This document shows, piece after piece, positions 1-64,000 of a DNA stretch of 64,000 nucleotides. Under the pieces are notes generated by a model. It was not told where the DNA came from and searched no databases. It saw only the letters and a program-made list of their open reading frames with translations. How positions within the stretch are numbered: position 1 is the stretch's first letter; every line of letters begins with the position of its first letter. Source of the stretch: Ramlibacter cellulosilyticus (lineage in GTDB: Bacteria > Pseudomonadota > Gammaproteobacteria > Burkholderiales > Burkholderiaceae_C); contig NZ_JACORT010000007.1 of the NCBI RefSeq assembly GCF_014297465.1, positions 124,001 to 188,000 on the forward strand. The letters are read 5' to 3'. The position numbers were made by a program, and so were the translations under genes.

Positions 1-358
1 CGACACCTTCGAAACCGTGCTGCCCCAGCACGAAGGCGGCAAGTTGCGCATCCTCGCCGTGTCCGGCGCGAAGCGCTCACCCTTCGCGCCGGACATCCCC
101 ACCTTCCGCGAAGCGGGCGTGGACATCGTCGCCACCGGGTGGAATGCGTTCTTCGCACCGTCGTCCATGCCTGCCACCGAGGTGGACCGCCTGGCACGCG
201 CGATCAAGGAAGTGATGGACGACCCCGACACGCAGCGCAAGTTCAACGCCGCGAGGCTCACGCCCGTGAGCGCCACGCGCGCGCAGAGCCAGGCGATGCT
301 GCGCGCCTACAAGGAGCAATGGGGCCCGGTGGTGAAGAAGTCGGGCTACCAGCCCTGA
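1..358 (+). CDS. Bug-family (tripartite tricarboxylate transporter) periplasmic receptor, C-terminal part
   Basis: The reading frame is open from base 2, so the gene begins outside the window; about 118 C-terminal residues are present. The segment SGAKRSPFAPDIPTFREAG is the family's typical 'PD(V/I)PTxxEAG' region, followed by the final helices that close the second lobe. Bug proteins are exported solute receptors that bind organic or aromatic acids and may feed a TctAB permease. No permease, regulator or signal peptide can be seen here, so the ligand is unknown. The gene ends in TGA and is followed by an interspersed repeat at 415-466. Confidence 0.85.
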   Translation, partial: DTFETVLPQHEGGKLRILAVSGAKRSPFAPDIPTFREAGVDIVATGWNAFFAPSSMPATEVDRLARAIKEVMDDPDTQRKFNAARLTPVSATRAQSQAMLRAYKEQWGPVVKKSGYQP

Positions 359-414
359 GCGCGACCTCGTCGCTCGCCATCTTCGCCGAACGGCGCCGGC
401 GCACGAGCGCACAA

Positions 415-466
415 CGGTGGGGTTCGCTTCCGCTCACCTTCCGCGGCTGTCGCCGCGCCACCCTAC
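415..466 (+). repeat. Interspersed GTAGGGTGG-type repeat, copy 1
   Basis: A 52-base unit begins CGGTGGGGTTCGCTTCCGCT and ends CGCCACCCTAC. The two ends are near reverse complements (GGTGGGG / CCACCCT), so it can fold back on itself. Related copies lie at 30808-30859, 30901-30950 and in the 41.4-41.9 kb tandem block. It runs into the stop codon of the leftward gene at 463-1041. It has no coding potential that I can support. Confidence 0.75.
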
Positions 467-1041
467 AAGACATCCGCCACTTCGCACTGCGTCGCGCGCA
501 CGAACGCCTCCAGCGTCCACCCCGCCCCGAGCAGCAGCATGCGCGTGTCCAGGTCCTCGAAGGCCGATGGTCCGCAGGAGCCCAGGAGGTGCAGCCGCTT
601 GTCCCGCACCTGCACGAACGCCAGTTCGTGCGACCGCGCCAGCGCCAGCCACAAGCGGTGTGCCCCCGGCGACTGGCGCGGGCCGCTCACGAGGCACATG
701 CCCGCGGCCAGCGCCCACCCGTAGACGGCGCTCGCCACGCCGCGGCGGTGGTACGCCTCGGCATAGCGCGAGTGCGGGCTGCGCACGAAGCAGCCGGCGC
801 GCCGGTCCACCTCGAAGACGCGGTTGAAGACGGTGCAGCCCGCGAGCCTGCCGGCCGCGGTGTCCTCCACGTACACGTGGAACTCGCCGTCGGCCTCGCG
901 GTACCGCAGCACCAGGTCGGGCAAATGGGTCGCGATCGAGGGCAGGCCGTGCAACGCGTCCGCCGGCCGCTGCATGCGCGCATGCAGCACGGCCAGTTCG
1001 GCCTCCAGGTCGCGGTGCGAGAGGTTGACGTCAATCCGCAT
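463..1041 (-). CDS. GNAT-like N-acetyltransferase domain protein (tentative)
   Basis: A 192-residue cytosolic protein with no signal peptide. The stretch YHRRGVASAVYGWALAAGM near residues 96-114 resembles GNAT motif A (R/Q-x-x-G-x-A/G), which binds the acetyl-CoA pyrophosphate. The rest of the fold cannot be confirmed by eye. Its start overlaps the end of the upstream beta-solenoid gene by 11 bases, so the two are probably translated together from one mRNA. If the solenoid protein is a surface or cytoskeletal polymer, this protein may modify it; that is inference. It could also belong to an unrelated uncharacterised family. Confidence 0.6.
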   Translation of the reverse strand: MRIDVNLSHRDLEAELAVLHARMQRPADALHGLPSIATHLPDLVLRYREADGEFHVYVEDTAAGRLAGCTVFNRVFEVDRRAGCFVRSPHSRYAEAYHRRGVASAVYGWALAAGMCLVSGPRQSPGAHRLWLALARSHELAFVQVRDKRLHLLGSCGPSAFEDLDTRMLLLGAGWTLEAFVRATQCEVADVL

Positions 1042-1894
1042 GGCCGCTCCAGAACCCGCTGAGAAGCCGCGCGGGGCGCTCGCGCGCGCGCACGCGCGCG
1101 CTGCTTTCCCACGCCTCGCGTTGCACGCACAGCCCCGCGAACACGCCGTAGCCGTCGCCGGCGCGGATCGTGCCCGCCGCCTCCAGCCCCTCGCCCGCGC
1201 GGATCGCGCCGCCCGCGGCGAGTTCGCCGCCGCACTTCACGCCCCAGCCCGCGTCGAGGTGCATGCCGCACGCGAGGTCGCCGTCGCAGATCAGCCCCTG
1301 CCACGTGCGCAGCGATCCCGTCACTTCCAGCGCGCCGCGCACGCTGAGGGCCTTGGCCGTGCAGTCGCCGGCGACGGACAGGTCGCCCTTCACCAGCGCG
1401 GGGCCGCCGGCCACCAGCGCACCCGCGCACTGCAGGCTGCCCGCCACCTTGACTTCGCCGGCGCGCAACCGGCCGCCGACGACGGCGTGCCAGCCGGAGA
1501 CGAGCGTGCCGGCCGCGCGCAGGGGGCCGCCGCAGTTCAGTCCGCCGTCCGCACGCACGTCGTCGCCGGCCACGAGCTCGCCGCCGGTGCGCACCACGCC
1601 TCCGCAACGCACGGCGCCGCCGGCGCGCAGCACCGAACCCACGTCGATGCTGCCGCGCACCTCGATGCTGCCGGCGTGGACGATCGCGTCGCAGGCGAGG
1701 TGGTCCAGGCGCAGGACCGTGTTGCTGGGGCCCACCTTCTCGAGCAGCCAGCACGCGTCCTCGACGCGCCCGTCGCGCACGAGGTCGTCGAGGACCTGCT
1801 GGTAGTCGCTTCCGTCACGGTGGTGCCGCAGGTACCACCGGAACCCGTCGGTGCAGGGGTTCTTCGAACGGACGAAATCCTTCGTGAAATCCAT
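1031..1894 (-). CDS. Bactofilin-like right-handed beta-solenoid protein
   Basis: A 287-residue protein. From about residue 70 to 255 it is a run of short turns with the pattern hydrophobic-x-A/C-G-G-x-hydrophobic (for example VRCGGVVRTGGELVAGDDVR), typical of a stacked beta-helix as in bactofilins and polymer-forming proteins. The first 60 residues are mixed and charged and do not repeat. There is no signal peptide or membrane segment, so a cytosolic polymer or scaffold is likely. Many glycines and cysteines sit at equivalent turn positions. The ATG start lies 51 bases after leader hairpin D and the gene overlaps the downstream GNAT-like gene. The link to bactofilins is by repeat pattern only. 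Confidence 0.7.
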   Translation of the reverse strand: MDFTKDFVRSKNPCTDGFRWYLRHHRDGSDYQQVLDDLVRDGRVEDACWLLEKVGPSNTVLRLDHLACDAIVHAGSIEVRGSIDVGSVLRAGGAVRCGGVVRTGGELVAGDDVRADGGLNCGGPLRAAGTLVSGWHAVVGGRLRAGEVKVAGSLQCAGALVAGGPALVKGDLSVAGDCTAKALSVRGALEVTGSLRTWQGLICDGDLACGMHLDAGWGVKCGGELAAGGAIRAGEGLEAAGTIRAGDGYGVFAGLCVQREAWESSARVRARERPARLLSGFWSGHAD

Positions 1895-1945
1895 GGCAGT
1901 GCGCGCGCCGGCGAGCGGCGCGCCGAATCGATCGCGCGGATGCGG

Positions 1946-1993
1946 GCCCGGCGGTCGAAGTTGCGCTTCAGGCGAAGGGGAGGACCGCCGGGC
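1946..1993 (-). promoter_or_regulatory. Leader hairpin D (conserved GCCCGGCGGTC stem)
   Basis: On the minus strand GCCCGGCGGTC pairs perfectly over 11 bases with GACCGCCGGGC across a 26-base loop that starts with CTCCCC. The first stem base directly follows the TGA of leader ORF D, and the hairpin lies 51 bases before the ATG of the beta-solenoid gene. There is no U-tract, so it is not an intrinsic terminator. Four other copies occupy the same position relative to their genes. Confidence 0.7.
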
Positions 1994-2020
1994 TCAGGGA
2001 TGTGCGGGGACACGAGCCAT
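1994..2020 (-). CDS. Leader ORF D, MARVPAHP-stop
   Basis: An eight-codon reading frame, ATG to TGA. The ATG begins 10 bases after a TATACT -10 box, close to the expected transcription start, with no Shine-Dalgarno, so translation would be leaderless. The peptide shares its start (MAR) with leader ORFs B and C, and its end RVPAHP with the RTPAHS ends of B and C. The stop codon touches the base of hairpin D. Too short to be convincing alone; support comes from the five-fold recurrence. Confidence 0.5.
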   Translation of the reverse strand: MARVPAHP

Positions 2021-2030
2021 GGCGGGCGGG

Positions 2031-2036
2031 AGTATA
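2031..2036 (-). promoter_or_regulatory. Promoter D, -10 TATACT
   Basis: TATACT on the minus strand, a good sigma-70 -10 box, with at best TTCGCC as a weak -35 at 17-base spacing. It faces left toward leader ORF D and the beta-solenoid gene. The shared palindrome at 2070-2086 is centred about 54 bases before the predicted start site. A weak -35 plus an upstream palindrome suggests activator dependence. Confidence 0.5.
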
Positions 2037-2069
2037 GGCAACCGCGTCGGGCAGGCGAAACGGCCGCGC

Positions 2070-2086
2070 CATTCTGGCAAGGATCG
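2070..2086. promoter_or_regulatory. Shared operator between promoters D and A (CATTC-N7-GATCG)
   Basis: CATTCTGGCAAGGATCG; its reverse complement CGATCCTTGCCAGAATG matches the sites before promoters B and C (CATCGCCTGCCAGAATG and CATTCCTTGCCAGAATG). The consensus CATTC-N7-GAATG is a dyad. Here one copy sits midway between two divergent promoters of the same class, centred about 54-55 bases from each predicted start. The protein that binds is unknown. Confidence 0.55.
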
Positions 2087-2120
2087 TCGGGTCATCCATG
2101 AGCCAGCGCGGTGCGTGGCC

Positions 2121-2126
2121 TACACT
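2121..2126 (+). promoter_or_regulatory. Promoter A, -10 TACACT
   Basis: TACACT with no recognisable -35 (ATGAGC at 17-base spacing). A GTG codon starts 6 bases downstream at the expected transcription start. It drives leader ORF A, hairpin A, then speDE and gdhA. Confidence 0.45.
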
Positions 2127-2132
2127 ACGCGC

Positions 2133-2228
2133 GTGATTCCATCCCTCCGCCACGCACCCGTGCTGCCGCCGATCGCGGCCGGCATGCTGCTGCCTGCGGA
2201 CCATCGAGGCACGCCAGCAGATTCCTGA
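2133..2228 (+). CDS. Leader ORF A, 31 codons ending GTPADS-stop
   Basis: A GTG-started frame that begins 6 bases after the TACACT box and ends in TGA immediately before hairpin A. Its C-terminus GTPADS matches the RTPAHS of leader ORFs B and C. The body (VIPSLRHAPVLPPIAAG) is proline rich and differs from the others, so only the end of the peptide seems constrained. No Shine-Dalgarno precedes the start. Confidence 0.5.
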   Translation: MIPSLRHAPVLPPIAAGMLLPADHRGTPADS

Positions 2229-2282
2229 GCCCGGCGGTCCCTCCTTCCTTCCCCATTCAGCGCTGACCATCGACCGCCGGGC
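2229..2282 (+). promoter_or_regulatory. Leader hairpin A
   Basis: GCCCGGCGGTC pairs perfectly with GACCGCCGGGC (11 bp). The loop opens with CCTCCTTCCTTCCCC, which contains the anti-Shine-Dalgarno string CCTCCTT. The stem begins at the base after the leader TGA and ends 54 bases before the ATG of speDE. No U-run follows. Confidence 0.7.
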
Positions 2283-2336
2283 AACCGCCCCGCGCATCTG
2301 CGGGCCCCTGCGGCCCGCCAACGATGGAGTGCCCGG

Positions 2337-3614
2337 ATGCAAGGACTGCACCTCACCGCCGACCTGTTCGATTGCCGCTGCCCGCCCGCCCTGCTCACCA
2401 GCGCGGCCTGGCTGGCCGACCTCTGCCGCCATGCCACGCGCGAAGCGGGCCTTACCGTCGTCGGCGAGCACTGGCACAAGTTCCCCTCGTACCAGGGCGA
2501 GCCCGGCGGCGTCACCGGCATGCTGCTGCTGGCCGAATCGCACCTCGCCGTGCACACCTGGCCGGAGCGCGCCGGCGTGACGCTCGACGTCTACGTGTGC
2601 AACTTCAGCGAGGACAACTCGCCCCGCGCGGAAGCGGTGATGTCGGCGCTGCTCGCGGCCTTCGCGCCGGTGCGCGCGCAGCGCGAGCGCATCGACCGCG
2701 CCGCGGGCGACACGCCGCGCGACGCCGAGGCGCTCGTGCTCGAACCCCTGGACGCCGGCAGCGTGTACGGCTTCCGCTTCGACCGCCGGCTGCTTTCGCG
2801 GCACACGCGCTTCCAGCACCTGGAGCTGTTCGAGTCGCCGCAGCTCGGTCGCACCTTGCGCCTCGACGGCCGCTTCATGACCTCGGAAGCCGACGAATTC
2901 TTCTACCACGAGGCGCTCGTCCACCCCGCGGCCATCGCGCATCCCGCGCCCGCGAAGGTCCTGATCCTCGGTGGCGGCGACGGCGGTGCCGCGGAGGAGG
3001 TGCTGAAGCACCCCGCGGTGGAACAGGTGACGCTGGTGGACATCGACGCGGAAGTGGTGGCGGTCGCGCGCGAGCACCTGGCGTCCATCCACCGCGGCGC
3101 GCTCGACGACCCGCGCGTGCGCGTGCTGTGCGAGGACGGTGCCGCGTTCGTGCGCGGCACGCACGAACGCTACGACCTGGTGCTGCTGGACCTCACCGAT
3201 CCCGAGACGCCCGCGGGCCCGCTCTACACGGAACGCTTCCTGCGGCAACTGCGTTCGCTGCTGCGGCATGGCGGGATGGTCGTGCTGCACCTCGGCGCGC
3301 CGTTCCACGAGCAGGAGCAGGTGCGCGGCCTCGCCGCGACGCTGCGCAGCGTCTTCGCGAACGTGGACGCCTTCGGCCTGCACGTGCCGCTGTACGGGGC
3401 GTACTGGGGGTTCGCCATCGCCTCGCAGCACGCCCGGCCGGCGCAACTGGATGCGGCCGCCGTCGGCGCCCGGCTCGACGCCCGGGGCATCGCCGACCTG
3501 CGTTTCTACAATGCGCAGGTGCACGGCGCCCTGTTCGCCTTGCCCACCTACTTCGCCGAACTCGTCCGCGAGCCGGCGTTTCCACCCACGCATCCGCTCC
3601 TGCAACCCGCATGA
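2337..3614 (+). CDS. Bifunctional S-adenosylmethionine decarboxylase / spermidine synthase (SpeD-SpeE fusion)
   Basis: A 425-residue fusion. Residues 1-115 are a class 1b AdoMet decarboxylase: ESHLAVHTWPE carries the Glu67-Ser68 self-cleavage site that yields the pyruvoyl group, His73 follows, and Cys88 sits in VYVCNF. Residues 135-425 are spermidine synthase: ELFESPQLGRTLRLDG, the AdoMet-binding GGGDGG at 212-217, the VDID acidic loop near 234 and the catalytic DLTDP near 285. Together they convert AdoMet and putrescine to spermidine in the cytosol. The ATG has GGAG 9 bases upstream and lies 54 bases after hairpin A. Its TGA overlaps the ATG of gdhA. SpeD and SpeE are usually separate proteins, though fusions are known. 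Confidence 0.93.
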   Translation: MQGLHLTADLFDCRCPPALLTSAAWLADLCRHATREAGLTVVGEHWHKFPSYQGEPGGVTGMLLLAESHLAVHTWPERAGVTLDVYVCNFSEDNSPRAEAVMSALLAAFAPVRAQRERIDRAAGDTPRDAEALVLEPLDAGSVYGFRFDRRLLSRHTRFQHLELFESPQLGRTLRLDGRFMTSEADEFFYHEALVHPAAIAHPAPAKVLILGGGDGGAAEEVLKHPAVEQVTLVDIDAEVVAVAREHLASIHRGALDDPRVRVLCEDGAAFVRGTHERYDLVLLDLTDPETPAGPLYTERFLRQLRSLLRHGGMVVLHLGAPFHEQEQVRGLAATLRSVFANVDAFGLHVPLYGAYWGFAIASQHARPAQLDAAAVGARLDARGIADLRFYNAQVHGALFALPTYFAELVREPAFPPTHPLLQPA

Positions 3615-4954
3615 AATACAAGACCAGCACCGAGTTCCTGGCCCAGGTGGCCGCCCGCAACCCCGGGCAGCCCGAGTATGTCCAGGCCGTGACCGAGGTG
3701 ATCGACAGCCTCTGGCCGTTCATCTCGGAACATCCGCGCTATGCGGAGCACGGCCTGCTCGACCGCCTCGTCGAAGCCGAGCGGATCATCCAGTTCCGCG
3801 TGTGCTGGGTCGACGACCAGGGGCAGGTGCAGGTCAACCGCGGCTACCGCGTGCAGCACAGTTCGGCCATCGGGCCGTACAAGGGCGGCATGCGCTTCCA
3901 CCCCTCGGTGAGCCCCTCGATCCTGAAGTTCCTCGCCTTCGAGCAGACCCTCAAGAACGCGCTCACCACGCTGCCCATGGGCGGCGGCAAGGGCGGCTCG
4001 GACTTCGATCCGAAGGGGCGCAGCCCCGGCGAAGTGATGCGCTTCTGCCAGGCGTTCATGACGGAGCTGTTCCGCCACATCGGCGGCGACACCGACGTGC
4101 CCGCGGGTGACATCGGCGTGGGCGCGCGCGAGGTCGGCTACATGGCCGGCATGATGAAGAAGCTGAGCAACCGCGCCGACTGCGTGTTCACCGGCAAGGG
4201 CCTGTCGTTCGGCGGCTCGCTGATGCGCCCCGAAGCCACCGGCTACGGCACCGTGTACTTCGCGCAGGAGATGCTGCGCCGCGCCGGCAAGTCGCTCGAA
4301 GGCATGCGCGTGACGGTCTCCGGCTCCGGCAACGTGGCGCAGTACGCCGTGGAAAAGGCGATGGCGCTCGGCGCGAAGGTGGTGAGCGTCTCCGACTCCA
4401 GCGGCACGGTGCACGACGCGCAGGGCTTCACCCCCGCCAAGCTCGCGGAACTGATGGAGGTGAAGAACCACCTGTACGGGCGCGTGAGCGACTACGCGCA
4501 GCGCACGGGGGCGGAGTTCCTGCCCGGACGCAACCCCTGGAAGATCCCGGCCGACGTCGCCCTGCCCTGCGCCACGCAGAACGAGCTGGACGAGCAGGAC
4601 GCGCGCACGCTGGTCGCCAACGGCGTGCAATGCGTGGCCGAAGGCGCCAACATGCCCGCGACGCTGGCGGCCGTGCACGTCCTCGAGGAAGCGCGCGTGC
4701 TGTACGCGCCGGGCAAGGCGAGCAACGCCGGCGGCGTGGCCACCTCCGGCCTGGAGATGAGCCAGAACGCGATGCGCCTTTCCTGGCCGCGCGAGGAAGT
4801 GGACGCGCGCCTGCTCACCATCATGCAGGGCATCCACGCGGCGTGCGTGCAGCATGGCGCGCGCCCCGACGGCACCGTCAGCTACGTGCGGGGCGCCAAC
4901 ATCGCGGGCTTCGTCAAGGTGGCCGACGCGATGATCGCGCAAGGCATCATCTAG
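3611..4954 (+). CDS. gdhA: NADP-specific glutamate dehydrogenase
   Basis: A 447-residue hexameric-type glutamate dehydrogenase of normal length that makes glutamate from 2-oxoglutarate and ammonia. The substrate domain contains GPYKGGMRFHPSV and the catalytic lysine region LPMGGGKGGSDFDP; PAGDIGVGAREVGYM is the family signature. The coenzyme domain has the Rossmann motif SGSGNVAQYA near residue 237, and AEGANMPAT and SNAGGVATSGLEMSQNA follow. The start overlaps the speDE stop in ATGA, so glutamate and polyamine synthesis are translationally coupled. The 3' end overlaps the convergent rnk-like gene by 8 bases, with no terminator between them. Confidence 0.96.
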   Translation: MKYKTSTEFLAQVAARNPGQPEYVQAVTEVIDSLWPFISEHPRYAEHGLLDRLVEAERIIQFRVCWVDDQGQVQVNRGYRVQHSSAIGPYKGGMRFHPSVSPSILKFLAFEQTLKNALTTLPMGGGKGGSDFDPKGRSPGEVMRFCQAFMTELFRHIGGDTDVPAGDIGVGAREVGYMAGMMKKLSNRADCVFTGKGLSFGGSLMRPEATGYGTVYFAQEMLRRAGKSLEGMRVTVSGSGNVAQYAVEKAMALGAKVVSVSDSSGTVHDAQGFTPAKLAELMEVKNHLYGRVSDYAQRTGAEFLPGRNPWKIPADVALPCATQNELDEQDARTLVANGVQCVAEGANMPATLAAVHVLEEARVLYAPGKASNAGGVATSGLEMSQNAMRLSWPREEVDARLLTIMQGIHAACVQHGARPDGTVSYVRGANIAGFVKVADAMIAQGII

Positions 4955-5372
4955 TCGCCTCGTCCGGGCCCTTCGCCGGCAACGGCGCGAGCACCGCCAC
5001 GATGCGGGCGGCGTGCACGCGCCCGAACGAACGCCAGGTAGCCGTCTCGCCCGTGCTGCGTCCCAGCAGCGCGGAGCCGAGCGGCGACAGCACCGAGACG
5101 CGGCCGCGGGCCGGGTCCGCATCGGGCGGAAGCACCAGCGTGATCCGGCAGAACTGCTCCTGCGGGCCGGCGACGAGGAAGACCTGTGCGTCCAGCGTCA
5201 CGAGCCCCGGTGCCACCGCGCCCGCGGGCGCGAGGCGGCTCTCGTCGAGGGCACGCCGGATGTCCTCCTTGCCGGCGTGCGCCGTGCCCTCTTCCGCGAG
5301 CAGGCGCGTCAGGTGGGCGAGGTCGTGGGGGGTGAGGGTGCGCGCGGGCGCGCGCGGTGCCAGGGTCTGCAT
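4947..5372 (-). CDS. Rnk/GreA-C-terminal family protein 1
   Basis: About 141 residues. The C-terminal half has the GreA/GreB C-terminal-domain signature VSVLSPLGSALLGRSTGE followed by W, as in Rnk-type regulators of nucleoside diphosphate kinase that bind RNA polymerase through this FKBP-like domain. The N-terminal 45 residues (LTPHDLAHLTRLLAEEG) are a short helical region instead of the long GreA coiled coil, so it is not a transcript-cleavage factor. I chose the ATG at 5372 because upstream in-frame codons run through hairpin E. Promoter E and leader ORF E precede it. Two paralogues lie at 14685 and 16078. Confidence 0.78.
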   Translation of the reverse strand: MQTLAPRAPARTLTPHDLAHLTRLLAEEGTAHAGKEDIRRALDESRLAPAGAVAPGLVTLDAQVFLVAGPQEQFCRITLVLPPDADPARGRVSVLSPLGSALLGRSTGETATWRSFGRVHAARIVAVLAPLPAKGPDEATR

Positions 5373-5444
5373 GAACACACTCCAGTTGCGGATCGGCGCC
5401 GGCGCGACGGGCGCGCGCAGGCGGAGCGGGTGGGCGCTTGGAGT

Positions 5445-5487
5445 GCCCGGCGATTCGTTGCGCGTTCGGACGTGGGGATCGCCGGGC
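5445..5487 (-). promoter_or_regulatory. Leader hairpin E (covarying stem)
   Basis: GCCCGGCGAT pairs with ATCGCCGGGC over 10 bases on the minus strand. Compared with copies A, B and D the ninth pair is A-T instead of G-C, with both sides changed, which is compensatory evidence for pairing. The loop is 23 bases and starts CCCC. It begins at the base after the leader TGA and ends 72 bases before the rnk-like ATG. Confidence 0.7.
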
Positions 5488-5517
5488 TCAGGAAAGTGCT
5501 GCGGTTCGTTTCGGCAC
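5488..5517 (-). CDS. Leader ORF E, nine codons ending RTAALS-stop
   Basis: A GTG-started frame 6 bases after a TAGACT -10 box, reading VPKRTAALS and ending in TGA next to hairpin E. The end RTAALS is the most diverged version of the RTPAHS ending, and the GTG has no ribosome-binding site. Accepted because position, stop placement and hairpin are as in the other four copies. Confidence 0.42.
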   Translation of the reverse strand: MPKRTAALS

Positions 5518-5523
5518 GCACGC

Positions 5524-5552
5524 AGTCTAGGCTGTGCCTGCGCGTGCGCCAA
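5524..5552 (-). promoter_or_regulatory. Promoter E, TTGGCG-N17-TAGACT
   Basis: The minus strand has TTGGCG, a 17-base spacer and TAGACT. Unlike promoters A-C it has a reasonable -35, and the palindrome at 5563-5589 lies further upstream, so it may depend less on an activator. It faces leader ORF E and the rnk-like gene. Confidence 0.5.
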
Positions 5553-5562
5553 GCGTCGCGCC

Positions 5563-5589
5563 AATGCCCCTGCATCGCCTGCCAGAATG
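5563..5589. promoter_or_regulatory. Shared operator between promoters E and B
   Basis: Two overlapping dyads: ATGC-CCCT-GCAT (5564-5575) and CATCG-CCTGCCA-GAATG (5573-5589). The same pair occurs at 14374-14400. The GAATG end is 27 bases before the TATACT of promoter B, exactly as for promoter C, placing the second dyad centre near -48. Confidence 0.55.
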
Positions 5590-5616
5590 CGCCGCGCCAC
5601 GGTCACGCGCATTTCC

Positions 5617-5622
5617 TATACT
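5617..5622 (+). promoter_or_regulatory. Promoter B, -10 TATACT
   Basis: TATACT with a poor -35 (GCGCCA). The ATG of leader ORF B begins 6 bases later at 5629, the expected start of transcription. Gene spacing suggests it serves the ten-gene usp-usp-mrp-usp operon that ends at 14353. Confidence 0.5.
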
Positions 5623-5628
5623 CGGGCC

Positions 5629-5715
5629 ATGGCACGCCACCCGTCCATGCATCCGATCGCACCCGACTGCGCACGCGCGCAGGCGTGGTTGCAGCGCACG
5701 CCTGCACATTCCTGA
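5629..5715 (+). CDS. Leader ORF B, 28 codons ending RTPAHS-stop
   Basis: An ATG-to-TGA frame starting at the predicted transcription start. It begins MARHPSMHPIAP and ends in RTPAHS, the same six residues that end leader ORF C although the middle parts differ in sequence and length. The TGA directly precedes hairpin B. There is no Shine-Dalgarno, so leaderless initiation is expected. Confidence 0.55.
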   Translation: MARHPSMHPIAPDCARAQAWLQRTPAHS

Positions 5716-5766
5716 GCCCGGCGGTCGCCTCCTTCTCTCCAGGCGCCAAACCTCGAACCGCCGGGC
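5716..5766 (+). promoter_or_regulatory. Leader hairpin B
   Basis: GCCCGGCGGT pairs with ACCGCCGGGC (10 bp). The loop starts CGCCTCCTTCTCTCC and includes CCTCCTT, complementary to a strong Shine-Dalgarno. The downstream gene has AGGAAGGA about 30 bases further on, so pairing between loop and ribosome-binding site is possible. No U-tract. Confidence 0.7.
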
Positions 5767-5803
5767 CGACGCCCGGCGCCGTTCCCGCCAGGAAGGACAG
5801 GAC

Positions 5804-6562
5804 ATGAACGACCCCTCCCGCGCACCGCTGCCCCGGCTCCGCCGCGTGCTGGTGCTGCACGACCTGCATCCCGATGCCGACAACGCCGCATGGCGCGGCG
5901 CCCTCGTCGTGCGGCCGCACGACGGCTGGATGCGCCTGCTGCACGTGAGCAGGCTGCGCGATCCCGGAAGCGCGCGCGAGCGGCTGGCACCGCTCGCATG
6001 GCGCGTGCAGGAGCACCTGCAGCTCGGCGTGCTCACGCACGCCTTCCGCGGCTCGCTCTCCGGCGAGCTGAAGCGCGCAGCCGAGGATGCCGACCTCGTG
6101 GTGATGCGCGCTGCCTCGGGCTTCGATGCGGCCACCGGGCTGCACCCGCTGCGCGTCGCGCAACTCGCCAACCGGCCGACGCTCGTCGTGCGCACGCCGG
6201 CCACCGTGCCGTACCGCCGCATCCTCGTGGGCGCGCTGCACGAAAGCGACGACGGCCGCGCGCTCGCCACCGCTTCCGCCATGACCGACGGCCGCGAAGC
6301 GCCCGCCACGGCGCTGCTGCAGTCCGCGGCGGCACTGCTGGAGCGCGAGCGCACGCTGCTGCCCGACGTGGTCGCGGTGCCCTGCGCGCGCCAGCCCTCG
6401 CTGGCCCGCCGCTTCCTCGCGCTCACGCGCGCCGACACGCTGCTGCTGCCATCGCCGTTGCCGGGGCCCGACGAGGTCACCGCGGGCCTCGCCGGCGGTG
6501 CGCTCGCGCCCGGGCTGCTGCTGTCGCAGCGTGACTTGCCGCTCGCAGGGGAGAACGCATGA
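5804..6562 (+). CDS. Diverged tandem universal stress protein
   Basis: A 252-residue protein with two UspA-like halves. The first runs from RRVLVLHDLHPDADNAAWRG to NRPTLVVRTP (about residue 127), the second opens with YRRILVGALHESDDG. The usual ATP-loop G-x2-G-x9-G(S/T) is missing from both halves, so nucleotide binding is doubtful and a regulatory or partner role is likelier. The start has a strong AGGAAGGA site and follows hairpin B by 37 bases. The stop overlaps the ATG of the next usp gene in ATGA. Confidence 0.8.
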   Translation: MNDPSRAPLPRLRRVLVLHDLHPDADNAAWRGALVVRPHDGWMRLLHVSRLRDPGSARERLAPLAWRVQEHLQLGVLTHAFRGSLSGELKRAAEDADLVVMRAASGFDAATGLHPLRVAQLANRPTLVVRTPATVPYRRILVGALHESDDGRALATASAMTDGREAPATALLQSAAALLERERTLLPDVVAVPCARQPSLARRFLALTRADTLLLPSPLPGPDEVTAGLAGGALAPGLLLSQRDLPLAGENA

Positions 6563-7479
6563 CGGCCAGCGGCGACTGCGGCCTGCCGCCGCGGCACATC
6601 CTGGTGGCGACGGACCTCGGGCTGGCGGCACGCAACGCCACGTGGCGCGCCGCGCAGCTCGCGCGCGCGCACGGCGCCACGCTGCGCCTGCTGCACGTGC
6701 CCGGCGAGCCGCGCGAAGCCGAGGCCGCGCGCACCGCGCTCGCGCAGCTGGCCGAAGCCGTGCAGCTGCGGCTGGGCGTGGCCGCGGACGTGGAGGTCGC
6801 GCGCGGCGACCCCGCGCGCGAGACCTCCCGCGCCGCGCTGGCGGCCGACCTGCTCGTGGTCCCCGCGCGCGAAGGCAGCAGCATGCGCGAACGCATCGCG
6901 GGCACCACGACCGAACGGCTCGTGCGGGCGAGCCGCATTCCCGTGCTCGTCGTCAAGCGGCCGCTCGCGCGCTCCCGCGACCGCACCGATCTCGCGCCGC
7001 CGCCCAAGGACCTCTACGACCGCGTGCTCGCCTGCGTCGACCTCGGGCCCGGATCGGCGGACGTGATCACGGCCGCGACCTGCCTTTCCGCCGATCCGCG
7101 CATGGAGGTCTTCCACGTGGTCGCCCCCGAGAAGCAGGGCGCGCGCGCCGAGGCGGCGGGCACCGGCACGGCCGTGGAGCGCGCGCGGGCGGCGCTGCGG
7201 GAACGCATGGCACAGGCAGGCCCCGCCGCGGACGCACGCGCCGCGGTCGGTTTCGGGCACGCAGGCGCATCCGTCGTCGCGAAGGAACGCGCGGTGGGTG
7301 CCGACCTCATCGTGCTCGGCCGGCGCGAGCGCCGCCTGCTGGGGGACTGGTTCCTGGGCACCGTCACGCGCGAGGTGCTGTCCGGATCGCGCTGCGACGT
7401 GCTGCTGGTGCCGCCACGGCCGCGTTCTTTCGCGGCAGAAAGCGCGGCGGCCACGCCGGACACCTCCGCCGTCGGCTAG
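6559..7479 (+). CDS. Tandem universal stress protein (UspA family)
   Basis: A 306-residue cytosolic protein with two Usp domains, about residues 13-138 and 152-295. Domain 1 begins RHILVATDLGLAARNATW and ends PVLVVKRP; domain 2 begins YDRVLACVDLGPGSADV and ends CDVLLVPPRP. The loop GRREERR-type segment before GTVTREVL in domain 2 approximates the ATP-binding G-x2-G-x9-G(S/T), with the second glycine replaced. The gene overlaps the preceding usp by 4 bases and stops 9 bases before mnhA, so it belongs to the antiporter operon. USPs act in survival of starvation, hypoxia or membrane stress. Confidence 0.9.
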   Translation: MTASGDCGLPPRHILVATDLGLAARNATWRAAQLARAHGATLRLLHVPGEPREAEAARTALAQLAEAVQLRLGVAADVEVARGDPARETSRAALAADLLVVPAREGSSMRERIAGTTTERLVRASRIPVLVVKRPLARSRDRTDLAPPPKDLYDRVLACVDLGPGSADVITAATCLSADPRMEVFHVVAPEKQGARAEAAGTGTAVERARAALRERMAQAGPAADARAAVGFGHAGASVVAKERAVGADLIVLGRRERRLLGDWFLGTVTREVLSGSRCDVLLVPPRPRSFAAESAAATPDTSAVG

Positions 7480-7488
7480 AGTCGGTCC

Positions 7489-10365
7489 ATGCCGCTCTGG
7501 TGGATCGTCCTGCTGCCTTTCGCGGCGAGCCTGCTCGCGGCGGTCCTGCCCACGCGCGCGCGCAACTGGGAGTCGCTGCTCGCCGGCGGCGTGGCGCTCG
7601 CGGTCGCGGGCGGGCTCGCCTCCCTGCACCCGCGCATCGCCGGCGGCGAAGTGCTGCAGGACACCATCTCCTGGCTCCCGTCACTGGGCGTCGACCTGGT
7701 GCTGCGCATCGACGGCTTCGCCTGGATGTTCGGCATGCTGGTGAGCGTGATCGGCGCGCTGGTCGTGCTCTATGCGCGCTACTACCTCTCGGCCGACGAT
7801 CCCGCCGCGCGCTTCTATGCGCTGCTCCTCGGGTTCATGGGTGCCATGCTGGGCGTCGTGCTCTCCGGCAACATCGTGCAGCTGGTGGTGTTCTGGGAGC
7901 TGACCAGCCTCTTCTCCTTCCTGCTGATCGGGTACTGGCACGACCGCAAGGACGCGCGGCGCGGCGCGCGCATGGCGTTCGTGGTCACGGCCTCGGGCGG
8001 GCTCGCGCTGCTCGCGGGCGTGCTGCTGCTGGGGCACGTTGCCGGCAGCTACGAACTCGGCGCCGTGCTGGCCGCGGGCGACAAGGTCAAGGCGGACCCG
8101 CTGTACGTGCCCATCGTGGTGCTCGTGCTGCTCGGCACGCTCACCAAGAGCGCGCAGTTCCCCTTCCACTTCTGGCTGCCGCATGCGATGGCCGCGCCCA
8201 CGCCGGTGTCGGCCTACCTGCACTCGGCGACCATGGTGAAGGCGGGCGTGTTCCTGATGGCGCGGCTGTGGCCGGTGCTCGCCGGTACCGACACCTGGCT
8301 GCTGCTCGTGGGCGGCGCCGGCCTGCTGACGCTGCTGCTCGGCGCCTATCTCGCGATCTTCCAGCAGGACCTGAAGGCGGTGCTCGCGTACTCCACGATC
8401 AGCCACCTGGGCCTCATCACGCTGCTGCTGGGGCTGGGCAGCCCGCTCGCCGCGGTGGCGGCGGTGTTCCACACGATGAACCACGCCACCTTCAAGGCCT
8501 CGCTCTTCATGGCGGTGGGCATCATTGACCACGAGACCGGCACGCGCGACATGCGCCGGCTGCACGGGCTCTACCGCTACATGCCGCACACGGCAAGGCT
8601 CGCGATCATCGCAAGCGCGGCGATGGCGGGCGTGCCGCTGCTGAACGGCTTCCTGTCCAAGGAGATGTTCTTCGCGGAGACGGTGCTGCTGCAGTCGTCC
8701 CCCGTGGTGCAGTGGCTGCTGCCGGTGGCCGCCACGGTGTACGGCGTGCTCGCCGTGGTGTATTCGCTGCGCATCGGGCACCACGTGTTCTTCGGGCCGC
8801 CGCCGGGCGACACGCCGCGCGTGGCGCACGAGCCGGTGCGCTGGATGCGCGCACCGATCGAGATCCTGGTGCTCGCCTGCGTCGTCGTCGGCGTGCTCCC
8901 GGAAGCGGCGGTCGGCGACTTGCTGGCGACCGCGGCCGCGCCGGTGGTGGGCGGCACGCTGCCGGAATACAGCCTCGCGCTGTGGCATGGCTTCAATGCG
9001 CCGATGATCATGAGCCTCGTGGCGCTGGCGGGCGGCGTCGCCGCCTACCTCGTGTTCGCGCGCCTGCGCAGCGAAGGCTGGCTCGAAAGGGCGCCGCTGC
9101 TCGCGCGCACCGATGGCCGCCGCGCCTTCGAATGGCTGCTGGCCGCCGGCACGGACCTCGCGCGGCGCACGGTGCGGCGCACGAGCAGCCGGCACCTGCA
9201 GCGGCAACTGCTCTGGATGGTGGTGGCGGCCGGCAGCACGGCGCTGGCCGCGGCCATCGTGGTGCCCCTCGAATGGGGTTCGCGCCCGCGCGTGCCGGTG
9301 ACGATCGACTTCGTGCTGCTGTGGCTGGTCGGCGGCGCGGCCGCCATCGGCGCCGCCTGGCAGGCGCGGTTCCACCGTCTCTACTCGCTGGTGCTCCTCG
9401 GCGTCACCGGCGTCGTGCTGTGCGTGACCTTCGCGTGGTTCTCCGCCCCCGACCTCGCGCTGACGCAGATCGCGGTCGAATCGGTCACGCTGGTGTTCTT
9501 CCTCCTCGGCCTGCGCTGGCTGCCGAAGCCGCTGGGGAGCGACGAAGTCGAGGGCGTGGCCTGGCGCTCGCTCTGGCGGCGCAGCCGCGACCTGCTGCTG
9601 TCGGTGCTCGCGGGCGCAGGGCTGGCCGCGGTGTCGTACGCGCTCCTCACGCGCACGGGCGCGCAAAGCATCTCGCCTTTCTACCTGGCGAACGCGCTGC
9701 CCGGCGGCGGCGGGCACAACGTCGTGAACGTGATGCTCGTGGACTTCCGCGCGTTCGACACGCTGGGGGAGATCACCGTGCTCGGGATCGTGGGGCTGAG
9801 CGTGTACGCGCTGCTGCGCCGCTTCCGCCCGCCGCGCGAACTCACCGAGGTGCCGCCGCAGCAGCGCCTCGCGCAGCACCAGGCCACCGAGGAACAGGAA
9901 GACCCCGTGCGCGCCTCCCTCGTCGTCCCAGCCGTGCTCGCGCGGCTCATGCTGCCGGTGACGCTGGTCGTGGCCGCCTACCTGTTCCTGCGTGGCCACA
10001 ACCTGCCGGGCGGCGGCTTCGTCGCGGGGTTGACGGTCACCATCGCCTTCGTCGCGCAGTACATGGTGGGCGGCACCCGCTGGTTGGAGGCGCGGCTGGA
10101 CGTGAACCCGCGCGCCTGGATCGCGCTGGGCCTGCTCGGCGCCCTGGCCACCGGGCTCGGCTCGCTCGCGCTCGGCTATCCGCTGCTCACCACGCACACG
10201 GCGCACTTCGCGCTGCCCGTGCTCGGCGAGGTGCACCTGCCCAGCGCGCTCTTCTTCGACCTCGGCGTCTTCCTCGTCGTGCTCGGCTCCACCATGCTCC
10301 TGCTCACCGCTCTCGCCCACCAGTCCGGCCGCGCGCGCCGCCGCCCCTCCGGAGGGAGCGCCTGA
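7489..10365 (+). CDS. mnhA: Mrp/Mnh Na+(K+)/H+ antiporter subunit A with fused subunit-B domain
   Basis: A 958-residue inner-membrane protein related to complex I NuoL. The N-terminal proton-channel domain has FWELTSLFSFLLIGYW and the classic LPHAMAAPTPVSAYLHSATM region with the lysine of MVKAGVF. The middle carries the MrpA C-terminal extension. The last 130 residues (from about 815, LMLPVTLVVAAYLFLRGHN then LPGGGFVAGL) form an MrpB domain, so A and B are fused as in group-2 Mrp/Pha systems. No separate mnhB follows. The complex exchanges cytosolic Na+ or K+ for protons, for pH and salt homeostasis. The TGA overlaps the mnhC ATG. Confidence 0.95.
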   Translation: MPLWWIVLLPFAASLLAAVLPTRARNWESLLAGGVALAVAGGLASLHPRIAGGEVLQDTISWLPSLGVDLVLRIDGFAWMFGMLVSVIGALVVLYARYYLSADDPAARFYALLLGFMGAMLGVVLSGNIVQLVVFWELTSLFSFLLIGYWHDRKDARRGARMAFVVTASGGLALLAGVLLLGHVAGSYELGAVLAAGDKVKADPLYVPIVVLVLLGTLTKSAQFPFHFWLPHAMAAPTPVSAYLHSATMVKAGVFLMARLWPVLAGTDTWLLLVGGAGLLTLLLGAYLAIFQQDLKAVLAYSTISHLGLITLLLGLGSPLAAVAAVFHTMNHATFKASLFMAVGIIDHETGTRDMRRLHGLYRYMPHTARLAIIASAAMAGVPLLNGFLSKEMFFAETVLLQSSPVVQWLLPVAATVYGVLAVVYSLRIGHHVFFGPPPGDTPRVAHEPVRWMRAPIEILVLACVVVGVLPEAAVGDLLATAAAPVVGGTLPEYSLALWHGFNAPMIMSLVALAGGVAAYLVFARLRSEGWLERAPLLARTDGRRAFEWLLAAGTDLARRTVRRTSSRHLQRQLLWMVVAAGSTALAAAIVVPLEWGSRPRVPVTIDFVLLWLVGGAAAIGAAWQARFHRLYSLVLLGVTGVVLCVTFAWFSAPDLALTQIAVESVTLVFFLLGLRWLPKPLGSDEVEGVAWRSLWRRSRDLLLSVLAGAGLAAVSYALLTRTGAQSISPFYLANALPGGGGHNVVNVMLVDFRAFDTLGEITVLGIVGLSVYALLRRFRPPRELTEVPPQQRLAQHQATEEQEDPVRASLVVPAVLARLMLPVTLVVAAYLFLRGHNLPGGGFVAGLTVTIAFVAQYMVGGTRWLEARLDVNPRAWIALGLLGALATGLGSLALGYPLLTTHTAHFALPVLGEVHLPSALFFDLGVFLVVLGSTMLLLTALAHQSGRARRRPSGGSA

Positions 10366-10709
10366 TGGAAGCCGTGATCGCGATCGCCATCGGCGTATTG
10401 ACGGCGGCTGGCGTGTGGCTGGTGCTGCGGCCGCGGACTTTCCAGGTGCTCGTGGGCCTGTCGCTGCTCTCGTACGCGACCAACCTGTTCATCTTCAGCG
10501 TGGGCAGCCTGTCCATCGCGCGCGAGCCCATCGTGCAGCCCGGGGTCACGCCAGACCTCGTGCAGTACACCGACCCGTTGCCGCAGTCGCTGGTGCTCAC
10601 CGCGATCGTGATCGGGTTCGCGACCACGGCCTTGTTCCTCGTCGTGCTGCTCGCCCTGCGCGGGCTGACGGACAGCGACCACGTCGACGGCGAGGAGGAG
10701 CGGCCTTGA
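10365..10709 (+). CDS. mnhC: Mrp/Mnh antiporter subunit C
   Basis: A 114-residue NuoK-like membrane protein with three predicted helices (residues 3-22, 28-50 and 75-100). VLVGLSLLSYATNLFIFSVG and DPLPQSLVLTAIVIGFATTA match MnhC/MrpC; the TAIVIGFA helix is the family hallmark. The ATG shares one base with the mnhA stop, and the TGA overlaps the TTG of mnhD, so stoichiometric translation is likely. Length is normal. Confidence 0.93.
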   Translation: MEAVIAIAIGVLTAAGVWLVLRPRTFQVLVGLSLLSYATNLFIFSVGSLSIAREPIVQPGVTPDLVQYTDPLPQSLVLTAIVIGFATTALFLVVLLALRGLTDSDHVDGEEERP

Positions 10710-12346
10710 GTCCGGGCCCGCACCTGCTTGCTGCGCCCGTGTTGCTGCCGCTGGCGACCGCGGCCGTCCTGCTCGCCGTCGGCGAACGCTGGCGCGGTGC
10801 GAAGGCGGCGCTGAGCCTGGCCTCGCTGCTTGCGAGCCTGGTGCTCGCCTGCGGCCTGCTCGCGTGGGCGCAGGGCGCCGCGGTCCCCGCGGTGTACTTG
10901 CCAGGCAACTGGCCGGTGCCTTTCGGCATCGTGCTCGTCCTCGACGGGCTCTCCGCCGGCATGCTGGTGCTCGCTGCATCCACGGCCCTGGCAGGCCTGC
11001 TCTTCTCCCTCGCGCGCTGGCACCGCGCGGGCGTGCACTTCCACCCGCTGCTGCAACTGCAGCTGGCGGGACTGAACGGCGCCTTCCTCACGGGCGACCT
11101 GTTCAACCTGTTCGTCTTCTTCGAGGTGCTGCTCGCGGCCTCCTACGCCCTGCTGCTGCACGGCGGCGGGACCAGCCGCGTGCGTCCGGGCCTGCACTAC
11201 ATCGCGGTGAACCTGGTCGCGTCCTTCCTGTTCCTGATGGGCGTGGCCTTGCTCTACGGCGTGACCGGCACGCTGAACATGGCCGACATCGCCCGCAAGC
11301 TGCCGCTCGTGCCGCTGGAGGACCGCGGGCTGCTGCACGCGGCGGCGGCCCTGCTGGCCGTGGCCTTCCTCGCGAAGGCGGGGTTCTGGCCGCTGAACTT
11401 CTGGTTGCCCCGCGCCTATGCGGCGGCCAGCGCGCCGTCGGCGGCCGTGTTCACGACGCTGACCAAGGTCGGCGTGTACGCGGTGCTGCGGCTGTGGACG
11501 CTGTGCTTTCCCACCAGCGCCGATTTCTCCGCGCATTTCGGCGGCGGCCTGCTGGTGTGGGGCGGGCTGGCGACGCTTGCCTTCGGCGCCATCGGCATGC
11601 TGCGCTCGCAGCAGCTCGGGCGCGTTGCGGGCTACAGCATCATCTCTTCCTCGGGCACCGTCGTCGCGGCGGCGGGGCTCGACACGCCGGCGCTCACGGC
11701 GGGAGCGCTCGTCTACCTCGCGAGTTCCACGCTCGGCGCCGCCGCCCTCTTCCTGCTGGCGGAACTCGTGGAGCGCAGGCGCCAGGCGGAAGTGGACCCG
11801 CCGCGCGCGGACACGGGCGGCCGCCTGCCGCGCTTCGGCGAGGCCTCGCCGATCGACGCCAACCTCGACGACCGCCAGGTGCCGCTGGTGGGCCGAGCGA
11901 TCCCCGCATCGCTGGCGCTGCTCGCCACCGCCTTCCTCCTGTGCACGCTGGTGGTCGCCGGCATGCCGCCCTTGTCCGGCTTCGTCGGCAAGCTCGCGAT
12001 GCTGCGCGCCATCACCGAGGCCCGCTTCGCACCGGCCCCGCAGTTCGCCGCCTGGCTGCTGTTCGCGCTGCTGATCTTCTCCAGCTTCACCGGCAGCGTC
12101 GCGCTGCTGCGCGCCTTCTCCACGCATTTCTGGGCCTCGTACCAGCGCACGCCCGCGACCCTGCGCATCGCCGAGATGCTGCCGGTGGGCCTGCTGCTGG
12201 CGGCCTGCATCGCGCTGGCGGCCGGCGGCGAGCGCGTCCTCGCGTTCACCGCGGGCGTCGCGGCCGCGCTGCATGCGCCCGACCGCTACGTGCAGACCGT
12301 GTTCGAGGCGCAACCCGTGCCCTCCCCGACCGGGAGCAGGCCGTGA
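10706..12346 (+). CDS. mnhD: Mrp/Mnh antiporter subunit D
   Basis: A 546-residue NuoN/M-like proton-channel subunit. LFNLFVFFEVLLAASYALLL carries the conserved membrane glutamate and FLAKAGFWPLNFWLPRAYAA the conserved lysine and LP motif. I place the start at the TTG at 10706 because it overlaps the mnhC stop (TTGA) and gives the normal N-terminus; no ATG is suitably placed. A hydrophilic stretch of about 45 residues near 355-400 (ERRRQAEVDPPRADTGG) is a cytosolic loop. The stop overlaps the GTG of mnhE. Confidence 0.93.
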   Translation: MSPGPHLLAAPVLLPLATAAVLLAVGERWRGAKAALSLASLLASLVLACGLLAWAQGAAVPAVYLPGNWPVPFGIVLVLDGLSAGMLVLAASTALAGLLFSLARWHRAGVHFHPLLQLQLAGLNGAFLTGDLFNLFVFFEVLLAASYALLLHGGGTSRVRPGLHYIAVNLVASFLFLMGVALLYGVTGTLNMADIARKLPLVPLEDRGLLHAAAALLAVAFLAKAGFWPLNFWLPRAYAAASAPSAAVFTTLTKVGVYAVLRLWTLCFPTSADFSAHFGGGLLVWGGLATLAFGAIGMLRSQQLGRVAGYSIISSSGTVVAAAGLDTPALTAGALVYLASSTLGAAALFLLAELVERRRQAEVDPPRADTGGRLPRFGEASPIDANLDDRQVPLVGRAIPASLALLATAFLLCTLVVAGMPPLSGFVGKLAMLRAITEARFAPAPQFAAWLLFALLIFSSFTGSVALLRAFSTHFWASYQRTPATLRIAEMLPVGLLLAACIALAAGGERVLAFTAGVAAALHAPDRYVQTVFEAQPVPSPTGSRP

Positions 12347-12831
12347 GGCGCTGGTTCCCGTCGCTGCCGCTGTCCGCCGGGCTGCTGGCGCTGTGGCTGC
12401 TGCTGAACGACTCGGTCGCACCCGCGGACCTGCTGCTCGGGGCGATCCTCGCGTTCCTCGCGCCCCTCGTGGCGGCGCCGCTGAAGCCGGCCGGCCCGCG
12501 CCTGCGCAAGCCGCTCGTGCTCGCGCGCCTGGTGCTGCGCGTGGGCCGCGACGTCGTCGTCTCGGCGCTGGAAGTCGCCGCGGGGGTGCTGCGCGCCGGC
12601 AGGCACGCCCCGCGCGGGCGCTTCGTGGACGTGCCCCTGGACCTGCACGACCCGCACGGCCTGGCGGCGCTCGCCATCATCACGGCGGTGGTGCCCGGCA
12701 CGGTGTGGTGCGACCTGGCCGCCGACCGCAGCCACCTCCTGATCCACGTGTTCGACCTCGAGGACGAGGACGCCTTCATCGCGATGTACAAGCAGCGCTA
12801 CGAACTGCCGCTCAAGGAGATCTTCGGATGA
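12343..12831 (+). CDS. mnhE: Mrp/Mnh antiporter subunit E
   Basis: A 162-residue subunit with two N-terminal hydrophobic segments (SLPLSAGLLALWLLLNDSV, then LLLGAILAFLAPLVAAPL) and a soluble C-terminal part containing LAIITAVVPGTVWCDLAADR, the most conserved MnhE region. The GTG start lies inside the mnhD stop (GTGA). MnhE is needed for assembly of the complex in several bacteria. Length is typical. Confidence 0.92.
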   Translation: MRRWFPSLPLSAGLLALWLLLNDSVAPADLLLGAILAFLAPLVAAPLKPAGPRLRKPLVLARLVLRVGRDVVVSALEVAAGVLRAGRHAPRGRFVDVPLDLHDPHGLAALAIITAVVPGTVWCDLAADRSHLLIHVFDLEDEDAFIAMYKQRYELPLKEIFG

Positions 12832-13103
12832 CCCTGCTCGATGGCGCCATCACGGCGACGCTGGTGCTGTACTGCCTGGCGATGATCGTGGGCCTCGCCC
12901 GCCTGTTCCGGGGGCCGCGCGCGCAGGACCGAGTGGTCGCGTTCGACTTCGTGTTCACCGTGGCCCTGCTCGCCGTGCTGGTGCTCGCCATCCGCTACGA
13001 CAGCAGCATGTACTTCGACGCGGCGCTGCTGATGGCGGTGTTCGGCTTCCTCGGGTCCGCGGCCCTCGGCAAGTTCCTGCTGCGCGGGGAGGTGATCGAA
13101 TGA
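12828..13103 (+). CDS. mnhF: Mrp/Mnh antiporter subunit F
   Basis: A 91-residue membrane protein with three helices. LARLFRGPRAQDRVVAFDF is the MnhF signature with the conserved GPxxxDRV motif, followed by VLVLAIRYDSSMYFDAALLMA. It overlaps mnhE and mnhG by 4 bases each (ATGA). Usual length is 85-95 residues. Confidence 0.92.
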   Translation: MTLLDGAITATLVLYCLAMIVGLARLFRGPRAQDRVVAFDFVFTVALLAVLVLAIRYDSSMYFDAALLMAVFGFLGSAALGKFLLRGEVIE

Positions 13104-13444
13104 TCGTGCAGGTGCTCGTCGCGCTGCTGCTGCTCGCGAGCGGCGCGCTGGTGCTCACCGCGGCGCTGGGCCTGTGGCGGCTGGAGGACTTCTTCCTGCG
13201 CATGCACGCGCCGGCGCTGGCCAACACGCTCGCGAGCTGGGCGGTCGCGCTCGCGTCCATCGTGTACTTCACCGCGGGCACCGGCCGGCTCGCGCTGCAC
13301 CAGTGGGTGATCGTGGTGGTGCTGTGCATCACGGTGCCGATCACCACCGCGGTGGTGGCGCGGGCCGCGCTGTTCCGCACGAGGGTGGAGCGCATGCTGA
13401 CGAAGGCGGCCGACGCGACGCGCGGCGATCCACCCCCGTCCTAG
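13100..13444 (+). CDS. mnhG: Mrp/Mnh antiporter subunit G
   Basis: A 114-residue membrane protein and the last subunit of the complex. GLWRLEDFFLRMHAPALANTL is the MnhG signature (usually 'RMHAPTKAxTLG'), here with ALANTLAS; three membrane helices follow the normal pattern. It overlaps mnhF by 4 bases. A usp gene follows after 27 bases, so the operon continues. Confidence 0.92.
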   Translation: MIVQVLVALLLLASGALVLTAALGLWRLEDFFLRMHAPALANTLASWAVALASIVYFTAGTGRLALHQWVIVVVLCITVPITTAVVARAALFRTRVERMLTKAADATRGDPPPS

Positions 13445-13471
13445 AATGAACTTCGCTTCGAGGAGCCGACG

Positions 13472-14353
13472 ATGAACGCACTGCAGCGGCTGCTGGCCGC
13501 CACGGACCTCTCCGCTCCCGCGCGGCATGCGGTCGAACGCGCCGCCCTGGTGGCACGCGCCACCGGCGCGCGGCTCGACCTGGTGCACGTCGCGGCCTAC
13601 TCCCGCGTCGACGAACTGCGCCGCCTCGTCGCGGGCCTGCCCGAAGACGTCGCGTCGCGCATGCGCGAGCAGACGCAGATGCTGGTGGACGCGCTCGCGG
13701 CCGTCGTGCGCGAACGCCATGGCGTGGAAGCCGCGACGCACGTGGCCACCGGACCGCTGCTGCAGGCCATCGACGCTGCCGCCGCCGCCGTCGACGCCGA
13801 CCTGCTCGTGCTGGGCGCCCGCGGCAGCAGCATGCTGCGCCACCTGGTCCTCGGTTCCACCGCGGCGCGCCTCATCGACGTGTGCACGCGGCCGCTGCTC
13901 GTGGTGAAGCGCCCGGCGGTCGCCGAGTACCGCTGCGTGCTGGTGCCCGTGGATTTCTCCGAGGCTTCGCTGCCCGCCCTGCGGCTCGCGCGGGCCGTGG
14001 CGCCGCGCGCGCGGCTCGTGCCCATGCACGCCTACGAAGCGCCCTTCGAAGGCAAGCTGCGCGTCGCGAGCGTGGAGGAGCGCTACCTCGAGGAGTACCG
14101 CGAGCAGGCACGCGTCGAGGCGGAAGCGAAGATGGCGTCGCTGTGCGACGAGGCGGGCCTGCGGGAAGGCACGTACCCGATGGTCGTGCACGGCTCCGCG
14201 CCCGAACGCATCCTGGCCCTCGAAGACGACGAGGACTGCGACCTCGTCGTCATGGGGCGGCAGGGACAGAGCCGCGTCGAGGACCTGCTCCTGGGCAGCG
14301 TCAGCCGGCGCGTGCTGGCCGAAGCCGAGGCCGACGTCCTCGTGCTTCCCTGA
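13472..14353 (+). CDS. Tandem universal stress protein with two intact ATP loops
   Basis: A 293-residue protein with two complete Usp domains. GARGSSMLRHLVLGST and GRQGQSRVEDLLLGSV both fit the ATP-binding consensus G-x2-G-x9-G(S/T), in contrast to the other three USPs in this region. The domain starts are QRLLAATDLSAPARHAVERA and YRCVLVPVDFSEASLPALRL. A GAGGAG ribosome-binding site precedes the ATG, 27 bases after mnhG; no promoter is visible between them, so it is probably the last gene of the operon from promoter B. Confidence 0.92.
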   Translation: MNALQRLLAATDLSAPARHAVERAALVARATGARLDLVHVAAYSRVDELRRLVAGLPEDVASRMREQTQMLVDALAAVVRERHGVEAATHVATGPLLQAIDAAAAAVDADLLVLGARGSSMLRHLVLGSTAARLIDVCTRPLLVVKRPAVAEYRCVLVPVDFSEASLPALRLARAVAPRARLVPMHAYEAPFEGKLRVASVEERYLEEYREQARVEAEAKMASLCDEAGLREGTYPMVVHGSAPERILALEDDEDCDLVVMGRQGQSRVEDLLLGSVSRRVLAEAEADVLVLP

Positions 14354-14373
14354 GGAGTGCACGCGCCGCGCGC

Positions 14374-14400
14374 AATGCCCTTGCATTCCTTGCCAGAATG
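14374..14400. promoter_or_regulatory. Operator C: overlapping palindromes
   Basis: AATGC-CCTT-GCATT (14374-14387) overlaps CATTC-CTTGCCA-GAATG (14384-14400); both dyads are perfect here, the best copy in the window. The right edge is 27 bases from the -10 of promoter C, the same as for promoter B. Confidence 0.6.
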
Positions 14401-14427
14401 GATTCGCCGCTTTCCGGTACCTCGGCC

Positions 14428-14433
14428 TATACT
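14428..14433 (+). promoter_or_regulatory. Promoter C, -10 TATACT
   Basis: TATACT with no good -35 (CGCCGC at 17-base spacing). The ATG of leader ORF C starts 7 bases downstream. The promoter would serve the five-gene set from 14685 to 17202. Confidence 0.5.
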
Positions 14434-14440
14434 CTTGCGC

Positions 14441-14566
14441 ATGGCACGTTTTCCCACGTCGCATCCCACCGCTTCCGCCGCGCTGCTCCGTGCCGCACGC
14501 GGCGTGCGGGCGCTCGCGACCACGCCTGTGCAGGCGGGTCCGCGGCGAACGCCCGCACATTCCTAG
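14441..14566 (+). CDS. Leader ORF C, 41 codons ending RTPAHS-stop
   Basis: An ATG-to-TAG frame at the predicted transcription start, beginning MARFPTSHP and ending RTPAHS. Start and end match leader ORF B (MARHPSMHP ... RTPAHS) while the middle (LLRAARGVRALATTPVQAG) is different. It uses TAG instead of TGA but keeps the stop in contact with the hairpin. No Shine-Dalgarno. Confidence 0.55.
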   Translation: MARFPTSHPTASAALLRAARGVRALATTPVQAGPRRTPAHS

Positions 14567-14618
14567 GCCCGGCGGCCGCCCTTCCTCCCTTCTAGCGCCA
14601 TTCCATCGACCGCCGGGC
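14567..14618 (+). promoter_or_regulatory. Leader hairpin C
   Basis: GCCCGGCGG pairs with CCGCCGGGC; a C-A mismatch and one more C-G pair extend it. The loop starts GCCCTTCCTCCCTTC, again pyrimidine rich. It ends 66 bases before the ATG of the rnk-like gene, whose TGGAGTGCCC leader is also found before speDE. No U-run. Confidence 0.68.
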
Positions 14619-14684
14619 TCACACCCGGCGTGTCCGCGAACCGAGCCTTCGTGCCCGGCCCTTCGCTTTTCGATTGGAGTGCCC

Positions 14685-15086
14685 ATGCTTCCCCCGAACA
14701 ACGGCGAGCGCAGGCTCACCGAGCTTGACTTCACCCGCCTGAGCAAATTCACCGCTGCCGGCGCGCTGCCGCAGCTGCACGACCTGCTGGACGAAGCGGA
14801 GGTGGTGCCCGCGCGCGCCATCCCGGGCGACGTGGTCACCATGTACGCCCAGTTCGTCATCCGCGACCTGAAGCTGCAGAACCGCCAGACGCTGGTGCTC
14901 TGCTACCCGGCCGACGCCGAGCCGGCGAAGGGCTACATCTCGGTGCTCTCCCCGGCGGGCATGGGCCTCATCGGCCTGCCGGTCGGCGCGGTCGCGCGCT
15001 GGGTGGGACCGGGCGGCGTCGAGAGCGTCGCACAGATCGAAGGGATCCTGTTCCAGCCGGAGGCCACCGGCGACTACCTGACGTAG
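14685..15086 (+). CDS. Rnk/GreA-C-terminal family protein 2
   Basis: A 133-residue protein with the Rnk layout. A short N-terminal helical segment (LTELDFTRLSKFTAAGALPQ) is followed by a GreA/B C-terminal domain with VTMYAQFVIRDLKLQNRQTL and ISVLSPAGMGLIGLPVGAVARW. The family contacts RNA polymerase through this domain; Rnk modulates nucleotide pools and GreA/GreB competition. A GGAG site precedes the ATG. It is the first main gene after promoter C and is followed by a usp gene 68 bases downstream. Confidence 0.82.
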   Translation: MLPPNNGERRLTELDFTRLSKFTAAGALPQLHDLLDEAEVVPARAIPGDVVTMYAQFVIRDLKLQNRQTLVLCYPADAEPAKGYISVLSPAGMGLIGLPVGAVARWVGPGGVESVAQIEGILFQPEATGDYLT

Positions 15087-15154
15087 TCGCCGCGCGTGTC
15101 CCCGGGCGGCCGGCCTGCCCCCCGAATGGCCGGCATCCAACAAGGAGCAGGAAG

Positions 15155-16081
15155 ATGACGATCCAATCGATCCTCGTCGCGACGGATCTTTCCGTGCAGG
15201 AAAACGGGGCGGTGCTGCGCGCACGGCAACTGGCCGATGCGCACCGCGCCTCCATGAAACTGATGTACATGCCGCCGCAGGGACACAAGCCCGCGGCGGA
15301 CGCGACGCTGCGCCTGGGCGCGCTGGCGATGCAGCTGGAGGAAGACCTCGCGCTGCGCGTGCGCACCGTGCCCGTGAAGGCGCACAAGCCCGAAGACCTC
15401 GTCGCCGAAGCGCGCGGCACCCACCTCGTGGTGCTGCCGCACCGGCGCGAGCGCTCCACGGCCGCGTTCTTCCGCGGGCAGCCCGTGGTGCGCATCCTGC
15501 GCGACGCCAGCTGCCCCGTGCTCGTGACGCGCCACGGCGGCGAACTGCCGTACCGCCACATCCTGGTGGCGGTCGACTTCTCGCCCGCGTCCGAAGGGCT
15601 GGTGCGGCTCGCGGCGGACCTGGACGCGCGTGCGGCGCTGGAACTCTTCCACGCGATCGACACGCTCGGCGAAGCGAAGCTGCGCTCGGCGGAAGCGACC
15701 GAGCAGGCCGTGCGCGCGTACCGCGAGCGCTGCCTGCGCGATGCGCGCCAGCGCATGCTCACGCTGACCGACTCGTACGTGGCCCGCCGCAACCGGCTGC
15801 TCGCGGCGCTGGGCCGCGGCGACCCGGGGCGGCAGACCGTGATCCAGCAGGAGCACTCGGAGGCCGACCTCGTGGTGGTGGGCAAGCGGCGCAGTTCCGC
15901 GTGGGAAGACTTCTTCTGCGGCAGCGTCGCCCACCGCGTCCTCAGCTGGGGCAGCAGCGACGTCCTCGTCGTGCCCCACGGTTTCGTCCCGGCGACCGCG
16001 CCGGCCGCCGCGCAGCGCATGCGCGGCACCCACCCGCAGCCCGCGCTGCGGATGCAGCCCGCAGGAAGGAGGAATGCATGA
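15155..16081 (+). CDS. Tandem universal stress protein
   Basis: A 308-residue protein with two Usp domains: residues 1-125 (IQSILVATDLSVQENGAVL to CPVLVTRHG) and 131-285 (YRHILVAVDFSPASEGLVRL to SSDVLVVPHG). The second ATP loop reads GKRRSSAWEDFFCGSV, close to consensus but with Arg for the second Gly; the first (HRRERSTAAFFRGQ) is degenerate. The tail of about 20 residues is proline and arginine rich. It is preceded by AAGGAG and overlaps the next gene in ATGA. Confidence 0.9.
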   Translation: MTIQSILVATDLSVQENGAVLRARQLADAHRASMKLMYMPPQGHKPAADATLRLGALAMQLEEDLALRVRTVPVKAHKPEDLVAEARGTHLVVLPHRRERSTAAFFRGQPVVRILRDASCPVLVTRHGGELPYRHILVAVDFSPASEGLVRLAADLDARAALELFHAIDTLGEAKLRSAEATEQAVRAYRERCLRDARQRMLTLTDSYVARRNRLLAALGRGDPGRQTVIQQEHSEADLVVVGKRRSSAWEDFFCGSVAHRVLSWGSSDVLVVPHGFVPATAPAAAQRMRGTHPQPALRMQPAGRRNA

Positions 16082-16500
16082 ACACGAACCGGTATCTCAC
16101 CGCCGACGAAGCGGTCCTGATCCAGAACGCGGCGGAGCGGTGGCTGCGCGTGCGCGACATCGAGTTCAATGCGGGCGAGGACGCGGCCGCCCTGCTGGCG
16201 GCCTCGCACATCCGCGAGCCGCACTGCGCGCGCGAGGACGTCGCCGCGCTGGGCCGCACGCTGCTGCTGGAGATCCCCGGCGAGGCAGAGCCCATCCCCA
16301 TCACGCTGGTGCGCCCGCAGGACGAAGACCTCTGGCGCGGCCGCGTGTCGGTGCTGAGCGACCTCGGGCTCGCCTGCATCGGCCAGGTGCTGGGCAGCCA
16401 CATCCGCATCCCGCACGGCGTGGCGCGGCTGGTCGGCTTCGATGGCGGCGCGCGCGCCGCTGCCTTCGGCACGAAGGAGCAGGACCATGCCAATGCGTGA
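16078..16500 (+). CDS. Rnk/GreA-C-terminal family protein 3
   Basis: A 140-residue protein. The C-terminal half has VSVLSDLGLACIGQVLGSHIRI, aligning with the VSVLSP-x-G-x-x-LLG segment of the two Rnk-like neighbours; the N-terminal half (YLTADEAVLIQNAAERW, then AREDVAALGRTLLLEIPG) is more diverged. The GGAGGA ribosome-binding site is strong. It overlaps the usp stop by 4 bases, and the next gene starts 14 bases before its stop. Having three paralogues in one stress block suggests separate targets or conditions. Confidence 0.72.
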   Translation: MNTNRYLTADEAVLIQNAAERWLRVRDIEFNAGEDAAALLAASHIREPHCAREDVAALGRTLLLEIPGEAEPIPITLVRPQDEDLWRGRVSVLSDLGLACIGQVLGSHIRIPHGVARLVGFDGGARAAAFGTKEQDHANA

Positions 16501-17041
16501 CGCGCTCGACCTGCTGCCGCTGCGGCAACTGGTGACGGTGCACGGCGAGGCGGCCGACGTGTTCGCCCGCCAGGTGCTGCTGGACCGGCTGTCCAAGCCG
16601 CACCGCTACGCCATCGTGGCGCACGGCGGAGCCGGGGGCCAGATCCTGGCCGCCGGCGAACGGGCGCTGGCGGAGGCGCGCGCCCTGCTGCGGCAGGCCT
16701 ATGGGCCCGGCGTCTCCTTCGGCATCCCGACCGTGCACACGTACCTGGACCCGCGGACGAACGCGACGATGGTCCCCGTGATCTTCGTGCGCATCGACGC
16801 GCCGCGGGCGCACGGCGAGCCGCTGCAGGCGCTGCTGAAGGAATGCGGCGCGGCGCTCCACGCGATGGAAATCCGGCGGGAGCGCATCGTGCTGCGGGCG
16901 GACCTGGTGCTCGCCCGCGCGGTCGACCTCGAGAGCCGGGTCATGGAGATCACCGACGGCGCATCGCAGGTGCTGTCGTGGCTGGTGCGGTACGAACCCG
17001 CCGCGCAGGGCGCGGCGGAACAACAGGCGGAGGTGGCATGA
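16487..17041 (+). CDS. Elongation factor G C-terminal-domain-like protein (tentative)
   Basis: A 184-residue protein without signal or membrane segments. The stretch from about residue 115 to 180 (EPLQALLKECGAALHAMEI ... SQVLSWLVRYEP) resembles domain V of EF-G, where an alpha-beta unit is followed by a sheet ending in F-x-x-YEP. The part before it might correspond to domain IV. No GTPase domain exists. If correct, it could bind the ribosomal factor site without hydrolysing GTP, fitting a stress or dormancy role. The similarity is judged by eye and is weak. It overlaps both neighbours, so it is a genuine operon member. Confidence 0.45.
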   Translation: MPMRDALDLLPLRQLVTVHGEAADVFARQVLLDRLSKPHRYAIVAHGGAGGQILAAGERALAEARALLRQAYGPGVSFGIPTVHTYLDPRTNATMVPVIFVRIDAPRAHGEPLQALLKECGAALHAMEIRRERIVLRADLVLARAVDLESRVMEITDGASQVLSWLVRYEPAAQGAAEQQAEVA

Positions 17042-17202
17042 CGATCGAAGACCTCGCGCTGCTGCTGGCGGTGCTGGGCGGCACCTGCGTGGCCACGGCG
17101 TGGCTCGCGCGCCGCTCAGGCGCCGCGAGCCGCGATGCGTGGCTGATGGCCGCGCTCGGTGGCGGCAAGCTGGCGCTGGCCGCGGTGCTCACGGTGGCCT
17201 GA
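17038..17202 (+). CDS. Small two-helix membrane protein
   Basis: A 54-residue protein with hydrophobic segments at residues 5-23 (DLALLLAVLGGTCVATAWL) and 34-53 (WLMAALGGGKLALAAVLTVA), joined by a basic loop (ARRSGAASRD). It starts inside the stop of the preceding gene (ATGA) and ends the five-gene set from promoter C. No family recognised; such proteins often anchor or regulate larger complexes. Confidence 0.6.
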   Translation: MTIEDLALLLAVLGGTCVATAWLARRSGAASRDAWLMAALGGGKLALAAVLTVA

Positions 17203-17216
17203 GGGCCGAGCCGCCG

Positions 17217-18227
17217 TCAGGCCACGGCGGCTTCGACCCGCTTGCGCCACGCCGCGTGCCGCTGCACCACCCGGAAGCCGCACGCTTCGTAGAGACGCGC
17301 CGCGTCGTGCGCGTTGGCCGCGTCCACGCCCAGCTCGCTCTCCGTCATGCCGGCTTCGCGCTGCGCGTGCAAGGCGCGCGCGACGAGCGCGCGTGCGATG
17401 CCCTGGCGGCGCCACGGGGCACCCACACTGATGAATTCCGTGTAGCCGCGGCGCCGGTCCTGCGTCGCGTTCTGCTCGAAGTCGATCCAGGGCTTCACCT
17501 GCCCCGCCACCTGGTTGCTCGCGACGTGCCAGGCCACCTGCCACAGGTGCGGCTGGAAGAGGCGCGACTGCGTCCAGCGCTCGAACGCGCCCGGCGTCGG
17601 CGGCGAAAAGCCCCAGTGGCCACGCAGCGCCTCCATGTGCGCATCGAAGATCGCGCGCAGGTCCGAGGTCTCCACGGGCCGCACTTCGAACCCGGGCGGC
17701 AGGGGAAAGTCGCGGATGTCCTCGAGGTCCGGCCGCCGCATCGTGAGGAAATGGCGGACGGGCGCATAACCCGCTGCACGCAGCAGGTGCGCGCGATCGT
17801 GTTCGCTCTCGCTCAGTCCGGCGTGGTGGAACGCGTCCTGCACGTCCTCGCGCGCCGCGGCGATCTCCCGCTGGCGCGCTTCGATCCACCGCAGGAGCGC
17901 GGTGCCGACGCCGCGGCGGCGCTGTTCCGGGTGCACGAAGGCGATCTGCCCGAGCACCAGGCTTCCCTCCGCCGTCGTCCAGTCCGTCGTGCGTGCGTAA
18001 CCCGCCAGCTCGCCGCCGACTTCCGCCATGCGCATGTCGCGCGCCGGATCCCACTGGTGGAAGCTCGCGTAGTCCCGCCGGATGTCCTCGACCCGCCGCA
18101 CGATGCCCAGCACGTCCGCGGCCATGCTGGCGTTGGCGACCCGCGCCATGCGCGGGAAATCCTCCTCGCCCGCGAACGGGCGCAAGGAGATCGCGGTGGA
18201 ACGTTCGATGGCTTCCATGCGCCGCAT
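17217..18227 (-). CDS. Tandem GNAT-family N-acetyltransferase
   Basis: A 336-residue cytosolic protein with two GNAT domains. Acetyl-CoA-binding motif A occurs twice: EQRRRGVGTALLRWIEARQ near residue 103 and APWRRQGIARALVARALHA near 271. Two-domain GNATs include mycothiol synthase-like and aminoglycoside enzymes, but nothing here points to one substrate. The C-terminal motif DAARLYEACGFRVVQRHAAW is the usual GNAT motif B, where one N-acetyltransferase strand ends. It stands alone, convergent with the rightward set on its left and followed on its right by the 94-bp repeat. Confidence 0.85.
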   Translation of the reverse strand: MRRMEAIERSTAISLRPFAGEEDFPRMARVANASMAADVLGIVRRVEDIRRDYASFHQWDPARDMRMAEVGGELAGYARTTDWTTAEGSLVLGQIAFVHPEQRRRGVGTALLRWIEARQREIAAAREDVQDAFHHAGLSESEHDRAHLLRAAGYAPVRHFLTMRRPDLEDIRDFPLPPGFEVRPVETSDLRAIFDAHMEALRGHWGFSPPTPGAFERWTQSRLFQPHLWQVAWHVASNQVAGQVKPWIDFEQNATQDRRRGYTEFISVGAPWRRQGIARALVARALHAQREAGMTESELGVDAANAHDAARLYEACGFRVVQRHAAWRKRVEAAVA

Positions 18228-18297
18228 TCTGGGCGGCGAACCTGAAGGGAAGCCAAAGGCGCCCCGTAGGGCGTCACACCGTCAGGCGAGAAATGTC

Positions 18298-18391
18298 TGA
18301 ACGCAGAGGTCGCAAAGGTGACGCAGAGGTCGCAGAGGAATCCTGGATGTTCTCTGCGACCTCTGCGCTTCCTCTGCGCCCTCTGCGTTCA
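18298..18391. repeat. 94-bp inverted-repeat element, copy 1
   Basis: Starts TGAACGCAGAGGTCGCAAAG and ends CGCCCTCTGCGTTCA. The arms (GAACGCAGAGG... and ...CCTCTGCGTTC) are complementary over most of their length, with internal repeats of GCAGAGGTCGCAGAGG, so it can form one long hairpin. A second copy in the same orientation is at 22076-22169 and differs at only about three positions. Elements of this CTCTGCG type are widespread small non-coding repeats in proteobacteria. Confidence 0.85.
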
Positions 18392-18419
18392 AACGACCCG
18401 AACCAGCACGGGCGGCCCC

Positions 18420-20093
18420 CTAAGCCGCCATCCGCAACGCCTGCGTGCGAGCCCCGCGCAGCAGGTCCACCAGTTCCACCGCATCGCGCGGCACGGTGTC
18501 GCCGCGCCAGGCCACGTGCTGGTCGTCGCGGCACAGCACGAGCTGGTGGCGGTAGCCTTCGGGCGCGGCGACGCCTTGCACGTCCACCACCGTGAGCGGC
18601 ATGCCACGCGATTGCGCCGCACCCACCAGCGCCTGCACGTCGACGCCCGCATCGAAGCGCAGCAAGGTATACCCCGCGCCGAACGCGTCATACAGCGAGC
18701 GCCCGTCCGCCAGCCAGAAGTGCGGCGCGCGGCAGCCCGGCACCGTCGACGGCGTGAAGCCGCCCATGGTGTACGCGGGCGGCTCCTCGCCGTCGTCCGC
18801 GATGATGGGCGAGCCGCGGTAGAAGTACCCGAAGTTCAGGCCCGCGCAGCAGAACTGCTGCACGTTCAGCTCGTAGGCCTCGCGGCCGATCTCCTCGCGC
18901 GCGCGCTGGCCTTCCGCATCCTGCGCCTCGATGTTCGCCGGCACCGCGCGCCGCGCCTTGATCATCTTGGCCGCATGGTCCATGGCGAAGTTCGAGACCT
19001 GCATGGTGATCGGCTGGCGCTCGGCTTCGTAGGCGTCGAGGATGGATTCCTCGCCCCAGCCTTGCACGCGCGCGGCGAGCAGCCACGAAAGGTTGAGCGC
19101 ATCGGCGATGCCGGCGTTCATGCCGTAGCCCGCGTACGGCACCCACAGGTGCGCCGCGTCGCCGGCGATGAACACGTTGCGGTCGCGGAAGCGGTCCGCC
19201 ACGAGCCGGCGGCCCACCCAGTCTTCCTTGCTGATGATCTCGTACTGGAAATCGTCGCCCACGCCGAGGATCTGCCGGATGGACCAGTCGCGGTCGATCG
19301 CATCGAAGTCGGGTTCGTCGGGATTCAGGTGGTTGTGCACCAGCCAGGTCTCGTGGCCGTCGATGGCGAACACGGTGCCGCAGCGGCGCGGGTTGACGGA
19401 GTAGTACGACCACGCAGGCTTGCCCGGGATCATCGCGCGCAGCTTCGGAGCGCGGATGTACGTCGACTGCACGCGCTGGATCACGGGCGTGCCTTCCAGC
19501 TTCGCGCCGATCGCCTTGCGCACCGTGGAACTGCCGCCGTCGCAGCCCACGAGGTAGCGTGCGCGGATGCGGCGCTCCTGGCCGCTTTCCAGGTCCAGCG
19601 CGGTCGCCACGACGCTGTCGCCCTGCTGCGTGAAGGCGGTGACCTGCGTCCGGTTCAGGAGCGTCACGCCCGGCAGCGCCGCCGTGTGCTGCAGCAGGAT
19701 GGGTTCCAGGAACAGCTGGTTGATGCGGTGCGGCGGCTCCGGCGTCGGCCACCAGGTGTCGGGGCCTTCCTTCGACGTGTAGCGTTCGCCGCGCCCGGGA
19801 ATGGGGATGCGCGTGAGCTCCGTGCCGCACACGCTGGTGCGGAACACGACGTCGTTCGGATAGTCCTCCGGCAGCCCCGCCGCCCGCAGCTTGTGCGCGA
19901 CGCCGAGCCGGCGGAAGCGCTCCATCGTGCGCGCCGAGACGTGGTTGCACTTCACGTTGGGCGGTTCGGCGTAGCGGCGGATCTCCGCGATCGCGACCTT
20001 CACGCCGCGCGACTGCAGGTCCATGGCGAGCGTCAGGCCCACGGGGCCCGCGCCGACCACCAGCACGTCGGTCTCGATGTCCTGCAGGCTCAT
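18420..20093 (-). CDS. FAD-dependent aromatic monooxygenase (phenol/PheA-TfdB-MhpA type)
   Basis: A 557-residue flavoprotein hydroxylase. VVGAGPVGLTLAMDLQSRG near residue 12 is the FAD ADP-binding fold, GCDGGSSTVRKAIG near 165 the DG motif, and GDAAHLWVPYAGYGMNAGIA near 308 binds the flavin ribityl chain. The C-terminal 100 residues form the thioredoxin-like domain of the phenol hydroxylase/MhpA group. It would hydroxylate a phenolic ring using NAD(P)H and O2; the substrate cannot be read from sequence. The ATG at 20093 overlaps the stop of the Bug gene (ATGA), so the receptor is translationally coupled to it. Confidence 0.9.
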   Translation of the reverse strand: MSLQDIETDVLVVGAGPVGLTLAMDLQSRGVKVAIAEIRRYAEPPNVKCNHVSARTMERFRRLGVAHKLRAAGLPEDYPNDVVFRTSVCGTELTRIPIPGRGERYTSKEGPDTWWPTPEPPHRINQLFLEPILLQHTAALPGVTLLNRTQVTAFTQQGDSVVATALDLESGQERRIRARYLVGCDGGSSTVRKAIGAKLEGTPVIQRVQSTYIRAPKLRAMIPGKPAWSYYSVNPRRCGTVFAIDGHETWLVHNHLNPDEPDFDAIDRDWSIRQILGVGDDFQYEIISKEDWVGRRLVADRFRDRNVFIAGDAAHLWVPYAGYGMNAGIADALNLSWLLAARVQGWGEESILDAYEAERQPITMQVSNFAMDHAAKMIKARRAVPANIEAQDAEGQRAREEIGREAYELNVQQFCCAGLNFGYFYRGSPIIADDGEEPPAYTMGGFTPSTVPGCRAPHFWLADGRSLYDAFGAGYTLLRFDAGVDVQALVGAAQSRGMPLTVVDVQGVAAPEGYRHQLVLCRDDQHVAWRGDTVPRDAVELVDLLRGARTQALRMAA

Positions 20094-21070
20094 TGCTCGA
20101 TCTTGATGTTGGCGGTGCGGATCACCTTCGCCCACTTCTGGGTCTCGGCACGGATGTAGGCCTCGAATTCCTCGGGCTTCGTCGGCGCGGGTTCCACGCC
20201 GAGGTTGCGCATGCTGGCCTTGATGTGCTCGTCGTTCAGCGCGCCCGTGATCTCCGCGTTGAGGCGGTTCACGATGGCTTGCGGCGTGCCCGCGGGCGCC
20301 ACCACGCCGAACCAGCCGGTGGAGTCGTAGCCGCCCAATCCCGCTTCGGACACGGTGGGCACGTCGGGCAGCTGCGGCAGGCGCTGCGGGCTCGTCACGG
20401 CGTACGCCACCAGCTTGCCCGCCTTGATGTGCTGCAGGGCCGAGGGCAGGTCCACCACCGCCAGCGGCACGTTGCCGGCCAGCACGTCCAGCGCCGCGGG
20501 GCCCGAGCCCTTGTACGGCACTTCCACCAGCTTCACGTCCGCCATCTGCGAGAACAGCGCGGCCGACAGGTGCATGGCCGTGCCGTTGCCGCCGTGCGCG
20601 ATGGACAGCTTGCCCGGCTGCGACTTCGCCAGCGCGATCAGGTCCTTCTGCGTCTTCGCGGCCACGCTGGGGTTGCCGATGATCACGAAGGGAATGGCCG
20701 CCAGCATGCTGACCGGCTTGAAGTCCTTGAGCGGGTCGAAAGGCATCTTCTCGTACAGGCTGCTGTTGGCGGACAGCGCGCCCGCCGCGCCGACGCCCAG
20801 CGTGTAGCCGTCCGGCGGCGCCTTGGCGACGATCGACAAGCCGATGTTCCCGCCCGCGCCGGGCCGGTTGTCGACGATGACCTGCTGGCCCAGCTTTTCA
20901 TTCAGGCGAGGTACGAGCATGCGCACGACGGCATCCGCGCTGCCGCCGGGCGGGAAGGTCACGACGGTGCGGATCGGCTGTTTCGGGAAGTCGGCGGGGG
21001 CTTGCGCGGAGGCGGCGGCGGTGAAGCCGGCCGCCAGCAGCACGGCGAGCGCGCGGGCGAGGTGTCGCAT
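20090..21070 (-). CDS. Bug-family periplasmic solute receptor
   Basis: A 326-residue receptor with an N-terminal Sec signal peptide (MRHLARALAVLLAAGFTAAASA, cleavage after ASA near residue 22). PKQPIRTVVTFPPGGSADAV, VDNRPGAGGNIG and PPDGYTLGVG are the Bug family landmarks around the ligand cleft, and LPDVPTVSEAG lies near 245. It probably binds the aromatic acid whose hydroxylase is encoded directly downstream. I chose the ATG at 21070 because it gives a proper signal peptide. Divergent from a LysR gene 84 bases away. Confidence 0.93.
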   Translation of the reverse strand: MRHLARALAVLLAAGFTAAASAQAPADFPKQPIRTVVTFPPGGSADAVVRMLVPRLNEKLGQQVIVDNRPGAGGNIGLSIVAKAPPDGYTLGVGAAGALSANSSLYEKMPFDPLKDFKPVSMLAAIPFVIIGNPSVAAKTQKDLIALAKSQPGKLSIAHGGNGTAMHLSAALFSQMADVKLVEVPYKGSGPAALDVLAGNVPLAVVDLPSALQHIKAGKLVAYAVTSPQRLPQLPDVPTVSEAGLGGYDSTGWFGVVAPAGTPQAIVNRLNAEITGALNDEHIKASMRNLGVEPAPTKPEEFEAYIRAETQKWAKVIRTANIKIEQ

Positions 21071-21112
21071 GGGTTGTCTCCTTGTCGCCCCATTGGAACC
21101 GACGCCCATTCA

Positions 21113-21125
21113 TTCGTAAATCGAA
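21113..21125. promoter_or_regulatory. Possible LysR operator TTCG-N5-CGAA
   Basis: TTCGTAAATCGAA is a perfect dyad in an unusually AT-rich stretch between the divergent Bug and LysR genes. It sits 30 bases before the lysR ATG and within reach of the Bug promoter, as expected for an autoregulated LysR site. It does not have the strict T-N11-A spacing. Confidence 0.4.
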
Positions 21126-21154
21126 GAATTCCGAAGCACCTATGATGTTTCTTC

Positions 21155-22078
21155 ATGAATGCCGCGACCGCCTTCACGCCCAGCCTGCGCCAGCTGCGGG
21201 CCTTCCGCGCCGTGTTCCACCTGCGCAAGCTCAGCGCGGCGGCGGAGCAGCTGTCGATCACGCAGTCGGCCGTGAGCGTGCTGATCCGGCAGCTGGAGGA
21301 TGGGCTGGGCACGCGCCTGTTCGACCGCACCACGCGCTCGCTGCGGCCCACGCCCGCGGCGGCGGAAGCGATCGCGGTGGCCGAGCGCATCCTGCGCGAC
21401 GTCGATTCGCTCGGTGCCGGCCTGCGCGACCTGGGCGCGCTGCGGCGCGGCCGCGTGTCGGTGGCGGTGACGCCGACGCTGGGCGAGATCCTGCTGCCGG
21501 CCGTGGTCCGGCGCTTCACGAAACAGCACCCGGAGATCCAGGTGCTGGTGGACGACTGCTCGCCGGAACAGTTCGTGTCGCGCGTCGTGGGCGAGCACGT
21601 GGACCTGGGCATAGGCACGCCCGAGCGCGCCGCGGCGGACGTGGACACGCGCAAGCTGCTCGGCGACACGCTGGCCTTCGTGTGCCGCAAGGACCATCCG
21701 CTCGCGGCGCGCAGGCAGGTGCGCTGGGCCGACCTGGTGCGGCAGCCGGTGATCACGGTGCGGCCCGGCTACGGCATCCGTCCCCTCATCGACGGCGCGG
21801 CGGCGCAGGCGGGCGTGCAGCTGGATGTGGTCAACGACGTGACCTTCCTGTCGACGGCGCTGTGGATGGTGGAGTGCGGGCTGGGCGGAGCGGTGATGCC
21901 CTCGGCGTATGCGCTGGGATCGGGGCGCACGGGGCTCGCAGTGCGCAAGCTGCACGCACCCGTGGTGTCGCGGGACATCTACCTCGTGACGAAGCGCGGG
22001 CGGTCGCTGTCGCCGGCGGCGCAGGCACTGGCGGTAGTGATCGAAGGGGAGCTGGGGCGCAAGAACGAACATTCTTGA
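21155..22078 (+). CDS. LysR-type transcriptional regulator
   Basis: A 307-residue regulator. The winged helix-turn-helix is residues 8-66 (LRQLRAFRAVFHLRKLSAAA, then TQSAVSVLIRQLEDGLGTRL). The effector domain starts near 95 with RGRVSVAVTPTLGEILLPAV. Its divergent position makes it the likely regulator of the Bug receptor and monooxygenase genes. The TGA stop forms the first three bases of the second 94-bp repeat, so the repeat may also affect transcript 3' processing. Confidence 0.93.
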   Translation: MNAATAFTPSLRQLRAFRAVFHLRKLSAAAEQLSITQSAVSVLIRQLEDGLGTRLFDRTTRSLRPTPAAAEAIAVAERILRDVDSLGAGLRDLGALRRGRVSVAVTPTLGEILLPAVVRRFTKQHPEIQVLVDDCSPEQFVSRVVGEHVDLGIGTPERAAADVDTRKLLGDTLAFVCRKDHPLAARRQVRWADLVRQPVITVRPGYGIRPLIDGAAAQAGVQLDVVNDVTFLSTALWMVECGLGGAVMPSAYALGSGRTGLAVRKLHAPVVSRDIYLVTKRGRSLSPAAQALAVVIEGELGRKNEHS

Positions 22079-22169
22079 ACGCAGAGGTCGCAGAGGTGAC
22101 GCAGAGGTCGCAGAGGAATCCTGGAAGTTCTCTGCGACCTCTGCGCTTCCTCTGCGCCCTCTGCGTTCA
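22076..22169. repeat. 94-bp inverted-repeat element, copy 2
   Basis: Nearly identical to 18298-18391 and in the same orientation. It begins in the lysR stop codon and ends 9 bases before the stop of the leftward tannase-family gene, so it lies between two convergent genes and may act as a bidirectional hairpin terminator or mRNA end stabiliser. Confidence 0.85.
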
Positions 22170-22177
22170 GAAAATCC

Positions 22178-23899
22178 TCAACGCTGGCAGGCGAAGCTCG
22201 CCGCCGACTCCTTGTCGCCACCCGTGTAGCGCGCAACCAGCGGGTGCGGGCACAGGGGGCGCGTGCGGTTGGCCGCCCAGTCGGACGGCACTTCGGGGTT
22301 GACACCGCCGGTGTTGCCGGCGCCGCGTGCGCTGGCGACGATGCGGTCGGGGGCCTGGCCCTTCTCGACCCAGTTCACCAGCGCCGTGAAGGCGTCGAAC
22401 TGGTCGGTGGCCGGGCCGCCGCGGCTGTGGCCCATGCCGGGCACGCGGTAGAAGCGGACGAAGTCGGCGGCCGTGCCTTCGTATTGCGCATCGACCGCCT
22501 CGTACCAGGTCGTCGTGTCGTCGACGGAGAACACCGGGTCGGAGCTGCCGTGGATGACGAGCATCTTCGCGCCGCGCTGGCGCAGCGTGTCCAGGCGCGT
22601 CTCGTTCGGCGGGGTCATGAACGACCAGGAGCTCTCCGCGTACACGCCGCTGGTGGCGAAGATCTTCGGTGCGTCCGTGTCGAAGTTGAAGGTCAGCGCG
22701 TAGTTCAGCGTGTCCGACAGGATGCTGGTGCTCGCCGGCGGCGAGGAGAAGATGAAGGCCACGGCGACCGGGTCGCGTGCCGCGCCCACCGAGTTGCGGA
22801 ACTTCCAGTCGGCCCAGCCGGTGGCGCGCAGGCCCGGGTCGTACGGCCAGCGCGAATACAGCTTCTCGCCGCGGCTGTTGCGCGCGCCGGTGTAGACGTT
22901 GCCCACCGCCGTCTTCTGCGCGGCGCTCAGGCAGGTGCCGTCGCGCGCGCCGGTGCAGGTGGGCACGTCGCGCTGCAGGTCGAAGGCGGTGCGGCATCCC
23001 TCGACGTCGTTGACGATGCCGTCGGCCACGCCGTCGAGCGCGTCGCACCTGGCGAGGATGGCGTTGGCGACCACCGTGCGCTCCGCCTGCGTGAAGCCGG
23101 TTTCCAGGTTGGTGTTCGTGGTCGCGACCGTCGCCCACTGCTGCGCGCCATAGAGCTGCGCCACGGCAGCCTTGGGCAGGTGGAAGCCGGGCGACAGCGC
23201 GAGGTAGCCGTCGTACTGGTCCGCGTAGCGCGTGGCGGCGACCATGGTGTGGCGACCGCCGTTGGAGGTGCCGCCGATGTAGGAGCGGTCCGGGCCCTTG
23301 CCATAGGCGGCCTTCACCAGCGCCTTGGCCATGGGCGTGAGCGTGCCCACCGCCATGTAGCCGTAGTCCAGGCGTGCCTGCGGATCCAGGCCATACAGCG
23401 GGTTCTGCGCGCTGCTGTGGCCGGCGTCGGAGCTGATCACCGCAAAGCCCATCTGCAACGCGTTCTGCAGCGGGCCGCCGCCGACGAAGCCGCCGTTGGC
23501 CTGCGACACGACACCGTCGGTGCCGCCGTTGCCCTGGTACAGGAAGCGGCCGTTCCAGTCCTTCGGCAAGCGCATCTCGAAGCCGATGGCATACGTCTGC
23601 CCGTCGACCGTGCTCACGCGCTGGTTCATCTTGCCCGTGACCAGGCAGTGCTCGCCAACCGGCTGGGTCGCATTCACCAGCGTGCCGGCCGCGACGACGG
23701 ACGCCGCCGTGATGGAGGTGTTCGCGAAGCTGAAGCCGCCGCCCGAGAGCGCGGTGCAGGACGACAGCGTCGCGCCCTGCGCAGCGGTGAGCTGCGGCAG
23801 CGGCAGCTCCGTTTCGATGGTGATGCCTTTGCCGCCGCCGCCACAGGCGGACAGCAGGACCGCGGCGGCGACGACGGTCGCGCGGAAGGTGATGTTCAA
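22178..23899 (-). CDS. Tannase/feruloyl-esterase family lipoprotein
   Basis: A 573-residue secreted esterase. The N-terminus MNITFRATVVAAAVLLSACG ends in an LSAC lipobox, so it is probably lipid-anchored. The nucleophile elbow is GGTSNGGRH near residue 200; DGVADGIVNDVEGC near 270 matches the family's calcium loop; HGSSDPVFSVDDT and PGMGHSRGG supply the catalytic Asp and His. The family hydrolyses phenolic esters such as gallates, ferulates or MHET. The start is TTG at 23899, overlapping the upstream hydrolase stop (TTGA) with GAGGAGA before it. Context suggests release of an aromatic acid that the neighbouring receptor binds. Confidence 0.88.
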   Translation of the reverse strand: MNITFRATVVAAAVLLSACGGGGKGITIETELPLPQLTAAQGATLSSCTALSGGGFSFANTSITAASVVAAGTLVNATQPVGEHCLVTGKMNQRVSTVDGQTYAIGFEMRLPKDWNGRFLYQGNGGTDGVVSQANGGFVGGGPLQNALQMGFAVISSDAGHSSAQNPLYGLDPQARLDYGYMAVGTLTPMAKALVKAAYGKGPDRSYIGGTSNGGRHTMVAATRYADQYDGYLALSPGFHLPKAAVAQLYGAQQWATVATTNTNLETGFTQAERTVVANAILARCDALDGVADGIVNDVEGCRTAFDLQRDVPTCTGARDGTCLSAAQKTAVGNVYTGARNSRGEKLYSRWPYDPGLRATGWADWKFRNSVGAARDPVAVAFIFSSPPASTSILSDTLNYALTFNFDTDAPKIFATSGVYAESSWSFMTPPNETRLDTLRQRGAKMLVIHGSSDPVFSVDDTTTWYEAVDAQYEGTAADFVRFYRVPGMGHSRGGPATDQFDAFTALVNWVEKGQAPDRIVASARGAGNTGGVNPEVPSDWAANRTRPLCPHPLVARYTGGDKESAASFACQR

Positions 23900-24720
23900 G
23901 AGGTCTCCTCGGGGGTGGAAGCGGGAACGCGGCGCGCGATGAAGTCCAGCACGTGGCGGTTGAACTCCTGCGGCTTCTCGAAGTACGTGGAATGGCCGGC
24001 GGCGTCGACGACGACGACCTCGCTGCCACGCACCAGCTCCGATACTTCGCGCATCACCGCCACCGGGACGATTGGGTCTTCGCTGCCGACGAGGAACAGC
24101 GTCGGGCACGCAAGCCCGCGCAAGGCGTCGATGGGGATGCAGCGGCCCGGCGCGAGCAGGCCGGCGAGCGCCTGGCCCCACGCGGGACCGGGGATGGAAT
24201 GCGCGCTCGGGTTGAAGTGGTTGATCTGCGCGTACAGCACCGCCTTGTCCGGGTGGTGTTCCAGGAACCAGCGCCCCAGCGAGCGCTGCTCGATCGCCAC
24301 GGCGCGCTGCGTGAGCTGGCGCTTCTGGAGGATGTCCAGCAGCACGGGATGGTCGATGGCCAGCGAGGTGTCGCAGGCGGCGAACGCGGCGACACGCGAA
24401 GGATGGTCCAGCGCCAGCTTGAGGCCGATCATCCCGCCGAGCGACTGGCCGACGAGCGTCACGCGTTCGATGCGCTCCGCGTCCAGCACCGCGAGCACGT
24501 CGGCGACGAAATTCTCCAGCGAGAACTCCTCCACCGGCGCGACGGAGCGGCCGAAGCAGCGGATGTCCATCGTCAGGCAGGTGTGCCGCGGCGTGAACGC
24601 CGGCAGCTGCTGCCACCAGGTGGCGGCGTTCGAGCCCGCCCCGTGCAGGAACAGGACGGCCGGGCCGTCGCCGTGGCGCTCGTGATAGATGCGGCGACCG
24701 CGCGATTCCACGAAAGGCAT
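23896..24720 (-). CDS. Alpha/beta-fold hydrolase (3-oxoadipate enol-lactonase-like)
   Basis: A 274-residue cytosolic hydrolase. FLHGAGSNAATWWQQL carries the oxyanion HG, GQSLGGMIG near residue 97 is the nucleophile elbow with Ser, GSEDPIVPVAV holds the acid and DAAGHSTYFEKPQEFN the catalytic His. The layout resembles PcaD and related ring-product hydrolases, but this family is too broad to fix the substrate. It lies between the tannase-family gene (overlapping) and a Bug gene (8 bases), forming a three-gene leftward operon. Confidence 0.88.
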   Translation of the reverse strand: MPFVESRGRRIYHERHGDGPAVLFLHGAGSNAATWWQQLPAFTPRHTCLTMDIRCFGRSVAPVEEFSLENFVADVLAVLDAERIERVTLVGQSLGGMIGLKLALDHPSRVAAFAACDTSLAIDHPVLLDILQKRQLTQRAVAIEQRSLGRWFLEHHPDKAVLYAQINHFNPSAHSIPGPAWGQALAGLLAPGRCIPIDALRGLACPTLFLVGSEDPIVPVAVMREVSELVRGSEVVVVDAAGHSTYFEKPQEFNRHVLDFIARRVPASTPEETS

Positions 24721-24728
24721 GCGGATCC

Positions 24729-25706
24729 TCAGTTGGCCTTCAGGTTCAGGCTGCGCACCAGCTGGCCCCAGCGCTCGGTGTCGCTGCGCACCATCCGGGC
24801 GTACTGCTCGGGAGTGGTGCTGAGCGGAACGAGGCCTTCGAACTCCAGCTGCTTGAGCAGCGCGGCGTCGCTCATGGCCGTCTTCAGCGCGGTGTTCAAT
24901 TTCTGCACGATGGGCGCCGGCGTGCCCTTGGGCGCCGAGAGGCCGATCCACGAGCTCACCGTGAGCTGCGGATACCCGAGCTCCGCGAACGTGGGCACCT
25001 GCGGCGCGTTGGCGCTGCGCTTGCCGCTGGAGACGGCCAGCACCTTCAGCTTGCCCGCCTGCACCGGCGCCAGCGCCGCGTTCGACGGGATCACGATGAC
25101 GGACACGACGCCGGCCAGCACGTCCTGCAGCGCCGGGGCGCCGCCCTTGTAGGGAACGTGCGTGAGCTGCACGCCGGCGGCGCGCTGCAGCTGCTCCATC
25201 ACCAGGTGGCCCGTGCTGCCCGCACCCGAGCTCGCGTAATTGATCTTGCCCGGTTCGCGCTTCGCCTGCTGCACCAGGTCCTGGAAAGTGGCGATGCCGG
25301 CGTCGCTGCGCACCACCAGCCACTGCGGACCTTCGCCGATGGCGCCCACGTGCTCGAAGTCCTTCACGATGTCGAAAGGCACGTTGTCGTAGAGGCCCTG
25401 CGCGATCGTGTTGAGCATGCCCGTCATCGTCAGCGTGTAGCCGTCGGGCGCCGCGGTCGCGCCCGCCTGCGTGCCGACGATGTTGCCGGCGCTCGGGCGG
25501 TTGTCCACCACCACCGGCTGCTTCAGCGTCTGCGACAGGTGCTGCGCCAGCGGGCGGATGGTGCGGTCGAAAGGGCCGCCGGCGGGCGCGGGCACGATGA
25601 TGCGGATCGGCCGCGCGGGCCAGTCGCCCTGTGCGTGGGCGGAAAAAGCGGTGGCGGCCAGGCAGGCCAGTGCGGCGGCGGCGAGCCGGCGGGTAATGCT
25701 TCTCAC
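24729..25706 (-). CDS. Bug-family periplasmic solute receptor
   Basis: A 325-residue receptor. The signal peptide MRSITRRLAAAALACLAATA ends at AHA near residue 25. WPARPIRIIVPAPAGGPFDR, VDNRPSAGNIVGTQ, APDGYTLTMTG and APQVPTFAELGYPQL are Bug landmarks. The start is GTG at 25706, preceded by GGAGA; it gives a correct signal peptide. First gene of the operon with the hydrolase and the tannase-family esterase, and divergent from a LysR gene. Confidence 0.93.
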   Translation of the reverse strand: MRSITRRLAAAALACLAATAFSAHAQGDWPARPIRIIVPAPAGGPFDRTIRPLAQHLSQTLKQPVVVDNRPSAGNIVGTQAGATAAPDGYTLTMTGMLNTIAQGLYDNVPFDIVKDFEHVGAIGEGPQWLVVRSDAGIATFQDLVQQAKREPGKINYASSGAGSTGHLVMEQLQRAAGVQLTHVPYKGGAPALQDVLAGVVSVIVIPSNAALAPVQAGKLKVLAVSSGKRSANAPQVPTFAELGYPQLTVSSWIGLSAPKGTPAPIVQKLNTALKTAMSDAALLKQLEFEGLVPLSTTPEQYARMVRSDTERWGQLVRSLNLKAN

Positions 25707-25802
25707 GTTGTCTCCTGGTGGACGGCCGTCGTGCGGCGCGTCTCTTGCGATGGCGCATCTTGGCCGCGGGAGCCATCGGTGCCAAATTAATTTCCGGGGG
25801 CA

Positions 25803-25823
25803 GGTATTAGACTTGCCCATACC
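25803..25823. promoter_or_regulatory. LysR-type operator GGTAT-N11-ATACC
   Basis: A perfect 5-N11-5 dyad of the classical T-N11-A type in the divergent region between the Bug and LysR genes. It ends at the base before the TTG that opens the lysR frame, so it would cover the lysR promoter or 5' end and allow tight autoregulation. Confidence 0.6.
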
Positions 25824-26777
25824 TTGCCCGATTCCGCCTCCGCCCTCCTGAACCGGCTCCTTGCCCGCGGCAAGTTCCGCCACGTGCAGGTGCTGCTGCA
25901 CCTCGCCGAGCTGGGCAGCGTGCAACGCACCGCCGACGCGATCGGCATGACGCAGTCGTCCGTGACCCAGACCCTCGCCTACCTCGAAGACCTGCTGGAA
26001 GTGAAGCTGTTCGAGCGCCACGCGCGCGGCGTGCGTCCCACGCCTGCCTGCGCCGACCTGCTGCCCGTGGCGCGGCAGATGATGATGGGCATCGCCGACA
26101 GCGCGGAGATCGTCGCGGCGAGGCAGAAGCTCGGCGAAGGCGTGGTGCGCATGGTCGCCTCCGCCGCCGCCATCAACGGCCTGCTGGTGGACGCCCTGCC
26201 GGAGTTCAGCGCGCGCGCGCCGGGCATCCAGGTGCAGCTGCGCGAAGCGGAAGGCGAGGACCAGCTGCTCGCCATCGCGCGCGGCGAGGTGGACCTCGTC
26301 GCCTGCCGCCGTCCGCCCGTCATTCCCGAAGGCTGGGAGTTCCACGCCGTACGCGAGGACCGCTTCGCCATCATCTGCCGCGCGGAGCATCCGCTCGCGC
26401 GCACGCGCCGCGTCGTGCCCTGGGCGGAGCTCGGGCAGCAGGGCTGGCTGCTGCTGCCCACGGGCCTCGCCGCGCGGGCGCGCTTCGACCAGCTCGCGCA
26501 GCAGTTTCCCGCGCCGCCACGCACGCATTCCATCGTGACGCGCGCCCTGCCCATGGTGGTGTGGCTCCTGCGGCGCGAGAACCTGCTCGCGCTGCTGCCG
26601 CTCAACCTGGCGCGGCCGCTGATCGAATCCGGCCTGCTCGCGGAAGTGCGTACGGCGCAGCTCGGCCCGATGGAAGCGATCGGCGTCCTGCAGCCGCAGG
26701 ACGGCCGCGGCGAAGCAGCCGGGCGCCTCGGCGAATTCCTGCGCGCGCGCAAGCCCACGAAAGGCGCGGCCCGATGA
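25824..26777 (+). CDS. LysR-type transcriptional regulator (GbpR-like)
   Basis: A 317-residue regulator. The helix-turn-helix is about residues 18-76 (KFRHVQVLLHLAELGSVQRT, then MTQSSVTQTLAYLEDLLEVK), the arrangement seen in GbpR/GalR-type LysR proteins with a short N-terminal extension. The first in-frame start is TTG at 25824, directly against the operator; a later TTG at 25853 is possible, and the mRNA could be leaderless. The TGA overlaps the ATG of the MFS gene. Confidence 0.9.
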   Translation: MPDSASALLNRLLARGKFRHVQVLLHLAELGSVQRTADAIGMTQSSVTQTLAYLEDLLEVKLFERHARGVRPTPACADLLPVARQMMMGIADSAEIVAARQKLGEGVVRMVASAAAINGLLVDALPEFSARAPGIQVQLREAEGEDQLLAIARGEVDLVACRRPPVIPEGWEFHAVREDRFAIICRAEHPLARTRRVVPWAELGQQGWLLLPTGLAARARFDQLAQQFPAPPRTHSIVTRALPMVVWLLRRENLLALLPLNLARPLIESGLLAEVRTAQLGPMEAIGVLQPQDGRGEAAGRLGEFLRARKPTKGAAR

Positions 26778-27976
26778 CGACGCAACGCAACGACGCCGGC
26801 GGCTGGGCCCCGCTGGCCATCACGACCGGCATCCAGTCGATGACCGCCATGGCGCTGCTGGCGCTGCCCGCGATGGCGCCGCGCGTGGCCGAAGCCGTAG
26901 GCGTGTCGGCGGCTTACGTCGGCCTCTACGTCGCGGCGGCCTATCTCGCGTCCATCCTCGCGAGCCTCGCTTCCGGCGCGGCCGTCGGCCGCTGGGGCAG
27001 CATCCGCGTGAGCCAGGCCTGCCTGGTGCTCTGCGCCGCGGGCCTGGCGCTGTGCGCGCTGCCGTCGGTGGCGACGATCGCGGCCGGCGCGGTGCTGGTG
27101 GGCTTCGGGTACGGGCCGATCACGCCGGCGAGCTCGCACCTGCTCGCGCGCACGACGCCGCCGCACCGCATGGCCGTGGTCTTCTCGATCAAGCAGACGG
27201 GCGTGCCGCTCGGCGGCGCGCTGGCCGGCGCGATCGTGCCCAGCCTGCAGCTCGTGGCGGGCTGGCAGTTCGCGCTGCTGTTCGTCGCGGGCGCGAGCAT
27301 CGCGTGCGCGCTCGTCGCACAAACGCTCCGCGCGGAATTCGACGCGGACCGCGACCCGAAGCGGCGGCTCGGCCTGGGCAACATCCTCGAGCCGGTCCGC
27401 ATGGTGTTCGCGGTGCCCGCGCTGCGCATGCTGGCCGGCTGCTCCTTCGTGTTCTCGGTGGCGCAGCTGTCGCTGACCACCTACCTCGTCACCTTCCTCA
27501 CCCAGGACCTCGCGTACGGGCTCGTCGCGGCGGGCGCGGTGCTGGCGATCTCGCAACTGGGTGGCGTGTTCGGCCGCGTGTGGTGGGGCTACGCCTCGGA
27601 CCGCTGGTTCGGCGCGCGCCGCATGCTGGCGTCGCTCGGCACGCTGATGGCGCTCGCCGCGCTGGCGGCCGCCTTGCTCCAGCCGGCGGTGCCGCATGCG
27701 GTCGTCGTGCTGGTCCTGTTCGTGTTCGGCGCGTCGGCGATCGGCTGGAACGGCGTCTATCTTGCGGAAGTGGCACGGCAAGCGCCTGAAGGCCGCGCCG
27801 GGATGGCCACCGGCGGCACGCTCGCGATCACCTTCCTCGGCAACGTCCTCGGCCCGCCGCTGTTCGGCAGCGTCTCGGCGGGCTTCGGCAGCTACCGCGC
27901 CAGCTTCGTCGTGCTGGCTCTGCCGCTGGCGCTCTGCGCCGTGGTGCTGTGGCGGGGCGTGCTGCGAAAGTCCTGA
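26774..27976 (+). CDS. MFS transporter
   Basis: A 400-residue permease with about 12 hydrophobic segments. The loop between helices 2 and 3 reads GAAVGRWGSIRVSQ, the MFS motif (normally G-x-x-x-D-R-x-G) without the Asp, and the second half has GYASDRWFGARRM with it intact. Co-translated with the LysR regulator (ATGA overlap). It probably exports or imports the compound handled by the divergent esterase/hydrolase/receptor operon. A Bug receptor and an MFS carrier in one module would give two uptake routes or one uptake and one export route. Confidence 0.9.
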   Translation: MTTQRNDAGGWAPLAITTGIQSMTAMALLALPAMAPRVAEAVGVSAAYVGLYVAAAYLASILASLASGAAVGRWGSIRVSQACLVLCAAGLALCALPSVATIAAGAVLVGFGYGPITPASSHLLARTTPPHRMAVVFSIKQTGVPLGGALAGAIVPSLQLVAGWQFALLFVAGASIACALVAQTLRAEFDADRDPKRRLGLGNILEPVRMVFAVPALRMLAGCSFVFSVAQLSLTTYLVTFLTQDLAYGLVAAGAVLAISQLGGVFGRVWWGYASDRWFGARRMLASLGTLMALAALAAALLQPAVPHAVVVLVLFVFGASAIGWNGVYLAEVARQAPEGRAGMATGGTLAITFLGNVLGPPLFGSVSAGFGSYRASFVVLALPLALCAVVLWRGVLRKS

Positions 27977-28056
27977 TGAGCCACGCGCCTCGGGAACTCT
28001 CCGCGTAGGACGGGTCATACAAGGCTCCTCCTTCCGTCCTACGTCCAGGAAATCCA

Positions 28057-28914
28057 TTGCTTCGTCGCCGCGCCTCCGTGCTGGGGGCCGCCACGCTGCT
28101 GCTCGCCGGCAGCGCGATGGCCGCTTCTCCCGCTACCCCCGCTTCTTCCTTGCCTCGTGACGCCGGGCTGCGCTGGGTCTCGTCCTCCGCGGGGCAGACC
28201 CTGGACCCCGCGTCGCGCCTGCGCCTGGCCCGCTCCGCCGCGGACCGCGCCGGCCTGGCCGAAGTAGGACTGGACTTCCGCGACGTGTACGGGCTCATCC
28301 ACGCGGAGACGAGCTGGGTGCCGCGCGACGGCAAGGGCAAGAACGGCGTCACCAGCGAAGGCCTCGCGCAATTCGAGCCGGCGACCGCGCGTGCCGTGGG
28401 CTTGCGCGATCCGCAGGACGCCGTGCAGGCAGTGCATGCGGCCGCGCGCCTGCTGCGCGAAGCCGCGGTGTGGAGCGCGCAGCGCATCGGTGGGCTGGGC
28501 CTGTCGGCGCAGCAGCGCGCGGCCAAGCTGCGCGAGGGCGTCTCCATCTACTACAACCTGTCGTCCCAGGCGCGCAGCGCATGGAACGGGCTGAACACGG
28601 ATCGCCTGCCCGTCGAAACGCAGAGGCACATCCGCAACCTGCGCGCCGGTGCGGCGCAGGCGGACCAACTGAATGCGCGCCTGGGCGGCCCGAGCCTGCC
28701 GCCGCTGCCGCCCGAAGAGCTCACGCGCGTGGCCACCACCAGGCGCGCTGCGCCGCAACCCGCAGGAACCATCGAGTGGTCCGGCAGCGGCGGCGAAGGC
28801 CCGAACGCGGGACGGCGCAGCTACGTGGTGCTGTCCGACGGCACCGTGCGCCCGCAGAAGAACGGCGAAGTCCCGGCAGGCGCGATCCAGTGGACGAAGC
28901 GGGGCAAGGGTTGA
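28057..28914 (+). CDS. Lytic transglycosylase-like (SLT domain) secreted protein
   Basis: A 285-residue exported protein. The signal peptide MLRRRASVLGAATLLLAGSA ends at AMA near residue 22. VYGLIHAETSWVPR places Glu84 where lytic transglycosylases have their catalytic acid (E-S/T-x-x-x-P), and TSEGLAQFEPATARAVGL is the GLMQ-MP-TA region in diverged form. The C-terminal 60 residues are low complexity and end in repeated-looking GTIEWSGSG and GAIQWTKRG. The start is TTG at 28057 with AGGA upstream. It would cleave peptidoglycan or assist cell-wall remodelling. Confidence 0.75.
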   Translation: MLRRRASVLGAATLLLAGSAMAASPATPASSLPRDAGLRWVSSSAGQTLDPASRLRLARSAADRAGLAEVGLDFRDVYGLIHAETSWVPRDGKGKNGVTSEGLAQFEPATARAVGLRDPQDAVQAVHAAARLLREAAVWSAQRIGGLGLSAQQRAAKLREGVSIYYNLSSQARSAWNGLNTDRLPVETQRHIRNLRAGAAQADQLNARLGGPSLPPLPPEELTRVATTRRAAPQPAGTIEWSGSGGEGPNAGRRSYVVLSDGTVRPQKNGEVPAGAIQWTKRGKG

Positions 28915-29009
28915 CCCTCGTCTGAGCCTCCGTTCGTCGACTGGCGGGAATACGGCGCTTGAGGCAAACTCCGCGCCCATTCGCCCGGTCGGGCTTTTCG
29001 GAGACACAG

Positions 29010-29840
29010 ATGCGCCGGATCCTGCTTGCAGCCCTCACCGCCAGTGCCCTCGCCGCCGGGTGCGCCACGGCACCCTCGCCCGCACCGGCCCCGGCGCCGG
29101 GCGGCCCCGAAGTGACGCTCACCCGCCTGGACTGCGGCAACGGCTTCAACGATTCCCGGCGCTTCACGGACACCTTCGCGTACAGCGACCCGCGCATGCC
29201 GTTCACGTTCAGCTGCTACGTGATCCGGCATGGCGACGACTACATGGTCTGGGACACGGGCTACGCGCCCGGCACGAACGCGAACGCGCCGAAGATCTCG
29301 CTGGCGGAGCAGCTCGCGCAGATGGGCGTGCGGCCCGAGCAGGTGAAGTACGTCGGCATCAGCCACTTCCACGCGGACCACACCGGCCAGCTCGCCACGG
29401 TCCCCGGCGCGACGCTGCTGATCGGCGACCGCGAGTGGGCCGGCATCACGTCGAAGCCGCCCATGCCAGGCGCCAATGTCGCCGGCTTCACGCACTGGAT
29501 CAGCGGCGGCGGCAAGGTCGAACCGCAGGCGGGGGACAAGGACGTCTTCGGCGACGGCACCGTGATGATCCTGCGCACGCCCGGCCACACGCCCGGGCAC
29601 CAGGCACTGCTGGTGCGCCTGAAGGAGAAGGGCCCCGTGGTGCTGGTCGGCGACGCCGCGCACTTCCACGAGAACTACCAGAGCAACGGCGTGCCGGGCT
29701 TCAACTACGACCGCGCGCAGACCATCGCATCGCTCGAGCGCATCAAGGGCATCGAGAAGAACACGCGCGCGACGATCATCATCCAGCACGACCCGCGCGA
29801 TATCGGGAAGCTGCCGGCCTTCCCTGCGGCTGCGCGGTAG
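29010..29840 (+). CDS. Metallo-beta-lactamase-fold lipoprotein, N-acyl-homoserine-lactonase-like
   Basis: A 276-residue protein. The N-terminus MRRILLAALTASALAAGC has a lipobox with Cys18, so it is lipid-anchored in the envelope. ISHFHADHTG gives the dizinc motif H119-x-H121-x-D123-H124; RTPGHTPGHQALLV supplies the third His and VLVGDAAHFHENY the bridging Asp. This spacing and the VGDA-x-H ending fit the AiiA/AttM lactonase group. Lactonase activity, and therefore quorum quenching in the periplasm, is inferred; other small esters or lactones are possible. I chose the ATG at 29010 because it gives the lipoprotein signal. Confidence 0.85.
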   Translation: MRRILLAALTASALAAGCATAPSPAPAPAPGGPEVTLTRLDCGNGFNDSRRFTDTFAYSDPRMPFTFSCYVIRHGDDYMVWDTGYAPGTNANAPKISLAEQLAQMGVRPEQVKYVGISHFHADHTGQLATVPGATLLIGDREWAGITSKPPMPGANVAGFTHWISGGGKVEPQAGDKDVFGDGTVMILRTPGHTPGHQALLVRLKEKGPVVLVGDAAHFHENYQSNGVPGFNYDRAQTIASLERIKGIEKNTRATIIIQHDPRDIGKLPAFPAAAR

Positions 29841-29972
29841 GCGAGCGCGCCAGCAGCGACTGCAGCAGCGCGAACCCGAGCGGCCATTGCCCATGGCCGG
29901 AGTCCACGTTTGCCAGTGGCCGGGCCCGGAGTTGCGCCAGCCTGGCACGATGAGCGGGACCGCCGCGGGCAC
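29841..29972 (-). pseudogene. Remnant of an RBBP9/YdeN-type serine hydrolase with internal deletion
   Basis: From a GTG at 29972 the minus strand reads VPAAVPLIVPGWRNSGPGHW, the N-terminus of the RBBP9/YdeN family up to GHWQ. After a shift of frame it reads VDSGHGQWPLGFALLQSLLA, which is that family's C-terminus (normally ...SGLGDWPEGxALL). The central part of about 110-130 residues, including the catalytic Ser, is missing. The 3' end runs into the lactonase-like gene. So a functional hydrolase was lost by an internal deletion. Confidence 0.65.
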
Positions 29973-30285
29973 GTCGTGCGGGGCCAGGGTCCAGCCCCGT
30001 CGGCATCGAGGGCGCCGTGGCGGGCGGTGGCGAGTCGGTCCATGCGGCCGATTCTGCGGAGCCCCGCGGCGAATCCCAACGAATCGTTCGTGCCTAGCTT
30101 ATGGGGCAGAAGCTCACGACGTTTCGATCTGAGGCGCGTGCCGTGCGCGCGTTCCGACGCGCCGCGTAGGACCGCGCCGCGAACGCCGCCGCGCGAAACA
30201 GTGTCTTGCATCTCCGTACCGTCCGTTTGCCTGCGCTTCGCGTTGCGCCGCGAGCATGGAGCTTCGAACAAGGAGTACACAAGAC
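29973..30285. other. Intergenic region before the RcnB-like gene
   Basis: About 310 bases. I see no gene. The AT-richer part around 30060-30110 (GAATCGTTCGTGCCTAGCTT) may hold the promoter for the rightward rcnB-like gene, but no convincing -35/-10 pair can be named. An AAGGAG ribosome-binding site sits at 30270-30275. Confidence 0.5.
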
Positions 30286-30738
30286 ATGAAGTTCAAGACC
30301 ATCGCCTCCAGCATCGTCATCGCGTCGCTCGGCCTCGGCTCGGTTTCCTTCGCGCAGCCGGCGCGCCACGAAGCCCAGCGCGATGCCCGCGAAGCGCGCC
30401 AGGACATCCGCGAAGCCCAGCGCGACCTGCGCCAGGCCGACACGCGCCGCGAAACGCGCGAGGCACGGCAGGACCTGCGCGAGGCGCAGCGTGACCTGCG
30501 CAACGCGCAGCAGGACCGCCGCGAAGCGCGCCGCTACTACAACGCGCGCAGCCCCGAGTTCCGCCGCGGCCACCGCCTGCCGCCGGAGCTGCGCCAGAAC
30601 CAGTACGTCGTGTCCAACTGGCGCGGCCACCACCTCTCCGCGCCGCCCCGTGGGTACCACTGGGTGCAGGTGGGGCCGGACTACGTGCTCGCCGCGATCG
30701 CGACGGGGGTGATCACGAACCTGATTCTCGGGTCGTGA
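30286..30738 (+). CDS. RcnB-family small exported protein with arginine/alanine repeat region
   Basis: A 150-residue protein. The signal peptide MKFKTIASSIVIASLGLGSV ends at SFA near residue 23. Residues 27-85 are a charged helical repeat built on REARQD(I/L)REAQRDLRQA, probably one long helix or coiled coil. The C-terminal part (GHRLPPELRQNQYVVSNWRG, then PPRGYHWVQVGPDYVLAAI) is the RcnB domain known from periplasmic nickel/cobalt homeostasis. The many Arg/Asp/Glu repeats precede it as an extension. The metal function is uncertain, since RcnB domains are also common in proteins of unknown role. Confidence 0.85.
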   Translation: MKFKTIASSIVIASLGLGSVSFAQPARHEAQRDAREARQDIREAQRDLRQADTRRETREARQDLREAQRDLRNAQQDRREARRYYNARSPEFRRGHRLPPELRQNQYVVSNWRGHHLSAPPRGYHWVQVGPDYVLAAIATGVITNLILGS

Positions 30739-30763
30739 GGGGAAGGGTCGCAAAAGCAGAAGC

Positions 30764-30788
30764 GGGGGCCGTCGGCCCCCGTTTTCTT
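30764..30788 (+). terminator. Rho-independent terminator after the rcnB-like gene
   Basis: GGGGGCC-GTC-GGCCCCC forms a 7-bp G+C stem (8 with the flanking C-G) followed by TTTTCTTT. It starts 25 bases after the stop codon. Confidence 0.9.
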
Positions 30789-30807
30789 TGCGTCGCGTGG
30801 AACTTCA

Positions 30808-30859
30808 CGGTGGGGTTCGCTGGCGCTCACCTTCCGACGCTGGCGCGTCGCCACCCTAC
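30808..30859 (+). repeat. Interspersed GTAGGGTGG-type repeat, copy 2
   Basis: CGGTGGGGTTCGCTGGCGCT ... CGCCACCCTAC, the same unit as at 415-466. It is paired with an inverted copy at 30901-30950 across 41 bases containing two GACGCGTGAC units. Confidence 0.75.
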
Positions 30860-30900
30860 GAACCGGAGGGACGCGTGACCGACGCGTGACCACCGCGGCT

Positions 30901-30950
30901 GTAGGGTGGCGCGGCGAAGCCGCGGAAGGTGAGCGCAGAGAACCCCACCG
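30901..30950 (-). repeat. Interspersed GTAGGGTGG-type repeat, copy 3 (inverted)
   Basis: GTAGGGTGGCGCGGCGAAGC ... GAACCCCACCG, the reverse complement of copies 1 and 2. It ends 8 bases before the boxA stop codon, so copies 2 and 3 could form a large stem at the 3' end of the box mRNA. Confidence 0.75.
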
Positions 30951-30958
30951 ATGGGGCC

Positions 30959-32245
30959 TCAATACGTCTCCAGGTGCAAACGCCCATCCCGCTTGAGCGC
31001 GGCCCCCACGGCTTCCCAATCCAGTCCCGCCTGCTGCGCCACGTCGCGCAACGCCAGCACCACGCCCTCTTCCATCGCCTTCAACCCGCACACGTAGAAA
31101 TACGCGTTCGGGTCCCCCAGCAGCACGGCGAGGTCCGCGGCGCGGTCGCGCATCAGGTCCTGCACGTAGCGCTTCGGCTGCCCGGGCACGCGGCTGAAGG
31201 CGAGGTTCAGGTCGATGAAGTCTTTCGGCAGCTGCTGCAGCGGCCCGAAGTAGGGCAGTTCCTCGCGGGTGCGCGCGCCGAAGAAGAGCATCAGCTTGCC
31301 GCCCTCGAACTTGCCGCTCTTGCGCAGGCGGCGGCGCCATTCGGTCATCGCGCGCATCGGCGCGCTGCCCGTGCCGGTGCAGATCATCACGATGTGGCTC
31401 TTCGGGTGGTTCGGCATGAGGAAGCTCGCGCCGAAAGGCCCGATCACCTCCACCTTGTCGCCCACCTTCAGGTCGCACATGTAGTTGCTCGCCACCCCGC
31501 GCACCGGGCGGCCCTGGTGGTCCTCCAGCACGCGCTTGATGGTGAGCGAGACGTTGTTGTAGCCGGGACGCTCGCCGTTGCGCGCGCTGGCGATGCTGTA
31601 CTGGCGCGGGAAATGCGGCTTGCCGCGTTCGTCGACGCCGGGCGGCACGACCGCGATGCTCTGGCCTTCCAGCACCGGGAACGGCGTGGTGCCGAAGTCC
31701 AGCACGATGTGGTGCGTGTCGTAGTCCGTGCCGACCTCGGTCACGCGCACGTTGCCCGTCACGGTCGCCACCAGCGTCTTCACCGCGGCCTTCGGGCCGT
31801 ACAGGTTGGTGTACGCGTGGGCAGCCGACCAGGGCGGAACGACCGCGCCGTAGTCCGCGCTGCGGAACGTCGCGTCGCCCGGCTCGATGCCGATCGGCGC
31901 GGAAGCCGCTTCCGCCTGCGGCGGCAGCACCGCGGCCTCCACGCCGCCCGCGGCCTCCGCGAGTTCCGCTTCGCCGAGCGGCTCGGGCAGCGACTCCCAC
32001 CCGAACTGCTCGTCGACGGAATACGCCTTCGCCTTCGGTACGGTGCGCCAGTTGTCGATGCTGCCCGTGGGACACGGCGGCACGCACGCCATGCACAGGT
32101 TGCACTTCGCGGCGTCCACGACGTAGTTGTTGCTGTCGTGCGTGATCGCGCCCACCGGACACACCGATTCGCAGGTGTTGCAGCGGATGCAGATCTCGGG
32201 GTCGATCAGGTGCTGCTTGAGGAAGACGACATCCGACGCGTCCAT
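30959..32245 (-). CDS. boxA: Benzoyl-CoA 2,3-epoxidase reductase subunit BoxA
   Basis: A 428-residue iron-sulfur flavoprotein that passes NADPH electrons to Box[17 protein letters not shown] (residues 19-34) and [16 protein letters not shown] (48-63) are the two [4Fe-4S] ferredoxin motifs. The C-terminal ferredoxin-NADP reductase module has RQYSIAS for FAD near 215 and [13 protein letters not shown] for NADP near 305. A proline/alanine-rich linker (about residues 85-125) joins the two halves. It ends the boxCBA operon, 7 bases after boxB. Length and order match known BoxA. Confidence 0.96.
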
Positions 32246-32252
32246 GCGAACC

Positions 32253-33680
32253 TCAGGCGAACCGCACGTACTCGAAGTTCACCGGCTGGCGGTTGATGCC
32301 CATGACCGGCGGCGCGATCCAGTTGGCGAACTTGCCCGGCTCCACCACGCGGCCCATGAGGCTCGCGACGAAGGCGCGGTCCTGCGCCGTCGGCAGCCAT
32401 TCGCCGACCTTGGCGTTCCACTCGGCCTCGCTCACCACCCGGCCTTCCGGCGACACCTTCACGCCCGCGAGCGCGCCGATGTTGCGGTGGAAGGCCTTGT
32501 GCGGCACGGTCAGCCTGAAGGGGATGCCCGCCTTCTCGATCACCTTGTTCCAGCGCCCGACGCCGGCCACGCTGTCCTTGATGTAGTCGTCGCGCAGCAC
32601 TTCGTTCAGCGCGTTGAGCATCGGGACTTCCTTCTCGGTGAGCTGGCCGTTCGAGGCCTGCAGCACGCGGTAGGTCTGGCCGCGCAGCTGGTGGTCGTCC
32701 GTGCGCTTGCCCTCCTCGAACCGGCCCTTGAGCCCCGAGGTGTAGAAGGTCGCCGCGTTGCTCGATTCGTCCGCGCCGAACAGGTCCACGGTCACGCTGA
32801 AGTGGAAGTTCAGGTAGCGCTGGATGGTCGGCAGGTCGATCACGCCGGCTTCGCGCAGCTTCTTCGGATCGTCCGTCTTCAGCTCGTTCATCGCCTGGCA
32901 GGTGCGCTGGATGACGCGGCTCACGCCCGACTCGCCCACGAACATGTGGTGCGCTTCCTCGGTCAGCATGAAGCGCGTCGTGCGCGCCAGCGGGTCGAAC
33001 GCGGACTCGGCCAGCGCCGACAGCTGGAACTTGCCGTCGCGGTCGGTGAAGTACGTGAACATGAAGAAGGACAGCCAGTCCGGCGTCTTCTCGTTGAAGG
33101 CCTGCAGGATGCGCGGGTTGTCCTCGTTGCCGCTGCGCCGCTCCAGCAGGGCCTCGCCCTCCTCGCGGCCGTCCTTGCCGAAGTACTTGTGCAGCAGGTA
33201 CACCATCGCCCAGAGGTGGCGGCCTTCCTCCACGTTCACCTGGAACAGGTTGCGCAGGTCGTACTGGCTCGGGCAGGTCAGGCCCAGGTGGCGCTGCTGC
33301 TCCACCGACGCGGGCTCGGTATCCCCTTGCGTGACGATGATGCGTCGCAGGTTGGCGCGGTACTCGCCGGGCACGTCCTGCCAGGCAGCCTCGCCCTGGT
33401 GCTCGCCGAAGTGGATCTTGCGGTTGGCGTCGCCGGGGTTGAGGAAGATGCCCCAGCGGTACTCCGGCATCTTCACGTAGCCGAACTGCGCCCAGCCTTC
33501 GGGGTCGACGCTCACCGCCGTGCGCAGGTACACGTCGAAGTTCTGGCTGCCCTCGGGGCCCATGTCGTTCCACCAGCTCAGGTAGTTGGGCTGCCACTGC
33601 TCGAGGGCACGCTGCAGCGTCCGGTCCTCGCTCAGGTTGACGTTGTTGGGGATCTTCTCGCTGTAGTTGATCGTGCTCAT
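32253..33680 (-). CDS. boxB: Benzoyl-CoA 2,3-epoxidase oxygenase subunit BoxB
   Basis: A 475-residue class I di-iron monooxygenase that forms 2,3-epoxybenzoyl-CoA with O2 and Box[19 protein letters not shown] near residue 150 and [19 protein letters not shown] near 241 carry the E-x-x-H metal ligands. [19 protein letters not shown] and NFEYVRFA at the end are typical of BoxB. It lies 14 bases after boxC and 7 before boxA. The ATG has GAGGAGA upstream. Confidence 0.97.
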
Positions 33681-33694
33681 GTCGTCTCCTCGGG

Positions 33695-35368
33695 TCAGAC
33701 GCGGTTGAAGTCGAAGTGGGCGCGCTCGCCCTTGCCGTACACCTTGAGCGCACCCTTTTCGCCGACGGCGTTGGGGCGCTGGAAGATCCAGTTCTGCCAG
33801 GCGGTGAGCCGGCCGAAGATGCGGGTGAACATGTTCTCGGGGCCGTTGAAGCGCAGGTTGGCTTCCAGGCCGGTCAGCGCGTCGGGGCTCATGGAGACGC
33901 GCTCCTCGATGGCGAGGCGGGTCTCGTCGGGCCAGTCGATGTCGTCGGGGTTGCTGGTGACGAGGCCGAGGGCGAACGCGGCATCCGCGTCGAGCGGCTG
34001 GCCGGCCTTCGCGCGCACGGCTTCCAGCGCCGGCGCCTCGTCATAGAAGCGGCGCTGCAGGCGGCTCTGGCCGGTGGCCATCGGATACAGGCCGAAGTTG
34101 GTCTCGCCCACTTCGATCGCCGGCGCGGCGGCGGGGTCGGAAGGCAGCGCCAGCTGGTAGCTGCGGTCGCAGGCCAGCGCGAGCTCGAGGAAGCTGCCCG
34201 CGAAGCAGGAGCCCGGCTCGATCAGCGCGAACAGGCTGCGGCTGGAGACGTCGAGGCGGCTGAACGTGCGGCGCAGCAGGCCGATGGTCTCGCGCACGAA
34301 CCAGTGGTCCTTGTGGGCGAGCAGGGCGGCATCCATGGAGCGCACGTTCGAGGCAGTGCCTTCAGTCTTGACCAGCCAGGTCCCGATGTCCAGCTCGTTC
34401 GTGCGCATGGAGAGGATCGCGTCCTCCAGCTCGCGCGCGACGACCAGCGGGTACCACGCGGCGCCCTTCGCTTCGATGGCGGCGATGTCGCTTTCGACGG
34501 GCGCGGCGGGCGCCTTGACCGTGAAGGTGGCGACGCGGCGGGTGCGGTCGATCTCGACCGTGACGTGTGAATAGCGCAGCGCGTCGGCTTCGATCGTGCG
34601 CTGCAGCGGCACCAGCGTCACGCCCTTGCCGTTCGCGGGACGGTCGCTCTTCGCCGCGAGTTCCAGCGCGCGCTCCTGCACGCGGGCGGCGAACTGCGCG
34701 GGCTTGACCGCTTCGTCGACCAGCCGCCAGTCCACGGCTTTCTGGCCGCGCACCCCTTCCGCGGTGGTGCAGAAGATGTCGGCGAGGTCGTGGCGCACGT
34801 GGCGCTTGTCGGTCACGCGCGTCAGGCCGCCCGTGCCCGGCAGCACGCCGAGCAGCGGCACTTCCGGCAGGCTCACCGCGCTGTTGCGGTCATCGATGAG
34901 GATGATCTCGTCGCAGGCCAGCGCCAGCTCGTAGCCGCCACCGGCGCAGGCGCCGTTGACCGCGGCCAGGAACTTGAGGCCGCTGTTCTGCGACGAATCC
35001 TCCAGCCCGTTGCGCGTCTCGTTGGTGAACTTGCAGAAGTTCACCTTCCACGCGTGGCTCGACACGCCCAGCATGAAGATGTTCGCGCCGGAGCAGAACA
35101 CCTTCTCCTTCGCGCTCGTCACGATGACCGTGCGGACCTCAGGATGCTCGAAGCGGATGCGGTTGATCGCGTCGTTCAGCTCGATGTCGACGCCGAGGTC
35201 GTAGCTGTTCAGCTTGAGCTTGTAGCCGGGGCGCAGGCCGGCGTTCTCGTCGAAGTCCGCGACCAGCCGCGCGAGCGCGCCGTCGAAGCTCAGTTTCCAG
35301 TGGCGGTACTGGCTGGGATGCGTCTGGTAGTCGACCGGCGCGGGAGTGGGCTGGGCAGATGCGGTCAA
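33695..35368 (-). CDS. boxC: 2,3-Epoxybenzoyl-CoA dihydrolase BoxC
   Basis: A 557-residue enzyme with two crotonase-type halves that opens the epoxide ring, giving 3,4-dehydroadipyl-CoA semialdehyde and formate. VFCSGANIFMLGVSSHAWKV and NGACAGGGYELALACDEI are crotonase oxyanion regions; the second half has EPGSCFAGSFLELALACDR. I prefer the TTG at 35368, with GGAG 6 bases upstream, over a GTG at 35392 without any ribosome-binding site that overlaps a BoxR-type box. The GTG would add eight residues. Lead gene of boxCBA under its own promoter. Confidence 0.95.
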   Translation of the reverse strand: MTASAQPTPAPVDYQTHPSQYRHWKLSFDGALARLVADFDENAGLRPGYKLKLNSYDLGVDIELNDAINRIRFEHPEVRTVIVTSAKEKVFCSGANIFMLGVSSHAWKVNFCKFTNETRNGLEDSSQNSGLKFLAAVNGACAGGGYELALACDEIILIDDRNSAVSLPEVPLLGVLPGTGGLTRVTDKRHVRHDLADIFCTTAEGVRGQKAVDWRLVDEAVKPAQFAARVQERALELAAKSDRPANGKGVTLVPLQRTIEADALRYSHVTVEIDRTRRVATFTVKAPAAPVESDIAAIEAKGAAWYPLVVARELEDAILSMRTNELDIGTWLVKTEGTASNVRSMDAALLAHKDHWFVRETIGLLRRTFSRLDVSSRSLFALIEPGSCFAGSFLELALACDRSYQLALPSDPAAAPAIEVGETNFGLYPMATGQSRLQRRFYDEAPALEAVRAKAGQPLDADAAFALGLVTSNPDDIDWPDETRLAIEERVSMSPDALTGLEANLRFNGPENMFTRIFGRLTAWQNWIFQRPNAVGEKGALKVYGKGERAHFDFNRV

Positions 35369-35387
35369 GGAAGTCTCCGGAGGCTGA

Positions 35388-35401
35388 TGCACTAAACTGC
35401 G
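35388..35401. promoter_or_regulatory. BoxR-type box TGCA-CTAAAC-TGCG, downstream of the boxC promoter
   Basis: Near-match to the TGCA-N6-TGCA operator described for BzdR/BoxR regulators of benzoate genes. It lies in the predicted boxC 5' leader, about 17-30 bases after the presumed transcription start, facing a second box at 35422-35435. Confidence 0.5.
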
Positions 35402-35421
35402 TTAGCGCGTTGGACGGTACA

Positions 35422-35454
35422 CGCATCATAGTGCATGCAGCCGGGAGAATTCAA
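35422..35454 (-). promoter_or_regulatory. boxCBA promoter with overlapping BoxR-type box
   Basis: The minus strand has TTGAAT (35454-35449), an 18-base spacer and TATGAT (35430-35425), a strong sigma-70 promoter. The box TGCA-CTATGA-TGCG (35435-35422) covers the -10, so a bound BoxR dimer would block RNA polymerase until benzoyl-CoA releases it. The mechanism follows known BzdR/BoxR biology; the site is my reading. Confidence 0.6.
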
Positions 35455-35466
35455 GCACTTTTGTTC

Positions 35467-36432
35467 CTAGGGTTTTCCCTCGATCTGCAGCGCGTTGCGG
35501 ACCATGGCCCGCAGCGCCAGGAAGGTCTCGTCCAGCGGCCTGGCGCTGGTGTCCAGGTGCATCTCGGCCTTCGCGTAGAAGGGCGTGCGGTGCGCGAGGA
35601 TGCCTTTCAGGTCCTCCATGGCCTCCCTGTTGCCGGCCATGGGGCGCAGGTCGCCCTGGGCGGCGACGCGGCCCATGTGGTCTTCCGGATGCGCCTTCAG
35701 CCAGACGGTCGTGAAGTGCGAGAGCACCAGGTTGTAGGTGGCGGGTTCGGCGACCAGCCCGCCGGGGATGGCCACCACCGCCTCCGGATAGATCTGCAGC
35801 GTCTCTTCGACGGCCCGCAGCTCGTAGCGGCGATAGGCGTTCTGGCCGTACAGCGCCTGGATCTCGTTGATGGTGCAGCCGGCGAACTTCTCGATCTCGC
35901 GGCTCAGCTCGAGGAAGGGGAAGCCGAGATCGTCGGCGAGCATGCTCCCCAGCGTGGACTTGCCCGCCCCGCGCAGGCCGATCAGCGCGATCCGCGGCGG
36001 ACGAGGCCCGCCGCCGGCACCTGCCGGGCCACCGACGATGGGCAGGATCGCCTCCCTCACGCGCCGCAGCGTCGCATCGTCCTGGTTCGCGAGCAGTTCG
36101 CGGATCAAGGCCCCTTCGATGGAGCGCTCTTCGTCCTGCAGGAAGTCCGCGGGACTGCATTTCAGGGCCGACGCCACCTGCAGGAGGATCAGGACGGAGG
36201 CGTTGCCCACGCCCAGCTCCAGGTTGCCGAGATGGCGCTCCGACACGCCCGCGGCCGCCGCGAGTTCCTTGCGCGTCATGCCCCGCCCGTTGCGGCGCGT
36301 GCGCACCCGCTCCCCCAGCCGCACGAGGAAAGGATGCTTTCCGTTGCCGTCGGGGCCGTCGGCGGGCTCGGAAACGTCGCGCATCCGGTCGCCGAGGGTT
36401 AACCCCGATTCATGCATTATTTTGCTTGACAT
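35467..36432 (-). CDS. boxR: Benzoyl-CoA-responsive repressor BoxR (XRE HTH + shikimate-kinase-like domain)
   Basis: A 321-residue regulator. The helix-turn-helix is near residues 43-95 (GMTRKELAAAAGVSERHLGN, then LEL). The C-terminal 170 residues resemble shikimate kinase with a P-loop GLRGAGKST near 149 and the substrate part FLELSREIEKFAGCTINEIQ; here this fold senses benzoyl-CoA. The ATG at 36432 has no clear ribosome-binding site; later in-frame ATGs at 36417 and 36384 are possible. It sits between boxC and boxD and is the likely repressor of both. Confidence 0.94.
   Translation of the reverse strand: MSSKIMHESGLTLGDRMRDVSEPADGPDGNGKHPFLVRLGERVRTRRNGRGMTRKELAAAAGVSERHLGNLELGVGNASVLILLQVASALKCSPADFLQDEERSIEGALIRELLANQDDATLRRVREAILPIVGGPAGAGGGPRPPRIALIGLRGAGKSTLGSMLADDLGFPFLELSREIEKFAGCTINEIQALYGQNAYRRYELRAVEETLQIYPEAVVAIPGGLVAEPATYNLVLSHFTTVWLKAHPEDHMGRVAAQGDLRPMAGNREAMEDLKGILAHRTPFYAKAEMHLDTSARPLDETFLALRAMVRNALQIEGKP
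36413..36426. promoter_or_regulatory. BoxR-type half-matching box TGCA-TTATTT-TGCT
   Basis: Lies inside the first codons of boxR as drawn, and would be in its 5' leader if translation starts at the ATG at 36384. One half matches TGCA and the other has one change. Weaker than the site at 36461. Confidence 0.3.
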
Positions 36433-36460
36433 GGATTTTGGGCTGCTTCTACATTCCGCA

Positions 36461-36474
36461 TGCACGATATTGCA
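36461..36474. promoter_or_regulatory. BoxR-type operator TGCA-CGATAT-TGCA
   Basis: A perfect TGCA-N6-TGCA box in the 115-base divergent region between boxR and boxD, 29 bases before boxR and 74 before boxD. It is the only exact match in the region and is well placed to control both genes. Confidence 0.65.
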
Positions 36475-36547
36475 TCCAGGCGGTAAACGCAATCTTGATC
36501 CGCCGCAACAGCCGCCGCTTCCCCTCTCCCGCTGACCGGAACCCTCC

Positions 36548-38095
36548 ATGAGCGAACTCCTCCTGAACCATCTCGCCGGCCGTCCGCAGGCCGGCACGGG
36601 CGCCGGCACGGCGCTGTTCGACCCGGTGCTCGGCACCGAACTCGCCCGCGTGGACGCCGGCGGCCTGGACCTCGCGGGCGGCTTCGCCTTCGCGCGCGCG
36701 GAAGGCGGCCGCGCCCTGCGCGCCCTCACGTATGCGCAGCGCGGCGCCTTGCTGGCCGCGGTCGTGAAAGTGCTGCAGGCCAACCGCGATCGCTACGACG
36801 AGATCTCCACCGCCAACAGCGGCACGGTGAAGAACGACACGGCCATCGACGTCGACGGCGGCATCTACACCCTGGGCACCTACGCGAAGATGGGCGAGAC
36901 CCTCGGCGACCGGCGCCACCTCCTCGACGGCGAAGCGGCGCGTCTCGGCAAGGATCCCGCCTTCCAGTCGCAGCACGTGCTGGTGCCCGCGCGCGGCGTG
37001 GCCCTGTTCATCAACGCCTTCAATTTCCCGGGCTGGGGGCTGTGGGAGAAGGCCGGTCCTGCCCTGCTCTCGGGCGTGCCCGTGATCGTGAAGCCGGCCA
37101 CCGCGACGGCCTGGCTCACGCAGCAGATGGTGCAGGACGTGAATGCGGCCGGCATCCTGCCGCCCGGCGCGCTGTCGGTGGTGTGCGGCTCTTCGGCCGG
37201 CCTGCTCGACCAGTTGCAGCCCTTCGACGTCGTGTCGTTCACGGGATCCGCCGAGACTGCCGCCATCATCCGCTCGCATCCGGCGATCGCGCGCGGCTCG
37301 GTCCGCGTGAACATCGAGGCGGACAGCATCAACAGCGCGCTGCTCCTGCGCGGCGAAGCGGCGGGCAGCGAGGCCTTCGACCTGCTCGCGAAGGAAGTCG
37401 CGCGCGAGATGACGCAGAAGTCCGGCCAGAAGTGCACGGCGATCCGGCGCGTCTTCGTGCCGGAGGCGCTGTACGCGCAAGCCGCCGAGGCGATCGCCGC
37501 ACGCCTGGCGAAGACCACGGTCGGCAATCCGCGCAACGACTCCGTGCGCATGGGCGCGCTGGTGAGCCGCGCGCAGCTGAGCGCGGTGCGCGCCGGCCTC
37601 GAGGAACTGAAGCAGCACGCCGAGGTGCTGCACGACGGCGCCTCGCACGCCCTCGTGGACGCGGACCCCGCGGTCGCGTGCTGCGTCGGCCCGACGCTGC
37701 TCGGTGCGCGCAACCCCGACGCGAGCCCGCAGGTGCACGACCTGGAAGTGTTCGGCCCCGTCGCCACGCTCATGCCTTACCGCGACCTCGCGCACGGCCT
37801 CGCGCTCGTGCGCCGCGGCCAGGGCTCGCTCGTCGCCTCCCTGTACGGCAGCGACGCCGGCAGCCTGGGCGCCACCGCGCTCGAACTCGCCGACAGCCAC
37901 GGACGCGTGCACGTCGTGTCGCCGGACGTCGCCGTCCTCCACACCGGCCACGGCAACGTGATGCCGCAATCGCTGCATGGCGGCCCGGGTCGCGCCGGCG
38001 GCGGCGAAGAGCTCGGCGGCGTGCGCGCCCTGAACTTCTACCACCGGCGCGCCGCCGTGCAGGCCGCCACCCCTGTCCTGTCGCAGCTGAACTGA
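36548..38095 (+). CDS. boxD: 3,4-Dehydroadipyl-CoA semialdehyde dehydrogenase BoxD
   Basis: A 515-residue NADP-dependent aldehyde dehydrogenase that oxidises the BoxC product. FINAFNFPGWGLWEKAGPAL with PVIVKPATAT binds the coenzyme, FTGSAETAAI follows the glycine motif, and KSGQKCTAIRRVFVPE near residue 300 carries the catalytic Cys. It resembles the dehydrogenase half of PaaZ but lacks a MaoC hydratase domain, as BoxD does. It starts 115 bases from divergent boxR and is followed 10 bases later by the ligase gene. Confidence 0.94.
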   Translation: MSELLLNHLAGRPQAGTGAGTALFDPVLGTELARVDAGGLDLAGGFAFARAEGGRALRALTYAQRGALLAAVVKVLQANRDRYDEISTANSGTVKNDTAIDVDGGIYTLGTYAKMGETLGDRRHLLDGEAARLGKDPAFQSQHVLVPARGVALFINAFNFPGWGLWEKAGPALLSGVPVIVKPATATAWLTQQMVQDVNAAGILPPGALSVVCGSSAGLLDQLQPFDVVSFTGSAETAAIIRSHPAIARGSVRVNIEADSINSALLLRGEAAGSEAFDLLAKEVAREMTQKSGQKCTAIRRVFVPEALYAQAAEAIAARLAKTTVGNPRNDSVRMGALVSRAQLSAVRAGLEELKQHAEVLHDGASHALVDADPAVACCVGPTLLGARNPDASPQVHDLEVFGPVATLMPYRDLAHGLALVRRGQGSLVASLYGSDAGSLGATALELADSHGRVHVVSPDVAVLHTGHGNVMPQSLHGGPGRAGGGEELGGVRALNFYHRRAAVQAATPVLSQLN

Positions 38096-38105
38096 AGGAA
38101 CCCCG

Positions 38106-39692
<1,587 letters not shown>

Positions 39693-39822
39693 GCTTCGCT
39701 GCACACTTCACACGATGTAACGCGTCCCTCCCCCGATCGCGGCACCCCGCCCCCTTGTAGAGGCTGGCGGGCGCGGCGCATCCTCTCCGCACCGCCGCCA
39801 TGGCGGACAGGGAAGGAGTGAC

Positions 39823-41397
39823 ATGCAGCCATCCATCTTGCGGCGCGCTGCGCCGCGTTCGCTCGGCCTCTCGTTGCTGGCGGTCGCTTCCGCGGTCGCC
39901 CTCGTGTCGTGCGGAGGCGGCGGCGGCGACGCCGGCACTTCCGACCTCCTGGCCAAGGGAGGGTCCGACAGCGGCGCGTGCGACACGCGCGTCAACAACA
40001 CGCAGGAGAAACTGCTCCAGTGCGTCACGCTCGCCGGCGTGCGCCGCCACCAGGCGGCCCTGCAGGCGATCGCGGATGCGAACGGCGGCACGCGCGCCGC
40101 GGGCACGCCCGGCTACGAGCAGAGCGTGCAGTACGTCGTCGGCCAGATGACGGCCGCGGGCTACGACGTGCAGCTGAACCCCTTCCCGTTCACCTACGTC
40201 GCGCTGCCGCTGCTGCAGCAGACCGCACCGACCGTTGCAACGTACGACTCCGGCGCGTTCACCGGCACCGGGTACGGCAACGTGAGCGCACCCGTCACCG
40301 CGGTCGACATCAACCTCGTGCCGCCGCGGGCGAGCACCAGCGGGTGCGAGGCGGCGGACTTCGCGGGCTTCCCGGTGGGCAACATCGCGCTGGTCCAGCG
40401 CGGCACCTGCACCTTCGCGGTGAAGGCGCTCAACGCGCAGGCCGCCGGAGCCTCCGCGGTGATCATCTTCAACCAGGGCAACACGCCGGAACGCGAACCG
40501 CTGATCGTGGGCACGCTGGCGCCGGACACGGCGGCCATCCCGGTCGTCGGCGCTTCGTTCGCGGACGGTTCCGCCCTGGCCGCGCCGGGCTCGGCGGCGC
40601 GCGTGCGTGTCGACCCGCCGGTGGAGATGACGCTGTACAACGTGATCGCCGAGTCGCGCAGCGGCGACCCGAACAACGTGGTGATGGCGGGCGCGCACCT
40701 CGACTCGGTGCAGCGCGGGCCGGGCATCAACGACAACGGCTCCGGCACCGCCGCGATCCTGGAGACGGCCCTCCAGATGGCGAAGGTGAAGCCGCGCAAC
40801 AAGCTGCGCTTCGCGTGGTGGGGCGCCGAGGAAGCGGGGCTGGTCGGCTCGACGGCCTACGTGGCCGGCCTGAGCGACGCGGACAAGGCGAAGATCGCCC
40901 TGTACCTCAACTTCGACATGGTCGGCTCGCCCAACCACGTGTTCTTCATCTACGACGGCGACAACTCCGACAACGTCGGCGAAGGCCCCGGGCCGGGCGG
41001 CTCCGCGCAGGTCGAGCAGGTGTTCGAGGGCTTCTTCACCAGCCGCGGCATCCCGTTCAAGGGCACCGACTTCGACGGGCGCTCCGACTACGGGCCCTTC
41101 ATCGCGGCGGGCATCCCGGCGGGCGGCCTGTTCACCGGCGCCGAAGGCGTGAAGACCGCGCAGGAGGCGGCGCTCTGGGGCGGCACCGCCGGCCAGGCGT
41201 ACGACCCGTGCTACCACCTCGCCTGCGACACGTACGCGAACAACAACGACACGGCGCTCGACGTCAACAGCGACGCGATCGCCTATGCGGTGCTGCAGTT
41301 CTCGATGAACACGCAAGCCGTGAACGGCCAGCGCGGCAAGGGCAACTTCCGGATGCCGTCGCTGGAGAGCGACCACCTGCGCAACTCGCGGCGGTGA
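39823..41397 (+). CDS. M28-family zinc aminopeptidase with PA domain, lipoprotein
   Basis: A 524-residue exported peptidase. The N-terminus is basic and hydrophobic and ends in VALVSCGGGGGDAG, a lipobox with a glycine spacer. A PA domain occupies about residues 140-260 (NIALVQRGTCTFAVKALNAQ). The M28 domain has GAHLDSVQRGPGINDNGSG with the first His and bridging Asp, WWGAEEAGLVGS with the catalytic Glu pair, YLNFDMVGSPN with an Asp ligand and HLACDTYAN with the last His. This is the Streptomyces/Vibrio aminopeptidase arrangement. It stands alone between bclA and the repeat block. Confidence 0.9.
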   Translation: MQPSILRRAAPRSLGLSLLAVASAVALVSCGGGGGDAGTSDLLAKGGSDSGACDTRVNNTQEKLLQCVTLAGVRRHQAALQAIADANGGTRAAGTPGYEQSVQYVVGQMTAAGYDVQLNPFPFTYVALPLLQQTAPTVATYDSGAFTGTGYGNVSAPVTAVDINLVPPRASTSGCEAADFAGFPVGNIALVQRGTCTFAVKALNAQAAGASAVIIFNQGNTPEREPLIVGTLAPDTAAIPVVGASFADGSALAAPGSAARVRVDPPVEMTLYNVIAESRSGDPNNVVMAGAHLDSVQRGPGINDNGSGTAAILETALQMAKVKPRNKLRFAWWGAEEAGLVGSTAYVAGLSDADKAKIALYLNFDMVGSPNHVFFIYDGDNSDNVGEGPGPGGSAQVEQVFEGFFTSRGIPFKGTDFDGRSDYGPFIAAGIPAGGLFTGAEGVKTAQEAALWGGTAGQAYDPCYHLACDTYANNNDTALDVNSDAIAYAVLQFSMNTQAVNGQRGKGNFRMPSLESDHLRNSRR

Positions 41398-41443
41398 TGA
41401 GGTGATCCGGAACCCCACCGACGGGGTGCCCGACATGGGCGCC

Positions 41444-41899
41444 GTCCGGTGGGGTTCGCTCGCGTCACGGCTCGCTCGATCACGGCGCGCGCGAACATGT
41501 AGGGTGGCAGGCGGAACGCCGGGAAGGTGAACGAAGTGAACCCCACCGATGGGCGGCCAACATGGGCGCCGTCCGGTGGGGTTCGCTTTCGCTCACCGGC
41601 CGCGGCTTCGCCGCGCCACCCTACAACGCTGCCGGCGATTGACCTTGCGTCGGGCCGATGGCGCGCCTTCAGTCCGGTGGGGTCCGCTCGCGTCACGGCT
41701 CGCTTGATCACGCCGCGCGCGAACATGTAGGGTGGCCGGCGGAACGCCGGGAAGGTGAACGAAGTGAACCCCACCGATGGGCGGCCAACATGGGCGCCGT
41801 CCGGTGGGGTTCGCTTTCGCTCACCGGCCGCGGCTTCGCCGCGCCACCCTACAACGCTGCCGGCGATTGACCTTGCGTCGGGCCGATGGCGCGGCTTCA
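41444..41899. repeat. 228-bp tandem duplication containing GTAGGGTGG-type repeats
   Basis: Two copies of a 228-base unit (41444-41671 and 41672-41899) differ at only a few positions. Each contains an inverted pair: GTAGGGTGGC(A/C)GGCGGAACGC near its start and CGCGGCTTCGCCGCGCCACC near its end, the interspersed repeat seen at 415 and 30.8 kb. An extra partial copy lies at 41410-41460. The stretch 41398-41896 has no gene that I can support; short in-frame products of the repeat are not convincing. Confidence 0.85.
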
Positions 41900-42235
41900 A
41901 CCGCGCACCGACAGCAGCTTCACGATGGCCGCCACGTGCGCGTCCTGCAGGACCTGCGGCTTCACCTCGTCTTCGGCGGCCGTCTCGTTCTCGTGGTCCT
42001 GCACGGCCGCGCGCATCTCGTCCTCGCTGCGCCACGTCATGATGGCGTTCTTCGGGCACATGTGCCGCAGCGTGTGGTACCAGTAATAGCCGTCGGCGCC
42101 GCCGAACAGCCTGTCGATGGCGGCGAGGTCGTTGGACTTGATCTTGTGCTTCTGCAGAATCTCGTCCAGCACCTGGTGGGAAAGGATGATCGAAATGGGA
42201 ATGTCTCGCGCGCAGCTGCCTGTCGGGGCGAGCAT
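41897..42235 (-). CDS. Conserved-looking hypothetical protein
   Basis: A 112-residue protein, no signal or membrane segment. I do not recognise it. Its core (LDEILQKHKIKSNDLAAIDR, then FGGADGYYWYHTLRHMCPKN) has a mixed, well-structured composition with clustered aromatic residues and lower GC bias than antisense noise, so it is probably real. The C-terminal tail is acidic. The ATG at 42235 is inside the first codons of the divergent J-domain gene, so a shorter start is possible, though no nearby ATG offers one. Its stop sits in the end of the 228-bp repeat. Confidence 0.55.
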   Translation of the reverse strand: MLAPTGSCARDIPISIILSHQVLDEILQKHKIKSNDLAAIDRLFGGADGYYWYHTLRHMCPKNAIMTWRSEDEMRAAVQDHENETAAEDEVKPQVLQDAHVAAIVKLLSVRG

Positions 42236-43202
42236 TGTACGAGGCGCGCCCGGCCCGGTGCAGGAGCAGGCGCAGTCGCGCTTCGACGCCCTGGTCCAGG
42301 AGGTCGCGCGGTGGCGTGCCGCCGTCCAGGAGTGGAAGGACAGGACGACCCGCTACCACCAGGCCGTCGAGCCGGTGCGGCGCGAGCTGCATGCCGCGTG
42401 GCGGCAATGGGTGCTCGCGCTCGACGACGCCAGCCTGCAGCCCGGCTTGTCGCGCACGGAGCGTGCCCGGCTGGACGAGCTGGTACGCGACACCGCGGCC
42501 GCGCTGCTGGAGCTGGACGACGATGCCGAGCTGGCCGCCATCGCGAGCCGGCATGCGGAGGACACCGCGTCCGCGGTGCCTCGGCAGGACGATGCGGCTC
42601 CGCCCCTTGGCGGACACGGGCTCCTGGAAGACCTGGCCCAGGCCTGGGAGCAGGAGGCCGCCGCGGCCGCCGCGCAGCGCGCAGCCTGGGCGGCACAGCG
42701 CCGTGCCGCCAGTGCCGCGAAGCGACGGAAGAAGGAAGAGCAGGAGGTCTCGCAATCGCTGCGCGACGTGTACCGCCGCGTCGCGAGCGCACTGCACCCG
42801 GACCGCGAGCCCGATGCGCAACGGCGGGCGCACAAGACCGCCCTCATGCAGCACGCCAACCAGGCGTACGCCGACGAAGACCTGCTGGCGCTGCTGGAGC
42901 TGCAATTGCAGGCCGAGCAGGTCGATGCGGCACGCGCGGCGCCGGTGGACGGCCGCCGCCTGCAGCACTACGTGACCGTGCTGCAGGAGCAGGTCGCGGA
43001 ACTGCAGGCCGAAGCGCATCGGCTCGAAGCTGCGTTTCGCGCCGCGACCGGCCTGCCGGCGGGGTCCGGACTGCAGCCGCGCAAGGCCGATCGCGTCATC
43101 TCCTCGGAAGCGCAGCGCCTGCGCGGCGAGTTGCAGGACGTGCGCCGGCAGGTGCGGTCCTTGACGGACCTCGACGCGGTCAAGGCCTGGCTGAAGGGCT
43201 GA
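42201..43202 (+). CDS. J-domain (DnaJ-like) protein with coiled-coil flanks
   Basis: A 333-residue cytosolic protein. Near residues 188-215 it reads SLRDVYRRVASALHPDREPD, a J-domain with the HPD tripeptide that stimulates Hsp70 ATPase. The N-terminal 185 residues are charged helices rich in Ala, Glu and Gln, and the C-terminal 90 residues (LQHYVTVLQEQVAELQAEAH) form another coiled coil. There are no zinc or client-binding domains, so it is a class III co-chaperone. Start chosen at ATG 42201; ATG 42195 two codons upstream is equally possible. Converges on the ParB-like gene with 3 bases between stops. Confidence 0.72.
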   Translation: MSRAQLPVGASIVRGAPGPVQEQAQSRFDALVQEVARWRAAVQEWKDRTTRYHQAVEPVRRELHAAWRQWVLALDDASLQPGLSRTERARLDELVRDTAAALLELDDDAELAAIASRHAEDTASAVPRQDDAAPPLGGHGLLEDLAQAWEQEAAAAAAQRAAWAAQRRAASAAKRRKKEEQEVSQSLRDVYRRVASALHPDREPDAQRRAHKTALMQHANQAYADEDLLALLELQLQAEQVDAARAAPVDGRRLQHYVTVLQEQVAELQAEAHRLEAAFRAATGLPAGSGLQPRKADRVISSEAQRLRGELQDVRRQVRSLTDLDAVKAWLKG

Positions 43203-43205
43203 GCG

Positions 43206-44036
43206 TCAGCCGCCGGCGGCTTCGCCCTGCAAGCGCGCCAGCTGCTCGCGCAGCTGCATGTTCTCCGCGGTGAGGGCGGCGACGCGCTGGCGCAGGGACT
43301 CGATCGTGTCCTCCGCCTCCGCCGACGGGTCGTCCTGCGCGGACGCAGGCGCGGCCTCGGCGGCCGGCTTCCTGCGCGACTCGCGCACGCGCTTGGCCGC
43401 CTGCTTCAGTTCCTCCTTGCCGCCGGTGGCGGCGGCCACCTGCTCCTCCCACGGGAGGCTGGCCACCGTGGCCGCGGCGTTGATCGAGATCTCGGCCGCC
43501 TTCACGGCGGCGACGACCTCCGGCGCGGCGCGCTTGTGGATCTTCTCGATCTGCATGACCTGGCTGCTGCTCAGGCGGGCCACGCGGGCGAGCGCCTCGC
43601 GCGTGGTCTCCTGCGTCTCGGCGGCAGGCGCCTCGACGGGAGCGGGCGCGTCGGCAGGCGCTGCGTCCGGGGCGGAAACCTCGGACGCGGCTTCCGGTTC
43701 CGTGCGTGCCAGCCGCGCGGCGACGATCTCGCGCTTGCGCAGCGCGAGCACGCCGCGCTGGAAGTCGGAGAGGCTGCGCCGGCCCAGGTGCTGGTCGATC
43801 ATCCACAGGTGCACGTCTTCCATGGACTGGAAGCGCGTGCTCTGCACCGTCTGGAACGGCAGGCCGTGCTTGCGGCAGATCGCGTAGCGGTTGTGGCCGT
43901 CCACCAGCAGGTCGCCCCAGAGCACCAGGGCGTCGCGGCAGCCCTCGGCCAGGATGCTGCGCTCGAGGGCGCGGTATTCGTCGGGTGTCAGCGGATCGAT
44001 GTAGGCCTGGAGTTCTTCGTTGACGACGATGTCCAT
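43206..44036 (-). CDS. ParB N-terminal-domain protein without partner ParA
   Basis: A 276-residue protein. Residues 1-90 look like a ParB/Srx nuclease-type domain: ALERSILAEGCRDALVLWGD, then LVDGHNRYAICRKHGLPFQT with the DGHNR phosphate-binding motif. SDFQRGVLALRKREIVAARL and LARVARLSSSQVMQIEKIHK resemble the ParB helix-turn-helix part. An Ala/Pro-rich linker (105-145) separates them and a leucine zipper-like end (LRQRVAALTAENMQLREQLA) follows. No parA and no parS-like site are nearby, so it is not the chromosome partition ParB; a plasmid-, phage- or regulation-derived role is likelier. Confidence 0.78.
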   Translation of the reverse strand: MDIVVNEELQAYIDPLTPDEYRALERSILAEGCRDALVLWGDLLVDGHNRYAICRKHGLPFQTVQSTRFQSMEDVHLWMIDQHLGRRSLSDFQRGVLALRKREIVAARLARTEPEAASEVSAPDAAPADAPAPVEAPAAETQETTREALARVARLSSSQVMQIEKIHKRAAPEVVAAVKAAEISINAAATVASLPWEEQVAAATGGKEELKQAAKRVRESRRKPAAEAAPASAQDDPSAEAEDTIESLRQRVAALTAENMQLREQLARLQGEAAGG

Positions 44037-44094
44037 CGGGGAATGCGGTGCGGGGCGGATTGCGGAAGGACGCGCATTGTAGGCAGCGCGTGCC

Positions 44095-45354
44095 TCATCG
44101 CTGGCGCAGCCAGCGTGCCGCGCCCTGCCCCGCCACGACGCCGGTGGCGAAACAGGCCGTCAGCAGGTAGCCGCCCGTGGGCGCCTCCCAATCGAGCATC
44201 TCGCCCGCGCAGAACACGCCAGGCACCTTGCGCAGCATGCCGTTGGCATCCAGCGCCTCCAGCCGCACCCCGCCGGCCGTGCTGATCGCCTCTTCGACGG
44301 GGCGGCAGCGCGCCAGGGTCAGCGGCAGGGACTTCAGCGCCGACGCCAGCGCCTCCGGATCGTGCAGCTGCTGCGGCGACAGCAGCTCGTGCAGCAGCGC
44401 CATCTTCAGCCCCTCGATGCCCAGGCGACTCTTGAGGTGCGTCGACAGGCTGCGGGCACCGCGCGGCCGGCGCGTTTCCGCCAGCACATGGTCCGCAGTG
44501 TGCTGCGGCAGCAGGTCGATGAGCCACGTGGCCTGCCCGTGCGCCGCGATCGCGTCGCGCAGCCGTGCGGAGAACGCATACACCAGGCTTCCTTCGATGC
44601 CGGTATCGGTCAGCACGAACTCGCCTTGCACGCTCTCCTGTGGCGCCTGCCCCGGCATGCGCGCAGCGACCGGCTTGACGGGCTGGCCCGCGAAGCGCTG
44701 GCGCAGGTGGTCGCTCCAGCCGTTCGCACCCGGCCGCGTGGGTGCCACGTCGAAGCCGCAGTTGCTCGCTTGCAGCGGCGCGATGTCGACGTCGCGCGCG
44801 CCCAGCAGCGGCACCCAGGCGCCGTCCGAGCCGAGGCGCGGCCAGCTGGCACCGCCGAGGGCGAGCACGGTGGCGTCGGCGGCGTGGCGGACCGGGCCGT
44901 TCGGCGTGTCGAACACGAGCTCGCCCGTGCCCGCGTCCCATCCCGTCCAGCGATGGCGCACGTGCACGCGCACGCCCGCGGCGCGCAGGCGATGCAGCCA
45001 CGCGCGCAGCAAGGGCGCGGCTTTCATGTCCTGGGGGAACACGCGGCCGGAGGTGCCGACGAAGGTGGCTATGCCGAGGCCTTCGGCCCATTGCCGCACC
45101 GCGTCGGCACCGAAGGCGGCGATCGCATCCCGCAGCGCCTCGCTGCGCTCCGCATACCGCGCGAGGAACCTGTCGGCGGGTTCCGAATGCGTGAGGTTCA
45201 GGCCGCCGCGGCCCGCGAGCAGGAACTTGCGGCCGACGGAGGGCATGGCATCGAAGAGGTCGACGGCCAGCCCTTCGCGGGCCAGCACCTCGGCGGCCAT
45301 CAGGCCGGCCGGTCCGCCGCCGATGACGGCGGCGCGGGAAGGAGAAGAAGTCAC
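44095..45354 (-). CDS. HI0933/YhiN-family flavoprotein
   Basis: A 419-residue FAD protein. AAVIGGGPAGLMAAEVLARE at the N-terminus is the dinucleotide-binding fold, GRGGLNLTHSEP near residue 50 is characteristic of the HI0933 family, and FCAGEMLDWEAPTGGYLLTA near 380 the second FAD contact. GTSGRVFPQDMKAAPLLRAW lies in the middle domain. The family includes BaiN reductases and many proteins of unknown role. It lies 24 bases from the broken ypfH gene in the same direction and may share its transcript. Confidence 0.88.
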   Translation of the reverse strand: MTSSPSRAAVIGGGPAGLMAAEVLAREGLAVDLFDAMPSVGRKFLLAGRGGLNLTHSEPADRFLARYAERSEALRDAIAAFGADAVRQWAEGLGIATFVGTSGRVFPQDMKAAPLLRAWLHRLRAAGVRVHVRHRWTGWDAGTGELVFDTPNGPVRHAADATVLALGGASWPRLGSDGAWVPLLGARDVDIAPLQASNCGFDVAPTRPGANGWSDHLRQRFAGQPVKPVAARMPGQAPQESVQGEFVLTDTGIEGSLVYAFSARLRDAIAAHGQATWLIDLLPQHTADHVLAETRRPRGARSLSTHLKSRLGIEGLKMALLHELLSPQQLHDPEALASALKSLPLTLARCRPVEEAISTAGGVRLEALDANGMLRKVPGVFCAGEMLDWEAPTGGYLLTACFATGVVAGQGAARWLRQR

Positions 45355-45378
45355 CGCGACATTGTCGTCGCAGGCACC

Positions 45379-45851
45379 TCAGGCCGTGGGGCGCTCCAGG
45401 TGACGCAGCAACGCCTGGACCACGCGGCCGTCGATGCCGTGGCCGAGGCCCGGCAGCAGGTCCAGCGTGACCTGCGCGCCCAGGCCGTGCAGCGCCGCCG
45501 CCGCATCCACCGAGGACTGCGCCGGCACCACGCCGTCCTGGTCCCCGTGGACCAGGTGCACCGGACAGGGCGGCGCACGGCGCACCGGCTGCGCGAAGCG
45601 GCCCGCGATCGCGACGACGCGGCCACAAGCGGGCGCGCCCTCCACCTGCGTGGACTCCAGCGAGAGGATCGCGCCTTGCGAAAACCCGACGAGCACCGTG
45701 CGGTCCGCGGCGATCCCGGTCTCCTGCTGCCAGCGGGCGATCGCCTGGAGGAACGAGGGCATCACCGCCGCGACGAGCCGACGCCGTGGAACAGCAGCAC
45801 GAGCTGCGTCGCCTGCGCAGGACGGGCGACGACGATGGACGCATCACGCAT
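45379..45851 (-). pseudogene. Broken ypfH-type carboxylesterase (internal deletion and frameshift)
   Basis: From an ATG at 45851 the frame reads MRDASIVVARPAQATQLVLL then FHGVGSSRR and a stop at about 45770. In another frame MPSFLQAIARWQQETGIAAD begins at once and continues to the end with VLVGFSQGAILSLES (Ser elbow), HGDQDGVVPA (Asp) and GLGHGID (His). In intact YpfH proteins about 60 residues lie between GVGSS and the (M)P-x-FL segment; these are missing. The C-terminal catalytic part could still be translated from the ATG at 45765 but lacks the HG oxyanion strand. The start overlaps the stop of the DODA gene by 8 bases. Confidence 0.8.
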
Positions 45852-46659
45852 TCACAGGCTCCTCGACTTCCAGGGCCACGTGCCGGCCGAACACGTACGA
45901 CTCCATCGCCAGCACGCCGTGGCGGATGCCGCCGTCCAGGACGGTGGTGGGCTGCGCCGCCGTCGCCGCCCCCGCCGCCACGAGCAGCGGGAGGAAGTGC
46001 TCGGTGCTCGGGTGCGCGCGCGCGGCATGCGGCGCGCGCTCCAGCGCCTGCGTGAGGCGCACCGTATCGCCGGCTTCCACCGCTTCGCGGATCCAGAGCG
46101 AGAACTCGCGCGCGTACGCGGCCTCGGCGGCATCGCCCATGCGGAACTCGTACAGGTTGTGCGTCAGGCTGCCCGAGCCGACGACCAGCACGCCTTCGCC
46201 CGCGAGCGGCGCCAGCGCGCGACCGAGCGCGAAGGCCTTCGCTTCGTCGGTGTCGAACGGCAGGGACACCTGCACGACGGGCACGTCCGCGTCCGGGTAC
46301 AGGTGCAGCAGCGGCACCCACGCGCCGTGGTCCAGGCCGCGATGGGGATCCAGGGACGCGGCGATTCCGCGGGCGCGCAGCACTTCCTGCGTGCGTGCGG
46401 CGAGTTCCGGCGAGCCCGGCGCGGGATATTGCAGCGCGTAGAGGGCGCGCGGGAAACCGCCGAAGTCGTGCACGGTTTCCGGCCGCGCGACGGCGGTGAT
46501 CTCCACGCCGCGCGTCATCCAGTGCGGCGACACCACCACGATGGCCCGCGGCTTGCCCAGCGCCTGCCCCAGCGCGCGCAGCTGGGCCCCGGCGAGCCCC
46601 GGTTCGATGGCGAACGTGGGGGCGCCGTGGGAGACGAAGAGGGAGGGCAGCGGGGTCAT
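45844..46659 (-). CDS. DODA-type extradiol ring-cleavage dioxygenase (YgiD-like)
   Basis: A 271-residue class III extradiol dioxygenase. LFVSHGAPTFAIEPG and VVVSPHWMTRG supply the first metal-site histidines, GLDHGAWVPLLHLYPDADVP the third, and GSGSLTHNLYEFRMGDAAE a conserved His. The family includes plant 4,5-DOPA dioxygenase and E. coli YgiD, which are zinc or iron enzymes acting on catechols. Start chosen at ATG 46659 because the family begins directly with this strand. It overlaps the broken ypfH gene downstream. Confidence 0.9.
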   Translation of the reverse strand: MTPLPSLFVSHGAPTFAIEPGLAGAQLRALGQALGKPRAIVVVSPHWMTRGVEITAVARPETVHDFGGFPRALYALQYPAPGSPELAARTQEVLRARGIAASLDPHRGLDHGAWVPLLHLYPDADVPVVQVSLPFDTDEAKAFALGRALAPLAGEGVLVVGSGSLTHNLYEFRMGDAAEAAYAREFSLWIREAVEAGDTVRLTQALERAPHAARAHPSTEHFLPLLVAAGAATAAQPTTVLDGGIRHGVLAMESYVFGRHVALEVEEPVNA

Positions 46660-46868
46660 TGGCAATCCTTTCCGAGGGGGAGCTGCCCCGGAGTGCGGGG
46701 CTTGCATCCACTGTATTGGGTTGCGTCGCCACGATAAACCGAGCAACGCGAGACTGTTTGTTCACGATATCAAGCCAATGGTCCCCTTACGGGCGAACCC
46801 GCGCGATGGGGCGCCGCGCCGCCGCGCGCGCGCAGCGGGTGGCACACTGCGCCGCTCTGTCGAACACC

Positions 46869-47246
46869 ATGATTTCCGGAGCCGAACCCAGGGCGCTCAA
46901 GTCCCGCCTCCTCGCCGACCTCGAGCACGCCATGGGGGCGGGCCACCCGCTGCAGGCCTCCGCGGTGGCGATCCTGGTCGGCACCGGCACATCCTCGCTG
47001 ATGCAGCAGGCGCTGGGCTCCGCGCCGCGGGGCGCTCCCGGCTCGGACGAAAGGTTGCAGCGCTACCTTCGCAACGTCGTGCGCGTGCTCTGCGTGGCCG
47101 AGCGCCACTTCGGCGACCTGCAGGCCGCCCTGCACTGGTACCACGAGGACCGCGGCCCCCACGGCAAGCGGCCGACGCCGCAGGCTTTCGTCGCGGCCGG
47201 CCTGATGGAAGAGGCCTGCCGCCACCTGCTGCGCGCCCCGCCATGA
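46869..47246 (+). CDS. Hypothetical small protein, possibly antitoxin-like
   Basis: A 125-residue cytosolic protein. The C-terminal part (VLCVAERHFGDLQAALHWYH, then RPTPQAFVAAGLMEEACRHL) resembles in outline the Xre/MbcA/ParS-type toxin-binding domain ('FGD-x-xxALxW ... PLxxL ... EEGxxxVxxLL'), but the match is weak and no toxin gene is adjacent. The N-terminal half is alanine and leucine rich with no visible motif. Start chosen at ATG 46869, where the structured sequence begins. The histidine kinase gene follows after 58 bases. Confidence 0.6.
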   Translation: MISGAEPRALKSRLLADLEHAMGAGHPLQASAVAILVGTGTSSLMQQALGSAPRGAPGSDERLQRYLRNVVRVLCVAERHFGDLQAALHWYHEDRGPHGKRPTPQAFVAAGLMEEACRHLLRAPP

Positions 47247-47304
47247 GCCGCCGGGTCGCCCCAAGGCTCATGGCCCCGCAGCGCGTAGCGCGGAGGGTAG
47301 TCCA

Positions 47305-48969
47305 GTGACCCGCCCCGCGGCGGCGGCAGAATCGGGCATGGCCAGTCTTTCCACGCGCGTGCCGCGCATGCTCGCAGCGGCATGGGCGCGACCGCAGGCG
47401 CGGCTGGCGGCCTACCTGGCGCTGTCGCTGGCACTCGCCTGGGTCAGCTTCATCCATCCCGCGCGCGGCCTCAACATCACGCCCTGGAACCCGCAGACCG
47501 CGCTCGCGGTCGGCATGCTCCTGTGGCATCCCCGCAGCTGGTGGCTCGTGTGGCTCGCCACGCTGTCGGGCGAAGCGCTGGTGCCCGAGCGCCCGCTCGG
47601 AGGGGCCGCGCTGTTCGGTTCCACCGCGCTGCTGGTGGCCGGCTACGTGGCCACGGCGGCCGCGCTGCGGCGCTGGGCACGGCCCGGGTCCGAACCGGTC
47701 ACGCGCAGGCTGCTGCTGCGCTTCTTCGTCATCGCGGGCGGCGGCGCCCTCCTCGCTTCGACGCTGCAGGTGGCGGGCCTGTACTGGACGGGCGAAGTGG
47801 CGGCCGACCGCGTGCTGACCGCCATCCATCGCAGCGCGATCGGCGACGGTGCCGCGCTCGTGGTCACGCTGCCGCTGCTGCTGCTCCTGGGCAGCCGCGA
47901 GCGGCGCGCCGCCACGCGGGCGATGTTCCGCAACCCCGAATGGTGGGCCGCCGTCCTCGTCACCGCGGTCGCCGTGATCGCGGTGTTCTCGCGGCCGGCG
48001 GAAGAGCAGTTCCGGTACTTCTACGTGCTGTTCCTTCCCGTGGTCTGGTGCGCATCGCGCCATGGCATCACGGGCGCGGTCTGGTCCACCGCGGTGCTGC
48101 AGCTCGCGGTGATCGCCGCCGTGCAGGCGGCGGAGTACCAGCCGCTCACCGTGTTCCAGCTGCAGGTGCTCGTCGCCGTGCTCGCGGTCACGAGCCTGCT
48201 GCTCGGGGCCACGGTGGACGAGCGCGAGGAAGCTGCGCGCACGCTGCGCGCGTCGCTGCGCCTCGCGGCCGCGGGTGACATGGCGGCCGGCCTCGCGCAC
48301 GAACTGAACCAGCCGCTCACGGCCATGAGCACCTATGCCCACGCGTCGCAGGTGCTCGCCGAACAGATCCGGCAAGGCGACCGCAGCCAGGCCGAGCTGA
48401 TGCTGGACATCACCGCCAAGCTCGCGGAGGAGGCGCACCGTGCCGCCGACGTCGTGCGGCGCTTGCGCGATTTCTTCCGCGACCGCGCCACCGACCTGAA
48501 GCCCACCTCCCTCGCGCAGCTGCTGGAGGAAGCGCATCGCGACCAGATCGCGCGGGCCGTCGGCCTGGACCTGCAGCTGTCCTGGCACTGCGAACCCGCC
48601 GACGCCGTCGCATGGGTCGACCCGCTGCAGGTCGGCGTGGTGCTGCGCAACCTGCTGGCCAATGCCATGGATGCAGCCTCCGCCGCGGGGCGCGGCGGGA
48701 ACCTGCCGGCGTGGGTCGCGGTCGAAGCGAAACAGGAAGACGCCGACATGGTCATCGCGGTGACCGACAGCGGCCCCGGCCTCCACGGCGAAGACCTCGC
48801 GCTCGTGTTCGAACGGCGCCGTTCCGACAAGCCGGGCGGCATGGGCATCGGCCTGGCCATCAGCCGCTCCATCGTCGAGGCCCACGGCGGCCGGCTGTGG
48901 GCCGAGCCCGGCCCCGGCGGGCGCTTCCTGTTCACGCTTCCGCTCGAATCCCCCGTCGCCGATGCATAG
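47305..48969 (+). CDS. Membrane sensor histidine kinase (MASE1-like)
   Basis: A 554-residue two-component kinase. The first 280 residues contain about eight hydrophobic segments, beginning LAAYLALSLALAWVSFIHPA and including LNITPWNPQTALAVGMLLWH, the MASE1-type sensor. The kinase core has AAGLAHELNQPLTAMSTYAH with His332, NLLANAMDAASAAG (N box), DSGPGLHGEDL (G1) and GGMGIGLAISRSIVEAHGG (G2). HELNQP is typical of FixL/DctB-like kinases. Start chosen at GTG 47305 with GGAGGG upstream; ATG 47338 is an alternative. The response regulator overlaps its end by 8 bases. Confidence 0.93.
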   Translation: MTRPAAAAESGMASLSTRVPRMLAAAWARPQARLAAYLALSLALAWVSFIHPARGLNITPWNPQTALAVGMLLWHPRSWWLVWLATLSGEALVPERPLGGAALFGSTALLVAGYVATAAALRRWARPGSEPVTRRLLLRFFVIAGGGALLASTLQVAGLYWTGEVAADRVLTAIHRSAIGDGAALVVTLPLLLLLGSRERRAATRAMFRNPEWWAAVLVTAVAVIAVFSRPAEEQFRYFYVLFLPVVWCASRHGITGAVWSTAVLQLAVIAAVQAAEYQPLTVFQLQVLVAVLAVTSLLLGATVDEREEAARTLRASLRLAAAGDMAAGLAHELNQPLTAMSTYAHASQVLAEQIRQGDRSQAELMLDITAKLAEEAHRAADVVRRLRDFFRDRATDLKPTSLAQLLEEAHRDQIARAVGLDLQLSWHCEPADAVAWVDPLQVGVVLRNLLANAMDAASAAGRGGNLPAWVAVEAKQEDADMVIAVTDSGPGLHGEDLALVFERRRSDKPGGMGIGLAISRSIVEAHGGRLWAEPGPGGRFLFTLPLESPVADA

Positions 48970-49576
48970 CCCCCTCCACCGCCAGTCCGTGTTCATCGTC
49001 GAGGATGACGCCTCGGTACGGGACGCGCTCTCGCTGCTCCTCAGCCTGCGCGGCTACCCGACCGCCCTCTTCGCCTGCGCCGAGGACTTCCTCGGCGCGC
49101 TGACGCCCGACTGGCGCGGCGTGGTGATCGCGGACATCCGCATGCCGGGCATGTCGGGGCTGGAGATGCAGGAAGCGCTCGCGAAGCACCCTTCCCGGCT
49201 GCCGGTCATCATCATCACCGGCCACGGCGACCTGGCCGCGGCGCGCCAGGCGTTCCGCTGGAACGCCGTGGACTTCATCGAGAAGCCGTTCGACCACGCG
49301 CAGCTGCTGGCGGCGATCGAGCGTGGGATGGCAGGACTGCCACCGGATGCCAGCGCGCTCGGGACGCGCCCGGCCGCCACCGCGCTGTCGCAGCGCGAAC
49401 GCGAAGTGCTGGCGCTGGTGGTGGACGGCGTGGACAACCGCGGCATCGGCGAGCGCCTCGGCATCAGCCCGCGCACCGTGGAAGTCCACAAGTCCCGCAT
49501 CATGACGAAGCTCGGCGCGCGCAACCTCGCGGAGCTGATGCGGATCGCCAACGCCGCGGGCAAGGACGCCGCCTGA
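48962..49576 (+). CDS. FixJ/NarL-like response regulator
   Basis: A 204-residue regulator. The receiver domain (residues 8-122) has VFIVEDDASVRDALSLLLSL, phosphoacceptor Asp58 in VVIADIRMPGMSG, Thr in IIITGHGD and Lys in VDFIEKPF. The LuxR-type helix-turn-helix is residues 138-200 (LSQREREVLALVVDGVDNRG, then ISPRTVEVHKSRIMTKLGAR). Co-translated with the HELNQP kinase, so they form a pair like FixLJ/StyRS. Targets unknown; no dyad stands out nearby. Confidence 0.94.
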   Translation: MHSPLHRQSVFIVEDDASVRDALSLLLSLRGYPTALFACAEDFLGALTPDWRGVVIADIRMPGMSGLEMQEALAKHPSRLPVIIITGHGDLAAARQAFRWNAVDFIEKPFDHAQLLAAIERGMAGLPPDASALGTRPAATALSQREREVLALVVDGVDNRGIGERLGISPRTVEVHKSRIMTKLGARNLAELMRIANAAGKDAA

Positions 49577-49688
49577 CGCGAGGCCCCGCCGGGACGCCGG
49601 CGCGCCGCGGGTTCGCCCTTACGGGCGCGTCCGCGGAAAAGGCGCGGCGCAAGCGGACAATGCGTTGTCCAGAACGAGGACTCTTGCA

Positions 49689-49715
49689 AAGCGGCCCCTG
49701 GCCGCTTCTTTTTTT
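49689..49715 (+). terminator. Rho-independent terminator
   Basis: AAGCGGCC-CCT-GGCCGCTT forms an 8-bp stem followed by CTTTTTTT. It ends 7 bases before the stop of the leftward otsB gene, so it terminates the rightward transcript and, read from the other strand, has an A-tract pairing (AAAGCGGCC) that could also act leftward. Confidence 0.88.
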
Positions 49716-49721
49716 GGTGCC

Positions 49722-50477
49722 TCAGGCGTCCGCCACCAGCCGCGCGAGCATGCGGTCGATGACCGGCACCATCTCCTGCGTGTGGTGGATGAAGAACGCG
49801 GCCTGCGTCTCGCGGTCGTCGAACCCCACGCGCACGGTGAGCCAGTCGGCCGGAGCGGAAGCGAAGACGGGTTCGTCGTTCACGTCGTCGCCGAAGAAGA
49901 CCGCGCAAGGCGCGCCGCTCTCGCGCACGAGGTCGTGCACGGCCACCGCCTTGTCGGGACTGCCCGGTGCGGTGACGTTCTCCACCATCTTGCCGGGGAA
50001 GGTATGCAGCGCCGCGCCGAAGGGACGCAGCAACTCGCGGATGGTCGCCAGCGCGTGGTCGGGCCGGGACGCCGTCCGGTAGTGCAGCGCGAGGGACAGG
50101 CCCTTGTCCTCCACCACCACGCCCGCCGCGTGCAAGCCCGCCGCGTACCGGCGCAGCCAGTCGCGCAAGCCATCGAGTTCGTGCCCCGCCGCGGACGTGC
50201 CGCCCTGGCGCTCGGCTCCATGGTTGCCGACGGTGTAGCGCGGCTCGAAACCGAGCCGGTCCGAGAGGTCCGGCAGGCTGCGGCCGGAGACGACGGCCAC
50301 GGGCAGCAGGGCGGACAGGCGCTCCAGGCGATGGCGCAAGGGGAGCGGCACGCGGGCGGTTTCGGGCCGCGGGACGATGGGAGCCAGGGTTCCGTCGAAG
50401 TCGAAGCCGACGAGGGGTGCCCGGGAGATGACCGCGTCCAGGGCCGCGAGGCCGTCCGGGCTGAAGAGATGCCGCAT
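49722..50477 (-). CDS. otsB: Trehalose-6-phosphate phosphatase
   Basis: A 251-residue HAD-type phosphatase. FDFDGTLAPIVPRPE near residue 20 holds the nucleophile Asp and acid Asp, VVSGRSLPDLSDRLG is motif II, YTVGNHGAE is the trehalose-phosphatase signature, and FFGDDVNDEPVF is motif IV. It removes phosphate from trehalose-6-phosphate. No otsA is in the window, so the substrate must come from elsewhere. Start uncertain: ATG 50477 begins the conserved region, but neither it nor a TTG at 50507 has a good ribosome-binding site. Confidence 0.92.
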   Translation of the reverse strand: MRHLFSPDGLAALDAVISRAPLVGFDFDGTLAPIVPRPETARVPLPLRHRLERLSALLPVAVVSGRSLPDLSDRLGFEPRYTVGNHGAERQGGTSAAGHELDGLRDWLRRYAAGLHAAGVVVEDKGLSLALHYRTASRPDHALATIRELLRPFGAALHTFPGKMVENVTAPGSPDKAVAVHDLVRESGAPCAVFFGDDVNDEPVFASAPADWLTVRVGFDDRETQAAFFIHHTQEMVPVIDRMLARLVADA

Positions 50478-50596
50478 GGGTGGAGCGCAGGGAGGGGTTG
50501 CCGGCAATGCGGAAAGTGTAGGTGCATCCGACTTCGCACGCCCTTGCGCAGGGTGAGCCCTTACGGGGACCCGGGGCGATGACGGACAATGGCCGC

Positions 50597-51910
50597 ATGA
50601 CTGCCGCCGCCGGCCCGACCCGCCCGCAACGCCCCGTCCTCATCGCCGGGGGCGGCATCGGCGGCCTCGGCCTGGCGCTGACGCTGCACCAGGTCGGCGT
50701 GCCGTGCGTCGTCTTCGAAGCGGTGGCGCAAGTGCAGCCGCTGGGTGTCGGCATCAACCTGCAACCGAACGCCGTGCGGGAGCTGTTCGACCTCGGCCTG
50801 GATGCATCCGTGCTCGACGCCATCGGCATCCAGGCGCGCGAGTGGGCCCTCGTCGGACGCAACGGCAAGGACGTCTACAGCGAGCCGCGCGGGCTGCTCG
50901 CCGGCTATCGCTGGCCGCAGTACTCCGTGCATCGCGGCCGGCTGCAGATGCTGTTGTACCGCGCGGTGCTGGAGCGGCTGGGCCCCGGCTCCGTGCAGCT
51001 CGGGCACCGCGTGCTCGGTTACCGCAACGAGGCCGACGGCGTCGTCGCCACGATCCAGACGCGCGACGGCCGCACGCTGGAAGTGCAGGGCTCGCTGCTC
51101 GTGGCGGCGGACGGACTGCATTCGTCCATCCGCGCGCAGATGCATCCGGCGCAGCCTCCCATCCAGTGGGGCGGCGCGATCATGTGGCGCGGCACGACGC
51201 CGGGTGTTCCCATCCGCTCCGGCGCTTCCTTCGTGGGCGTGGGCAGCCTGAAGCACCGCGTCGTCTTCTATCCGATCTCGCAGCCTGATGCGAAGACCGG
51301 GCTCGCCACGATCAACTGGATCGCGGAGATCACCGTCGACAACCGCGAGGGCTGGACGCACGGCGACTGGAACCGCCGCGTGCAGCTCGCGGACTTCGCG
51401 CACCACTTCGACGGCTGGGACTTCAGCTGGCTCGACGTGCCTTCCATGCTGCGCGGCGCGAGCGAAATCTTCGAGTACCCGATGATCGATCGCGATCCGG
51501 TGCCGACCTGGGTGGACGGGCGCGTCGCGCTGCTGGGCGACGCGGCGCACGTGATGTACCCGGTGGGCTCCAACGGCGCGAGCCAGGCGATCGTCGATGC
51601 GCGCGTGCTGGGCGCGGCGATGGTGGAGCACGGCGTCGGCGCCGAAGCGCTGCAGGCCTACGACCGGAAGCTCTGCGCGGACATTTCCGCGCTGGTCCTG
51701 CGCAACCGCGGCTCGGGTCCGTTCGGGCTGCTCGGGCTGGTCGACGAGCGCTGCGGCGGCGTCTTCGACGACATCGACCAGGTGATCCCGGCCGCGGAGC
51801 GCGAAGCCTACATGGCGCGCTACAAGGCGGCCGCGGGCTTCGCGATGGAAGCGCTGAATGCAGCGCCCCCGACGATCGCGCCGGGGGCGAAGGTGGCTTC
51901 CGCGCCCTAG
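50597..51910 (+). CDS. FAD-dependent monooxygenase (PhzS/salicylate-hydroxylase-like)
   Basis: A 437-residue flavoprotein hydroxylase. VLIAGGGIGGLGLALTLHQV is the FAD fold, VAADGLHSSIRAQM near residue 175 the DG motif, and ALLGDAAHVMYPVGSNGASQ near 315 the ribityl-binding GD motif. IMWRGTTPGVPIRSGASFVG is typical of the 'flavin-dependent oxidoreductase' branch that includes PhzS. Substrate unknown. Start chosen at ATG 50597; ATG 50579 would add six residues. Convergent with frmA with 9 bases between stops and no terminator seen. Confidence 0.88.
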   Translation: MTAAAGPTRPQRPVLIAGGGIGGLGLALTLHQVGVPCVVFEAVAQVQPLGVGINLQPNAVRELFDLGLDASVLDAIGIQAREWALVGRNGKDVYSEPRGLLAGYRWPQYSVHRGRLQMLLYRAVLERLGPGSVQLGHRVLGYRNEADGVVATIQTRDGRTLEVQGSLLVAADGLHSSIRAQMHPAQPPIQWGGAIMWRGTTPGVPIRSGASFVGVGSLKHRVVFYPISQPDAKTGLATINWIAEITVDNREGWTHGDWNRRVQLADFAHHFDGWDFSWLDVPSMLRGASEIFEYPMIDRDPVPTWVDGRVALLGDAAHVMYPVGSNGASQAIVDARVLGAAMVEHGVGAEALQAYDRKLCADISALVLRNRGSGPFGLLGLVDERCGGVFDDIDQVIPAAEREAYMARYKAAAGFAMEALNAAPPTIAPGAKVASAP

Positions 51911-51919
51911 CCGCGGCGA

Positions 51920-53691
<1,772 letters not shown>

Positions 53692-53700
53692 GGGCGACGC

Positions 53701-54036
53701 TCAGGCCGGCCGCGCAGGCACCAGCGCCTTGAAGTCCACGGCCCGCAGGATCGCATTGCGCTGTCGCAGCACCTGCCCGGCCGCGCCGGCCTTGCGCCGG
53801 TAGGCGAGCCAGCGCGGGTCCGCCTCCAGCGCCGCGCGGCGCCGCTCGCGGTCCGCCATGTCGGTGTACTGCCAGAGGTGCACCACCTCGTTCACCTCGC
53901 CCACCTCGGTGGTGTAGTAGCCCAGGGGCGGGCCGAGGTGCTCGCTCTGCACGGGCAGGCCCTCGGCCGCGTAGAGCGCGAGGAAGTCGCGCACGAGGCC
54001 GATCTGGATGGTGTAGGTTCTCTGGTCGACGATCAT
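53701..54036 (-). CDS. NIPSNAP-family protein
   Basis: A 111-residue dimeric alpha-beta barrel protein. MIVDQRTYTIQIGLVRDFLA at the start and GYYTTEVGEVNEVVHLWQYT with ADRERRRAALEADPRWLAYR later are the family's conserved blocks. NIPSNAP proteins often sit at the end of catabolic operons and their role is unclear. It lies 15 bases after the TRAP large permease gene, at the end of the leftward array. Confidence 0.93.
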   Translation of the reverse strand: MIVDQRTYTIQIGLVRDFLALYAAEGLPVQSEHLGPPLGYYTTEVGEVNEVVHLWQYTDMADRERRRAALEADPRWLAYRRKAGAAGQVLRQRNAILRAVDFKALVPARPA

Positions 54037-54051
54037 CGTTGGGACTCCGGC

Positions 54052-55344
54052 CTAGGCCACGAAACGCGGCAGCAGCAGTGCGATGGAAGGGAAGGCGATG
54101 AGCACGGCCAGCCGCAGCAGGTCCGCCACCACGAAGGGGCCGACGCCGCGGAACAGCGTTCCCATGGACACGTCGGGCAGCAGGCTCTTGAGCACCATCA
54201 CGTTCATGCCGACCGGCGGCGTGATGAAGCTGATCTCGGTGACGACCACCACCAGGATGCCGAACCAGATCAGGTCGTAGCCGAGGAACTGCACCAGCGG
54301 GTAGAACAGCGGCACGGTGAGCAGGATCATCGACATGCTCTCCATCAGGCAGCCCAGCACGATGTAGATCGCGCAGATCAGCAGGATGACGAAGAGCGGG
54401 CGGATCCCGAAGTGCCGCACGTACTCCTGCAGGTCGGCGGGCAGCGTGGTGAAGTTGATGAAGTTGGCAAACGTGAGCGCGCCGATCAGCACCAGGAACA
54501 GCATGCCCGTGGTGCGCGAGGATTCCAGCAGCACGTCCGACAGGACCTTCCAGGTCAGGCGGCCGCGCAGCAGGGCGAACACGAACGCCCCGCAGGCGCC
54601 TATGCCCGCGGCCTCCGTGGAGCTGAACACGCCGCCATAGATGCCGCCCATCACCACCGCGAAGAGCACCAGCACGCCCCACACCTCCCGCAAGGCGCGC
54701 AGCCGCTCGGGCCACGGCATGCGGCGACCGGGCGGGCCGGCATCGGCATTGCGCCAGACCGTCCAGCGCACGGCGCCCAGGTAGAACAGGATCGCGACCA
54801 GGCCCGGCAGGATGCCGGCGGCGAACATCTTGCCGATGCTCTGTTCCGTGAGGATGGCGTAGACCACCATCACGATCGAAGGCGGGATCAGGATGCCCAG
54901 CGTGCCGCCCGCGGCGATGGAGCCGGAGGCGAGGCCGTCGCTGTAGCCCAGCTTGCGCATCTCGGGATAGGCCACCTTCGACATGGTGGCAGCCGTCGCG
55001 AGGCTGGAGCCGCACACGGCGCCGAAGCCGCCGCAGGCCACCACGGTGGACATGGCGAGCCCGCCGCGCCTGTGGCCCAGGAAGGCATAGGCCGCCGCAT
55101 ACAGCTCGCGCGAGAGACCCGCGTGGGTGATGAAGTTGCCCATCAGGATGAACAGCGGCACCACCGACAGCAGGTACTGGAAGCCGCTTTCGCGCACGAC
55201 GCCGCCGACCATGGCGAAGGCGCCGGGCCAGCCGCGCATCGTGGCGAGGCCCGTCAGGCCGACCAGCGCCATCGAGAACGCGATCGGCACGCGCAGGAAG
55301 ATCAGGACCAGCATGGCCCCGAAACCGAGCATCGCTTCAGTCAT
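54052..55344 (-). CDS. dctM: TRAP transporter large permease subunit (DctM)
   Basis: A 430-residue permease with about 12 hydrophobic segments. VPIAFSMALVGLTGLATMRG opens the first repeat; GSSLATAATMSKVAYPEMRK and SGSIAAGGTLGILIPPSIVM are the DctM signature around the substrate site, and FITPPVGMNVMVLKSLLPDV the second repeat copy. It uses a sodium gradient to import the solute brought by DctP. It overlaps dctQ by 8 bases. Confidence 0.95.
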   Translation of the reverse strand: MTEAMLGFGAMLVLIFLRVPIAFSMALVGLTGLATMRGWPGAFAMVGGVVRESGFQYLLSVVPLFILMGNFITHAGLSRELYAAAYAFLGHRRGGLAMSTVVACGGFGAVCGSSLATAATMSKVAYPEMRKLGYSDGLASGSIAAGGTLGILIPPSIVMVVYAILTEQSIGKMFAAGILPGLVAILFYLGAVRWTVWRNADAGPPGRRMPWPERLRALREVWGVLVLFAVVMGGIYGGVFSSTEAAGIGACGAFVFALLRGRLTWKVLSDVLLESSRTTGMLFLVLIGALTFANFINFTTLPADLQEYVRHFGIRPLFVILLICAIYIVLGCLMESMSMILLTVPLFYPLVQFLGYDLIWFGILVVVVTEISFITPPVGMNVMVLKSLLPDVSMGTLFRGVGPFVVADLLRLAVLIAFPSIALLLPRFVA

Positions 55345-55819
55345 GCGCCTCCTTGCGGCGCGCGTCGGCCCACAGCAGCCCGAGCTGCACGATCGCGTTC
55401 ACGAACAACATCAGGCTCATGAAGAACACCACAGGCGCGAGCGGCAGCCGCAGCATGGTGGTCTGGTCCGCGTACTCCAGCGCCGACTGCGCCTGCTGCC
55501 AGCTCGCCGCGCCGAGCAGCACACTCACGCCCACGGCGAGCAGGTGGCTGAGCGTCGCGAGCGCGAGCGATCCCGCGCGGCTGCGCGGCACCGGCACCAG
55601 GTCGACGGCGACGTGCTCGCGCCGCCCCGTGGCCAGCACCATGCCGCAGAAGATCACGCCCACCATCAGGATCTCGGTGAGTTCCACGGCGCCGGTGATC
55701 GACACGTTGAACACGTATCTTCCCAGCACGTCGGCGAGCGTGAGCAGCGCGAGCGCGGCCAGGCAGAGTTCGGCCGCGCGCTTCAACGCGCCGCGCAGGA
55801 TGCGCAGGAGCAGGTGCAT
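55337..55819 (-). CDS. dctQ: TRAP transporter small permease subunit (DctQ)
   Basis: A 160-residue membrane protein with four hydrophobic segments (about residues 15-33, 47-65, 85-107 and 127-147). YVFNVSITGAVELTEILMVG is the DctQ signature with the conserved Glu residues. It links DctP to the DctM permease. Order dctP-dctQ-dctM is standard, with 9 and -8 bases between genes. Confidence 0.94.
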   Translation of the reverse strand: MHLLLRILRGALKRAAELCLAALALLTLADVLGRYVFNVSITGAVELTEILMVGVIFCGMVLATGRREHVAVDLVPVPRSRAGSLALATLSHLLAVGVSVLLGAASWQQAQSALEYADQTTMLRLPLAPVVFFMSLMLFVNAIVQLGLLWADARRKEAHD

Positions 55820-55828
55820 GCGCGGCGC

Positions 55829-56869
55829 TTACTTGCCCGCTTCCAGCGCCTTCAGTTCGGCGCGGAAATCGGAGAGCACCTTCGGGCCGTCGATGCCCTT
55901 GGCCTTGGCGGCGGCGAGCCACTCCTGCTCGAAGCCGGCGGTGCGCGCGCGGATGCCGGACACGAGCGCGTCGTTCGCCTGGTGGAAGGTCACGTTCTTC
56001 GCCTTCAGGGCCGCGAGGGCCGCCGTGTCGGCGTCGCCCCAGGCCTTGCCGCCCATGCGCGCGATGTGCTCTCCCGAGAGCTTCGTGAGGATCGCCTGGT
56101 CGCGCGCCGGCAGGCGCTTGAACGCGTCGTTGTTCATGATGATGCCGTGCAGGTCGGCATAGAGGCCGCCCGGGAACAGCGTGGCGCTCTTCACCACCGA
56201 GTCGAGCCGGAAGGACGACACCGACTCCGGCGGGAACAGCACGCCGTCGACGACGCCGGTGCTCATGAGCTCATAGGACTCGGGCGCGGGCTTCACGACC
56301 GCGTTGAACTTGAGCACGCGCGCCAGGTCGGCCTGGATGCCGCCGCCGATGCGCAGCTTGAGCCCTTCGAAGTCCTCGACCTTCTGCACCGCCTTGCCCG
56401 TGGTGTAGACGCCGCCCGGGCCGTGGCCGTAGATGCCCAGCAGCTTCACGCCGCGGTGCTCGTCGGCCGCGCGCAGGTACTTGTCGTAGATGCGCCAGGA
56501 CGCCACCGAGGTCGACACCGCGCTGTTGCCCGAGAACGGCAGGATGCCGAACTTCATCAGGTCGAAGCGGCCCGGGTAGTACGAGTGCGAGATGAAGGCC
56601 AGGTCCACCACGCCGTTGCGCACGGCGTCGAGGTGGCCGACCGGGTTGCTCACCGGCTTGGGCAGGAAGGTGATCTTCACGCGCCCTTCGGTCTGCTGCT
56701 CGACCTCCTTCGCCCACGGCATCATGAAGTCGGCGACGAGCACGTGCGTGTGCGGGATCCACGCCGAGAAGGTGAGCTCCACCGGCTTCTGCGCGCGGGC
56801 GGGCGCGGATGCGAGCAGCGCGGCGCCCACGCACAGCGTGAGCAGGGAGGACGTCCATTTCATCTTCAT
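55829..56869 (-). CDS. dctP: TRAP transporter periplasmic receptor (DctP)
   Basis: A 346-residue receptor. Signal peptide MKMKWTSSLLTLCVGAALLA to PARA near residue 26. ELTFSAWIPHTHVLVADFMM, then LKLRIGGGIQADLARVLKFN with the Arg that binds the ligand carboxylate near residue 170, and VVDGVLFPPESVSSFRLDSV are DctP landmarks. The ligand is an organic acid; given the neighbours, a four-carbon sugar acid or a related hydroxy acid. It begins 26 bases after the DenD-like gene. Confidence 0.95.
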   Translation of the reverse strand: MKMKWTSSLLTLCVGAALLASAPARAQKPVELTFSAWIPHTHVLVADFMMPWAKEVEQQTEGRVKITFLPKPVSNPVGHLDAVRNGVVDLAFISHSYYPGRFDLMKFGILPFSGNSAVSTSVASWRIYDKYLRAADEHRGVKLLGIYGHGPGGVYTTGKAVQKVEDFEGLKLRIGGGIQADLARVLKFNAVVKPAPESYELMSTGVVDGVLFPPESVSSFRLDSVVKSATLFPGGLYADLHGIIMNNDAFKRLPARDQAILTKLSGEHIARMGGKAWGDADTAALAALKAKNVTFHQANDALVSGIRARTAGFEQEWLAAAKAKGIDGPKVLSDFRAELKALEAGK

Positions 56870-56895
56870 CGCAGGCTTCCTTTCAGGTTCTCGGT

Positions 56896-57858
56896 TCAGG
56901 GAGTGGAGAGGCGGGTGTCGGGCTGCAAGGCCCGTTGGATCAAGGTGTCGAGATCGCCGTCGTGGCGCATGCCGAGACGTTCTGCGATCCCGGTGCGCAG
57001 GGGCGGCCACTGCGCGAACTGCGCCTGCATGGCGGGCTGCGGTGCGTAGCGCACGAGGCCGGCCACGTCGGCGCCGAAGCGGCGACCCAGGGCGTCGACG
57101 ATCTCGCCGACGCTGGCGCGCAGGGCCGGCAGCGTCCACGCGCGGGCAGGGGGCAGCGATGCAGCATCGACGGTCGCGGCGCGCAGCAGGTGCTCCACGC
57201 ACGCGGGCAGCGAGAGCAGCCAGATCTGCGCATCGGGGCCGACGGGGCTGGCGTACGGCCGGCCCTCGGCGGGTTCGCGAATGAGATCGCTGGCAAAGGA
57301 AGAGAGCGCCACCTGCGCCTGCGCGGGGCGGGCCACCACGCTGGGCAGGCGCACCGAGCGGGCATCGATCCAGCCGCGGCGCGCGTAGTCCGCCAGCAGG
57401 ATCTCGATCATTCGCTTCTCCGCGCCGTAGCTCAGGGTGGGCGCCGGTGCCGTGGCGTCGTCGATCGCGGCGGGCAGCGGCGTGCCGAAGACGCCGATGG
57501 AACTGGCGAACACGAGCACCGGGCAGGACGCGGCGGTGCGCAGGCGTTCGAACAGCGCGATGCCGTGGCCCACGTTCACGCGCAGTCCCAGCGCGAACTG
57601 CTCCTCGGCCAGCCGGCTCGTGATGCCGGCGAAGTGGAAGACCGTGTCGGGTGCCGGCGTCGTGGCAGCATGCAGCACGCGTTCATCGCCGAGGTCGCCT
57701 TCGATGCAGCGCACGCCTTCTGCTTGCGGCGCGTCGCGCAGCGCGAGGTCGGTGAGCGTGAGCGAAGCAATGTCGCCGGCGGCCAGGCGCTGCGCGAGCG
57801 CGTGCGCCACGGCGCGGCCGATGTAGCCGTCGGCTCCCGTCACCAGCACGTTCTTCAT
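56896..57858 (-). CDS. denD: NAD-dependent epimerase/dehydratase, D-erythronate dehydrogenase (DenD)-like
   Basis: A 320-residue short-chain (extended SDR) oxidoreductase. VLVTGADGYIGRAVAHALAQ is the NAD fold, FHFAGITSRLAEEQFALGL the NNAG-like region, FASSIGVFGTPLP and SYGAEKRMIEILLADYARRG hold the catalytic Ser and YxxxK. The block RSVRLPSVVARPAQAQVALS is typical of DenD, which oxidises D-erythronate to 2-keto-D-erythronate. The assignment rests on this and on the OtnI- and LtnD-like neighbours. It overlaps the OtnI-like gene by 4 bases. Confidence 0.85.
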   Translation of the reverse strand: MKNVLVTGADGYIGRAVAHALAQRLAAGDIASLTLTDLALRDAPQAEGVRCIEGDLGDERVLHAATTPAPDTVFHFAGITSRLAEEQFALGLRVNVGHGIALFERLRTAASCPVLVFASSIGVFGTPLPAAIDDATAPAPTLSYGAEKRMIEILLADYARRGWIDARSVRLPSVVARPAQAQVALSSFASDLIREPAEGRPYASPVGPDAQIWLLSLPACVEHLLRAATVDAASLPPARAWTLPALRASVGEIVDALGRRFGADVAGLVRYAPQPAMQAQFAQWPPLRTGIAERLGMRHDGDLDTLIQRALQPDTRLSTP

Positions 57859-58646
57859 GCGAGCACGCCCCGCGCGCGCAGGGGCGCGGCCCACGCGAGT
57901 CCTTCGGCGGCCTGCCCGCGCGGCGCGTATTCGCATCCGAGCCAGCCGTCGTAGCCGAGGTCCGCCAGCGAGGCCACGGCCTCTTCCAGTCCATGCTGCG
58001 AGAGATCGGGCTCGTGCCGGCCGTCCACGCCGGCGATCTGCGCATGGCCCGTCCATGGCGCGCAGTCGCGCACCGCGGCCGCCAGGTCCAGGCCTTCCTT
58101 CATGCAGTGGTAGTAGTCGAACTGCAGGCGCAGGCGCGGCGAGGCGAACCCGCGCAGCACCTCGATCACCTGTGCCGGCCGCGCGTAGAAGTAGCCGGGC
58201 ATGTCGTCGCGGTTCAGCGCTTCCAGCGCCAGCGTGAGGTCGTCGGCCTCGGCAAGCGCGAGTGCATGCGACAGGTTGCGGCGCAGCGCCGCGGCGCAGT
58301 CCGCGGCATCGTGGTCCGCGACGTGGCCGGCCATGACGTGGATGGTGCGACAACCGGTCGCAGCGGCGACGCCCCGCGCTGCATCGAACGCCTCGCGGAA
58401 CGAGGCTTCCGCGCCGGGAACGGCGGCCCAGCCGAGGCGCCCCGCGCCGGGCGTGACCGGCGTGTTGAACAGCGCCAGTTCGAGACCGCTGGCGCGCAGC
58501 TGCTGCGCGTACCACGCGGGCGATTCGTCGTAGGGCAGCAGGATCTCCACGCCGCGGAAGCCGTCGCGCGCGGCGGCGTCGAAGCGCGCCGCCCACGGCA
58601 GGTCGGGGTACAGCCAGGTCAGGTTGCCGGCGAGTCGCATCCCCAT
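57855..58646 (-). CDS. otnI: Hydroxypyruvate-isomerase-family protein (OtnI-like)
   Basis: A 263-residue TIM-barrel protein of the AP-endonuclease family 2 fold. AGNLTWLYPDLPWAARFDAA and GFRGVEILLPYDESPAWYAQ open the barrel; LALEALNRDDMPGYFYARPA and RLRLQFDYYHCMKEGLDLAA carry the Glu and Asp/His metal ligands; GHAQIAGVDGRHEPD follows. OtnI isomerises 2-keto-tetronates in erythronate and threonate catabolism. It overlaps the DenD-like gene (ATGA) and follows the LtnD-like gene by 3 bases. Confidence 0.87.
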   Translation of the reverse strand: MGMRLAGNLTWLYPDLPWAARFDAAARDGFRGVEILLPYDESPAWYAQQLRASGLELALFNTPVTPGAGRLGWAAVPGAEASFREAFDAARGVAAATGCRTIHVMAGHVADHDAADCAAALRRNLSHALALAEADDLTLALEALNRDDMPGYFYARPAQVIEVLRGFASPRLRLQFDYYHCMKEGLDLAAAVRDCAPWTGHAQIAGVDGRHEPDLSQHGLEEAVASLADLGYDGWLGCEYAPRGQAAEGLAWAAPLRARGVLA

Positions 58647-58649
58647 CGT

Positions 58650-59540
58650 TCAGTGCACCTGGCGCAGGAAGGCCGCGCGCTTCTCGGGTTGCAGCACGCT
58701 GATCACCGCCGACAGCTCCGCCTCGCCGAGGCCCAGCACCGCTGCCAGGCGCAGCACCTGCTGCACGCTGGCCGTGACGGGCATGGGGGCGCCGCTCTGC
58801 CGCGCGGTGTCGATGACGGTGTCGACGTCCTTGAGCATCGTGTTCAGGCCGCCGATCGACTTCTCCTGCGCCTCGGTCATGCGCGGCGCGAACACCTGCA
58901 GCGGCTTCGAGTCGGCCCAGCCGCCGGCGAGTGCGGGAGCGAGCCGGCGCGGATCGATGCCGTTGCGCTCGGCGAAGGACAGCGCCTCGGCCACGGCGAC
59001 GATGGTCGTGGCGACGATCGTCTGGTTGCACAGCTTGGTGGCCTGCCCGGCGCCGGAGGGGCCCATGTGCGTGATGTTGGCGCCGTAGGCGCGCATCGCC
59101 TCCGTGGCCTGTGCAAGGTGGCGCGCCTCGCCGCCCACCATGATGGCGAGCGTGCCGGCTTCGACGCCACCGACGCCGCCGGACACCGGCGCATCCAGCC
59201 AGTCGGCGCCATGCTGTGCGAGGCGCGCGGCGAAGCCGCGCGTCGCCTCGGGCGGGATGCTCGCGTGGTCGACCACCCAGCGCAGGCCCGGGGCCTGCGC
59301 GACGCCGTCGGGGCCGAACACCACTGCCTCCGAGGACTTCGCATCGAAGAGGCACATCAGCACGCCGTCGACCCCGGTCGCAGCTTCGCGCGGCGTGGCC
59401 ACCACCTGCGCCCCGTGCTCCGCCAGCGGCGCGGCCTTGGCCGGCGAGCGGTTCCACACCTTCACTTCGTGGCCGGCGGCCAGCAGCCGACGCACCATCG
59501 GGGCACCCATCAGGCCCAATCCGCAGAATCCGAGTTTCAT
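58650..59540 (-). CDS. NAD(P)-dependent beta-hydroxyacid dehydrogenase (LtnD/GarR-like)
   Basis: A 296-residue oxidoreductase of the 3-hydroxyisobutyrate dehydrogenase family. LGFCGLGLMGAPMVRRLLAA is the coenzyme fold with GLGxMG; LDAPVSGGVGGVEAGTLAIM is the substrate motif (DAPVSGG); GAGQATKLCNQTIVAT holds the catalytic Lys. Members in such clusters oxidise L-threonate, D-glycerate or tartronate semialdehyde. With DenD- and OtnI-like enzymes beside it, L-threonate dehydrogenase (LtnD) is likely, but I leave the symbol open. Confidence 0.87.
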   Translation of the reverse strand: MKLGFCGLGLMGAPMVRRLLAAGHEVKVWNRSPAKAAPLAEHGAQVVATPREAATGVDGVLMCLFDAKSSEAVVFGPDGVAQAPGLRWVVDHASIPPEATRGFAARLAQHGADWLDAPVSGGVGGVEAGTLAIMVGGEARHLAQATEAMRAYGANITHMGPSGAGQATKLCNQTIVATTIVAVAEALSFAERNGIDPRRLAPALAGGWADSKPLQVFAPRMTEAQEKSIGGLNTMLKDVDTVIDTARQSGAPMPVTASVQQVLRLAAVLGLGEAELSAVISVLQPEKRAAFLRQVH

Positions 59541-59561
59541 CGTCTTCGCCTTCCGTTCGCT

Positions 59562-61274
59562 TCAGCGGTCCTGGTGGGCTTCGTGCGGCCAGACGGCGGC
59601 GCCCGAATGGGTGACGGCACCCTCGTGCGTGGGGCCGACCAGCTTCGCGTATTTCTCCAGCGCACCCGCCAGCGGGAAGCGCACGTAGGGCTTCCATTGC
59701 GCGCGGCGTTGCACCAGTTCCTCGTCGCTCACCTGCAGCTGGATCGTGCCGGCCACCGCATCGATGGTGATGCGGTCGCCGTCGCGCACCAGGCCGATCG
59801 GCCCGCCTGCCGCCGCTTCGGGGCTGGCGTAGCCGATGCACATGCCGCGCGTGGCACCGGAGAAGCGGCCGTCGGTGAGCAGCGCCACCTTCTCGCCGTT
59901 GCCGTGGCCGTAGATCGCCGCGGTCACGCTCAGCATCTCGCGCATGCCGGGGCCGCCCTTGGGGCCTTCGTTGCGGATCAGGAGCACGTCGCCGGCCTCG
60001 TAGGTGCGGGCGGAGACCACGTCCATGCAGTCTTCCTCGGTCTCGAACACGCGCGCGCGGCCTTCGAAGGTGAGCGAGCGCAGGCCCGCGACCTTGAGCA
60101 GCGCGCCGTTGGGGCAGAGGTTGCCCTTCAGCACCACGAGGCCGCCGGTGGGCATGATGGGCTGGCCCGCGGCGCGCACGATGCGGCCGTCCGGCCCCGG
60201 GAAGCGCGCCAGCGCTTCGGCGAGCGTCTCGCCGGTGATCGTGGGCACGTCGCCATGCAGGTGGCCGCCTTCGAGCAGCGCCTTCAGCACCACCGGCACG
60301 CCGCCGATGACGTTGAGGTCCTTCGCGAGGTAGCGGCCGCCCGGGCTCAGGTCCGCGACGAGGGGCGTGCGGTTGAAGACTTCCGCGAGGTCGTCGACGG
60401 TGAAGCGGATGCCGGCCTCGTGCGCGATGGCGGGGATGTGGAGGGCCGCGTTGGTGGAGCCACCGGTCGCGGCCACGGCGGCCGCGGCGTTCTCCAGGCT
60501 CTTGCGCGTGACGAGGTCGCGCGGCAGCGGACCGCCCTTCTCCAGGATCTGCATCACCACGCGGCCGGCGCGGCGCGCCAGCGCGTGCCGCTCGCTGTAC
60601 ACGGCGGGGATGGTGGACGAGCCGAGCAGCGACAGGCCCAGCGCCTCCGCCACCATGCCCATGGTGTTGGCGGTGAACTGGCCGGGACAGGAGCCCACCG
60701 TCATCGCGCAGGTGCGCTCGATGCCGCGCAGCTGCTCCATGTTGATCGTGCCGGTCTGGTAGCGGCCCACGCCTTCGATGGCGGTGAGCACCGTGTTCTC
60801 CTGGCCGTCGGGCGAGTGGCCGGGCAGCATGGAGCCGCCGTAGACGAACACGGAAGGAACGTTCAGGCGCACCATCGCCATCAGCGTGCCGGGCAGCGTC
60901 TTGTCGCAGCCACCGAAGCCGATGAGGGCGTCGTACGCGTGGCCGCGCACGGCCAGCTCCATGCTGTCGGCGATCAGCTCGCGCGACACCAGGCTCATGC
61001 GCATGCCGTCGTGGTTCATCGACGTGCCGTCGGAGACGGAGATGGTGTTCATCACGACCGGCACGCCGCCGCCTTCGGCCACGCCCAGGCGGGCGCTGTC
61101 GGCCTGGGGGCCCAGCGACTTGGAGCACGGCGTGTTGTCGCCGGCCGTGCCGATGATGGCCACCATCGACTTCTGCAGGTCCTCGTCGTCGAGGCCCGTG
61201 GCGCGCAGGAAGGCGCGGTGCGGCGTGCGGGTCACGCCTTCGGTGACCATGTGGGAGCGGTGTTTCTTCAGCAT
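59562..61274 (-). CDS. IlvD/EDD-family dehydratase
   Basis: A 570-residue iron-sulfur dehydratase that removes water from a 2,3-dihydroxy acid. [14 protein letters not shown] with the first cluster Cys, [20 protein letters not shown] with the second, and [16 protein letters not shown] with the third are all present; [20 protein letters not shown] closes the site. The N-terminus [20 protein letters not shown] differs from housekeeping IlvD, and its place in a sugar-acid operon suggests an aldonate such as a tetronate as substrate. 21 bases separate it from the LtnD-like gene. Confidence 0.9.
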
Positions 61275-61303
61275 CGGGTGTCCCTGCGGGAAAGTCGGGG
61301 GGT

Positions 61304-61999
61304 CTAGTCGGTGAGGGCCAGGCGGTCGAACACCCAGGAGATGTCCTCCTCGATGCAGCGGCGCGCCTGAGCAAAGTCGCCACGCCGCAGGGCAGCGACG
61401 GTGGCTTCGTGCAGCCGGTCGGCCGGCTGCTCCTCGCTGTGCAGCAGCTCGCGGGTGGCGCGCAGGTACGCGCCCGACTGCAGCCAGAGGCTCTCGATCG
61501 CGGCCATCATCACCGGCGACCCGGCGGCGGCGTAGATCGTGAAGTGGAAGACGCGGTTCTTCTCCAGGCTGCTCGCCACGCCTTCGCGCGTGCGCCGTGC
61601 GGCGGTGATCTCCTGCGCGAGCTGGTCCAGCGTGTCGAGTTCCGGCGACGACAACTGCGGGCCGGCCCACTCGGTGACCGTGCCTTCGATCAGCAGGCGC
61701 GCGCGGCGCACGTCGGCGAGCCTTGCTTGCGTGGTGAGCGGGACGCGCGTCGTTCCGTTGGGCATGGCTTCGAGCGCGTTCTGCGCGACGAGGCGGCGCA
61801 GCGCTTCGCGCACGGGCATCGTGCTGGTGCCCAGCGCGTCGGCGACCGACTGGATGCCGAGCACCTGGCCGGCGCGGTACTCGCCGTGCATCAGCTTCCT
61901 GCGCAGCGCCTGGTACACCGCCTCGTTGACGGGCTGGCGCACGATGGGCTGCAGCACTTCCAGCGGGTCGGCTTCGGCGAGGGAGCGGGTGGCTTTCAT
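61304..61999 (-). CDS. GntR-family transcriptional regulator (FadR/FCD type)
   Basis: A 231-residue regulator. The winged helix is residues 20-85 ([20 protein letters not shown], then [20 protein letters not shown] with the P-V-R-E-A-L-x-x-L GntR motif). The C-terminal FCD domain has [20 protein letters not shown] and [20 protein letters not shown] with the His metal ligands. It is the likely regulator of the sugar-acid and dioxygenase genes; a TTTGATCAAA dyad sits upstream of the first gene at 63863. Confidence 0.92.
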
Positions 62000-62008
62000 G
62001 GTGCGGAC

Positions 62009-62512
62009 TCAGATGCAGTAGAAGTCCAGCATCGTGGGGATCACGTCGTTCAGCAGGACGACCTTCTTGCCGGCGATGCGCCACTGGCCATCCACCTCGC
62101 GCAGCCGGTGTTCGTAGCGGCCGAAGAAGACGTGCTGGCTGCGGTCCTTCAGGCGCACCTGGTGGCAGCTCCAGCTGGATTCGACGCGCAGCTCGCCCTC
62201 GCTTGCCGGGGCGACCACGCAATTGGTGACCTGGTGGCAGGTGCGCGGCAGCACGGTCGACGCCACCGACAGGCCCGAGCGCACGCGCCACACGCGGTCC
62301 TCGAGACCGGCGCGCGCGGTGATGTACACCAGCGAGAGTTCGCTCTCCGGCGAGGCGCCCAGCGTGTGTTCGTCGGTCCACGCCGGCACCCAGAACTGCA
62401 CGTCGTCGGTGAAGAGCGCCAGCCAGTCGTCCCAGCGCTGCGCGTCGAGGTGCAGTGCCTCCTGGCCGACGACGGCCTGCGCCGCGAGCACGGTGGCGGC
62501 GGACAGCTTCAT
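62009..62512 (-). CDS. Ring-hydroxylating dioxygenase small (beta) subunit
   Basis: A 167-residue NTF2-like (SnoaL) subunit. [54 protein letters not shown] and [20 protein letters not shown] with [13 protein letters not shown] follow the BenB/AntB pattern. It has no catalytic metal and supports the alpha3beta3 structure. The ATG overlaps the stop of the alpha subunit gene. The GntR gene follows after 9 bases. Confidence 0.92.
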
Positions 62513-63825
62513 GCGGCGGCTTCCATGCGGGAGGCCCAGTGCCGGTACAGGGCGTGGAATACCGTCTCGTCGCTCATCTCGAACGATCCGGAGACGGAGG
62601 TGTCGGGCGTGATCCCCAGTTCCGCGGCATGCGCGTCGGCGCCGCGCACCACGCGCTGCATGCCGCGCATGTAGCCCTGCTGCCACTCGATGTCGCCGCT
62701 GGCGAAGCCGCGCTGGCAGTCCTCGTAGGTCACCGTGTCGTCGGGCGTGGCGAGCCCGCTCGGGTTGAAGAAGTCCTCGTACTGCCGCAGCCGCTGCCGC
62801 CGGCGCTCCGGCGACTCGCCGACGGGCGCGAGGCAGTAGGAGGTGATCTCGGTGCGATCGACCGCCAGCGGCGTGATCACCCGCATCTGCAGCGCCGCGT
62901 TGGAGGCGATCTGCAGGTTGGGGAAGATGTTCAGCTGGCGCGTGCGCAGCATCCAGTCGGCGCGCGTGTCGCCCACGCGCGAGCGCAGCTGCGGCAGTTG
63001 CGGGAACAGCGGATGGTTCTGCTGCGGCGTCGTGGTCCACACCAGCGCGTGGCCGTTCGGGAAGCCGAACGAGCCCATCGTCTCCTCCTGCTTCTTCTCC
63101 GCCTGCCAGATGGCTTTCTCGACGTCCGCGCGCCCGGGCATGCGCGCGCGCCGCTCCAGCAGGCGCAGGTAGGACGGGTGCGTGGACGTGAAGTGGTACG
63201 CGTCGGTGGAGTTTTCCAGCTGCAGCTTCCAGTTGCCCTGGTAGCTGTAGGTGACGGAGCCCGGCACCAGCTCCAGGCCCTGCTCCGCCTGGTCGACGGC
63301 CATGTCGATGAAGACGCGGGCGTCGCCGAGGTATTCCTCCAGCGGCGGCACGTCCGCGGACAGGCTGGCGAAGAGGAAGCCGCGGTACTCGGCGAAACGC
63401 GCCACCGGCACCAGGTCGTGGCATTCGGCGCCGAAGGCCGCCGTGTAGCCACCCTGCGCCTCCGCCTTGATCGCGATGTTGGCGCCGTTGCTGCCGTAGC
63501 TCCACCCGTGGTACGCGCAGACGTGGGTGCGCCGGTTGCCGCGGCGGTGGTGCACCACCATCGCGCCCTTGTGCCGGCAGGAGTTGTGCACGCAATGCAG
63601 GCGGCCGGCGCCGTCGCGCATCAGCACCAGCGGCTGGCCGGCGAGGCGCAGCGTCAGGTAGTCATGCGGCGCCGGCACCTGGGAGGCGTGGCCGACGAAC
63701 ACCCAGTGGCCCGCGAAGAACGTGCGCATCTCGCGCTCGAACAGCGCGGCGTCGCGGAAGACGTCGCGATGGACGCGGAAGATGCCTTCGGCGGGGCGGT
63801 CGTCGATGACGGGCGGCAGGGGCAT
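62509..63825 (-). CDS. Ring-hydroxylating dioxygenase large (alpha) subunit, benzoate/anthranilate type
   Basis: A 438-residue Rieske oxygenase. The [2Fe-2S] ligands are C-x-H in NSCRHKGAM and C-x2-H in [14 protein letters not shown], near residues 89-91 and 109-112. The mononuclear iron site has [20 protein letters not shown] with the D-x2-H-x4-H motif near 200-210. The family includes BenA, AntA and XylX, which make cis-diols from benzoates. No reductase (BenC) or diol dehydrogenase (BenD) gene is present downstream, unlike true ben operons, so the electron donor is elsewhere and the substrate uncertain. Confidence 0.92.
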
Positions 63826-63862
63826 GGAAAAGCCGCCCGGGGGCGGCAGTGGGATTGCGATT

Positions 63863-63872
63863 TTTGATCAAA
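63863..63872. promoter_or_regulatory. Candidate GntR/FadR-type operator TTTGATCAAA
   Basis: A perfect 10-base dyad in an AT-rich patch 38 bases before the alpha-subunit ATG, where little else is AT rich. Short TTGAT-ATCAA-like dyads are common for FNR and for some GntR proteins. The GntR gene of the same operon is the first suspect. No clear -35/-10 pair could be fixed. Confidence 0.4.
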
Positions 63873-63922
63873 GATACAGCAAACCGCCGGGCACCCTCTG
63901 GGGAGTAACCCCAGCCCGCCCC

Positions 63923-64000
63923 TCAACCCCGCTGCAGCAGCCGCGCCAGCTCCCCCAGGTCCGCCGGCTTCACCAGGTAGTGGTCGAACCCCGCCTCGTC
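63923..64000 (-). CDS. Response-regulator receiver domain, C-terminal end
   Basis: The last 25 codons of a leftward gene that begins outside the window: DEAGFDHYLVKPADLGELAR then LLQRG and TGA. GFDHYLVKP is the receiver-domain strand with the conserved Lys-Pro. Because the protein ends directly after the receiver domain, it is either a single-domain regulator or, more often for GFDHYLVKP sequences, a hybrid histidine kinase with a terminal receiver. Confidence 0.8.
   Translation of the reverse strand, partial: DEAGFDHYLVKPADLGELARLLQRG

Follow-up and report, generated by a model that had tools for sequence, protein, structure and literature searches.

Attenuators of the trp and his type are ribosome-mediated and work with leader peptides, and the signal in classical attenuators consists of particular codons or of nascent peptides. 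Polycysteine leaderless short ORFs reportedly act as attenuators in mycobacteria, as a study by Canestrari in 2020 is said to describe. In Sinorhizobium meliloti, the leaderless trpL contains Trp codons and serves trpE(G), and in Salmonella, mgtQ is an intergenic short ORF whose acidic codons destabilize the ribosome, according to the parts of the two sources that deal with them (PMC7298713; PMC8092293).

Here we describe an element that is best read as ribosome-mediated attenuation in a new form, placed before several genes. It resembles the mycobacterial attenuators, judged from the title of the Canestrari study, in its predicted leaderless short ORFs, which would attenuate downstream genes; according to that title the ORFs there carry cysteine tracts, whereas the mini-ORFs found here are not enriched in cysteine (0.034 in frame 0; other frames 0.059 and 0.051). 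With trpL it would share a message starting with the leader-ORF ATG and an attenuated downstream gene, but the present element has a free peptide and GreA/Rnk-like and stress genes as targets (PMC7298713, the part on trpL). Like the trp and his attenuators and ilvB-II of Corynebacterium, as presented in the relevant part of PMC10272879, it has a short in-frame ORF of variable length, the position of the ribosome would choose between exclusive RNA structures, and in one clade (L207) its stem P1 excludes a terminator-like hairpin; unlike them, it has no outstanding amino acid in the pooled leaders, the stop codon rather than control codons sits at the stem, most copies are without a U-tract, and one module stands before several unrelated genes. 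The preliminary description of this DNA had pointed to no described element with such a structure, and this held for Rfam 15, which gave no match in the window at the gathering score and none at the element in five loci at E up to 1, and for the literature, in which we found no description of it. The Burkholderiales-1 motif, a candidate RNA likewise from Burkholderiales, is comparable by its listing in a table without an Rfam number, not by structure (PMC2864571).

Five copies of the element (E1 to E5) were located in the window, i.e. the whole stretch of 64,000 nucleotides of Ramlibacter DNA analysed here, and the host genome contained six clear copies, these five included. Two pattern matches inspected elsewhere in the genome, L001 and L004, looked like chance occurrences inside coding sequence. 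The window features, with -10 boxes assigned by sequence, were as follows.

2036-2031, minus strand: E1 -10 box TATACT, 10 nt to the ATG
1994..2020, minus strand: E1 mini-ORF, predicted leaderless, MARVPAHP-stop, 8 codons, ATG at 2020, TGA at 1996-1994
1946..1993, minus strand: E1 P1 stem-loop, 5' arm opening at 1993, the base after the stop
1031..1894, minus strand: E1 target, beta-solenoid-like protein of 287 aa, with sub-threshold matches to FapA and bactofilin
2121..2126, plus strand: E2 -10 box TACACT, 6 nt to the GTG
2133..2228, plus strand: E2 mini-ORF, predicted leaderless, 31 codons, GTG at 2133, TGA at 2226-2228
2229..2282, plus strand: E2 P1 stem-loop, opening at 2229
2326..2332, plus strand: E2 target SD GGAGTGC, partially complementary to the mini-ORF end
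2337..3614, plus strand: E2 target, fused AdoMet decarboxylase and spermidine synthase, 425 aa
5529-5524, minus strand: E3 -10 box TAGACT, 6 nt to the GTG
5488..5517, minus strand: E3 mini-ORF, predicted leaderless, 9 codons, GTG at 5517, TGA at 5490-5488
5445..5487, minus strand: E3 P1 stem-loop, opening at 5487
4947..5372, minus strand: E3 target, GreA/Rnk-like, 141 aa
5617..5622, plus strand: E4 -10 box TATACT, 6 nt to the ATG
5629..5715, plus strand: E4 mini-ORF, predicted leaderless, 28 codons, ending TPAHS-stop, ATG at 5629, TGA at 5713-5715
5716..5766, plus strand: E4 P1 stem-loop, opening at 5716
5804..6562, plus strand: E4 target, USP-like (Pfam Usp 23.0 bits, cut-off 24)
14428..14433, plus strand: E5 -10 box TATACT, 7 nt to the ATG
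14441..14566, plus strand: E5 mini-ORF, predicted leaderless, 41 codons, ending TPAHS-stop, ATG at 14441, TAG at 14564-14566
14567..14618, plus strand: E5 P1 stem-loop with one mismatch, opening at 14567
14676..14682, plus strand: E5 target SD GGAGTGC
14685..15086, plus strand: E5 target, GreA/Rnk-like, 133 aa

The layout given earlier for these copies proved exact to the base: the -10 box is followed after 6-10 nt by the start codon, then by 8-41 codons and a stop adjoining the stem. The main gene, placed 37-72 nt past the hairpin, was measured from the sequence at 51, 54, 72, 37 and 66 nt for E1 to E5. The P1 stems folded with z values of -4.2, -2.7, -3.1, -3.4 and -1.7 in the same order, the E5 stem not being clearly above shuffles (13 of 200 folded equally well). 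The stem string GCCCGGCG by itself occurred 36 times in the window where 31 were expected, which is no enrichment; what stands out is the arrangement rather than the string.

The covariance-model search that the preliminary description had suggested was run, and it revealed the same layout in many related bacteria. After repeats identical over 120 bases were dropped, 240 entries gave 209 distinct copies. Of 73 named loci, 60 entered the pool and 13, judged already covered by the genus search, were omitted; the weak places L044, L045, L046 and L062 were left out as unlike the element, and three further listed places (one each in G289, G214 and G346) were also left out. Searches of 40 genomes used stricter filters, so that a missing match carries little weight in them; L260 and L261 escaped these searches.

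A stop codon adjoined the stem in 191 of the 209 copies (TGA 161, TAG 19, TAA 11). A TANNNT box followed after 5-10 nt by an ATG or GTG, in frame and open, was present in 181 of 208 copies (one with short upstream sequence being set aside), compared with 6 and 1 for the other two frames, and the spacing from box to start was 6-7 nt in 160 of these 181. Looser start rules, applied to 207 copies with two set aside, raised the in-frame count to 193, with 27 and 22 in the other frames, and left 14 with no start. The copies are not independent, because they are related by descent, and thinned sets of 170 copies or 135 targets were therefore used alongside; among the 170 non-redundant copies there were 154 stop contacts and 145 in-frame starts, the other two frames giving 6 and 1. 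Control GC-rich hairpins from the window and the 73 loci (n=1363) abutted a stop in 19 cases and had the full layout in none. The layout is not chance. Shared descent also speaks for an inherited promoter-proximal sequence whose ORF has no regulatory role, but in different genera and in other families frame and stop persisted and the peptide did not, and this, together with the empty control set, makes such an origin very improbable.

The contact between stop and stem, found in all five window copies, was not invariant, being absent in 18 of the 209; its loss in homologous loci, which the preliminary description had named as counting against its proposal, was thus encountered in part. By the looser rule 15 of the 18 had an in-frame start; in 14 of them the frame runs into the stem-loop and stops after 9-36 nt, and in one the stop comes 90 nt downstream; the frame was broken in one copy, L055:2846. 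Outside the host's family, 8 copies were present in 7 genomes, 5 of them with the full layout, and the seven downstream genes called there resembled, by eye, the two main target families. In one of these extra-family copies the stop overlapped the first base of the stem.

The mini-ORFs were 8-49 codons long, 49 being the search maximum, and a wider search added two of 51 and 56 codons. No amino acid was outstanding in the pooled leaders (A 0.20, R 0.13, L 0.09, P 0.09); compared with the other frames, A, L and T were higher and R and P lower. The tail, formed by the last codons of the mini-ORF, was conserved, including the wobble A of its GCA (161 of 170), and no peptide conservation was seen beyond it, changes even within the last residues being non-synonymous. 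The retained frame and a GC content of 0.70/0.68/0.78 by codon position could be taken to mean that the mini-ORF encodes a functional small protein, but the variable length and the scant amino-acid conservation, with non-synonymous changes reaching into the last residues, make this hard to credit. Translation-coupled control, as proposed earlier, gained from the in-frame start and stop, from the occurrence of all three stop codons at a single place and from the free peptide, but stalling by a specific peptide was unsupported. The sequences support a translated leader, the sole reading we found that would explain these features together with the lost peptide sequence. In many genera the peptide has drifted but start, frame and stop position have not, which suggests that it is translation as such that the element senses.

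The -35 position was enriched in TTG at a 17-nt spacer among the 181 promoters, TTG not having been a selection criterion, and a sigma-70-type promoter is predicted, from which the transcript would begin at or beside the first base of the mini-ORF and be translated as a leaderless message. In Ramlibacter, a motif lying upstream (GCCAGAAT or the complementary sequence) was present at 33 of 54 promoters and at none of 209 control stretches; it is represented at E5 as follows.

14390..14400, plus strand: E5 upstream motif TTGCCAGAATG, candidate regulator site, common to most Ramlibacter copies

The part of PMC7298713 on initiation reports that leaderless initiation is favoured under stress in E. 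coli, and the predicted leaderless start would link the element to this stress-favoured mode.

Stem P1 covaried, with 96.9% of cells paired and 41 double changes compared with 7.8 in shuffles (0 of 500 shuffles reaching this). We consider it probable that the element acts in cis as a ribosome-sensing leader, in which a ribosome terminating on the leaderless mini-ORF melts P1 and the freed 3' arm forms an alternative hairpin, P1'. Because the mini-ORF ends exactly where the hairpin starts, the ribosome could act as a switch. The 5' arm measures about 11 nt from the stop, which fits melting by a terminating ribosome: with the stop in the A site, nearly the whole arm would lie in the entry channel, and translation of the leader would therefore melt P1. 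The peptide would then be a by-product, with selection acting on the start, the open frame and the stop at the foot of P1. Leaving out the bases up to k+10 in the folding of 143 leaders raised the pairing between the 3' arm and the stretch that separates stem and SD from 0.15 to 0.65. In E4 two downstream pairings can be drawn.

5759..5778, plus strand: E4 alternative hairpin P1', CGCCGGGC at 5759-5766 with GCCCGGCG at 5771-5778, excluding P1, no T-run after it
5742..5780, plus strand: E4 candidate pseudoknot P2, GGCGCC at 5742-5747 with GGCGCC at 5775-5780, suggested

P1' exceeded shuffles in stability by more than 1 kcal/mol in 116 of 191 copies and was less stable than they were in 43. In L207, CGCCGGGC-TCGCA-CCCGGCG is followed by TTTCTTTTTT and was flagged by the terminator scanner, and L211, L213 and L217 carry this same hairpin, followed by T-rich tails. 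A P1' hairpin with a T-run was confined to these 4 of 191 copies, a single clade without the leaderless promoter box, and any T-rich stretch at this place to 8 of 191; none of the five window copies was among those with a T-rich stretch, and no terminator-like site was flagged in the region scanned, window 1900-2400. In the L207 clade, the alternative hairpin looks by its sequence like an intrinsic terminator, i.e. a classical attenuator; leader translation to the stop should therefore shut the gene off there, and failed leader translation should turn it on. Outside this clade the same sign is assumed by default, with P1' or the exposed leader RNA acting on SD access or Rho. A general SD switch was rejected, as mean predicted SD access was 0.218 in both states (up in 44 and down in 38 of 143). 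A GCGC motif in the loop (172 of 191) and another downstream (171 of 191) were conserved. As a covarying second helix of an H-type pseudoknot, linking the loop to downstream sequence, P2 gave no signal in a partner-swap test (native 13.49, swapped 13.50); among 28 variants some were compensated, with L041, L199, L222 and L226 as single cases, and some were not.

The conserved tail would also allow a positive coupling, in which the tail GCAC[AU]U[UC]CC closes the SD GGAGUGC/GGAAUGC, and a ribosome held by P1 at the stop covers the tail, frees the SD and turns the gene on. TGC followed the SD in 53 of 135 thinned targets compared with 21 of 346 control genes, and together with the tail/SD complementarity this would give the sign opposite to that of our best explanation. 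The tail bound its own SDs at -8.5 and control SDs at -7.4 kcal/mol, a preference that the loop and another leader segment did not show, and GGAGTGC also preceded targets of other families (window E2, L064 and L030). However, own tail/SD pairs (-8.50) were no better than swapped ones (-8.53) and tail base 4 showed no association with the SD (Fisher p = 1), and a covarying tail:SD helix was rejected on these two grounds. For the complete leader the predicted tail:SD pairing was 0.09 on average, and SD similarity may reflect shared descent. The positive coupling, retained as a rival, appears rather unlikely. It finds a likeness in mgtQ, where translation of the short ORF shifts alternative stem-loops and so favours that of the gene that follows, whereas mgtQ is intergenic with acidic codons, and a stem abutting its stop is not mentioned in the part of PMC8092293 that describes it. 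Pairing of the loop with the SD was also rejected; it beat shuffled loops (-9.5 versus -8.4) yet was unspecific (own SDs -10.0, control SDs -10.6).

A downstream gene was called for 206 of the 209 copies, three having no call, and the caller was wrong in some loci, e.g. window E1, where the actual gene is 1031-1894. These genes comprised 155 GreA/Rnk-like, 15 beta-solenoid-like and 13 USP-like ones; an earlier linkage cluster of 177 of 206 also contained USP proteins, and the GreA/Rnk-like count proper is 155. A GreA/Rnk-like target matched 3bmb by sequence (E 3.7e-15), while the NCBIfam equivalog cut-off of 109 for Rnk, the nucleoside diphosphate kinase regulator, was not reached by the targets (79.5 and 57.3 bits). 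The prevalence of this family and the conserved GCGC in the loop and downstream would suit a protein-binding leader, e.g. one autoregulated by the GreA/Rnk-like product with leader translation as a secondary input, but the element also precedes unrelated genes and the in-frame start and stop would be left unexplained, and we regard such a leader as improbable. The proposal that the targets form one regulon gained support in that the element is common to several unrelated genes and, in Ramlibacter, accompanied by the upstream motif, but the commonest target is GreA/Rnk-like rather than a USP. Under the favoured ribosome-sensing reading, a likely use would be to increase a GreA/Rnk-like protein, along with stress proteins, whenever the leader is translated poorly. 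A broader suggestion, which we offer tentatively, is that of a peptide-independent sensor of leaderless translation, from the 5'-AUG start to the stop and read by P1 melting, that sets GreA/Rnk-like together with stress, polyamine and beta-solenoid genes; as the module precedes unrelated genes, bacteria of soil and water, several of which are available as named strains, would have a translation-sensing regulon defined by it. Downstream of the E4 target lie USP and Mrp antiporter genes.

The preliminary description had proposed a shared layout at five places in the window, and re-derivation from the sequence recovered it in each. In all five copies (E1–E5), a TANACT box is followed 6–10 nt on by ATG or GTG, which opens a predicted leaderless mini-ORF, and the base after its stop codon (TGA in four copies, TAG in one) is the first base of a stem-loop (P1). 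The stem arms are about 11 nt long, some inner pairs are unformed, and the E5 stem carries a mismatch. The copies are as follows:

E1, reverse strand: mini-ORF of 8 codons; stem 51 nt from the start of a beta-solenoid-like gene
E2, forward strand: mini-ORF of 31 codons; stem 54 nt from a fused AdoMet decarboxylase/spermidine synthase gene
E3, reverse strand: mini-ORF of 9 codons; stem 72 nt from a GreA/Rnk-like gene
E4, forward strand: mini-ORF of 28 codons; stem 37 nt from a USP-like gene
E5, forward strand: mini-ORF of 41 codons; stem 66 nt from a GreA/Rnk-like gene

The octamer GCCCGGCG alone was not enriched in the window (36 seen, 31 expected), which places the signal in how the parts are arranged and not in the octamer.

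A covariance model built from the five window copies (R1) was searched in the 5.5-Mb genome, where it recovered all five together with a sixth copy, L014, which lies on a different contig (E 2e-7; E-values of R1 and of the later model R2 are rough). L014 has TACACT, 7 nt, ATG, 38 codons and a TAG abutting an imperfect stem; the gene behind it encodes an apparently USP-like protein, similar to the E4 product. Three other places in the genome had E > 0.4, one of them the reverse strand of E1. Across the genus, R1 matched in 30 of 59 genomes at E <= 0.01, a few weak matches being set aside. R2, built from 65 matches, matched in 90 of 299 genomes and 53 of 126 genera of the family (E <= 1e-4), in 13 of 399 genomes of an order-wide draw (seven outside the family), and in 2 of 276 of a class-wide draw, both within the family. 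A pattern scan of a named genome collection gave 73 stretches, from Ramlibacter, Variovorax, Hydrogenophaga, Aquabacterium, Rhizobacter, Roseateles, Piscinibacter, Acidovorax, Curvibacter, Malikia, Xenophilus and further genera of the Burkholderiales, and from metagenome bins labelled only Pseudomonadota or Proteobacteria. Clustering as in the window was seen in two other Ramlibacter genomes, with five copies in about 8 kb (L048, G022) and four in about 12 kb (L055, G012).

The pooled matches (240 entries) comprised 209 distinct copies. Contact between stop and stem, described at the outset for all five window copies, held in 191 of them (TGA 161, TAG 19, TAA 11); that each of the three stop codons occurs at this position fits selection for a stop and not for a sequence. 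A TANNNT box stood 5–10 nt before an in-frame, open ATG or GTG in 181 of 208 copies, compared with 6 and 1 for the other two frames, and the spacing was 6 or 7 nt in 160 of the 181. Thinning the set to 170 left contact in 154 and frame counts of 145, 6 and 1; looser boxes and a longer range gave an in-frame start in 193 of 207, vs 27 and 22. Box selection ignored the -35 element, and TTG was enriched 17 nt 5′ of the box (T 0.48, T 0.50, G 0.62; n = 181 promoters). Other GC-rich hairpins served as controls: of 1363 in the window plus the 73 named loci, none had the full in-frame box and start, and 19 had an abutting stop. Judged by these sequence comparisons, the element layout is under selection.

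In the remaining 18 copies the stop does not abut the stem. Fifteen have an in-frame start by a looser rule; 14 of their frames end 9–36 nt downstream of the contact point, and the fifteenth ends 90 nt downstream; L032:1068 and L236 have an in-frame stop 9 and 24 nt on, with no start found, and the frame of L055:2846 is broken. Given these exceptions, the shared requirement may be a ribosome entering the P1 5′ arm, rather than contact as such. The last codons of the mini-ORF (tail, GCAC[AT]T[TC]CC) are still in place in most of the 18, and the wobble A of the tail codon GCA is kept in 161 of 170, which points to a role of the tail as RNA. Stalling by the nascent peptide is unlikely: residues are little conserved outside the last few, last-codon changes are non-synonymous, and no amino acid of the pooled composition is strongly distinct from other frames.

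P1 covaries. The alignment of 103 copies, which was fitted to the stem and so favours this result, has 96.9% of its cells paired and 41 with changes on both sides, vs 7.8 in shuffles (0/500). Inspection by eye of two divergent copies missed by the model, L260 and L261, shows in each a compensated stem of its own right after a stop. The loop is pyrimidine-rich (C 0.51, T 0.33 in its first part) and ends in GCGC in 172 of 191 copies; the motif recurs downstream in 171 of 191. Compensated pairs in single lineages (L041, L199, L222, L226) suggest a pseudoknot, which we do not claim, since a swap test gave no overall signal. The P1 3′ arm can instead pair downstream in an exclusive hairpin (P1′), which in E4 is perfect over 8 bp. 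The P1′ of L207 reads CGCCGGGCTCGCACCCGGCG, with TTTCTTTTTT after it, and the sequences of L211, L213 and L217 resemble it; in these four loci P1 is, as predicted from the sequence, an antiterminator in the classical sense. A T-rich stretch follows P1′ in this clade, and the mini-ORF seems to begin just past an upstream frame's stop in L207, L211 and L217.

By established ribosome geometry, a ribosome that holds a stop codon in its A site occupies some 10 nt beyond it, nearly as many as make up the 5′ arm, so leader translation to the stop should melt P1, and would thereby free the 3′ arm for downstream partners. When 143 leaders were folded with all bases through k+10 left out (k, first stem base), pairing of the 3′ arm downstream rose from 0.15 to 0.65 and pairing of the target Shine-Dalgarno sequence (SD) with the loop from 0.11 to 0.52; mean predicted SD access was 0.218 in both states. 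In the terminator clade (L207 etc.), melted P1 would switch the gene off; this clade, which argues for that sign, is without the leaderless promoter box. The opposite sign would follow if the leader tail paired with the target SD, leader translation then being activating; of 135 targets, 53 have TGC directly behind the SD, vs 21 of 346 control genes. The tail:SD complementarity shows no covariation. We regard a repressive sign of leader translation as a little better than even, and hold with more confidence that leader translation is the input of the element.

Polycysteine leaderless ORFs of mycobacteria are reportedly leaderless attenuators. S. meliloti trpL (PMC7298713) is likewise a leaderless attenuator ORF, as proposed for the element. 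Rfam 15 gave no match, and literature searches found no description of the element; a Burkholderiales-1 motif is listed in PMC2864571. In passages of PMC11109978, a survey of uORF and RNA candidates in 50 genomes, the terms variovorax, burkholderia, comamonad and rnk do not occur. Leaderless attenuator ORFs are already known, and the element is probably a new form of this established type, unless it proves to be the Burkholderiales-1 motif.

Among 206 called downstream proteins, 155 match the GreA/Rnk-like profile, 15 resemble the E1 product and 13 the E4 product, and the E2 product accounts for one more; the seven called genes outside the family look like the first two target families. Both GreA/Rnk-like proteins encoded in the window have matches to the GreA/GreB C-terminal domain, the Rnk model match being below cut-off. 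In a protein search of 40 genomes, the element lay upstream of the seven closest homologues (L257–L263): L257 is E5, L258, L259, L262 and L263 lie behind places found in the family-wide R2 search, and L260 and L261 follow the diverged copies. No element was found by eye before the more distant Rnk-type genes L264–L268 and L270; L267 and L268 have another, terminator-like hairpin, GCCCGG...CCCGGGC then TTTT, 5′ of the gene.

Of 54 Ramlibacter copies, 33 carry GCCAGAAT or its complement upstream; the count is 6 of 127 for copies from other genera and 0 of 209 for control stretches. In the window, a TGCCAGAATG motif, a candidate regulator site of Ramlibacter, lies 5′ of -10 boxes, in the gaps that separate the divergent promoters E1 from E2 and E3 from E4, and ahead of E5:

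2070–2079, reverse strand: TGCCAGAATG motif
5580–5589, forward strand: TGCCAGAATG motif
14390–14400, forward strand: TGCCAGAATG motif

The fused AdoMet decarboxylase and spermidine synthase form one 425-aa protein (2337–3614); a glutamate dehydrogenase domain lies further downstream in another frame, within ORF 2324–4954. Two pairs of similar stop-plus-hairpin sequences, unlike the element, at 18322 and 22100 and at 41540 and 41768, are probably repeats.
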